A stretch of 64,000 nucleotides of DNA from Nereocystis luetkeana (Eukaryota; Sar; Phaeophyceae; Laminariales; Laminariaceae): NCBI GenBank assembly GCA_031213475.1, contig JARUPZ010000036.1, positions 3,162,001 through 3,226,000 on the forward strand, given 5' to 3'. The position numbers were made by a program, and so were the translations under genes. Positions within the stretch are counted from its first letter, which is position 1. Each line of letters starts with the position of its first letter. This document shows positions 1-64,000 of this stretch, one piece after another. Under the pieces are notes generated by a model that saw only the letters and a list, made by a program, of their open reading frames with translations, did not search any database and was not told the DNA's origin.

Positions 1-1171
1 ATCGAACGAAACACAAGTTTGGACAGCTTTCAGCGGATATTTGGAGGCGCACAGTCTGGTTGCGCATGCCACGGGGAAGGGGGCCGAGATGCGTAGAGCG
101 CAGCACACTGCACTACCTCACACTACACCATACTACACCATTTCTACTACGCTACATTACACGACACTGCGCTGTACCGCGCAGCACAACACAACACCAA
201 AACCACACCAAACAACACTTCAACATACCAAACCCTGATCCCCACCGCCCAACCCCCCCCCCGCGGCATGGCAACCAGGGGATAACCCCCACCCTTCCCC
301 TCTTAGACAATCCCCCCGCTCCCCCCTTCAGCAAGCGGGCAGGAGAACCTTTCCTGCAAACTCCGCACAGGGGAGATAATTGCATCACGCAGTGCAGCAC
401 CACCAGGTACTGATGTATGGTAAGGCACCCGCGAGGTAGTGACAAAGTGTGTACCCATTGCTGTCTCTGGGAGTGGCCACATCCGGAAAACAAAAAAAAA
501 AAATCAGGCCATTCAAAGCTGTCGTCAGCATCCCAGAAGAGCAACGCACACGGTGCCGACAAACGCCTAACAATGCGGTGCACTCTTACTGTACCAGGAT
601 GAAGCTCGCCCTCTATGCAACTCGCCGTTTGGCATCTCACATTTCGCTTCGCGCTTTGGTGCCACAAGCAAATAATGCCTGCCTGGTCAGCGAAAACCCG
701 ACGTGCTGTGTCCCGGCATTGTAGGGGTGCGAGGGTCTATGGTCACACGACTACGGCTATGCATACGCAAGACAATGAGTAACTGTCCCCGCTTTTTTAA
801 GGACGTCCCGACGTTTGTAAGGATGCGAGGTTCTATGGTCGTACGACTACGGGCTATGCATGACAGTCAGTGCACGTCCCCCACCAGCAAAACGCCTCAC
901 GGAGCGCAAGCATTCAGAGGGCATACCATCATAACGGTACGAGGTTTCCCCTCCGGAGGCATTAGGACGCGAGGTGACGCGAGAGGAAAAAAATAGGGTG
1001 ACGCTCTGTACAGCTGACTTAAGAAAAAAACACACACACACGAAAGGTCCGCCAGCCGTTTCAAGCTTCGGGGGTCTACTCAGCCCAAAAGAACGGAAGG
1101 CATAACGACCAGTAAACGAAACCGGTACGCGCAAGTATAGATAAATATGGTGCACGGAACACGAAACTCAC
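1..1171. other. PLAA intron 12 (partial)
   Basis: No exon is recognisable. It holds a near full-length family A copy at about 365-885 with a second 3' end at 820-885, and otherwise unique sequence. Confidence 0.6.
365..885 (+). repeat. family A dispersed repeat, long copy with doubled 3' end
   Basis: Shares the block CCATTGCTGTCTCTGG, the block CCCGGCATTGTAGGG and the terminal ACTACGGCTATGCAT with the copies at 9482, 14878 and 51255. The terminal ~60 bp occur twice (about 725-780 and 820-885), so the 3' end was duplicated or re-inserted. Confidence 0.75.
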
Positions 1172-1293
1172 CAACCAACTAGTCTTGTGAGCAACGCCAC
1201 CTCTTGAGGCGTGATCTTGGAGATGTGGTACCTGCTGCTTCCGGCTAGGGTGGCCGTCAGAGATCTCAAGGCCTCCGATTCTCCCCCCGACAT
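1172..1293 (-). CDS. PLAA: PLAA exon 12 (PUL domain, last exon seen)
   Basis: 122 nt reading MSGGESEALRSLTATLAGSS, RYHISKITPQEVALLTRLVG and a split Trp codon. It aligns with the second helix pair of PUL. Acceptor AAAACAG/ATG, donor GGTTG/GTGAGT (phase 2). No further PUL exon was found in positions 1-1171. Confidence 0.88.
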
Positions 1294-4200
1294 CTGTTTT
1301 TTTTTGTGTTCCGTTTGGTTTAGTTTTGTTATTTTTTTGGCAGTGTGCGCACGGGGAGGCGAGGGCCCGATCAGAGAGGAAGCGACCGCTCGGAAATCGG
1401 AGAGAACCGACCGGAGGGAGAGAAAGAGAACCGGTCGGACGGGACCGATCGAAGAGGGCCGATTCGGGCGGGACCGATCGTAGAGAAATCGGAGCGAATA
1501 AAGGGACCTATCGGAGACAAATCGGAGCAAACTACTCAGTGAGAAACGTTGAAGAGCAAAGGGAGAAATCGGAGAGAAAATCGGAAAAGCAGTACTTGAC
1601 AAGCGTCGGTCGGAGAGGGGTCGGAGAGGAGCCGACGAGGACCGATCGGAGAGGGAGGGACAACCAATTAATCGGATAAAGAGATGAGATAATCAGAAAG
1701 AAATTGGAAACGACCGAACCGAGAGCAGGAGAAAATCAGAACTAAATCGTAAATAAATCAGAGAGAAACAGGAGAGTATTCGGAGAGGGATCGGACGGGA
1801 GTCGGAGAGAAATGGGAAAAGAATCGGAAATAAACCGAAAACAAACCGATCGGGTGAGAAAGGGCGTGGAGCAGTGGAGGGAGCGGGCCGGCCAGCGAGA
1901 GAGCGAGCGAGCGATTGGGGGTGCTCGCAGGGAGAACGAACGCGTGCGTCAGGGCAAAGCAGCGGTTGCCACGGCCCTGCCGAATCGGCAGAACATGCAC
2001 ACCGCTCCGAAAACTACGAGCCTTTGGCAGACCTCGCTGAAACGTACACACGCCGTATAGCACGCTAGCGATCGAAGCGTCATTTTGTATCACACCAAAA
2101 AAAAGTATCACACCAAGCTTGCAAACATGAGGTTCAGGGGATCACACCATGCTTGCAAAGATGAAATTTCCGAGGGAATGTTCGATCTCACAAGCCGAGC
2201 TTTGGCTTTTCGGTTTTTCGAAACACGCGAAATGCTTTCGAAAACCTCTCTTCACAATTTTCGCCTGCTTTTGTTCTCGGCACAAGGCTTACTCGGAAAG
2301 GTCACGCTCGGCGGAAAATTAACGAGCGTATTATTCAATGAACGCCCCAAACCTCCCTTACATTTACGTCCATAATGGTAGGTTTTTGCATCCTGTTTCC
2401 AGTTGGCAAAGAGGAGGAGGAGCAGGAGGAGGAGGAATATACCCTCGGAATCTCTCTCAGGAAAAGGAGCGAAAAAATTAAGAGGGAGAGAGACAGAGAA
2501 TAAAATATCGGGCAAAAAGTCCTCATTTCCCTTCTAAGCACGGCCGGACAAACAACCGTCCCCCACCCCCCTCCCCTACCCCCTCCCTCGCCCTCCCCCT
2601 GCTCATCCCCCTCTCCCTGCCCATCCCCTTCCCCCCCCCTTCTTCACCCTCACCTGGTCACCCGCCGCCATGGAAGCATCGAGCTCCCGAATCTTACCCT
2701 CCACCTTCGCCAGCGCCCCCGTCTCAAAAGTCGTGTACGTCGTCATCGGGAAGTGTCCACCCCCCACACCCGCCGCGCCACCGCCACCGCCGCCGGAACT
2801 CCCCCCAAGCCCAGGGGCGGGAGGCAGAGCCGCGTCCGCGAACCCGCTGGGGTCTCCCATTCCGGTGAAGCCGGTGCCAGCTGCGGGCGCGCCGGATTCG
2901 ACCCTGAAAAAAAGGATGGTGTGAGGTAGGTAGGGTAGGGTGGGGTAGGGTAAGGTAGGGCCGGGTAGGGAAGGGCAGGGTAGGTCAGGGTAGGGTAGGG
3001 TAAGGTAGGGTAGGGTAGGGTAGGGTAGGGTAGGGTAGGGTAGGGAAGGGTAGGATAGGGTAGGGTACGGTAGGGTAGGGTAGGGTACGGTAGGGTAGGG
3101 TACGGCAGGGTAGGGTAGGGTAGGGTAGGGTAAAGCAGGGTAGGGTAGGGTAAGGCAGGGTAGGGTAGGGTAGGGTAGGGTAGAGTAAGGTAAGGTAGGG
3201 TAGAGTAAGGTAGGGTAGAGTAAGGCAGGGCAGGGCAGGGTAGGGTAGGGTAGGGTAGGGTACGGTAGGGTAGGGTACGGCAGGGTAGGGTAGGGTAGGG
3301 TAGGGTAAAGCAGGGTAGGGTAGGGTAAGGCAGGGTAGGGTAGGGTAGGGTAGGGTAGAGTAATGTAAGGTAGGGTAGAGTAAGGTAGGGTAGAGTAAGG
3401 CAGGGCAGGGCAGGGCAGGGTAGGGTAGGGTAGGGTAGGGTAGGGTAGGGTAGGGTGGACAGACAACTGGTGGCGGGGGGTTCTCTGCTTAAGTTGAATC
3501 GACACCGTTTTTCGATCCGGCCAATACGCTCCATCTCATCATGGGACGAAAACTCCCTCCCATCCATACCCCTCATTCCTACTCCGCCGCCACAACCGCA
3601 CCCCCCACCAACCCGTAGCAGTTCAGCGGACAAAGGGCGGGAGACAAAGAACCACAGGACACTGTTTTCTCAAGTTCTGCTGCACTATCGTACACGACAA
3701 AAACATTGCGGCACCGCTGAACATCACATGCGCACGAAGAGGCCACGAAACTTGACCTGAGAAAGCAACCCTAACCCTATTTTTGAAGGCTGTTCGCGGG
3801 ATATGATCCGACCTGCGGGCCGGGTCTGGAAGTGTTCAAAACCTCACGGGTCGGGTCCGGTCGGGTCGGGTCGGGTCAAGACTTTTTCAAATATCACGGG
3901 TTGGGTCGGATCGGGTCAAGAGGTGCTGAAACGGGACGGGTCAAGTCATGACCCGCGAGAAACGGGTCACTCTCGGGTCGGGCCAATATGACCCGCGAGG
4001 TTTTTCCCTGCTGACCCGCGAGTCGGGCCCGCGCATCCGGCCCGCGCATCCAATACTTCAAAAATCATCCCGGTTCCTGCCCTACACTGAATAGCTATCC
4101 TTCGGTATTGTCGTCAAAAATTAAAACACCGCCAAACGTATACCAGGTACTTGCATGCCCGCACCCATCCATACCCACCGCAGCCACATATCACTGTGGG

Positions 4201-7200
4201 ATACAAAAATAAGCATACAATTGGTTTTTGGAACGTCGACCCACGACAGGCCCGTATTTCACGGGTCAATCGGAATCGAAATCTGGCGGGTCGGTTCGGG
4301 TCGGGTCGGGTCGGGTCGGGTCAGGAAGTGTTCAAACTCTACCGCGTCAGGCCGGGTCGGGTCAAGAGGCTTTGAAATCTGGCGGGTCGGGTCGGGTCGG
4401 ATCGGGTCGGGTCGGGTCAGGAGGATTTTAAATCTCACGGGTCGGGTTGGCTCGTGTCAGGAGGCTTCTAAAATCTTGAGGGGTCAGGTCGGGTCGGGTC
4501 AGCTGACCCCACCCAACCCAACCCGACCCGACCCGTGAGGTTTGATCTGGCCCGCGAGCATCCCTGGCGTTTTCCCACTCTCCCCTGCCCCGAGCCTGAA
4601 CGCAAACCAATACGTTACATCGACGGGCACAACCCACCCACGAGGAGACCTGGCACGAGGCTTAGCATGCAAAACTCACAAAAAAAGCGCCAAGAACACA
4701 AGAAAACGAAAAAACGACACACACCACGACGGCGACACCGTAAGACCCCGACCTCCCGCCAGCCAAAACCGCAACACCCCAACCTCGCACCCCTTAACAC
4801 CTCGACACCCAAACTCCACCACCAAACACCGCAACACTCGACACCCCCCCCCACCCCTAACACCCCCAACACCCCAGCACCCGCAAACACCCAATCCCGA
4901 ACGCCCGAACACTCGAACACCCCAACCGGAACACACACCACAAATATCCCACCCTCTGACCCCTCCCACCCCATCAACCAACACGGCTACAACACCACAA
5001 CCCCCCCCCCCCCCAAACACGCCACCCCCCCCACCCCGCAAAACCCAGCCTACCCCAACACCAACACCGATCAACACCCCCCAAACCCCACCCCATTATA
5101 CGACTGCGGCCAGACATGATATGAGTCCCTCCCCCCCCCTCCCCCCATGATCCCCACCCACTCCAACGACAACATCCCAACGCACCGACAACACCACAGC
5201 ACCACAACACACGCCTCACCAACACCCCACCCCCCATCCCCGCCCACACCAATCCCAACCCCCAACAAACCCCAAAGATGTCAAGAAGACGTGTCAGAGC
5301 AACTGCAAAACGTGCGCGCGCCGTCAAGGGAGTGGAGCCGAGAGTTTTCCGCCTCTACAACCGACCGGTAGTCCTTCGGTGTCAGCCAACGCACGTCAAG
5401 GCGACGCTGCTGTCTGTCAAGGGGTGAACATGCTGTCTCCTGTCATCTTTGGGCAACACCCGGACACACACCGACACACACCGACACACGCACCCACTCT
5501 CACCCGATCGTCGGCGGCGTCTCCCCCGCGCGCTTAGTAATATAGTCCGCTATCTCCGCGAGGTAGCTCTGAGGCAGCTCGTTCTTGTCGACGAACCTCG
5601 AGGCAGCCACGAAGGGGTTGTCTCCGTTGTTGTAGCCGATCTGCAGCTTCCTCACCGCGCCCCCCACCCCCTCCACCTCTATTGGGTACACCCTGTCGTA
5701 GGACTCGCCGTCGATAACGCCTCCTTCGCTGGCTCCCATCACCTGCGTTGGTGTGGATATTGTGAGGGGTAGCGGCGGGGGGGTGGGGTGGGGGGGAGAG
5801 GTCGGCGCTGTTGGTGTCAGGCATGCTGACTTGAATGGCGACCGAAAAAAACGATAAACGTGTGTGATGCTGGTGCTATCACTGCTACGATCGCCATATT
5901 GCTGTTGCTGTTACTGTAACTACCGTTGCTACTGTTACTGGTACCACTATCCCAAAATATTATATATACTAGGTACAAGGCTCCCCTCCGGGAAGTGCTT
6001 AGGGGAGTGGCGCAAGAGCGAACTAATGCTCGTATGAAATACCTGCACACCTGTTGAGAACTACTGTAACTGCCTGTTGAGAACTACAGTAACTGCATCC
6101 ACCCATCATCTGAAGAACATACGCACACATTTTTGAGGACAGACTACATAGTGCTGTTTGAGGGAAATAGTGTGCGATCTACTCTACACACAATAAAATA
6201 AAGGAGGGTATATACCGGTATATAAGTGGATATTGATCCTGAACAGATGACTCGCGGAGATCATTTCGTTGCTTGCGGCGTAAATGTAATTACAAAAAGT
6301 TGCGTGAGGTCGAGTTTGGGCTTCACTACTTTGTGACCGGCTGAGTAAAATCCAGCACATACAAGATACTTCCATTCCTCCCTAAAAATATATATATACT
6401 TGGTACCTGGTATGTTTTTTGGCGCTCTGGGTGAAAAAAAACTCTTCACGGACGCAGAGTAGAAGATGCTCGAGAATAACTCGTAGTCCGAGTATACTGA
6501 GAGTATTGAGAGTAGTACTGGAGGCCAATATATAGTGAGTACTGAGAAGGCCCAACTACTGAGAGTATACTGAGACTATTGAGAGTAGTACTGGAGGCCA
6601 ATATAGAGGGAGTACTGAGAAGACCCAACTACTGAGAGTATACTGAGAGTATGGCAGGCAGCAGTACGGAAACTCGAGAATACGGGCAAAAAATATATAC
6701 CCGCAGTAGTGTTGAAACACGAAATACTTGGAGTTCAGAAAATATCGGAATATCTGAAGTGCAGAACCTCGAATCAAATCCCGAACTAGTGCGAGCCCGG
6801 ATGTATCCGCAGAGTAGTATATCCTCAGCATAGCAGCAGTACAGAACCTCGAAATACTACACAGCAGTAATGCTGCGAGTACTCGCAGTATCTCTCTGCT
6901 GCTGCTGCAGTGAGAACCCGGAATACTGCGAGTGCACGAAGTAGTACCTACAGTATTTTCTCGAGCATACCTTGATTTAGTCCCAAGTATTGCGAGCAAC
7001 TAACTAAACTGTCAAAGGTTGAGGTGTATGAAGGCACGCCAAGCGTATGCGCGCCCAAACCCCGTGGCATTGCGTGAAAACACACAACTTGTGTAGGCTA
7101 AGTGTATCATACGGGTAAATAGCAGGTCAGAAAAGCAAGGTGGGTGTGAACAGCGGGTTTTTGGTAGATGCTTCTCGGGGGGCGGGGTGGCTGTTTTCTG

Positions 7201-10200
7201 GTGGAACTGATTTGATGGAGGGATGTTGGTTGTGGTCGTCTTCAAGTGCATCAAATCGGTGTATTTGTCGTATGATACCACGAGTATATTATAATGTACT
7301 GGTGGAAGTTTGAAGAAAATAAAAGAGCAAAGATCGTCCGAGTTGAACCTGCCATGGGTACAGAAGTAACGAAAAAAATAGAACTATCAAGCGCAGTTAG
7401 TCATCGATCATACATAAGCTACATTGTTGTTGTTGTTGTTGTTGTTCTCACATTAACTCTCTGACGAAGGAGTCCGTGGTCACACAAAGGTGCTGGAGCC
7501 CTAGGAAGATCCGAAAAACCATACAGCAGCCAGTACTCACACACCGACATGTTGTGTTTTCACGCAATCTAACACATAGCAGGATAAAATAGCATGTATG
7601 TTCAGCAAACAGTACCGCTTTAAAATGCCGTGTGATATGATACGACAGCATAAGATACGCGTACTGTGACAAAGGAACGTGTACTGGTGCCCTTTCGGCT
7701 GGCTCTAGGATCGGTCAGCAGTGTAGGGCACACAGCAGTCCGTAACTTATGTAGAGTATTTTTGTGCGAATGCTGCTGTACGCGATGCTTGTAAATAGGA
7801 ATGATTTGCTGCGATCCGGGGATGATCGGTACGGAGTAAAAAGTGCCGGTCACACACTGCACGCAGCAGGTACGTGCATAGGCCAATATGCCGAAGACAG
7901 CACAACAACAAACACCACTGCTTGCTGTAGCATTGAGAGTACAGCGCGGATCTGCCACATGTGCATAGTAGGCTACCTGCTGCTGTTGGCGCACTGCCTG
8001 TGTCGAGCACGGCTGGAGCAGTGACAGTGCTTGATCTCACAGCAATACGTAGAAGAAGCAGAGAGAGAGGTGTGTTGTTGCGGGATGATCGATCTCGGGT
8101 CAGAAGAAAGCAGATAGCCACAGCAATACAGCGGCATGTAGACCTGCCACACGTGCCCGTGACTGATCACTGTGCCGCTGCTGGAAGACAGCGTTGCAGT
8201 GCTGTTATGCAGCTGGGCTTAACCACGCTCTCTGCTCTGCTGTTGTATTGGGTTGTCTGTTGTCTGTGTTGTGTGTTGTGTTCAGACGCAAAAGAACGTA
8301 CAGGTAGGTACTACGAAGGACCAAAAAATGACTACATTTCAAAGGTACGTACGTACAAAAAAACGCCTCTCGTATCGAAACCAGGGAAAACGCCTTATCC
8401 TCTCCCGCCGAAAAAAAAACTTTGAGCCCCAGCCACGCGCTCCAGAGTGCACGGATCGCGCCGACGCCTCGACCGATGTGTCCGGACGGGCTTCATGTGC
8501 CCGAGCATTCGGTGTTTTGCCGAAAAGTGCCTCGCACTAAGAGAAAAGTTGGCAAAAAGTACGAAAATTTGACAAACATACGTTTACATGTATATATCAG
8601 ACCGCACGGTAGGGGTACCACTTTTAGCTCTGTTATCTTCCCGTAATTTATTTCGTCGCCCATAGCGTATAGGCTGCGCGAAAGCGACGCTTATGGTAGA
8701 ACTAAATAGTGCCCGTAGATGCATCGTATAGAGCACCCGAGGGAACATATTATCGTACATATTTGAGGAACAAAAAAAACGCGGCAACAAGATAGTGGCG
8801 TGTTGTCCTCGTCACTATCTCAGGGGTAAGATAGTAGTGGCGAGACCCCCCTTTATGTTGGATTTTTCACATCTTGGGAACTTAATGGACCGAACATTGG
8901 TCTCCATATGGAGTGTACAACCGTTTTCTTTGGCATCATATTGCTGAGATGAAGATGAAACAGCCACAGAGTGGTACCGTAACGTGCGGTTTCATATGTG
9001 TAAATACATACTGTACTGCTGTATAGCTACTATTACGGGGGACCACAGTAAATAGGACCTGCGGTACACATGAAAACCCATATATTTCCCTCTTTTCATT
9101 AACAATATTTGGTCCTATTTACTATGGCCCCCCGTAAATATACACAGTGTAGCTACTGTTATTACTAGTGCCAACTTCTCCCACGATTGCTTCAGCAGTT
9201 TACCGCTATTAAACTTGGCAGCGACCCTTATAATACCGAACAAAAAAAAAGGCGCCAGCACTACGGCACCACCAACACCAGCACCCCATCCCGTCACCAA
9301 CACCAACCAACACCAACACCACACCCAATACCAACAACCTGAAACATCAATACCAACACCATCAACGCCAAGGAAACTAGCACCAACACCGCCACTCACC
9401 AACAACCAGCACTAACACCAACACCACCAACACCACCAACGCCGCCACCAGGAACAACTACAACACCCTCGACACCGACTTTTATGGTAAGGCACCTTAC
9501 GAGGCAGTTTATAGAGTTCTTCCATTGCTGTCTCCGGAAATGAAATCACAGGAAATGAAATCAACTCGTTGAAGCTGTCAACCATACGCAAGAAAATCCG
9601 CCTCCTAAGCGGCTCTTGCTTAAACGCAGCTCACCCTTCATGCGACTCGCTCAACTCAACACCCCACGGCGCCTCGTGCTTGGTGTAAGCAATATCTGCC
9701 AGGTCGGCGAACACCAGACGTGCTCCGTCCCGGCATTGTAGGGATGCGAGGGTCTATGGTCATACGACTACGGTCACGCGTGATATGGAGTACATCTCTC
9801 CTACCGAGTGCACCCCCACTCAAAGCCCACCTTACACCCCCCTCAACTCCGTCTCGAAAGGGATGCGTGGTCAATGGTCAGATGACTGAGGCAAGCAACA
9901 AATGAGTACACCCGCCCCCCCCCCCCCCACCCCCATCCACGCCTCCCCCTCCCCCCCATCCACGCCTCCCCCTCCCCCCCATCCACGCCTCCCCCTCCCC
10001 CCCATCCACGCCTCCCCCTCCCCCCCATCCACCCCCCCCCCTTCCCCTCCATCGCCTCCGACTAACCTCGCCAACCTCGATCCAGGCAGACGATGCCGCG
10101 CTCCACTGCGCCGCGATGGCCTTCCCACTTCTCTGGAAAACCTGCACCTGTCCCTCAGACTTTCCGGCGGCAGAGTGTCGCTCCTCCCACTTCGGAAGAG

Positions 10201-13200
10201 CCGCAATTTCCACGGCACTAGGACCCTGAAAAGAGTCACAGATTATATGTACGCGGAAGCACGAGTTAACAAAGTATTGGGTAGGTGTGGTGCTGTATAG
10301 CAGGGCGGTTCACACCGCGCTTGCTGCATCTGAAACGTGGCGCGACGTTTTCAGCGTGAGAAGAGCTCAGAATCATGCCTGGTACGTGGGGTTTCGTACT
10401 GTATTGTAAAGGTTGTTTATACCGCGCTATTATTAATAACAGGACCGTGAAACATGCCAGGATATTTGGCCTCATTACCATCCGAGCGTTTTTTTTCTGG
10501 AATTTCCAAAAGTTTGGAAATGATTGAAAATATGTATCGAGATACGGAGGCGTTCTGTCACTATATATTCGTGAAATTCTTCAGAAATAAAAAAAAAGAA
10601 AGGTATATCTCACATATTTGGGGGGAAAAAAAATCAGGAAAGTCAGGAAGATACTGAGAATAGCGCAAAAAAATGTGGAAATTGTGAGGAAAAAGCTCTC
10701 CGATGAGAATGACCCTTAGAGTGTGAGAAAAACTCAACTTCGTGACATGAAAGCTGTCGCTATCGTACGGCGATTTCCACGGCGCTACGGAGAGCCCTGA
10801 AAAACATCAGGATGCTGAAAACGTACGAACAAACTCATTACGAGGTATACTTGGGTGTTGTAGTGTATTGTAAGGCGAATTCCACCACGCTAGGGCCCTG
10901 AAACGCGTCAGGATATTGGTGATGTAACCGATGTGAAGGGTTTTGTGCTGTAGTGTAAGGCGGTGTACATCGCACTAGGACTGCCAAACCTGTCAGGATA
11001 TTTGCAGCGCAAGAGCAACCCAAAAAAAGGATACTTGGGGTTTGAACTGTATTGCGCGGCGATCTCTAGGCCCCTGAAAAGCGTCAGAAAGTTTGCAGCG
11101 CAAGTCAATGCGACAATAGAGTCTTGTACCGTACTGTTAGGGCGTTCAGTTGGGTACGAAACGAAACCGCCGCGTAGGAGCCTGAAAAGTCTGCGGATAG
11201 TAGTACTTGGTAGTGCAAGAACAACTCCATATGTCATTTATCTTCGTCTTCCGGGCTCGTACTGTATCGTGAGGCGTTGCACTGTATTGCGAGGCGGTTT
11301 GCTGGGATATGAAACCACTACATAGCGCTGACAGCGCCGACAAAATCGGCAAAACGGTTACAGGTAGTTCGTGGTGGTGGCGGTGGTGGTATTACGGGGG
11401 ACCATAGTTAATAGGACCTATGGTATACATAAAAAACCTATGTATTTAACCATTTTTACTAACAAGATTTGGTTCCATTAACTACGGTCTCCCGTAATAG
11501 GGGTGGTCAGAGGTGGTTGGTGGAGGCGGTGGTGGTGGTTGACGGTTGTTAATAGTAGTGATTGGTGTTGGTGTTGGTGGTGTTGGTGGTTGAAAGTTAG
11601 TAGTGACTGGTGGTGGTGGTGGTGGTGGTCGTGGTGGTGACAGCGGTAGCGGTGGGGCAGAGCGATCGTTTCGGCCGGAGCATCGGTATTTAAACCACTT
11701 TTTTTTTGCTTTTGTTCATTGCCATTTTCTGTAAGACAGCCACCTGCTTGGCCTTGGTCTGCCCATCAATAACCCCCTTGTCGAACGCCTGGGCTACCTC
11801 CGCGGGCGCCGCGCGTTCGGCGGCCCTCGTCCATACCCTCACCGCGTGGTCCTGAAAGTTTTGGTGATCATCGCCCGGAACAATCACATAACAAGAGGGG
11901 GGGTGGGGGGGGTGAGAATATAATGTTCCGTCTATCAATACGGATATACCAGGTACCAGGTGTAAAGCAAGCAAAAATAATATGTGAAAATAACTGAAAA
12001 CCTTCATAGAAGGGGCAAACAAACAAAATGAAACCAACTATCAATAAAACAAATTGAATATACAAAGACAAGACAGACCAAAACGAAATATCAAGACGGA
12101 AAAAAACAACACAGAGCTCAGCCACTGCAGCAGTAGCGCCTTCGCGCATTGATCAACTGCTGTAAATCCCCCCCCCCCCTCCCCGAAAAAAGAGAACCAA
12201 ACAAGCTAGCAAACTAACAAACAAACACCCAAGCACGACACACGAAACAAAAGCGAAAAAACTTGAACTCGGATGTGTAAAAACCAGAAAAAAAACAGTT
12301 CACCTGGCAACCGGTGGCGAAGTCCCCGTTAGGAAGGGCGCAGACGCACCACAGCCCAGACGGGTGGGGCAAGACCTGAGCCCTCTCCGCCCCCCTCCAC
12401 ACCACGCACCCGCCACTCTCGTCCACGCTAACCGACTCCCCCGCGTCTCCGGCAAGAACGCATCCCTGCCAAGGAGAGTGGAAACCCAGCGGGTGGGTGG
12501 AACCCGGGGGGTGGGGGACGGTGAAAGCAGGTAAACGAAGAGCCACTGTTTATGTCGTGCTTCACATAACGCTCCGGAACATTCCAGGGCTTTTCGCGGG
12601 TCATGACCCGACCCGCGGGTCGGGTCAGGGGGGTTTCAAAATGTCGCGGGTCGGGTCGGGTCGGGTCAAATTTTTTCAAAATCTCGCGGGTCGGGTCGGG
12701 TCGGGTCAGAAATTTAAAAAATCTCACGGGTCGGGTCGGGTCGGGTCGGGTCGGGTCAAAGGGTTTTGAAATCTAACGGGTCGGGTCGGGTCAAGAGGTT
12801 TTGAAATCTCGCGGATCGGATCGGGTCGGGTCAGGAGGTGTTCAAAATGTCACGGGTCGGGTCGGGTCATGACCCGTGAGATACGGGTCATTCGCGGGTC
12901 AGTTCATCATGACCCGCGATTTGTTTCCGGCTGACCCGCACGTCCGACCCGCGGGTCTGGCCCACGGATCAGTATGTTTGCTAACGTGTGCAGCTACCTG
13001 CCGGAAGGCCGCCTTTGTGACCCGCGGGTCCGGCATTGTACAACAAAAAATACTCGCCGTTTCCCGCCCAAAGACTTCTCTCGTACCGATACTTAGACCT
13101 CCGAGAGCACATCATAGCGTGTAGAATAATCACACGCGAATCCCGGGTCGGATGAAGCCGTACAACGTACAGTAGTATATGATTGGGTTCATTTTCACGC

Positions 13201-16200
13201 CCATCCATTTCCACAAAAAAAAAATGGCCACACTCTCATGCAGAATGCAACAATGAAGACAAGACATGACAGCAGTGTAGGAAGCCCGCGCTCGTCGCGG
13301 CAGCAGCAGCAGCAGCAGCAGCAGCAGTTGCAGTAGCAGCAGCAGGCCCCGGATCCTCGCGGACCGTGGCCCCCGCTGTCAGAAGCTCCGATTCAGTGCT
13401 TGCTGCTGGAGCCTGCACAGCTAGGTCGCTCGCCGGGGCGCCAGCAGAAGCCATCGGGTCGAAGCTATAGGGTCGACCCAGGGGCCCGGAGGTATCCGCC
13501 CGGCAGAGTGCGGGTGTGTGCCTTTCTCCGTGTCATCATATTTCTGATCATCATGGGTTTTTTTTAAGCGCACACCACACAATGCTCCAAAACAATACAA
13601 AAAATGGAAAAACCGAACACAAACGCACGACATTTTCGGAAAAGTCAAGGGACCAAGGATCATCCAACCGACCAACGTACGAACGTTGTTTGTGCCTTTG
13701 GACCCGTGAGCTTTCGTCGTTGACCCGTGAGATATGTCATGGGTCTAGTTGACCCGACCCGCATGAAACCCGTGTCTCACGGGTCAATCGGAAGGTGGCG
13801 GGTCGGGTCGGGTCGGGTCAGGAAGTGTTAAAAACCTCGCGGGTCGGATCGGGTCTGGTCAAAGGGTTTTGAAATCTCACGGGTCGGGTCGGGTCGGGTC
13901 AAGAGGCTTTTAAATCTCGCGGGTCGGGTCGGGTCGGGTCAAGAGGATTTCAAAATCTCGCGGGTCGGGTCGGGTCAGGTCAACACACCTCAAATTTTTC
14001 GCGGGTCGGGTCGGGTCAGCTGACCCGACCCGACCCGACCCGACCCGTGAGGTTTGACCTGACCCGCGAAAAACCCTGGAAAATTCGACCGCCGCCTCTT
14101 CCGTTCTCCCCTGCTTCTGTCCCCCCACCCCCACCCTCAGCGCTCACCGCTACTGCCACATCCACCCCCGCTCCCACCCTTACTTCTAACGTTACCCCTA
14201 CCCCTACCACTACCCCTTACCCCTACCGTTACCGCTACCCCTACCCCTACCCCTACCCCTACCCCTACCCCTACCCCTACCCCTATCCCTACCCCTACCT
14301 CCACCCCTGCCCCCCCCCCTACCCCCACCCCTGCCCCCACCACCCCCACCCCAACCACTTCCAATACCCCTACTGCACGCCTACCCCTATACCTACCCTT
14401 CACCCCTACCCCTACCCCTACCTCTGCCTCTACCTCTACCTCAACCCCTACCGCCAAACCCCTCCCCACCCCCGCCGCATCCTTACCGCCACCGCCAGAC
14501 CCACCGCCACCGCCAACCCCGACCCCCCCCCCCAACCCCACCCTTGTAGGTGTCTCTACTAGGAGTAAGAGCGGTGCTCCGTCTCGAAAGGGACGCGAGG
14601 CCAACGGTCAAATGACCAAGGCAAGCAACAAATGAGCACGACCCCCCCTCTCCTTGTGATACCTATATTATATACCTGGTGCATATAATATATATATATA
14701 TATATATATATAGGTTGGGTTGGCGTCGGTTGGCGACGACGCTGTAAAACACGCCTCTCATTGCGTGAGCTAGACAGCCAGGGTACCGTTTTGTTTGTTT
14801 GTTTGTTTTGTGGCGGTCAACACGGCTGGTGGTCAAGTTCGATTATTTTTGTGAGGGCAAAACCTTTACTCCGCACAAGGAGGATGATCGTATCACATAG
14901 TGTGTGTATGATGAGGCACCCGCGAGGCAGTTACATAGTAAACCCATTGCTGTCTCTGGAAGTGGCCACACCAGAAACTACATCAAGTCATTGATGCTGT
15001 CCTCCATAGGCAAGAAAATACGCCTCTGAAGCGGTTCTTGATTAGACGCAACTCACCCTTCATGGGACTCGCCCAACACCTCACGGCGCTTAGCGTTTGG
15101 TGCAAGCAATGCCTGCCTGGTCGTTGAAAACCCGACGCGCTCCGTCCCGGCATTGTAGGGATGCGAGGGTCTATGGTCATACGACTACGGCCATGCATGA
15201 TCATGAGTACGCCCCCCCGCCCCCCTCCCCCCCCCTCCTTTCGCCTCCCCCAGTCTCCCCCACCCTGACCCCCAACCCCGCCTCCACCGCCTCCTTCTCC
15301 TTTTTCCTCCTCCTCTTACCTGCAGGACGAAGGTGGGCTGACCCTCCCTGGTTGCAGGATGGGGCATGGCGGCTAGGGCCGCCCCGTCGAGCGACCAGAG
15401 CCTCGCGGTGCCATCGTTAGAGGTGGACATGAAACCCACCCCCGGCGCGAGGTCGAGCGAGCGGACCGGTCCGGAGTGCTCGCGGAGGGTCTTGATCTGC
15501 CCCAGAGATGGTTCGGGAATGTGCGGAGGCCGATAGGGGGAGGAAGGAGGAGGGGGGGGGGGGGGGGGGGGGGGGGGGCAAGCGTTACGTGTGTAGTGGT
15601 AGGCATAAACCTCAGCACTACACATACGTATTAGGTACGAGGGAGGGGTTGGATCTGCAAAAAAACAGGGTTTTAGAACGTTGCGGAGGCTGATAACGGG
15701 GAGGGGAGGGGGGGGGGGGGGGGGCGGGGCGCGTTTTGCGTGTATTTGTGTAGGCAAAAAAGTTCAACACTTAATTAAGTACGTATCAGGGTACCAGAGA
15801 GGGCGTAACCCGCTGTCCCGATTCGTCCCTAAGACAACCTAAGCGATCAATAAAAGCAAACAAAAGGCAAAACCCCGCGAGGCTATCAGTAAGCGTGAGC
15901 AAGATTTGAACAGGCAAATATGAGCTGAGCCTAGAAGACATACGCCATAAAAAGTCAAGGTAGGCTCACCTGCCGGCCCGATTCGTCCCAGATCCTGATC
16001 TGAAAGTCCACCACACGGCCGCCGTCTTGCCGACCGGTGGACCCCGTTGCCACCTGCTCCAGGGCGATCGTGAACATAGCACAGCAGTCGGTGTTTCGAA
16101 GATGTTGCACACTCGCGAAAGTCGCCTGTGTTTATATTTTTAATGGCGTTGCCCATGCGCTCGCGCAGCAAGCGCAGCGAGCGTAGAGCAGCTTGTTTAT

Positions 16201-18758
16201 CGTCAGCACAGCACCCGGCGTTGCAACGATGCTGCATATTCGCTAGCGTAGCACAAGTGTTGCGGCATAGCGTAGGGTTGCGTGGGTAGTCTATGTGGTT
16301 TTGACCGTTAGCACAGCACTCGGTGTTGCAGCGCTGTCGCAGAGTATCGCTAGCGTAGCAGGCGTAGTGCCAGGTACCACCTAGCACAAGCGTCATCCGT
16401 ACAGCTGTTGTCCATCATCGTGACTACAGGGCAGCGTTCGGTGCGTTTCAGTGACGTTTGATACACGCTATATACATCACAGCAAGCGTAAAATAGCCGT
16501 GCGTACGTAGCATAACTTTATTTTTACCCTTGCCACAGCAAGAAGCGCTTCCATGGTGTTGGCGTGTTCGCTGGCGTCGGGAGCGTGTGACAGCATAAAG
16601 CTAGCAGAGCCGCTTCTCTTAATCGTTAGTACCAGGTATGACACAGAATGCGGCGTATCAATCATGGTCATGCTTGCGTCTCCTCTACCCGTGAAGGTGA
16701 GCGCAGTTTACCGTAGCATGGTGTAGCATTGTTGTGTGACACGGCGTAACATGGCGTGGGATAGTCTATACTAACGCTCTCAAGTTGATGACACAGTTAA
16801 AAAAACACTGCAGCGCAAGTTCCGAGTGACAGCTAGCGATGAGCAGAGCGTTGCATGGCGTAGCTTGACGTAGAACACACAAGGGATTCGACGGGTTTTC
16901 GTAGTGATATTTTCATGGTGTTCCGACGAAGTTTTGAAAGTGTTCATCGCCCGTGACTACGGGGGCGCACAGATACCGCAGCGACGACAGTACGTACAGT
17001 AGTTACCAGTAGCAACTGATGCCGCTGCAGCGGTAGGTAACTGTGGCGACTCGCTACAGCGGTAACTACGGTTAGTGGTAATTATTGCAGCCGCTACCGC
17101 TACGGCGGTCACTAGTTACCTACCAGGTATGTAGCGAAATAGTTACCAACGTTGCCGTTGTAGCGACGACAGTACGTACAGTAGTTACCAGTGGTAACTA
17201 CCGCGGCTGCAGCGGTAGGTAACTGTCGCGACTACCTTCGCTACAGCGGTATTCGTGGTGAGCGGTAACAAAGGTGAGCGGTAACTAGTGTAACTGCTGC
17301 CGCTACGGCCGTAACTACGGTAGCTACTGCAGCTTCAGCAGTAACTCGCGGTAACTACTGCCGCCATACCGCTTAAGGGACAGCAGTAGTTACCACGCGC
17401 CACCGCTCGACAGCAGCTACCGCAGCTACCGCTGTCACGAAGGCAGCTAGCTGCCTTACAGCGGCTACGGGAATGCACGGCAGACGCGGGTTTCCCTGTC
17501 GACTTGCCTTTCCGTCCGGGAAGCCCAACACGCAAACCCCGTTCTCGTGCCCACCAAGCGTCGTCACGCAGACCCCTGCAGCGACGTCCCAGACCTTCGC
17601 CGTCCCGTCCCAGCTGCCGCTGATCAGCTTCAGGGCGTGGATAACATCAAAAGGTTGGCAAAAGTAAGGGCGAGGGCGGGGATGGGGGTATAGGGTAACG
17701 GTGACGGCGAGGGTAAGGTTGAGCGTAACGGAAAGGAAAGGGAAAGAGGAGGGGGAGGGGAAGGGGAAGGAGAGGGGCCCAAGGGTAACGACATGGGTGA
17801 GGGGTGATTAACAAGGACAAGGATAAAAAACGAGGGCAAGGGATCGGGTTAAAGGAAGACGTCGTGTGCAGAGGGAGAAGGGGGGTGATAGGCATGATCG
17901 GGATGAGCAGGGGAGCATTCGTCATCAGCAGATCTCCCCCGTCCTAACTAACGCGCCAGCCGTATTCAGACAAAAAAAACGGAGTCCAATGCAACAGGTG
18001 GAGCCTACCCCCCCCCTACAAAACCCACCCGCGCACACGCTTTGGGAGCACAACTGCCTTGGACAACGAATTAGAGCTGAATAATGTTTGCGAAGATAAC
18101 AACTACCCTATGCTAACCACCAGTCTCACCGAAAATATAAGGGAAATTTAGATGGTAACAAAAAATGTCGAAACGTACCTTATATTAATGGTCAGACTGG
18201 TACAGTCGTTGGGCTGTTCAAGAAACACGAAACACACTAACCTCGAGGGTCTATGGTCATACGGCTACGGCCATGCATGACATGAATACCCCCCCCTTCC
18301 CCTTCACCCTCACTCGCTCCTCCACTCCTCCCCCCTTCCCTCCGCCCCCCCCCCCGCCACCTCTCCCCCTGCTTCCTCCCCCCCCTCCCCCCCTCCCCTA
18401 ACCTGTCCCGCCGCAGTCCAGCTGAAAGAGATAACGCCTCCATCGTGACCCTTCAGCTGCCGCTGAGGCTGTCCGAGGTCGTCGTAGATCCTGACGACCT
18501 TATCCATGCAACCCGTTACCAGCCCCCCCCGGGGACACTCGGGTACTATCCCCGGGGGCAGGGCGGCCAGGGAGACTACCCAGTGGCTGTGGTCCGCGAG
18601 CGTGTCTATGGGCGCAGTGGCGAATCGGACGAAGGACATAGACGTACACACGCGCACACCAACCAAACCGAAGAGAGTGGGGAAGGGGGGGGGGGGGCGG
18701 AGGGGGAAGAGAGAGGGGGGGGGGGGAGAGTTAAACCATGTCCAACGAGTGAGATAGG

Positions 18759-18841
<83 letters not shown>

Positions 18842-20410
18842 GCGCGCTGGGCCGGGTTTTTTTGCCATCCCTATCTCTTCTAGAACTGCACTGCTGTACA
18901 TGTACCTAAACATATGGAGTCTTTGTTTCAAGTTCATCGTTCTCATATAACGGGCAGAGCAGTCCTAAAGGAAGCCTATTTAAACTGTTCGGAAACAGGA
19001 GACGGTCGAGTCAAGCAGCCCGCACTCGCCCAACACAAACAGTCCCAGATTCTGCGTAGAGGGAGGGCACCACGGGGGGGAAGGAGGGGAAGCGGCGTGG
19101 GGGGGGGGGGGGGGGTACCCGTGGGGCATAAAAAAAACCCTGCCAGACGTCCGTACGGAAGGGACGCCAACAGGCGCGGCGGACGCCAAGACTCTAGCTA
19201 TGGGACAAAGAAGACAACAAAAGAACGTAAAGAGATGGGACACAGGAGACAACAAAATCACAGTCGCGTTGATCCTGCTGGTACAGCCAAACGCAGTTGC
19301 CGATTATTGCAAGCTTGCGCACGGAGGGGTGGGAGAGGACCCTGCCAGCTGTCAGCAGGGCAGAAAGCGTGGCAAGAACAGGCAGGTAAGACAGACAGGC
19401 AAGTGAGCGTACAACCCAGCCAGAGGCACAGCGCGAAGCACGCCGTCACATGGGGGGGGGCAAGCGCCGTTCACGGCGTGCTGCTGTGCCGCGGACGAGC
19501 TAGTTTGTCTATTTGCAGGATAGATCCACGCACGTTTCCTACTTTGGAGCTCTCTCTCCATACGTGACGGGCAACAAGAGAGCATCTCTGGTCTCGCTCC
19601 TAGGCTTCACTGAATCGCGCTCTGCACTGCCATCAGCCGCCATGTTGGCGTGCCCCATCCTTCGCAAGCATCGCAAAACACGACAACAACATCTCTGAAT
19701 GCGATACTCTATCGCCTATTCGTACCGCCACGAGCTTCTCTCATTTTGAGGCAACCCCACAGAAAGATTCCCCCCCCCCCCCCCCCCCCCCGCCGCCGCC
19801 GCCGCCTCTTCCCCCCCGTTCTCCTCCTCACCCCCCTGCCCCCCCTCCGCCTCTACATTCAGGAGGGAAGTCAATCAATACGACTCGCCTCCCATGTCAT
19901 AGTAAACTCCCTGGCCGCCGCTACCGTCGCTGGACCCGTCCTTCGGCAGCCAGAGCTTGGCGGTGTGGTCTTGGGAGGACGATGCCAGCCGGCCGTCCGG
20001 TAAGGCTTGCACGGCCCTCACCTGTTCCAACGACACACGACAGCGGCCAAAGCGGCAGCAAGAAAGGCAGGAAGGGGGGAAGGAAGGGAGAGAGGGAGAG
20101 AGGGAGGGGGGATTAAGACACGTCGGGACAACTTGTCTGTAGATGCAGCAGCAGCAGCAGCAGTAACAGCAGCAGCGGCGGCACCAAAGGCACCACATCT
20201 ACTGCGCCGGCAAGGAAGGAAGGAAGGAAGGAAGGAAGGAAGGAAGGAAGGAAGGAAGGAAGGAAGAAAGGCAGGAAGGAAGGGCTGAGACTCATGCAGA
20301 TGATCAACAGTGTTTGCAGCAGAAGCAGCAGCGGCAGCAAAACAACAGCAGCCGCAGCGAAACACTCGTCGCCACCGCCGCCGCCCTTTGCAGCCGCCGC
20401 CGCCGCCGCC

Positions 20411-20443
<33 letters not shown>

Positions 20444-21349
20444 GCAGCTGCAGAATGTGGTAAACAATCGCCGCGCCGCGAACACACGAAATCATTTGTT
20501 CACGCACAGTTAGGTATACGGGGTACCTGGAATATGACAAGATACCCTTATGTGTCAATAACTGCAAAGGGCCGGCGGGGGTGGGGGGGGGGGGCGGGGG
20601 AGGGGTTCGAGGTCGGAGGAACGCCCGCTGGAGACTCCGCCTGTGTGGAAGGCTTCAGCTACTCACTCGAGTACGAGGTTGGAAGGGGCTGCTCTTGGTC
20701 GGCTGTCGGCTATGATCCAAGCACTGCTCCTGCTGCTACTGGCTGCATCTGCGCTGTCTGCACGAGCGGAGTTATCCAATATGTGCTTAGTGTACGTGCT
20801 ACTGCCGTAGTGCCAGTGCCAGATACTGCTTGTACGTACTGCCGTAGTAGCAGTAGTCTACTGCGGTAGAAGCGCATCGAATGAAGCCGCGACGGACCTA
20901 GTTCGCGACGGCACCCAGGCATGACCAACGGAGAACATTTGGATCAAGAATCATCGTCGAACTTACGATATCTACGAGTACGAGAATTTTCGAATGCATT
21001 ACAATTAATAGCGTCGATTTCGCACGGAGCTGCGCAAGAAGAGCCTGGCACGAGACACGCGGAAGAGATAACAAGGGACTGATGCGTGCACGGGTACGGC
21101 AAGCCTGTATAGCTAGCAGGCCCTCTATGCCGAGTCGACTGTGCTACGTGCTGAGATGCTCCCACAGATTTGATACATCTGGAGAAGACTGAAGCCAGAG
21201 CATCTCTCGAGAAGGAAACAACATCGCATTGCACACCGAATTCAACGCTCTCGGCCTTACAATGTTCTGGCCATGGGTGCGATAAGACTTACCGGACCCT
21301 CGTGGCCCAGCAACTCCGCTGAAAGAACGAAAGGTTGGAAGTCGGCCAT
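1172..21349 (-). CDS. PLAA: PLAA/Doa1/Ufd3 orthologue, 12 exons, 3' end outside window
   Basis: Family role: this protein recruits the AAA-ATPase Cdc48/p97 to ubiquitinated substrates in ubiquitin homeostasis, using a WD40 propeller, a ubiquitin-binding PFU domain and a Cdc48-binding PUL domain. Twelve minus-strand exons join with matching phases: 21293-21349, 19925-20021, 18403-18605, 17508-17627, 15970-16053, 15320-15496, 12304-12465, 11744-11851, 10067-10225, 5504-5742, 2654-2903, 1172-1293. They give 1778 nt, about 592 residues. WD40 repeats occupy residues ~10-330, PFU ~350-470, a Gly/Ala/Pro linker ~480-515, and PUL starts near residue 519. The ATG at 21347-21349 precedes MADFQPFVL and the first WD motif LLGHEGP, as in the family. 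No stop or frameshift was found. The rest of PUL (roughly 200 residues by family length) lies left of the window. Introns reach 4.3 kb and are full of repeats. Identity is very sure; splice sites come from sequence reading only. Confidence 0.94.
1340..1880. repeat. degenerate tandem repeat rich in ATCGGAGAGAA
   Basis: Variants of GACCGATCGGAGAGAAATCG recur about every 12-25 bp through this part of PLAA intron 11. Strong purine bias on the plus strand. No coding signal. Confidence 0.7.
2654..2903 (-). CDS. PLAA: PLAA exon 11 (linker and PUL start)
   Basis: 250 nt. FTGMGDPSGFADAALPPAP and a glycine-rich run form the PFU-PUL linker. HFPMTTYTTFETGALAKVEG then KIRELDAS begins PUL. Acceptor TTTTTTCAG/GGT sits just beside a (CCCTA)n tract; donor GACCAG/GTGAGG. 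Confidence 0.92.
2925..3455. repeat. (GGGTA)n pentanucleotide array, ~105 units
   Basis: Nearly pure GGGTA repeats with point variants (GGGCA, GTACG, AGAGTAA). They lie in PLAA intron 10, about 20 bp upstream in gene sense of the exon 11 acceptor. The transcribed strand is (CCCTA)n, so it forms an extreme pyrimidine-rich tract. Long open frames across it (YPTLP repeats) are translation artefacts. Confidence 0.97.
3790..4040. repeat. GGGTC-cluster element, copy 1
   Basis: Runs of GGGTC separated by AT-rich spacers of the form caagAggtnntgaaa. It starts at TTCGCGGG and ends with ATGACCCGCGAG. In PLAA intron 10. Confidence 0.7.
4250..4575. repeat. GGGTC-cluster element, copy 2
   Basis: Same organisation as the copies at 3790, 12585 and 13690. 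On the plus strand GGGTC runs switch to GACCC runs near 4500 and it ends CCCGCGAGCATCCCTGG, so the element has an inverted end. Confidence 0.75.
5504..5742 (-). CDS. PLAA: PLAA exon 10 (PFU ubiquitin-binding domain)
   Basis: 239 nt. Core motifs are YDRVYPIEVE, LQIGYNNGDNPFVAASRF and KNELPQSYLAEIADYI, the W/Y-N-x-G-D-x-P and L-P-x-x-Y-L signatures of PFU. Acceptor CAACGCAG/GTG, donor ATCGG/GTGAGA leaves phase 2, completed by the G of exon 11. Confidence 0.95.
6485..6655 (+). repeat. tandem repeat, ~80-bp unit x ~2.3
   Basis: The block GAGAGTAGTACTGGAGGCCA is repeated at two positions, each followed by AGTACTGAGAAGRCCCAACT. A third partial unit begins near 6635. Confidence 0.85.
9032..9140. 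mobile_element. M1 MITE-like palindrome
   Basis: Ends ATTACGGGGGACCACAGTA and TACTATGGCCCCCCGTAAA are inverted repeats of one another. The interior carries AACAATATTTGGTCC as in the other M1 copies. About 109 bp, no coding capacity. Confidence 0.85.
9482..9815 (+). repeat. family A dispersed repeat
   Basis: Begins at TATGGTAAGGCACC, retains the GCATTGTAGGGATGCGAGG block, and ends GGAGTACATCTCTCC followed by a C-rich stretch. Confidence 0.8.
9842..9912 (+). repeat. family B dispersed repeat
   Basis: Reads CCGTCTCGAAAGGGATGCG ... GGCAAGCAACAAATGAGTAC and then passes directly into poly(C). Same 3' GAGTAC+C-rich junction as family A. Confidence 0.8.
9905..10045. repeat. 22-bp C-rich minisatellite
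   Basis: About five units of CATCCACGCCTCCCCCTCCC type, directly downstream in gene sense of PLAA exon 9. Confidence 0.85.
10067..10225 (-). CDS. PLAA: PLAA exon 9 (linker and PFU start)
   Basis: 53 codons. Reads GPSAVEIAALPKWEE then GKSEGQVQVFQRSGKAIAAQ and WIEVGE. This matches the conserved G-x-x-E/T-R-E-G-Q segment leading into PFU. Acceptor CTTTTCAG/GGT, donor GGCGAG/GTTAGT. Confidence 0.92.
11391..11500. mobile_element. M1 MITE-like palindrome
   Basis: Ends ATTACGGGGGACCATAG and CTACGGTCTCCCGTAATAG, in PLAA intron 8. Flanked on its right by a TGG/GGT-rich stretch (11505-11660). Confidence 0.85.
11744..11851 (-). CDS. PLAA: PLAA exon 8 (end of WD40 propeller)
   Basis: 36 codons: DHAVRVWTRAAERAAP closes the propeller and is followed by an Ala/Gln-rich helix ending QTKAKQ. 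Acceptor AACTTTCAG/GAC, donor AAGCAG/GTGGCT. Confidence 0.92.
12304..12465 (-). CDS. PLAA: PLAA exon 7 (WD repeat 6)
   Basis: 54 codons including SVDESGGCVVWRGAERAQ and SGLWCVCALPNGDFATGCQ. The latter matches the family pattern around the W-C-C segment of the sixth blade. Acceptor TTGGCAG/GGA, donor TGCCAG/GTGAAC. Confidence 0.92.
12585..12975. repeat. GGGTC-cluster element, copy 3
   Basis: Opens with TTCCAGGGCTTTTCGCGGGT and ends with CATGACCCGCGATT. Between these are about six GGGTC runs spaced by AATCTCGCGG and TTTTTNAAA spacers of roughly 50-bp period. In PLAA intron 6. Confidence 0.8.
13690..14085. repeat. GGGTC-cluster element, copy 4 with inverted end
   Basis: GGGTC runs on the plus strand invert to GACCC runs near 14025. 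It ends CCCGCGAAAAACCCTGGAAA, the reverse complement of the opening of copy 3. This defines a shared terminal motif for the family. Confidence 0.8.
14190..14460. repeat. (CCCCTA)n-type simple repeat
   Basis: Mostly CCCCTA hexamers with TACCGT and CTCTAC variants. TAGGGG on the other strand. Intronic; reading frames across it (YPYPYP, VGVGVG) are artefacts. Confidence 0.9.
14568..14650 (+). repeat. family B dispersed repeat
   Basis: CTCCGTCTCGAAAGGGACGC ... GCAAGCAACAAATGAGCACG followed by C-rich sequence. Confidence 0.75.
14878..15215 (+). repeat. family A dispersed repeat, near full length
   Basis: Starts at GATGATCGTATCACATAG, one of the most 5' points seen in the family. It runs through the CTGTCTCTGGAAGTGG and GCATTGTAGGG blocks to CATGCATGATCATGAGTAC and then C-rich sequence. 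Confidence 0.85.
15320..15496 (-). CDS. PLAA: PLAA exon 6 (WD repeat 5)
   Basis: 59 codons. Contains IKTLREHSGPVRSLDLAPG and FMSTSNDGTARLWSLDG. Acceptor TGGGGCAG/ATC, donor CTGCAG/GTAAGA, phase 0. Confidence 0.93.
15970..16053 (-). CDS. PLAA: PLAA exon 5 (WD repeat 4)
   Basis: 28 codons, VATGSTGRQDGGRVVDFQ then IRIWDESGRQ. The loop between the WD strands is longer than usual. Acceptor GAGCAG/GTG, donor CGGCAG/GTGAGC, phase 0 on both sides. Confidence 0.85.
16975..17345. repeat. imperfect duplication, ~183-bp spacing, palindromic
   Basis: GCGACGACAGTACGTACAGT occurs near 16980 and again near 17163. Each is followed by GCTGCAGCGGTAGGTAACTG-type sequence and by inverted GTAACTAC/GTAGTTAC motifs. 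Intronic (PLAA intron 4). Confidence 0.75.
17508..17627 (-). CDS. PLAA: PLAA exon 4 (WD repeat 3, GC donor)
   Basis: 40 codons with the hallmark LISGSWDGTAKVWDV and LGGHENGVCVLGF. The 3' splice junction is AAG/GCAAGT, a GC-AG intron; no GT donor preserves the frame nearby. Confidence 0.92.
18240..18300 (+). repeat. family A, 5'-truncated copy
   Basis: Only the terminal ~50 bp remain: GAGGGTCTATGGTCATACGG ... CATGCATGACATGAATAC, then C-rich sequence. Confidence 0.75.
18403..18605 (-). CDS. PLAA: PLAA exon 3 (WD repeat 2)
   Basis: 203 nt. Reads TLADHSHWVVSLAALPPG, then GGLVTGCMDKVVRIYD and LKGHDGGVISFSW. This matches the second and start of the third WD units of the family. Acceptor CGCCCATAG/AC, donor GGACAG/GTTAGG (phase 0). 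Confidence 0.92.
18762..18836. repeat. (GA)n microsatellite
   Basis: About 35 GA units in PLAA intron 2. Confidence 0.95.
19925..20021 (-). CDS. PLAA: PLAA exon 2 (WD repeat 1)
   Basis: 97 nt. Reads VRAVQALPDGRLASSSQDH then TAKLWLPKDG, a typical WD strand set with S-x-D-x-T-x-K-L-W. Acceptor GGAACAG/GTGAGG; donor GACG/GTAGCG leaves phase 1, which exon 3 completes. An open reading past this donor reaches TGA soon afterwards. Confidence 0.85.
20213..20283. repeat. (GGAA)n microsatellite
   Basis: About 17 units of AAGG in PLAA intron 1, with GCA-rich runs on either side (20140-20460). Confidence 0.95.
21293..21349 (-). CDS. PLAA: PLAA exon 1 (start codon)
   Basis: 19 codons: MADFQPFVLSAELLGHEGP, then donor CCG/GTAAGT (phase 0). 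It carries the beginning of WD repeat 1. A possible acceptor CTTTCAG inside this exon would remove the start codon, so the uninterrupted reading from the ATG is preferred. Confidence 0.88.
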
Positions 21350-21907
21350 GCTTTCTCCTCCTGTGCGCAACTATCAAAATACCAGCATGTCATCAGGTTC
21401 TAGATTTTAGCATCTTGGGCGAGAAAAGAGTTCACAGTATTCTAGGCGGCAGTTCATGTCCGGGATCCGGGGGCTGACTTGTAGTCGTGATTTTTGTTAC
21501 TCAACTTTCTGCAACTGGGAGGCCGCCAGTCATGTTGTCACCAGGACCGCACAAATCATGTCATGTGTCAGTGAATGTAGTATCCAGTAGTGTCTGTGTT
21601 TCCCCTTGTTCCTCATTCCTCATGTCTGTACTTCCAACTCCTAGTCATTCGCATTGCTCGACACTTTCACATTTTCATATTTTCGTGATCGGGGGTTTCC
21701 ATCCTTCTTATTGGCCTTACAGTAAGGGAGTTGGGGAGTAAACTTATCAACGAATGCCCCCAGCTGCAGCACACAGAGCACAGAGGCAGACAAGAAGCAA
21801 CCCCACGTCCGCCTTGGAATACGCTTGTAAATCACTAAAAAACAACAGCGTGTAAGTTCAACCCTAACTGAATTTACTCAAGCGAGCGTTCGTCCTCTTA
21901 GCAAGGT
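21350..21907. promoter_or_regulatory. divergent intergenic region between PLAA and NUP50
   Basis: 558 bp separate the two start codons, so both promoters and both 5' UTRs must fit here. TTATTGGCC near 21709 gives a CCAAT box on the minus strand. The stretch 21590-21720 is pyrimidine-rich on the plus strand. No TATA box is evident. Its promoter role is inferred from position, not from a motif. Confidence 0.6.
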
Positions 21908-40782
<18,875 letters not shown>

Positions 40783-41334
40783 GGTTTCCGCTAGAGGCGG
40801 CGGGGAAGGGGTGGGAAGGGGGGTAGGAGGTGGGGATGGTTGGTGCGGGGAAAAGGGATAAGTCGGCGTGGGTGTTTGTTTTGTGCGTTAGGGGGTGGTG
40901 ACCTTGCTTGTCCCGGGCAGGAAGGCGCGGAGGCCTGGGGCAGGATAGGGGATAGGGGTGGGGGGGGGGCAGGGGGTGAATTGGACACCTCTGGCGCTCG
41001 TTGATAGTATTGTTCGGAAGTTAGACGTTGGTTGACGGTTGACCTTGCCGGTCAGAGAGGGCCGGGGGGGGGGGGGAAGGAGAGGAACGTGTGGCGAAGT
41101 CTATCCGAGGTTCTGACACATGTATACGTTGAGTGGTGCGTTGACGAGCGGCGCTGGAAGAGGAATATAAGATAGGCACTGTCGGTCACTACCAACACTT
41201 TTTCGAGGATGGATGACTGCCCCCCCCCCCCCCCCCCCCCCCCTTCTCTCTCTGTTTTGAGACGATGATGTTTTATATGGATACTGTCTTTTCTGCCAAG
41301 GGGGTGGATGGCTAACAACCCCCCCCCCCTCCCG

Positions 41335-41405
41335 CCTTTGTAGGGATGCGAGGGTCTATGGTCATTCGGCTACGGCCAAGAATGAAACGAGTACACCCCT
41401 TCCCC
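41335..41405 (+). repeat. family A, 5'-truncated copy
   Basis: TTGTAGGGATGCGAGGGTCT ... AATGAAACGAGTACACCCC. Confidence 0.75.
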
Positions 41406-41799
41406 CTTGGCTTCTTCTTGCTTGCTTGGCCATCTCACTCATTTTCCTCTCTCGTACATCTTCTGCGTGAGCTGTAGTGCTTGGCTGCGCTGGCTGCTTG
41501 ATTGCCGGCTGGGTTTTGGTCGTGTGGTGCCCGCTTTGTGTCTTCCCCTCCTGCCCCCCAGCCCTCCCCCTTCCACCCCCCCCCCCCCCCCCTGGCTCGC
41601 TTCCGACTTGGTTTGCCATTTGTTGTTGGATGCATGCAGAGTGGGCGTGTGAAGTGGAGTGGAGGGAGGGGGGGCAGGGAGGGAGTAGGCACCGCTGTCG
41701 CCTTTCATCGTAAGGGATGGTTGGAGTAATGAGGGGATTCCGCCGCGTTTTCTGATTGGCTGTTGGCGAGGAGGGGGGGGGGGGGGGGGGGGGGGGGGG

Positions 41800-41862
41800 C
41801 GTACTCATTATTGCTTGCCTTAGTCGTATGACCATTGAACACGCATCCCTTTCGAGACGGAA
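41800..41862 (-). repeat. family B copy flanked by poly(G) on both sides
   Basis: Poly(G) then CGTACTCATTATTGCTTGCC ... CATCCCTTTCGAGACGGA, then another poly(G) that abuts the family A copy at 41886. Confidence 0.8.
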
Positions 41863-41885
41863 GGGGGGGGGGGGGGGGGGGGGGG

Positions 41886-42172
41886 TGTACTCGATAGGAG
41901 ATATGTACTCGATCTCATGCATGGCCGTAGTCGTATGGCCATAGACCCTCGCATCCCTACAATGCCGGGACGATTCATGTCTGGTTTTCACCGACCAGGC
42001 AGACATTGCTTGCTTGCACCAAGCGCGAAGCGAAACGTGAGGTGTTGGGCGAGTCGCATGAAGGGTGAGCTGCATCCTACTAGGAACCGCTTGTGAGGCG
42101 GACTTGCATACGGATGACAGCTTCAACGAGTTAATTTAATATCCGGTGTAGCCACTTCCAGAGACATCAATA
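41886..42172 (-). repeat. family A, ~290-bp copy
   Basis: From GTACTCGATAGGAGATATGT (3' end) to CCACTTCCAGAGACATCAAT (5' truncation). Confidence 0.85.
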
Positions 42173-42999
42173 GGAGGGGGGGGGGGGGGGGGGGGGGCGG
42201 TTGGCGGTCTCGTGACGGGGAACGTTGAGTGCTGTGCAGGGGAGGGCGGCGTGGGAGGTACAGGCTGGGCGGGGCAGATCGTGCGGCCCTCGAAAACGTA
42301 CCAGATGCTCTTATTTCGGTGTTTCCAACAGCAATTCGTACGCGACATCAACTCATGATTTTTGTGTTGGCGATTTCTGGTGGCGTTTTTTTACACCGCT
42401 CATGGGGAACTCTTTTTTTCTTTTTTTTTATCGTCTGGGCCAGTCCAGGCTCGAAAACCTTGCACGCGACGGAGGGATGATTTCCCCCCCCCAGATGACC
42501 TCGCTATCTCAAGGCAGATGTGTGTAGTCTTTCGATTATGATCGTGCGAATCTCCAGCAACAGCAGCAGCGGCTCACGCTGCCCCGCATAAAATCGGCAC
42601 GGTGTACAACGGTAGGCGCATGTTTGCCTGGCTTGGGAGCTGTACCGTGCAAATCCTGCACAGCCTCCCACAGCGCCAGGTGAAGATCTAGATGATCTAT
42701 GTAGATCATGTATGTGTATGGTCCGCAGGTAGGTGATAGGTCAATGGTGTGGAGCCGTGTGTGCGGCTTGTGTGTCGTTTAGCAACATACGCTATGTTCA
42801 GTCTGAAATGTGTGTTTTTTTTCTTTTTTATCAGCTCTGTCAAGTGACGGCGAGGGGAAGGCGGGCGGGGGCAGGGGGGGGGCGTGAACCCAGTCAGAGC
42901 TTTGCTTTCGCTTGCGTTTGCTTGTTTTTTGCTTGCTCTTTGCTTGCTTTTTGCTCTTTGCTTGCTCTTTGCTTGCTTTTTTGCTATTTTTTACGTGCT

Positions 43000-43031
<32 letters not shown>

Positions 43032-43249
43032 TCCCCCTCGTAACCCGCGCGCGGCCGTTCGGGCGAGGTCGACTCTAGCAGCGGTTGGCGCGTACTGTGC
43101 AGAAGTTTCTCGGGCAGGCGGTTGTCTTATCATGACGTTTCTAGGTATTTGATGGTTGGCCACTGATCGCTTGGATTGTTGCTTTTTCTATACCATGTAG
43201 TCGGCTGGCGTAACAACATTGGAAGCCCCCCCCCCCCCCCCCCCGCCCC

Positions 43250-43355
43250 CGCCCGGATCGGTGAAACTCGACGTGCTCCGTCCCGGCATTGTAGGGATGC
43301 GAGGGTCTCTGGTCATCCGACTACGCCCATGCATGATATTGAGTACCCCCCACCA
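43250..43355 (+). repeat. family A, 5'-truncated copy
   Basis: Starts CGGTGAAACTCGACGTGCTC and ends CATGCATGATATTGAGTAC + C-rich. Confidence 0.8.
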
Positions 43356-44097
43356 CCACCACCACCACTTCCAGCCCCCTCCCCCCACGCCCCGTTTGAA
43401 CGGGCTACCGCCTCGACGCAGCAAGCAAGGTACCATTCCGTGTGTTTCCACGCCATTACGTGGGTTTCCACACGTTTTTTTAGGGATTTGGAGGGCAGGG
43501 GAAGGAAGGGGATGCGCGGTGTCTTATAATATGACTGCCCCCTTGCCTGCTGTGGTAATTTACGTAGAGTGTGATGAGCCATGCCGGGGGTTGGTGGAAG
43601 AGAAGAGATGAGGGAGGACGACGGTAAATGAGGAAGAGGAGGAGAAGAAGAAAGAACAGAAAGAAAAAAAATCAAGAAGTACAAAAATGCGGCATGGTCA
43701 GGGTTATATAGGGTTTGTACGTGAAAACAAAGAAAATAAACGATACGATCACCCCCAACCGATACAAGCGATTTTTTTCGAAACCCCCATGAACAAGGAA
43801 ACGGGGGGGGGGGCGGGTATAATATAATAATCGAGCTAAAAAATGCCTCCGTAGAATGAAAAAACTCGCTTTTTCGAAAGTAAGGCACCCATGTTATACC
43901 ACCGCACACCGCAGGGGGGGGGGGGGGGGGCTTGTTTTCTGAGCCCCTCCCTCACATGCATGAGGAGGTCAGTTTCTCGCCCGAATCATGGCGTAACCGA
44001 CCAACCATTTATATGCGCTACGCGCGTACGTACGCGTACGCACGCGGTCCCTGAAACAAATGCCGGTACTCATCAGTAAGAATTGTCATGAGATACT

Positions 44098-44330
44098 ATT
44101 ACGGGGGACCTCATTGTAAATAGGTCCAAATATTGTTTTTTCGAGAGACCATAGTTAATAGGACCTGTGGTATACATAAAATCCTATATATTAACCTGTT
44201 TTTACTAACAATATTTGGTCCTATTAACTATGGTCCCCCGTAATAGTAAAAATCGCGAAATATATACGTACCTGGTAGGTTTTTGTGTGTACCGTAGGTC
44301 CTATCTGCTATGGCCCCCCGAAATAGTCTA
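44098..44330. mobile_element. nested or abutting M1 copies
   Basis: A 5' fragment (44098-44140), a complete palindrome (about 44143-44246) and a third partial copy (44240-44328) share ends. The third contains CCTGGTA at 44271-44277. Confidence 0.75.
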
Positions 44331-44385
44331 CTGATGAGTGACCGGTAGTTTGCTCAAAACTTGAGGAACTAAAAGCTTTACCTTT

Positions 44386-44480
44386 CTTTTAGGGCGCATA
44401 TTGCGGTCCCGTTTTGGGAACAAGACCTGTCAAATTCTAAGGCGGTTTGTCCCTAGACTGCGTTGTGCTAAAAAAGGTTA
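44386..44480. mobile_element. M2 palindrome, diverged, followed by TACCTGGTA
   Basis: TGCGGTCCCGTTTTGGG on the left and TTGTCCCTAGACTGCG on the right. Its right edge GGTTA runs straight into CCTGGTA. Confidence 0.75.
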
Positions 44481-44589
44481 CCTGGTATGTAAGTAACCGT
44501 TTGGAAAATACTGCGCCAAAAAAAAGGCAACATATAGTTGACCACATACCGTGGGATGTGTGTGTGTTTTATTTTTTTTACCTTGGTGG

Positions 44590-44831
44590 CGTTCTACGAT
44601 AGAGAGGTTCACCGTAAATTTTTCTGAGGCTCCTCACTTCTTGTCTCACCCAAAAACTGACTTCAGCAAAAATCAAATCGCATCCCGATGAATAATCTCA
44701 TGGCCCAATTATATAAAAAAAATGCCGTTTTTCGAAGCAATATAATAGGCATTCCGACGATTTTGGGTTAAGGAGCCCCATAATTCAGAAAACACTTTAA
44801 CGGGAAAATGTGCCAACTCTATCGTAGAACG
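44590..44831. mobile_element. M3 element, copy 1 (TIR CGTTCTACGATAGAG)
   Basis: Terminal inverted repeats GCGTTCTACGATAGAG and CTCTATCGTAGAACG bound about 240 bp of non-coding sequence. The internal halves include CTGACTTCAGCAAAAATC. Confidence 0.85.
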
Positions 44832-44927
44832 TGTCGATGCGCAGCGCGCGGCACGCACCCACGCATGCATGTGCTCTGGGTGGGGGTGTGTGCACTGCTC
44901 GCTCTGCGACCGCGGCTTCAACCCCTT

Positions 44928-45016
44928 TGGAACTGCAGTCCCACTGTGGGGATAATCCACTCTAATTCCAAGTGCTTCGTCGCCAAAACGGGACTGCAGC
45001 CCGAAAAGGGTTGAAA
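44928..45016. mobile_element. M2 MITE-like palindrome
   Basis: CCCCTTTGGAACTGCAGTCC on the left, GGGACTGCAGCCCGAAAAGG on the right. Confidence 0.82.
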
Positions 45017-45115
45017 TAACTCCCCGACGCGTACCGGTACGTAGTGTTTAGGACTATTAATGTTGCATTCTCTAGGTTTACCTGGGGGTTCTATAGCGGA
45101 AATTCGAAACTTGTA

Positions 45116-45186
<71 letters not shown>

Positions 45187-45236
45187 TTGTCTGTCTGACA
45201 GTCTGTCTGTCTGTCTATATATCTGTTTGTCTGACA

Positions 45237-45335
<99 letters not shown>
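45116..45335. repeat. (CTGT)n array, interrupted
   Basis: About 50 units with TTTGT, GACAG and ATATAT interruptions. Second of three such loci in the window. Confidence 0.96.
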
Positions 45336-46004
45336 CCCCTCTCGAATGGAAACCCCCCTCCTCGCAAAACATGGTCCCAAACCGCTCCCGACGTTGACGT
45401 GCATATCGCGCGACTCAACAGATAGCCGACACACGCACAGCAGGCAGCCTGGGCCAACTTTCGGATTGAACGGGGCCCTTCGCCTTATCGAGCTACGCGA
45501 AACCCACAGCCCCACTCGCGGGGCAATCGCTTGTAGACAATCGCTTGTGCCAGAGTCGGTACGAGCAGCGAAATATTTCGCGAGTTGGCTACACTACATA
45601 CAACCCAGCGATCGTAAAAAGAGTGAGATCATCATCTTCTTTTTTTCTTTTTTCTTTTTTTAAATCATCACTTTTACTCTCCAGCCTACTGTATGTAACT
45701 CGTATTAATAGGAGGGTTTTACCCTCAGCGATCTTCTGGACAAGCCGTGGTCACAGGTGTCGTCCCTTCTCCCCCCCGGGTACGTACGTGCCTCCTTTTT
45801 TGCGTCGCGCATGCATAGGGTTCAGCATTCCCACTGCTCGTCGATTTCCATCGAATATAGTACAAGATGGCTCGCTCGGCGGGATTGGTTAGAAGTGTTG
45901 ATGAGTGAGGTAGGTGGTTGCCCGCCGTAATTGGAACAAAAGAAAAAGAAAACGTACTTGGAATTAGTGTCGGATCATTCTTTCATTAGGTATATCTAGC
46001 AGGC

Positions 46005-46405
46005 AGGGCACTTGCTCGTGTGCAGTAGCTAAAAATAGCACCATTGTGAAGGAGTTACCTACTGAGCTATAGGGGTAAAAGATCGATCGATTACCCAGCC
46101 TAAGGTAATCCTTATAACACTCTCCCCCCCTCTGAACGGCGGGATGTTCTAGGCGTCGGTACCTTATACGGCCGTGCGCTGACCTACCCGCTTCGTTTCA
46201 TTACCTGGGAATCCAGGGAGATATGTTTTTTTTTTTGTAGGTGTGCACGCGCAAGCGTTTCTGTAAAAGAAACGTTCGAAGTGAGGTTCGAACCCGTGAG
46301 ACCTGGACGGCGTCAAATGTGGCTGGAGTTACCTACTGAGCTATAGGGGTAAAAGATCGATCGATTACCCAGCCCAAGGTAACCCTTATAAGACCATCAT
46401 GCCGA
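46005..46405 (-). mobile_element. tRNA-derived SINE-like sequence, duplicated arm
   Basis: On the minus strand, TATAGCTCAGTAGGTAACTC resembles a pol III A box with tRNA D arm. About 45 bp later GGGTTCGAACCTC resembles a B box with T arm (46275-46345). A 70-bp block containing the D-arm motif and GATCGATCGATTACCCAG occurs twice, near 46050-46118 and 46327-46395. The T stem is imperfect, so it is not called as a functional tRNA. Confidence 0.6.
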
Positions 46406-46924
46406 GAAATGATACCAGGTACGTCTTCCGGCTTTTGTCACAGGGTACAGGTAGTGTTGGTATATACCATCGTGTAGAGAGACCACGAACAACAACAACA
46501 ACAACAGAAAAACTAAAAACTAAAAACAGAAAACGGAGCCGCGCTCATCACGACGAGAAAAAAAAAACTTGATACTCGTACAAGTTCGTATTAATAGCTC
46601 GTTGGGATGTTTGTCATTTTTTTTATTTTTTTTTTTCGGTTGTGTTTTTTCTTGATGCGAGTAACCCCCCCCCACCGCCCCCCCTCCCCCCCCCGCCGCC
46701 TGTCTGGGACTAAAAAAAACAAAAACAAAAAACAAGTTTGGGGTGTGTATATAATATATACTGGGTACGAATATGCACACATCCGTACACCCTTGGATCC
46801 CCGCATGTATACACACCATATTTAGGTTCTGCTTACCAGAACATGTTGTCGCGGAGTAGGCCCAGCTGCGACAAAATGGTGGATAGCTCACGATAACTCC
46901 TCTTTCAGCTCTCAGTGAGCCTCA

Positions 46925-47110
46925 ATTCCGAGAAATATCCTCGAGAAATTTCCCAAGCGGTCGGATATTCCGTTTTTAATTCACGAGAAAATTAATTTCC
47001 CAGGCGGTCGGCCGGATATTTCACCTTCATTTCCCGAGAAAATTCCCAGGCGGTCGGGTGTTTCTTCTTCGTTTTTTTTTCGGATGAAATTTTCCCAGGC
47101 TGTCGGATAT
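46925..47110. repeat. degenerate tandem repeat, ~45-60-bp unit x4
   Basis: TTTCCCAGGCGGTCGG with GGATATTTC and CGAGAAAATT recurs four times. Confidence 0.75.
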
Positions 47111-47237
47111 TTCATTCTCGTTGCCCGTCGTTCGACAGCTACAACAGCTACTGGTTTAATAGAAACCTTGCTTGAAACCTGCCTGCCCCTCTTCGGAGCG
47201 ACGGCTCTAGATTGACGGCGGCATAGCGGCACTGACC

Positions 47238-47488
47238 CGTTCTACGATAGAGGCAGCACATTTCCACTATTTTTTTTTTTTTCCGAAAGACGGGGTTTCT
47301 CGACCCCCAAAATCGTCGGAATGTCAATCTTGCTTTCGAAAAAAACGTTTTGGAGACTTGGGCCAATGGATTACTCGCCGGGGTGCAGTTTGATTTTTGC
47401 TGGAGTCAGTTTTCGGGTGAGGCAGGGAGCTCCTCCTCACGTGAGGTGAGCCTCAGAAAAATTAGGGTGAACCTCTATCGTGGAACGC
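47238..47488. mobile_element. M3 element, copy 2 (inverted relative to copy 1)
   Basis: Ends CGTTCTACGATAGAGG and CCTCTATCGTGGAACG. The interior TGATTTTTGCTGGAGTCAG is the reverse complement of the matching part of copy 1. Confidence 0.85.
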
Positions 47489-48211
47489 CTCCACTACGGC
47501 GGCAACCGGCAACAACTGCTCCGCACACTCGTACTCGTGGGACACTATTGAATCCCACATGTATCAAGCGAATATAGAGGCGTTATTATACCGGGCGACG
47601 GGCACTATCGACGGACCCACTATGAATACTGCTGTACTGCGAACACTCGGTACCCGCACGGCAGTACCCGCTCCGCAGTCGGGCGCTATTTAGTGCTGGC
47701 TATCGCACCGGTACCCGCCTCTTCAGCTGGGGTTACAAAGCTATCATGCTCGTAGCTCTGAAAAGTTACACAAAAAATAAGAATAGAACAACTAACTGCT
47801 GCACATGGCCTTCAACCTATTGAAACCTTGTGAACGCCTCTCTATCATACGTACCAACTAGGCACCGAAACGTCACGGTATTTCTCAAGCTACAACAGAG
47901 CGGCCGCTCCAAAGTCAGCGAAAAAAAAAGAACAAGAAGCAGTCAGGCGGCTCTGGTACCAGGTGCCTTGCAGCTACTAAAGGAAGGCCCAAAAGGTACG
48001 TAGCGCTGGCGTACACTCGACACATCGAGAATTTTACAGCAGCAGAAGCAGCAGCAGCAGGAGCGCAAAATATCCCTGTGAACAGCGCCACTCGGCCGAA
48101 AAATCGTCTATCGGTATGGTACACTTATTCTATCTCATGCGAGCCCTAAACCTGGCAGCATTACAGCCATACAGCAGTTCATCACGCAAGATAGAACACC
48201 ACATCCCCTAT

Positions 48212-48326
48212 TTACGGAGGACCATCGTAAATCGGACCAAATATTGTTAGCAAAAATAGGGGCATATATACCTGGTAGGTTTTCGTGTGTACCGCAGGTC
48301 CTATTTACTACGGTCCCCCGTAACAG
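48212..48326. mobile_element. M1 MITE-like palindrome with internal CCTGGTA
   Basis: Ends TTTACGGAGGACCATCGTA and TACTACGGTCCCCCGTAA. TATATACCTGGTAGG sits where uninterrupted copies read TATATAGG. Confidence 0.85.
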
Positions 48327-48446
48327 CAATCAGACCCCACGATGCACGCCAAAATCCCATCTACCCCCGGCTAATAGCCGCAGTAATAACGCCAACAATA
48401 TCAGCGGGCCTCACCTTTAACCTTACGCCTAACCTTAACCATAAGT

Positions 48447-48566
48447 TATTACGGGGGGCCATAGTTAATAAGACCTATGGTACACATATGGCATACATAA
48501 AAACCGATATGTTTTACCATTTTTGCTGACCATATTTGGTCCTATTAACTATGGTCCCCTGTGATA
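48447..48566. mobile_element. M1 MITE-like palindrome beside the gap
   Basis: Ends TTATTACGGGGGGCCATAG and CTATGGTCCCCTGTGATAA. Its right edge is 9 bp from the N run. Confidence 0.82.
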
Positions 48567-48574
48567 AATAACTC

Positions 48575-48674
48575 NNNNNNNNNNNNNNNNNNNNNNNNNN
48601 NNNNNNNNNNNNNNNNNNNNNNNNNNNNNNNNNNNNNNNNNNNNNNNNNNNNNNNNNNNNNNNNNNNNNNNNNN
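48575..48674. other. assembly gap (100 N)
   Basis: Exactly 100 N, the usual placeholder for a gap of unknown size, so distances across it are not reliable. Confidence 1.
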
Positions 48675-48799
48675 GAACGACAAGGAAAAAATGAAAGTGC
48701 AGATCGGTGCCTTTGGTCATGCCTGTCTAAGCCCACCCCGACAAGGAAAACGAAAACGGACACCAACGCCCCATCCAAAACCCCCACCCCTCCCCACCT

Positions 48800-48870
48800 T
48801 TTTCCCTTCTCGAAAGGGATACGTGGTCAATGGTCAAATGACTAAGGCAAGCAACAAATAAGTACGCCCC
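48800..48870 (+). repeat. family B dispersed repeat
   Basis: TTCTCGAAAGGGATACGTGG ... GCAAGCAACAAATAAGTACG + C-rich. Confidence 0.8.
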
Positions 48871-48897
48871 CCCCCCCCCCTCCCCACCTTCCCCCCA

Positions 48898-48985
48898 TCT
48901 GAACAAACTATCGAGGCCCTTGGGCATGTCAAAGTGTACGACACGCCCCTACCTTGCCTCACGTCTACCCTGATCCCGAAGGGAC
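48898..48985 (-). pseudogene. decayed duplicate of the RecQ motif-V exon
   Basis: About 80 bp match positions 49314-49395 at roughly three bases in four by eye, including an identical CTTGGGCATGTC block and ACGCCCCT. In the frame of the true exon the product is broken: FGIRVDVRQGRG where the intact copy reads FGLGVDMREIRG, followed by a shift. It lies ~330 bp downstream of the exon in gene sense, and reads as the remnant of a local tandem duplication. Confidence 0.75.
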
Positions 48986-49104
48986 AAGTCAGCAACACCA
49001 ACATCAAAACCAAAAAACAACACCAAACTTGAACCGAACCGCCCCCCCCCCCCCCCCCCTTCACCCAGCAGTAAGTATATCTCCCCCCCCCCACCCCTCT
49101 GCGA

Positions 49105-49290
49105 GGGTCTATAGTCATACGACTACGGCCATGCATGAGATCGAGTAAACCCCTCCTATCGAGTACCCCCCCCACCCCCTCTCCACCCCCCGCCTCACCC
49201 CCCCCCCCCCCCCCCCCCCTCCGGCCATGCATCATAATGAGTACCCCACCCCCCCTCCGGCCATGCATCATAATGAGTGCCCCCCCCCCC
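49105..49290 (+). repeat. cluster of three truncated family A 3' ends
   Basis: Three successive copies (49105-49175, about 49220-49245 and 49257-49281) contain CATGCATGAGATCGAGTA or CATGCATCATAATGAGT, each followed by C-rich sequence, inside ~180 bp next to a RecQ exon. Confidence 0.8.
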
Positions 49291-49313
49291 CCTCCCCCCG
49301 ACACGCCTCCTAC

Positions 49314-49622
49314 CTGGACATAATTCTCGATGCTCTTGGGCATGTCGAAGTGCACCACGCCCCTGATCTCCCGCATGTCCACCCCGAGGCCGAACGCCAC
49401 GGTCGCCACCACGACCCTCGCTCGGCCCCTCATGAAGGCCCCCTGAGCCTTCTGCCTCGCGCCGGCCTCCATCCCTCCGTGGTAGGCTACGGCCGTCGTG
49501 ACCTTCCCCCTGGAGCAACGAGCAGACGGCCTCGGCCGTGACCTGTCGCCAAACGTACACGACGACGGAGCCTCTGTCCAGGGGTGCCTCCCGCAGCAGT
49601 CGGGAGAGAGTATCGCGCTTGT
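49314..49622 (-). CDS. RECQL4: RecQ exon, motifs IV-V, with one extra G
   Basis: KRDTLSRLLREAPLDRG and VVVYVWRQVTAEAVCSLLQ read in one frame. VTTAVAYHGGMEAGARQKAQ through PKSIENYVQ read in the next. The shift falls at a run of five C (49506-49510; G on the sense strand). With four, the exon is 308 nt, reads through, and fits the splice phases on both sides. Acceptor CTCGCAG/AC, donor GTCCAG/GTAGGA. Confidence 0.88.
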
Positions 49623-50247
49623 CTGCGAGCGGCGCGCGCGGGGCGGGGGGGGGGGGGGGGGACAGGAGGGGCAAAGGGAGGGGGGTGTACTGCTGTAGAT
49701 ACCTGGAGAGATGTACTCGTTATCATGCATGAAAGGGGGGGGGGGGGGTGTACTCGATAGGAGAGATGTACTCGATATCATGCATGGCCGTAGTCGTATG
49801 ACCATAGACCCTATGGGGGGTGGGGGGTGGGGGGGGGTGGGGTGTTCGGGGTGTTCTCGATATTATGCATGTGCGTCGTCGCATGAACATAGACCCTCGC
49901 CTCGTTACAAATACCGGGACGGAGAAAGTCGGGTTGTCACCAATCAGGCGTGTGTGTGTGTGGGGGGGGAGGGGGGGGCTGATGACACAATGCGACGAGT
50001 CGAAAGTACACAGGGAGGCAGAGGCGTACAGCAGGCAGGCAGGCAGGCAGGCAGGCAAGCGGGTCCAGGCAACATGAGGGGGGGAAAAACAAACAGCCGG
50101 CCTGTCTCTCACAGACTCACTGACTCGACGATCGCCAACACTAACCAACACCACCGCCCGCCACCATCACCACCAACATCAACAACGCTCATCAACAGCA
50201 ACCAGCGTCAACGCCACTACCGACACCACCAACACCATAGCAGCCTT

Positions 50248-50278
<31 letters not shown>

Positions 50279-52192
50279 ACCACCGCCACCACCACCACCA
50301 CCAACACCAACACCAACACCAACACCAACACCATCACCAACACCACCATCAACAACACAAGCGCCAACAAGCACGCCGACTCACCATCGTCGGACGAAGC
50401 CCTCAGGACCCGCACGTCGAGGTTGGGCCGATCCCACGAGCCTATCCTCACCCCGTCTGGAGGTATCCTCAGAGTGGTGCATATGTCCGCCACGACAGCC
50501 TTGCTCGCGGTAGCCGTCAGGGCCAGCACACTTCTAGGGCGCAACATCTGAACAACAAGGCGCCACGGCAGACAGGGCAAAAGCAAGAACAACGTGATAT
50601 TAATAATAATGGAAGAAGGCAAAGAAAAACGAAAATGGGGTTTCGATCGCGGGGAGGGGGGGGGCGGGGAGAGGAGGTGGGAGGAACGGGCGGGGGGGGG
50701 GGGGGGGGGGGGGGGGTAAGGTAACTTTGGGGGGGAGAGGCGAAGGGGGGGGGGGGGGGGGGGGGGGGTAAGGAGGGGCGGAGGGAAGGGGGGGGGGGGG
50801 GGGCATTGATGTCATGCATGGCCGTAGTCGTATGAATACAGACCCTCGCATCCCCACAATGCTGGCGACGGAGAAAGTCGGTTTTTAACCGGCCAGGGGC
50901 AGACATTGCCCGCACTACAGTAAGAGTGAGTCGCCGTGGGGTAGGTGTGTTGGGCGGGTCGCACGAAAGAGTGAACCGCACCACCCTGCCGAGAACAGAA
51001 CCGCTTGTGTAGGCGGGCTTTCTTGCATCGAATGGCAACGCCAAGGGGGCGGGAGGTGGAAACTGACTGCGTGATTTCAAGGAACAAGAGTCGGGGCAGG
51101 AGATGAAACTGGAGGTATGTTTTCAAGGAGGAACGAGGCGTTCGCGCTGTCATCTTCCACCAAACCTCACAAACAGAACAGCAGGAAAACCACCGTTCTG
51201 GAACCTGCAACACTGTTGCTGCTGCTGCTGCTGCCCCCCCCCCGCCCCCAAGTGGGAATGATCGTATCACGCACCGGTAGTGTTTATGGTGAGGCACCCA
51301 AGAGGCAATTACATACTGTAGTACTCCCATTGCTGTCTCTGGAAATGCTTACACCGGAAAGTGAATCAACCCATCGAAGCTGCCATCCATATGCTAGTCC
51401 GCCTCACAAGCGGCTCTTAGTAGGATGCAGCTCACCCTTCATGCGACTCACCAGACACCTCACGTTTCGCTTCGCGCTTGGTGCAAGCAATGTCTGCCTG
51501 GTCGGTGAAAACGCGACACGCTCCGTCCCGGCATTGTAGCGATGCGAGGGCCTATGGCCATAAGACTACGGCCATGCATGAGATCGAGTACATCTCTCCT
51601 GTCGAGTACACCCCCCACCCCTCCCCCCCTCCCCCTCTGTCTACGAATAGGATGGTTGACTGGGTGTGTTGCGCATGGTTGGGTCAAAACAATGGTTAAC
51701 GTCAACAAAAAAAAAAACATCAACATCAACAACGACCTACAACGACCAACAACGACCTATCAGGTATACAAGCATCATACACTATACTATTAATAGTACA
51801 CGCTGGTATGCCAGGCTGTATATCTCGGACCCGGTCCCCCTACCCCCCTCCCCCCCCCCCCCACCCTCCCCCGCCCGAAGCAGCCTACTCCCTCCCCTCC
51901 GTACGCACAGAAGAAAGCAAAATAACTACCTGGTACGAGTTAATCGATAAATAAATGAGAGGTCTCGAGTCTGACTCACGTCTAAGGCCTGCCCGAGGCG
52001 CAGATAGGAAGGGCGGAAGTTGTGTGACCATTGCGACACGCAGTGAGCCTCGTCGACGCAGAGGAGGGACACGGGGGGGAGGGCTCCTGGGGTGCACGCC
52101 AGCCTGCGGAAGGAAGGCGAGCACAGCTTCTCCGGGGACATGAATAACACCTGCAGACAAGACAGGCAGACAGGCAGACAGACAGACAGACA

Positions 52193-52246
<54 letters not shown>

Positions 52247-55200
52247 GCAGGCAGACAGACAGACAGACAGACAGACAGACAGGCAGGCAGGCAGAAAGAC
52301 AGACAAACACACAGACAAAACAGACACACAGACAAACAGACAGACAGACAGACAGAACGACGGGCATACAAGACAGGCAGAAAACACAGACGAACGAGCG
52401 GACGCACCGACGGACAGACAGACAGACAGACAGACAGGCAGACAGACGAATATACAATCCGCAGGAGAAGGTATTCGACGGGGGAGGGTGGCCAGGAGGG
52501 GAGAAGCAGGAGGGGAGGGGAGGGGGAAGGAGAGGGTTGGGGGATGGAGGGGAGGTTTACTTTCATACCGTGAATGGCCGTAGTCATATGACGGAAGGAG
52601 GCTGGGAGGAGGGAATTCGAAGGGGGGGGGGGGTTGGCGGGGAGGGGAGGGGTGCACTCATGTCACGTACCACATAGACCTTCGCATCCCTACAATGCCG
52701 GGACGGAGCACGTCGGGTTTTCACCGACCAGGCAGGGGCATTGCTTGCTTGCACCAAGCGCGAAGCGAAACGTGACGCGTGTCAAAACGGAGAGTTCGCA
52801 TGAAGGGTGAGCTGCATCCCGCAATACAAGCAGCACCTGCGAGGCGGGTCTTCTTGCTTGTATAGAGGACAGCGCCCAATGAATACGTTTGTTCTCGGTC
52901 GTGGCTACCTCCAGGCACAGAGGGGGGGGCTTTAAGCTCGTTTTCGATATCGCACGGTACATGATAAAATATTTGTTTCAGCTATTCCTCTCAAGCCCTT
53001 GCACCGGCGTTTCTTTCGGGGGGGGGGGGGAACGCTTGTAAATAGTGTGGGGTATATACGTTTAGCACTACAGCAGAACCAGCGGCAGTACTGAAACAAA
53101 AGGGACACACAACAAGTACTTCAATAAAAACTCGACGGAAAACTACAGTAAATCTTCAATAGGCTACTGCAGTAAATCTTCAATAGGCTACTGCTGTAGT
53201 CTCCAATAGGCTACTGCTGTAGTCTCCAATAGGCTACTGCTGTAGTCTCCAATAGGCTACTGCTGTAGTCTCCAATAGGCTACTGCTGTAGTCTCCAATA
53301 GGCTACTGCTGTAGTCTCCAATAGGCTACTGCTGTAGTTTCCAATAGGCTACTGCTGTAGTCTCCAATGGGCTACTGCTGTAGTCTCCAATAGGCTACTG
53401 CTGTAGTCTCCAATAGGCTACTGTTGTAGTCTCCAATAGGCTACTGCTGTAGTCTCCACTAGGCTACTGCTGTAGTCTCCAATAGGCTACTGCTGTAGTC
53501 TCCAATAGGCTACTGCTGTAGTCTCCAATAGGCTACTGCTGTAGTCTCCAATAGACTACTGCAGATGCTCTTCTTCCTGCTCTCGAACCTCACAAAAGAG
53601 TCCCACAAAGAGAACTTCGACTAAATATCGATGGAAACCTACTGAAAACCTCCAATAGGCTACTGTAGTCTCCAGTAGGCTACTGCAGTATTCTTCTTCC
53701 CGCCCGTGACTCTCACCTTCAACCCTGCCCGCCCTCAGGTCTCGGACAGTACCCGCGACCTCCCTCAGCCCGCCGTGGCTGCCACTCACGATGCTCCAGG
53801 CAGCTGCGGAGGAAGGTTCGCCATCTGGTCTTCCATCAGCGAGACTAGCGGAGATACTACCACCTGTAGGTAGGCACAACATAATAATCGGGGGGGGGGC
53901 GGGGGGGGGGGGGGGGGGGGGGTGTATTCGCTCGTTGCTCTCCTTTGTTGTTGGACCGTCGACCACGCATCCGTTTCGAGGCGGAGGGGGGGAGAGGGGG
54001 GGGGGGGGGGGGCGTAGTCATTCGTTGCTTGCCTTAGTCATTTTGATCACGCATCCCTTTCGAGACGGAGCAGCGGGTGGCGGGGGGGGGGGAGGAGGGG
54101 GGGGGCGTACTCATTTGTTGCTTGCCGCGGTCGTTTGACCATTGAGCACGCATCCCTTTCGAGACGGAGCAGGGGGAGTTGTCGAAAGTATGGAGGGGGG
54201 GGGGGGGGGGGGGGGGGGCGGGTTCTCTAACGCCGAACGAGCGACTGATACTGGGTAAACCGTTGGGCCACACAACCACTTGGAGTTAGGGTGGCGTCAT
54301 CTTTGAAGTACTGCTGTACTGTCCGTAGGATCACAGGACCGGGAACAAGTACAAAAAAAGGTAACATCAACAACACACCTCTACCCCCACCACCAGCGAC
54401 AACAACAACAACACGTATGCATACCAACAACGACAACAGCAATACTGGCAACAACAAAACCACCGATATCAACACCAAAAAACATCGCCCCCACCACCAC
54501 CACCACCACTATCAACGAAAAAACAGAAACACCACCAACATGACCGAAAAAAAACAACAACAGCACCAACACCAAACCGCCACTACTACTGCACTGTAAG
54601 AAAGCACTCGTTGGACAATAGAAATTTGGTCGGCGTGGAACGCTACCGGGGGTCACCAAAACACAAAATGACTTTGACGGCAGTCTTACGCTTCACGTGA
54701 TCAGTCCCATATGCTCTACGGGTACTGCTGTAATAGCACGCGGCCATATGAACATGTACGTACGGCACCAATGGGATTCGGACGATATCGTGTGAGTGTA
54801 TGACTTTTATAGGTCGAGGGAGCTCGCAATCAACGAATATTCTGGGCCGAAAAAACCTTATCGGACCTTGCAGACATTCCGGACAGAGTGTATATGTACC
54901 TCGTGAAACGCCACTACCGTAGTAGGACCTAAGTAGGACCTGCTTCTTCTGAGGCCAATACTACTAACAATATCTTCATTACCTGAGCACTACGAATGCA
55001 TGCCCAATACATAGATATACTTCGTATAGACATATATATATATATATATAGGTACATAGATATATTTATATGTACCCCCCTGCCGGAAAAAAAAAAAGAA
55101 GCCGATTTTTTTTTTTTTTTTTAAAGGTCGCTCAATTAAACCCCGGCCTTAAGAAAACGAAAAAAAGTTGGATCAAACCAACGGAACCGGGCACCAATCT

Positions 55201-55677
55201 GACCGGTACCGTAAGACACGTTGGTGCTCTAACTAGAAGTACAAATCGGCGCTTATATTGCCAGTCACAGAGGTAGATAGTTGCTCGGCTGAGGATCCCG
55301 CCCCCCCCCACCCCCCCTAATCTGCCAGTTTTTTTTTACAACAAAAACGCTATCCCCGTTACCATAGACGGTCCTCGTAGTTTCGCACAGAGTCAAAGTT
55401 CGCTACCACCACGTCCCTAATTTAAGGGCGGTTTAGCTCAAGTATTGAGGTACAAAGCGCTCTTATATTTTCGGACAGAGCTTACCGTTATGCCCGGAAG
55501 AAGGAGAGCCGGTAGCTGATAGGCCAGACTCTTTCCTGTCCCCGTGGCCAAGACAAGCAAGCTCGGCAAGCCCGCCATGGCCCTCTCCACCCCCCACTCC
55601 TGCCCCTCCCGAAACGCCTCGTGGCCGAACACCCGGCGCAACGCGGAGGCCGCGGTCAGGGGACCATCCTCTTCTAT
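49314..55677 (-). CDS. RECQL4: RecQ-family helicase, RECQL4-like, partial, with frame breaks
   Basis: Family role: ATP-dependent 3'-5' DNA helicase acting in replication and repair. Exons 55486-55677, 53717-53863, 51980-52150, 50385-50547 and 49314-49622 carry the RecQ motifs in order: FREGQ (motif 0), ATGTGKSLAYQLPALL (I), VVVSPLVSLMEDQ (Ia), [20 protein letters not shown] (II), VLALTATASKA (III), a motif-IV region with VVVYVWRQ, and VVVATVAFGLGVDMREIRG with HFDMPKSIENYVQ (V). The segments SHNFRP-Y-LR and VVATVAFG-G-D are closest to RECQL4. Motif VI and the C-terminus are missing, presumably across the gap or lost. Two of the five exons cannot be read in one frame (see their entries). So this is a decaying copy or a locally inaccurate sequence. 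The 5' start is unresolved and the gene may be continuous with the GRF-SAP exons upstream. Confidence 0.87.
49685..49965 (-). repeat. cluster of family A 3' ends
   Basis: Three minus-strand copies, each opening with poly(G) or a G-rich run and TACTCGATATCATGCATG-like sequence, at about 49685, 49748 and 49850. The last extends to CCGGGACGGAGAAAGTCGGG. Confidence 0.75.
50280..50345. repeat. (CCA/CAACAC)n simple repeat
   Basis: ACCACC followed by CACCAACA repeats, next to a ~30-bp poly(C) run at about 50248, in the RecQ intron after motif III. Confidence 0.85.
50385..50547 (-). CDS. RECQL4: RecQ exon, motif III
   Basis: MLRPRSVLALTATASKAVVA then GSWDRPNLDVRVLRASSDD. TATA and the S-W-D-R-P-N-L segment are RecQ hallmarks. 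Acceptor TTGTTCAG/ATG, donor GATG/GTGAGT, phase 1. Confidence 0.94.
50800..51040 (-). repeat. family A copy
   Basis: Poly(G) then ATTGATGTCATGCATGGCCG ... to GAACCGCTTGTGTAGGCGG. Confidence 0.78.
51255..51630 (+). repeat. family A, best full-length copy
   Basis: From ATGATCGTATCACGCACCGG through TTGCTGTCTCTGGAAATG, CTCACCCTTCATGCGACTC and GCATTGTAGCGATGCG to CATGAGATCGAGTACATCTC and CGAGTACACCCCCC. A useful reference for the family. Confidence 0.88.
51980..52150 (-). CDS. RECQL4: RecQ exon, motif II (DEAH box)
   Basis: 57 codons: VLFMSPEKLCSPSFRRL, then [20 protein letters not shown] and FRPSYLRLGQALD. Acceptor GTCTGCAG/GTG, where the upstream polypyrimidine tract is a (CTGT)n array; donor TTAGAC/GTGAGT. 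Confidence 0.94.
52158..52450. repeat. (CAGA)n array beside RecQ motif-II exon
   Basis: Third CTGT/CAGA locus. On the RecQ sense strand it is (CTGT)n and reaches to within 15 bp of the exon acceptor, taking the place of a normal polypyrimidine tract. Confidence 0.95.
52553..52935 (-). repeat. family A copies (short and long)
   Basis: A ~40-bp 3' fragment (52553-52592) and a ~280-bp copy (52655-52935) that begins near GTGCACTCATGTCACG and is truncated at GTGGCTACCTCCAGG. Confidence 0.8.
53150..53570. repeat. 23-bp minisatellite, ~18 units
   Basis: Unit CAATAGGCTACTGCTGTAGTCTC (shown only for identification) with few substitutions. Each unit contains the short dyad CTACTGC/TGTAG. The array lies in the RecQ intron about 150 bp past the motif-Ia exon; diverged units continue to 53690. 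Confidence 0.95.
53717..53863 (-). CDS. RECQL4: RecQ exon, motif Ia, with internal frame break
   Basis: 147 nt between good sites (acceptor CTACAG/GTG, donor GAAG/GTGAGA). The first 24 codons read VVVSPLVSLMEDQMANLPPQ LPGA, then an in-frame TGA occurs at 53786-53788. One base over, the frame reopens as IVSGSHGGLREVAGTVRDLR AGRVE, which continues the family alignment without a gap. The exon length is a multiple of three and its neighbours need phase 0, so a second compensating shift near the 3' end is implied. Confidence 0.8.
53920..54175 (-). repeat. three successive family B copies separated by poly(G)
   Basis: Copies at about 53920-53988, 54013-54076 and 54103-54172 each open with a G run and GTACTCATTTGTTGCTTGCC-like sequence and end CATCCCTTTCGAGACGGAG. 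Confidence 0.82.
54176..55485. other. RecQ intron between motif I and motif Ia (part)
   Basis: Contains a poly(G) run (54195), CAACAA/CACCAC simple sequence (54360-54590) and a (TA)n run near 55035. No exon recognised. Confidence 0.6.
55486..55677 (-). CDS. RECQL4: RecQ exon, motifs 0 and I (Walker A)
   Basis: 64 codons readable: IEEDGPLTAASALRRVFGHE, AFREGQEWGVERAMAG, then ATGTGKSLAYQLPALLLPG. Donor ATAACG/GTAAGC. The true 5' boundary lies in a GGA/GAG-rich stretch upstream and could not be fixed. Confidence 0.88.
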
Positions 55678-55689
55678 CCCTCCCCTCCC

Positions 55690-55885
55690 TCCTCCCCCTC
55701 CTCCTCCTCCTCCTTCTTCTTTTCCTTCTTCCTCCCCTTAATATCATCACCATCATCATCATCATCACCATCATCCTCATCATCATCAATCTCAGCATCT
55801 TCATCATCATCATCATCACCATCACCACCGCCATAACCTTCATCGCTATCGATTTCATCATCATCATCATCATCATCATCATCGG
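55690..55885. repeat. (ATC)n and (TCC)n simple-sequence block
   Basis: CATCAT runs (55738-55885) next to TCC runs (55680-55735). On the minus strand one frame reads a long Asp/Glu run that begins at an ATG at 56049-56051, so it could be an acidic coding segment or an intronic microsatellite. The frame into the RecQ exon does not continue directly. Confidence 0.75.
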
Positions 55886-56000
55886 GATCGGCGGCGGAAC
55901 TTGCTGCGGCGGGATCGCTACCGGTCCGCCTGCACAAGCGGCTGCTCCTCCTTCCACCGCTAGTGGCCGCTTCTTTGGGCGCTCTCTTGGAAACGCCTAC

Positions 56001-56063
56001 CCCCCAACCCCTCTGTCGGAAAGCTTCCGCCTTTTGCAAACCCGGGTGCATCGTTTGCTAAGC
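56001..56063 (-). CDS. candidate linking exon with basic NLS-like motif
   Basis: A strong acceptor CTTTCCTTTGACAG/G opens LSKRCTRVCKRRKLSDRGVG before GGGG/GTAGGC. It accepts phase 2, which the acidic exon ending at 56283 would deliver, and leaves phase 2. If used, it ties the GRF-SAP exons to the RecQ exons. Unproven. Confidence 0.35.
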
Positions 56064-56278
56064 CTGTCAAAGGAAAGCGTAGAGAGAGGAAAAAAACGGG
56101 GGGGTGGCAGAGGAGTGGGGCGGGGGGAGTGGGAGGCAAAGTGAGGTCTGCCAAAGGCCTTGACGACTAACATCGGCGTTTGGGAGGAAACCTGACCTTT
56201 GATGAAAAACGCCTACATATTGTCATTTCGTCCGCCGACTAAACAAACGAAGACTATCGGGTGCCAGGTAAGGTACCT

Positions 56279-56679
56279 TTACCTTGTGGTCTCCCCCGCG
56301 TCGTCCGAGCCGACACCTTCGGAATCGGAGTCGCTGCCGTCGCCCCCCACCTCCTCCTCCTCCTCCTCCTCGCCACTGGACTCCACAAGGCTCGCCCACG
56401 CCGGCTCCCCTACCCCCTCCCCCTCCCCTTCGTCTCCCTCCTTCTCCCCCTCCTCCTCGTCCTCCCTCCCCTCTCCTTCTTCCTCTTCCCCCTCTCCCCC
56501 TCCCCCCCCCCCCGCCCCCCTCCCTGCCTTCCCTTCCTCCTCTTCCTCCTTCTTTTGCCCCCCTCCCCCCCTCCCCTTCCCCTCCTCTTGCTCCACCCCG
56601 GCCCCCCGTCGCGGAGCCTTAACGCCCAGCCGCCTCGATCTTTTGGCGGGGTATGGTGCACCGTGTTCGCCCGCTGCCA

Positions 56680-56711
<32 letters not shown>

Positions 56712-57337
56712 CCCTCTGCCGACGTCGCCGGCTCCGTCCTCTCGGTTCGCGTCCCGGCCTCCGCCCCGGTCCTCGCCGCGGCTGTCCACACCGATGCCGT
56801 TGGCTTCACCGTTGAAATTAGTACCGTTGAGGCTACCGTTGACGCTTCCAACGGTCTCTTTTCACCCCGACCCTCACCATCAACATCACCATCATCATCG
56901 CCACCATCGTCATCATCCCCAACCACCGCCGACTCCCCTACCCCTCCCTCCCCCCCACCCTCTCCAGTCGCAACCGCCGCCACCGCCGCTGCAGTCGGTG
57001 CAGTCGGTGCAGTCGCGCCCCCCAAGGTGTTCGGGGCGGGGGCGTGGGACGCCGAAGGCTTGTCGGCGAAAGCGAACTCGAACTCAGAACCGGACCCGGA
57101 ATCAAAACCAGAATCGGAAGCGGAACCAGATTCGGAATCAGAACTAGAATCCTCGCGGGGTTCGGCGTTTTCCTTATCGTTCTTGGGATCAATCTTGGGA
57201 TCGTTCCTGGGATCGTTCTCGGTACCGTTCTCGGTACCGTTCTGGGTAACGTTCTGCGGATCATTCTTGACATCGTTGTCGTCAAAGGCTACGCAGGCGG
57301 TCGCGGAGGATTCCAATTCGGCGTTTGCGTGCTCCAC
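56279..57337 (-). CDS. GRF-SAP gene, acidic exon (stop or donor at its end)
   Basis: VEHANAELESSATACVAFDD, then Asn/Asp/Glu-rich sequence, a KRSRR cluster and long Glu/Gly runs to DSDSEGVGSDDAGETTR. Acceptor CCTAAAAG/GTG. Spliced coding would end at 56283 in phase 2. Confidence 0.75.
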
Positions 57338-60300
57338 CTTTTAGGTTTTGTTCCGTTTTTTGCGGCGGCGGCGGGGGGGGGAGGGGAGGGGGGAAGGGGC
57401 ATGGGGAGCGGGGAATAGAGAGAGACATATTGGAGGGGGGGGGGGGGGGGGAGTGGGAATGGGGAAAGGGTGAGGGCTGGAGTGGGGGGTGGGTGGGAGT
57501 AGGCGGGGGGCGAGGGGTGGCTGTAGAAGCCGGCGGCTATATACCGCTTATTTTTGGTTTTGGTGCACGGTAATCTATCTCCGAATCCTGGGACATTTCC
57601 ACTTCCAAAAAAAAAAACTCAATGTTTTAAAACAAGCCCCCAACTTCCAAAAAAGCAGGCTGATTACTGCCCCAGTCCGGCGACCATTTATACCTGGTAC
57701 AAAAACTCCGTCAAAACAGGGGACCGACACCCCCCCCCCCCCTCTCCCCTTCAATAGTCATACGACTACGGCTGTGCACGATATCGAGTACACCCTCCGC
57801 CCCCCCCCCCCCCCCTCCACCTTTTCCTCTTCCTCCTCTTCCTCCTCCCCGACCTCTCACCAGTCGCTTGACGAGATCATCCTTCTTTCCTCCGCTCGTC
57901 AGCCGCCGCTTCTTCAGCTCCTTCGGTGTCAACAACAACAACAACAACAACAGCAAAAAGTGTAGGGGTGGCATAGGGCAGTAGGGGTGAGATCCATTCA
58001 CGACTATCAGTATCAGTAGTAACTGTTGTTGCCGAGCCATGACAAGGTAGATGAGGCGTTTTGGGGGCATCCTTTTATGGCTGACCGGGGGGCTAGCGAG
58101 GCTTAATACATCCGTTCTGGCCAGGCGTAAAACATCCATTCCGTTATTTTTCCTTCTCTCCAAAGTTCGTGGGGGGTGGGAGGGGGGGGGGTATTTTATT
58201 TTGGATCATAGTTTCTAATTTTTCGTCCAGTTTTGCATTGTCGGGCTCCTGAAAAAGACCAAATCCCTTGGGTGTTCTATATTCCACGCACACAGTAAGG
58301 CCCAAAAAACAAAAAGAGTGCTCGCGCAAGTACTTATTACCATAAAAAACAACGAAATATGTTGAATGCCATATATAGCGTATAGCACATACCTGGACGT
58401 TTCCGCGGAGATAAGTTCGAAAACGTACAAAAATATCACAAAACGGTCAATATACCAGGTAGTGTGTACCGCCGAAATGATTACAAGCCTAGACGGGGCT
58501 ACTCAACTACTATTACTAATTGCGATCCGTGTTTCAACCTATTTTTGCAGTCCCATTCTCAAATACTAATTGCAGTCCCATTTATCGACTACTATACGCA
58601 GGCAATCCCATCTCTCCATAGGCCGCTCTGGGTGTGACTACCAAGTCCCGACGGCCCTACAGTTCCGTCCAGACTGGGGTTACGTTAAAAAAAAAAAAAA
58701 ATGGGGTTATTAGGTCAGCCGCCGTTGGGGTTTCTATTAGAGTGGCGTATACGACGATGTCCACCTCGCCCCCACCCTGCCATACTTGAAAAAAAAAAAA
58801 AAAAAAGTTGCTCCAAAGCAATAATGATATATAGCGTCAGTTGTAGCTGCGATGCCGTTGCTTCCATTATTGAAAAACCGCCGCGGTAAACATTCGGCAG
58901 TTGTTTCCCTGCGCTGCTACTGCTATTATTGCCCCCACGCAATCGTGATAAGAATGTTTACCAATCTGTCCCGAAATATAGCGATCGTGTGTACACTAAT
59001 ATTCATTGTGAAAGATAATTATATTTTGGGCCAGAGTGGTTTGTCCTGAAAGGGTTAGTGGTGGATATACAATTAATATTTCCTTTTTCGGTTCCCCCCC
59101 CTCCTCCTACGCCCCCCTTAAGGCCATGCATGATATCGAGTACACCCCCCCCCCCCCCCCCTCCCTTCCCGCCTCCCGAGTGCACAGGCGTGTCTTGAAT
59201 CTATAAAGCCCGGACAGAAGAAGTATTACGAGATACCAGGAACCGAGGGCGTGTTGCCGCTGTCCTTGTTGTTATCGGTGTTGTTATCGGTGATGATGAG
59301 GTTGCTGCTGCTGTTGTTTTTGCTGTTGTTGTTGTTGTTGTTGTTGTTGTTGTCGGTGCTGTTGTTCTGTCCAGGCCGCGGGTACAAGACAGCACCAGCG
59401 TGGCCACACGCTCCAACAACTCTGAACTACTACTGTGGACGGAAAACAGAAGGAGAAAAAAACACATTCAGGAAAAACACACACACACACACGCAACAAA
59501 ACGTATGAATCGAGCCCCCAGAAAGGAAAACTTGCAGAACGAACAAAAAACTCAGCATGCGTACGGAATATACGCGCAGTGTAACGAAGCACCTTTTTAA
59601 GCTCTGGGATGGGGAGCTTCGAGAAGGTCTTGGTCCACACCGCGCCCTTGCGCTGCCTCCACTGCTCCTTGGACTCCTCCAGCGTCAGCTCCGACAGGAC
59701 TAGAGCCGGGTTATCTTCGGCCCACATGAAGAAGTCGCACCCTTCGCCTGTCGGTTCGGCAGTGGGTTTCGTTCGGGGGGGGCGGTGGCGGTGTGTGGGC
59801 AGATGGGGGGGGGGGGAGGGGGGTTGGTACTTACATTTGTTTATTTATTGCTCTTCCCATTTATCTTCTTCGTCCTTCTATTCTCTCTACCTCCAAGTAT
59901 TAGTCAGAAACTCAGATCCGGGGGGGGGGTCACGTATTATAGCAGCCCCCCCCCCCCCCACACACACACACACACACACTACGGCTCGTACCTCTCTCTC
60001 TCTCTCTCTCCCTCATCTCTCTCTCCCTCATCCTAACAACAGCCGTAACGCAGCTCTGGAGGGTCACATAGCAGGCATCCACCCCCCCACCACCCCCGAC
60101 TACGGTTCGTGCCTTCATTTTGACCGTGAGAAGATGTCAACCATCTCTTCCCACGTTGACTCGCGCTGGTACTGGTACTGGAAGAAACATCCTGAGCTGT
60201 TTCCATTGCCGTACTTCGCCGTGCCCATTGCCGGATGCAACTATTTTTCTATTTTTAGATGGCGCCATATGTTGAACGTACGTATTGCGTAAAGAGTGCA

Positions 60301-61965
60301 GTGCGTGCGCTCTCGGGAGGCATGCCGTTAATATATCCGAGCATGCAAAGTCCGCATTGTGGGTTTCGAAGTGTTGAATATATTGGCGTGTTGTGCTTGC
60401 GCTCTTGGAGGCATTCCGTTTATTATTTCCGAGCGATAGTTGAGGTATATGGGGGGTGGAATACAATGGGGGTTCGTTGGGGTGTGGGCTCTTGGCGGCT
60501 ATTTACGGGGGACCATAGTAAATACCAGTAGGACCTACGGTACAGACAAAAAAAACTAAATATTTCCCTATTTTTATCAACACTATTTTGTCCTATTTGC
60601 TATGGTCCCCCGAGATAGGACACACAGCGTGATAGGTGGTAGATTATTGGGCAATCTGCAGTAGCATTGGCCTACTGCTTAGATCGGCGCGATGTATTCG
60701 TGAGGCTCGTTGGGTCCTTCCACGTCAATTTTCAGTTCGTTCGGTGTTACGCCATTTCTCGTGGTATTTCAACCGAACCAATGAAGCGCCGTCTTAACGC
60801 AAACAAAAATTGTTATAACTCTTCTCGTTTGGCGCTACAATATCAAATACCGGTATCAGCCACTATCAATATCATCGCTGTCAAGGTCTTGACCTCGCGT
60901 CAATGATGCGGGCGGCGTTAGGCGCATAACCTTGTATACATACAAACAGTAGTGCTGATCCCTCTCGTATAGTGCCGATATGCACGCGCCAGCCAATAAT
61001 ACCGGCACTACATATGGTGGCGACCAACCGGCACTAATTACTCCGCATAATTACCACACCGGTTAATCCCATCTGCGCCACGCGGTTTTACAGGCACTAT
61101 GGCGGGCAGACCGGCATTGCTCAGCCCGCACTTTGAAAGGACAGACCACTACGATTAACACTACTGTATCAACACCGTCTCCTATTAATAAAAAAATATA
61201 AACATAAAAAAAACAACCAATGAAAAAAGAAAAAAGAAAAATACATACTATTCAATGCTGTAAAGTATAAAAATAAAAAGATAAAATACAAAACATACAA
61301 AAAACACATACCTGGTACGTAACATCAATAACAAAAAAACTACTATTGGTACTGCAACCTGTAACTCGAGACATCAACGAATGATTTTCACCCACCATCT
61401 TACACCCTATACCACTCTGTCGCCGAAATATAAATCCCCTATACAAATTAACGTTCAATCGAAAAGGTTATTATATTCTGGGACGTAGTGTGTACCAGCC
61501 ATGCTATCACAACTTCACCCGCCTTGTAGGATTGCTGGCGTATTTGCAATACTGGCTTCAACGCACCTCAAAGGAGACTACAGACTGACTACGGTGCCTA
61601 TTGCGGGGGACCCTAGTTAACAGGACCTATGGTGTACATAAAAACCTATATATTTAACCATTTTTACTAACAATATTTGGTCCCGTTAACTATGGCCCCC
61701 CGTAATAGGAGTAAAGCAGAGTGCGACAGAACCAACTGCGTGCAAGTTTCGCGACCAAATTACTTGATTTCAGTGTAGGATGGAAATGCACCCACCTTTC
61801 GTGTGGGGTGTAAACCAGTGTGGGGTGCAAGTTAAACCCTTTAAGAACTGCAGCCCCGTTCGAGGCACAAGCCACTCAAATCCTAAAAGGGCCAAGTTCA
61901 ATATAAAAATAACATTGAGGATATACCTGATAGTATATACATATATATTATATATTATATATACC

Positions 61966-62007
<42 letters not shown>

Positions 62008-63211
62008 CACGGCACGCGAGGCAACACACACCCCATCGAACAATACTTCAAGGTTTTGCCTCTGCTCGACAACCTGAAGAGTACAAACGCCGAGCGGTGC
62101 GTCTACGTGTGGCACAAATACAAACCTCGGTACGGGACCTTTCCGAACGTCTCCACTAAATAATTAATTTTGTGTGTTGTATGTGTGCCGCCTTTCATTT
62201 TTCGAGAAACCTAGGCCCGGAAAAATGCCCCCAGAGGGGCGGAGCGCGTGTGCCATCTTGCGTGCAGTACGGTACTTCGCCCCCCGAAAATGTGCTGCGA
62301 GCGAGTACACAAGCGGTCATTTTACCTCGAGGAAGGCTGCAGGCGTAGAACTTTCTACCCTTGTTTAGCCCCGTCTTCCGAACCGTCAGCAGTTTCCCCG
62401 CGCGCTGGTGCTGCGGGCACCTAGGCGCGAGTCGCAGGAAGAGCTCCTCCTCCTCCCTGGCGTTACTGCAAGCGGAAAAGAAAGCACACGCATACACAAA
62501 CACACATAAAAACAAAAAAACGAAAAAACGAAAAACGAAAAAAAAAAGCGGTTTCAGAAAAAGAAGGGTGCCAGCGGAACTTGGCGTGGTAAGCTTTGCG
62601 TTGTCCCCCGAACCCCTCACGACCACGCCGCCTCGCTGTCGCATGCCCTGTGTCCGACTTTGAGGTTGATCCTCCGGCACCGGCAGGCGGGGGCCTCGAG
62701 AGCGGTGTGGACAGTAGGATTTCGATGTTGGCCAGACACGTGTATTAAATGGTGCAGTAGTAGTACAGCTGGTACTGCAGTAGCTGGCATCGTACATACA
62801 GCAGCGGGGTGGTAGGTAGAGCACAGTAGATACGCTGTGGAAGGCACATAGGCGCAGCAGTGGACACAGCAGCAGTAGTAGAAACAACAAGACCGCGCGC
62901 AGAGGCGATGATAATAAAAAAACTCTACCTACGCCAAAGGGCTTTCAGCGTGGTAGCACCAGAGCTTGTCAGTGGTCATCCCTCCCTCCCTCCCTCCCTC
63001 CCTCCCTCTCTCCTTCCGGCGTAGCGCTTGCTTTTGCTGAAATACGTGAACCTTGGCTCTCGTTCGGCGGCAGTACTGACCTCGGACGCTTGAAGGAACA
63101 CACGTTTCCTTCGCCGCAACCGCCACCGCTGCTACCGCTGGTGCCTTGCCCTTGTCCTTGTCCTTGTCCTTGTCCTCTGTTTCCGCCGGCGACAGCTAGT
63201 GCGTCCAGACA
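56279..63211 (-). CDS. GRF zinc finger - SAP - acidic-tail protein, N-terminus outside window
   Basis: Exons 63081-63211, 62326-62465, 59593-59747, 57861-57920 and 56279-57337 join in frame (about 513 residues). A GRF-type zinc finger (ligand set C-x2-H, C, C) runs from CPQHQRAGKLLTVRKTG through GRKFYACSLPRG to EGCDFFMWAEDNP, split by a phase-1 intron. About 35 residues later a SAP DNA-binding motif, LPIPELKKELKKRRLTSGGK then KDDLVKRL, is split by a phase-0 intron. The last exon (351 codons) is Asp/Glu/Ser/Gly-rich with KRSRRLG as a likely nuclear signal. It ends either at TAA (56279-56281) or by splicing at CACAAG/GTAAAG. GRF fingers bind single-stranded DNA in APE2, TOP3A, NEIL3 and TTF2; GRF plus SAP in this order matches none that I recognise. 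A donor at 63995/63996 shows that the gene extends to the right. Confidence 0.82.
57752..57800 (+). repeat. family A, minimal copy (~40 bp)
   Basis: GTCATACGACTACGGCTGTG and ATATCGAGTACACC followed by C-rich sequence. One of the shortest copies, showing 5' truncation. Confidence 0.75.
57861..57920 (-). CDS. GRF-SAP gene, SAP motif exon (60 nt)
   Basis: ELKKRRLTSGGKKDDLVKRL, 20 codons, phase 0 on both sides. Donor CGACTG/GTGAGA. Confidence 0.85.
57921..59592. other. intron between SAP exon and GRF exon
   Basis: Contains fragments resembling M2 near 58550-58700, a minimal family A copy at 59110-59155 and (GTT)n at 59320-59350. No exon seen. Confidence 0.55.
59110..59158 (+). repeat. family A, minimal copy with poly(C) tail
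   Basis: GGCCATGCATGATATCGAGT AC, then a C run of about 18. Confidence 0.75.
59593..59747 (-). CDS. GRF-SAP gene, second half of GRF finger and SAP start
   Basis: GEGCDFFMWAEDNPALVLSE, then WRQRKGAVWTKTFSKLPIPE and LKK. Acceptor CCGACAG/GC, donor AAAAAG/GTGCTT. Confidence 0.9.
60502..60618. mobile_element. M1 MITE-like palindrome
   Basis: Ends TTTACGGGGGACCATAG and CTATGGTCCCCCGAGATAG. The left arm reads AAATACCAGTAGG where the consensus is AAATAGG. Confidence 0.83.
61599..61709. mobile_element. M1 MITE-like palindrome
   Basis: Ends TATTGCGGGGGACCCTAG and CTATGGCCCCCCGTAATAG. The interior AACCTATATATTTAACC is the uninterrupted form. Confidence 0.85.
62326..62465 (-). CDS. GRF-SAP gene, first half of GRF finger
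   Basis: NAREEEELFLRLAPRCPQHQ and LTVRKTGLNKGRKFYACSLP. Acceptor CGCTTGCAG/T, donor CTCGAG/GTAAAA, phase 1. Confidence 0.9.
63081..63211 (-). CDS. GRF-SAP gene, Gly/Gln-rich exon
   Basis: CLDALAVAGGNRGQGQGQGQ, a Ser/Gly run and NVCSFKRP. Acceptor ACGGCAG/TGT with TTCTAAC just upstream; donor CCGAG/GTCAGT, phase 2. The 5' boundary is tentative. Confidence 0.6.
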
Positions 63212-63703
63212 CTGCCGTTGTTAGAACGTGCGCACGTTCACAGTCTTGTTATGAACGCTGACGGCGGTTACACATGTGGTTGTTGTTGCTGCCGTTTTTT
63301 TTTTTTGTTTGCTGTTGTAGTTTCGTCATGGTCGTTTTCGCTGGTGTTGATATTGTCAATGGTTGGTAGATGCCAGCACACCGATGACCTTGCACGACGA
63401 TGTTGTGCGAGACGATCTGTTGTTGCATCATGCTGCTGCTGCTGCTGGTGCTATTGCATACAGCAGTAGTGGCTCTGTCTCGATGCACACCGTTGATCTG
63501 TGCACGAAGCTGTCGACGATGCACGTGCCATCGTGAAATACTAACAACAACTATGCCGGTCCGAACACAGACCCGGCATCAACATCAACACCAACACCAA
63601 CACCAACACTACACCAGCCACCACCGCGACCTCCAACACTACCAATACTAAAACAATAATAACCACACCCACACCAACACCACCACCAACACCACCAACC
63701 ACT

Positions 63704-63813
63704 ACTACGGGGGACCACATTAGATAGGACCAAAATATTGTTAGTAAAAATATGTAAATATATAGGTTTTTGTGTGTACCGTAGGTCCTGTTTAATATGG
63801 TTCCCCGCAATAG
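63704..63813. mobile_element. M1 MITE-like palindrome
   Basis: Ends TACTACGGGGGACCACATTA and TAATATGGTTCCCCGCAATA. The interior AAATATATAGGTTTTTG is the uninterrupted form used for comparison. Confidence 0.85.
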
Positions 63814-63995
63814 CATAATGCCAACACCATCACCATCCCCAACACCACCAACCCCTCGACTTCAACTCCAACTCCAACTCCAACTTCAACCTCACCTTCA
63901 AATTCAATACAAGCATCAACATCAACTTCAACCTGAAACTCAATTTCAACCTCAACGACAACTCCAACTTCAGCCCCCGCATCCGCGCCGCTCAC
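63814..63995. repeat. degenerate AACTTC/ACCTCA simple sequence
   Basis: CAACTCCAACTTCAACCTCA-like repeats fill the start of the intron next to the edge donor. The VEVEVG frame across them is an artefact. Confidence 0.8.
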
Positions 63996-64000
63996 CTGAT
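63996..64000 (-). CDS. last 5 nt of an upstream exon (GRF-SAP gene)
   Basis: ATCAG/GTGAGC at the right edge is a consensus donor on the strand of the GRF-SAP gene, so an upstream exon probably ends here. Confidence 0.5.

Follow-up and report, generated by a model that had tools for sequence, protein, structure and literature searches.

The nine-base palindrome TACCWGGTA, found 24 times in the window (the whole 64,000-bp stretch of DNA analysed, C36:3162001-3226000 of an assembly of 465,085,209 bp in 1,987 contigs), is very probably the excision scar of a family of cut-and-paste DNA transposons that insert at TA and duplicate it. The evidence includes the TA-anchored presence or absence of a 7-bp unit, sites that are mostly independent of each other, a target preference, nesting and ageing of the sites, and a parallel pair formed by a second scar, TATTAATA, and the MITE M1; the overhang length, the ends of the element and its superfamily are inferred. 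Excision scars are known in kind, and what is unusual here is their length, uniformity and number, as well as the absence of their maker from the sampled DNA. The sample was first of 264 kb, to which a further 40 kb was added, so that the resulting 304 kb is made up of the window and of 12 stretches, 240 kb in all, that lie on 10 other contigs.

Abundance of TACCWGGTA

The 24 exact copies compare with 0.50 expected from dinucleotide composition, and in 100 dinucleotide shuffles of the window the mean was 0.47 and the maximum 3, with none of the 100 reaching 24. TACCWGGTA was also the most frequent of the 256 odd palindromes of the form NNNNWNNNN in the window, the runners-up having 8 copies each. 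The original prediction had given at least 24 copies and a random expectation of about 0.5 per 64 kb; both were confirmed, with one position shifted by a single base (6404, not 6405). The sites, all located by exact match, are the following:

4141..4149, unstranded, scar TACCAGGTA
6404..6412, unstranded, scar TACCTGGTA, overlapping a one-substitution copy TACTTGGTA at 6397
11947..11955, unstranded, scar TACCAGGTA, overlapping a one-substitution copy TACCAGGTG at 11954
16630..16638, unstranded, scar TACCAGGTA
17121..17129, unstranded, scar TACCAGGTA
22267..22275, unstranded, scar TACCTGGTA
22380..22388, unstranded, scar TACCTGGTA
24344..24352, unstranded, scar TACCTGGTA
24367..24375, unstranded, scar TACCAGGTA
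34533..34541, unstranded, scar TACCAGGTA
36855..36863, unstranded, scar TACCAGGTA within M1 copy 36821-36925 (M1 alignment)
37634..37642, unstranded, scar TACCTGGTA within M1 copy 37578-37694 (M1 alignment, indel survey)
39457..39465, unstranded, scar TACCTGGTA
39479..39487, unstranded, scar TACCTGGTA
39668..39676, unstranded, scar TACCAGGTA
44269..44277, unstranded, scar TACCTGGTA within partial M1 copy 44246-44326 (M1 alignment)
44479..44487, unstranded, scar TACCTGGTA
46413..46421, unstranded, scar TACCAGGTA
48269..48277, unstranded, scar TACCTGGTA within M1 copy 48212-48326 (M1 alignment)
51927..51935, unstranded, scar TACCTGGTA
57691..57699, unstranded, scar TACCTGGTA
58453..58461, unstranded, scar TACCAGGTA
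61309..61317, unstranded, scar TACCTGGTA
61962..61970, unstranded, scar TACCAGGTA

Genome-wide, TACCWGGTA occurs 182,395 times in the 465-Mb assembly versus 1,744 for the reversed word, and the form with a C/G centre, TACCSGGTA, 10,882 times versus 1,899 for its control. The 304-kb sample has 133 exact copies versus 2.97 expected, and the density is one per 2.4-2.6 kb. Central A and central T were equally frequent among the 112 sites of the 264 kb (56:56), which means random orientation only: TACCAGGTA and TACCTGGTA are mutual reverse complements, so the ambiguity of the central base reflects nothing but the strand. Because an A/T centre is automatic in any odd palindrome, it is no evidence for a scar, and the likeness to the central A/T of Sleeping Beauty, put forward in the original prediction, fails as an argument.

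The palindrome as an inserted unit

The MITE M1 is ~105-110 bp long, its ends being TTACGGGGG and its TIR TTACGGGGGACCATAG. In the alignment of its copies, these differ by CCAGGTA/CCTGGTA or close variants at varying TA positions, most copies being without them, and the exact TACCWGGTA is carried by 4 of the 27 full-length copies of the 264 kb. In the window, the addition of CCTGGTA/CCAGGTA after a TA, as claimed earlier, is present in four copies (36821-36925, 37578-37694, 44246-44326 and 48212-48326), and the variant additions CCAGTA (60525), CCAGGG (~36793) and ACCCGG (~36727) were all recovered as well. The other M1 copies of the window, from the same alignment, are:

9030..9137, unstranded, M1 copy without exact scar
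11390..11500, unstranded, M1 copy without exact scar
23428..23533, unstranded, M1 copy without exact scar; TACCAGTA at 23481, no clear insertion
35838..35946, unstranded, M1 copy without exact scar
36700..36823, unstranded, M1 copy with variant scars TACCAGGGTA (~36793) and ACCCGG (~36727), also from the indel survey
38350..38735, unstranded, M1 copies, partly a tandem array of 114 bp units (38394-38734)
44139..44246, unstranded, M1 copy without exact scar
48447..48566, unstranded, M1 copy without exact scar
60503..60618, unstranded, M1 copy with variant scar TACCAGTA (60523)
61598..61708, unstranded, M1 copy without exact scar, profile seed
63702..63813, unstranded, M1 copy without exact scar

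A survey of indels between repeat copies of the 264 kb, which was not aimed at the motif, gave 42 distinct places with 7-bp indels before any flank filter, 16 of which span a scar. Requiring at least 21 of 24 flanking bases to be alike left 18 places, 15 of them TA-anchored and 14 gaining CCWGG plus TA at a TA. After dropping one site listed twice and one that was not clean, these 14 became 12, comprising 10 that add the unit to a bare TA and 2 in which a scar already present is extended by another unit; independent events are fewer than places, since several places belong to one repeat family. The variants CTGG, CCGG and CCAGGG were seen at one place each, and double gains of 14 bp were seen in three rows, two of which come from the same repeat family.

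The flanks of the 102 scars that remain once sites with alike flanks are removed were compared with those of all 14,198 TA sites, and A at -6 (0.52 vs 0.24), A/T at -7 (0.83 vs 0.52) and A/G at -1 (0.79 vs 0.58) were preferred, together with a weaker A excess at -3 (0.40 vs 0.26). Unsymmetrised counts have the mirror-image preference on the right side, and this symmetry indicates that the process chose TA sites by their dyad context. One-substitution variants of the scar include 15 transitions (3.8 expected) and 8 transversions (8.0 expected) in the window, and 70 transitions (20 expected) and 67 transversions (42 expected) in the 304 kb, a transition bias as ageing scars would be predicted to have; a crude estimate of the divergence is about 0.066 substitutions per site. 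The scars are also nested: the tandem pair TACCWGGTACCWGGTA occurs 15,917 times genome-wide versus 2 for its control, exceeding about 12-fold the 1,331 copies that random hits on TA sites would produce.

M1 and a second scar

The insertion of M1 at TA with duplication of TA was seen in two filled/empty pairs, on C20 and C1, and its perfect TA-plus-end 18-mers number 26,369 genome-wide versus 0 for the control. If M1 excises in the manner of Tc1, so that two bases of each element end stay behind, its scar is predicted to be TATTAATA. This word was found in the window as follows:

10431..10438, unstranded, second scar class TATTAATA, from the shuffle-tested word count
23650, 24010, 25133, 36560, 40222, 45703, 46589, 50598, 51788 and 61183, further TATTAATA copies

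These 11 copies compare with a shuffle mean of 0.41 and a maximum of 2, and the genome-wide count is 93,112 versus 10,689 for the control. TATTAATA was also seen as TA-anchored 6-bp indels in 7 rows, at 5 distinct places among the 42 places with 6-bp indels. Its flanks prefer T-A-C before the TA (0.59, 0.50, 0.51), and the insertion sites of M1 prefer T-3 A-2 C-1 (17, 17 and 13 of 26). With both bases and target matching those of M1, TATTAATA is attributed to M1 excision as a second scar class, and in its short length, inverted repeats, TA duplication and scar M1 resembles a MITE of the Tc1/mariner type.

The different target preferences of TACCWGGTA and TATTAATA point to two different machineries, and M1, whose ends and target fit TATTAATA, does not appear to be the maker of TACCWGGTA. 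In the 264 kb, M1 has 27 full copies and ~50 TATTAATA scars, whereas for the CCWGG family no copy was found next to 112 scars. A search for M1 patterns in viral contigs and genome contigs returned 0 stretches.

Search for the parent element

By the same scar logic as for M1, the parent of TACCWGGTA would be expected to begin with CCAGG (or CCTGG). The original prediction was of an unseen TA-targeting element with such ends; the scar at TA sites stood, while no intact element TACCAGG...CCTGGTA with inverted repeats was found in the 304 kb. A search for inverted TACCWGG ends up to 8 kb apart found 11 pairs in the 264 kb with no element among them: the sole exact pair sits in a 1.2-kb inverted duplication on C1, and the remaining pairs are inexact, several lying between tandem scars. 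The further 40 kb added one inexact pair, also between tandem scars. Surveys of TA-bounded terminal inverted repeats recovered M1 and one other clear family in the 264 kb, and no family with CC ends either there or in the further 40 kb. Large empty/filled insertions gave 128 candidates, and among the 60 listed those with matching ends were M1.

Half-sites outside the scars number 100 in the 264 kb and 114 in the 304 kb, the latter versus 90 expected, and decayed scars could account for this slight surplus. A boundary test of the 114 half-sites found no repeat family starting at one; alike half-sites share upstream sequence too, with two exceptions, a 29-bp palindrome that was read from either side and a single pair. 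This pair, considered as a family boundary, was rejected because it is a chance variant within a longer repeat whose consensus reads TAGTAGG, and the histogram of half-site spacing has no clear peak. Two short palindromes that are bounded by TA and whose ends read CCTGG...CCAGG or CCAGG...CCTGG were found at C1:28357 (29 bp) and L075:1063 (37 bp), which could be internally deleted remnants or chance. From none in the 304 kb, intact parents with exact ends would number fewer than ~4,600 genome-wide (95% bound ~4,590).

A DDE/D transposase, which the original prediction had suggested looking for, was sought in the genome with introns disregarded, and DDE_3 (Tc1, PF13358) had 0 matches at E 0.001. 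The pogo-type DDE_1 (PF03184) had 28 matches, which were not linked to the scar. No TA-bounded terminal repeats were found within ~2.7 kb of the three DDE_1 loci examined, two of which seem to have lost what we take to be the catalytic aspartates; the ends of another DDE_1 place are undefinable because it is 100% identical to an unplaced duplicate.

Proposed mechanism and overhang length

Here it is proposed that the element would insert at TA and duplicate it, and that excision would leave behind the two TAs together with about five terminal bases (CCAGG), the staggered cuts presumably falling five bases in from each end. The 3' CCAGG overhangs would pair with one another at four of five positions, the exception being the central A.A, and end joining would then close the gap so that the five bases are present once, uniformly converting TA to TACCWGGTA with a net gain of 7 bp. 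The scheme would be that of Sleeping Beauty with a longer overhang. The element would have been long active and would have re-entered its own scars, its intact copies now being rare or gone.

Insertion at TA with TA duplication agrees with the repeat copies having TA versus TA-CCWGG-TA, the element itself being unseen. The product in which both five-base ends are kept, TACCAGGCCTGGTA, occurs only 10 times genome-wide (control 1), and this near-absence fits a single annealed copy. A variant within the proposed scheme has a 3-base overhang (CCA) with one base lost at the junction (CC-A/T-GG). Such overhangs are used by mariner and Sleeping Beauty, as described in PMC7827188, and the full 3+3 product expected from them, TACCATGGTA, is 5-fold over its control (3,002 vs 623). 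However, the TACCWGGTA count is ~77 times the TACCATGGTA excess, and CCA overhangs are unable to pair mutually whereas CCAGG overhangs are able to, so that this variant is considered rather unlikely.

Alternative explanations

The claim of a very frequent excision scar at a duplicated TA was upheld by the TA presence/absence, the independent flanks, the transition ageing, the nesting and the M1 control, and the observation behind it is real, its reading mostly right. Descent from a few ancestral repeats that carried the palindrome round the genome, which would have overturned it, could account for the minority of sites that lie within duplicated stretches, the 1.2-kb inverted duplication on C1 among them, and several indel places do come from one repeat family; yet 102 of the 112 sites of the 264 kb survive the removal of alike flanks, and within M1 the scar lies at differing TA positions and in its exact form in only 4 of 27 full-length copies, so as the main cause such descent is hardly credible. 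A functional binding or recognition palindrome under selection would agree with an exact dyad present once per 2.4-2.6 kb, but the gain and loss as an exact 7-bp unit at TA, the neutral-looking decay and the dyad preference in the flanks leave it with an equally negligible chance. Slippage of a heptamer, with TACCWGG as the unit of a 7-bp satellite, is only slightly less improbable. Pairs at 7-bp spacing number 10 among the 112 sites (15,917 genome-wide), bacterial MAGs have tandem arrays of the TACCWGG heptamer (40 stretches in a search for the triple-scar pattern, which gave 0 stretches in viral contigs), and 40 of the 59 pairs among the + strand matches listed, all on C1 and counted by hand, have the same orientation, above half, which makes some slippage likely. 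Most sites are nevertheless single, and single 7-bp gains at a bare TA were seen at 10 places. The other 19 of the 59 pairs are of mixed A/T orientation, which slippage does not make; the mixed share expected is zero under pure slippage and one half under independent insertion, so re-insertion seems to have made many of the pairs and slippage some of them.

Programmed or near-obligate removal, in which a germ-line element is cut out in each generation and the assembly holds scars only, was given a somewhat better but still low probability. It would agree with the very large number of scars and with the failure to find an intact copy in the sampled DNA, M1 by contrast being present both as copies and as scars. 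The internal eliminated sequences of ciliates likewise have TA boundaries and nearly every copy is removed, in a near-complete somatic process; unlike them, the scars here look inherited and mutate. Scar substitutions are transition-biased, as in heritable neutral scars, paralogous repeat copies differ by the presence or absence of the scar, and programmed elimination is not known to occur in brown algae.

Comparison with known systems

In Sleeping Beauty the scar forms a dyad whose central base is unpaired. Sleeping Beauty has been described to cut three bases inside its ends, with end joining leaving the overhang as scar (PMC7827188), and footprints of 2-4 bp and, for ZB, a palindromic target preference around TA have been described for Tc1/mariner (PMC7913693). 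TACCWGGTA is similar in its TA target and duplication, in a scar presumably derived from terminal bases and in a palindromic target preference. It differs in the five bases kept, versus 2-4 or a 3-base overhang in those descriptions, with the 182,395 sites lying outside that footprint range, and in a preference extending to -6/-7 and 182,000 scars with a parent unseen in the sampled DNA.

In grasses, footprints of Stowaway MITEs and Osmar have been described as 1-4 bp TIR fragments between duplicated TAs, with re-insertion at the footprint TA (PMC1925063). Terminal fragments between duplicated TAs and re-insertion would be shared with the present scar; however, the footprints of that account are varied and at single genes, in contrast to the uniform five-base form found genome-wide here. 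The Mariner-Tc1 elements of Ectocarpus (e.g., TcMar-N1_Ec32), likewise from a brown alga and here compared without terminal sequences, are reported as mostly MITEs with almost 12,000 copies, and the words excision and footprint have 0 occurrences in the main text of that paper (PMC12477816). A whole-word literature search did not find the TACCWGGTA scar in print.

It is tentatively suggested, as a possibility on the less likely side, that this family leaves almost only scars: a TA-targeting element with an unusually long, self-pairing five-base overhang, almost every copy of which would be lost, either because excision is very strong or through a host removal step, leaving at least 182,000 inherited scars. 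Repeat annotation counts elements still present and so largely misses the past movement of an excising family. A fixed nine-base scar, here one per 2.5 kb, would preserve a record of such jumps and would carry a target preference and an ageing clock of its own. TATTAATA, the parent of which is still present as M1, calibrates the CCWGG scar, and the contrast between M1 and the CCWGG family makes the persistence versus the vanishing of families directly testable.

Gene content of the window

Judging from its sequence, the window is eukaryotic, nuclear DNA from an ochrophyte, probably one of the brown algae or a near relative. No tRNA or Rfam matches were found in it, and 0 scars lie within its five recognised exon segments. 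A splice-donor reading of the palindrome (CAG/GTA) was rejected because the base after TACCWGGTA is C or T in 90 of 111 sites. The window contains a RecQ-like segment, read by eye, at 55441-55737, and its minus strand carries WD40 exons together with a PFU ubiquitin-binding exon, as in PLAA. The protein search with the PFU exon matched 12 proteins, including one of Ectocarpus sp. 4 AP-2014 with 74% identity over 46% of the query, and other proteins among these matches reach 87% identity.

A probable second excision-scar class and the M1 MITE

Besides TACCWGGTA, the sequence TATTAATA occurs at eleven positions in the window and is counted 93,112 times genome-wide in the 465-Mb assembly, versus 10,689 for the control. 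The ends and target preference of M1, the TA-inserting MITE of about 105-110 bp, fit TATTAATA as a second class of excision scar.

10431, 23650, 24010, 25133, 36560, 40222, 45703, 46589, 50598, 51788, 61183: TATTAATA, second excision-scar class

M1 is also contained in a 114-bp unit that is present as three tandem copies at 38394-38734; thus, tandem duplication can be an additional way for MITE copies to multiply. Another palindromic MITE family, with TA on both flanks, is represented at 35598-35691 (TIR ACCCYTTTAGAACCGC, length about 91 bp) and has further members on contigs C2 and C5.

TACCWGGTA scars in duplicated DNA and possible remnants

On contig C1, a 1.2-kb inverted duplication (L014 8730-9974, about 218730-219974 of the contig) has arms that are 90.5% identical, both of which contain scars. 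Two short TA-bounded palindromes carry CCWGG at each end:

C1:28357-28385 (L011): 29 bp
L075 1063-1099: 37 bp

Both may be what is left of the missing element after internal deletions, or they may have arisen by chance.

Tandem arrays of TACCWGG, the sole heptamer counted, were found in 40 bacterial MAG contig stretches (L029-L068), with several stretches in single MAGs; the MAGs include Acidimicrobiia, Deltaproteobacteria, Gemmatimonadetes, Planctomycetota, and Chitinophaga.

Transposase genes and other loci

The three DDE_1 (pogo-type transposase domain) loci examined, L073-L075, are genes of pogo/Tc5-like type with few copies. L074 and L075 seem to lack the catalytic aspartates of the motif and therefore may be host genes. 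The 6-kb stretches L076 (C2) and L077 (unplaced contig C809) have 100% identity across 5,920 bp, likely a duplicated assembly, and neither kind of scar was found in these two stretches.

Gene-like segments were also observed in the window:

5503-20198, minus strand: PLAA-like gene exons (WD40 and PFU), scattered across about 15 kb and separated by long introns rich in repeats
55441-55737, minus strand: putative RecQ-like helicase segment, recognised by eye
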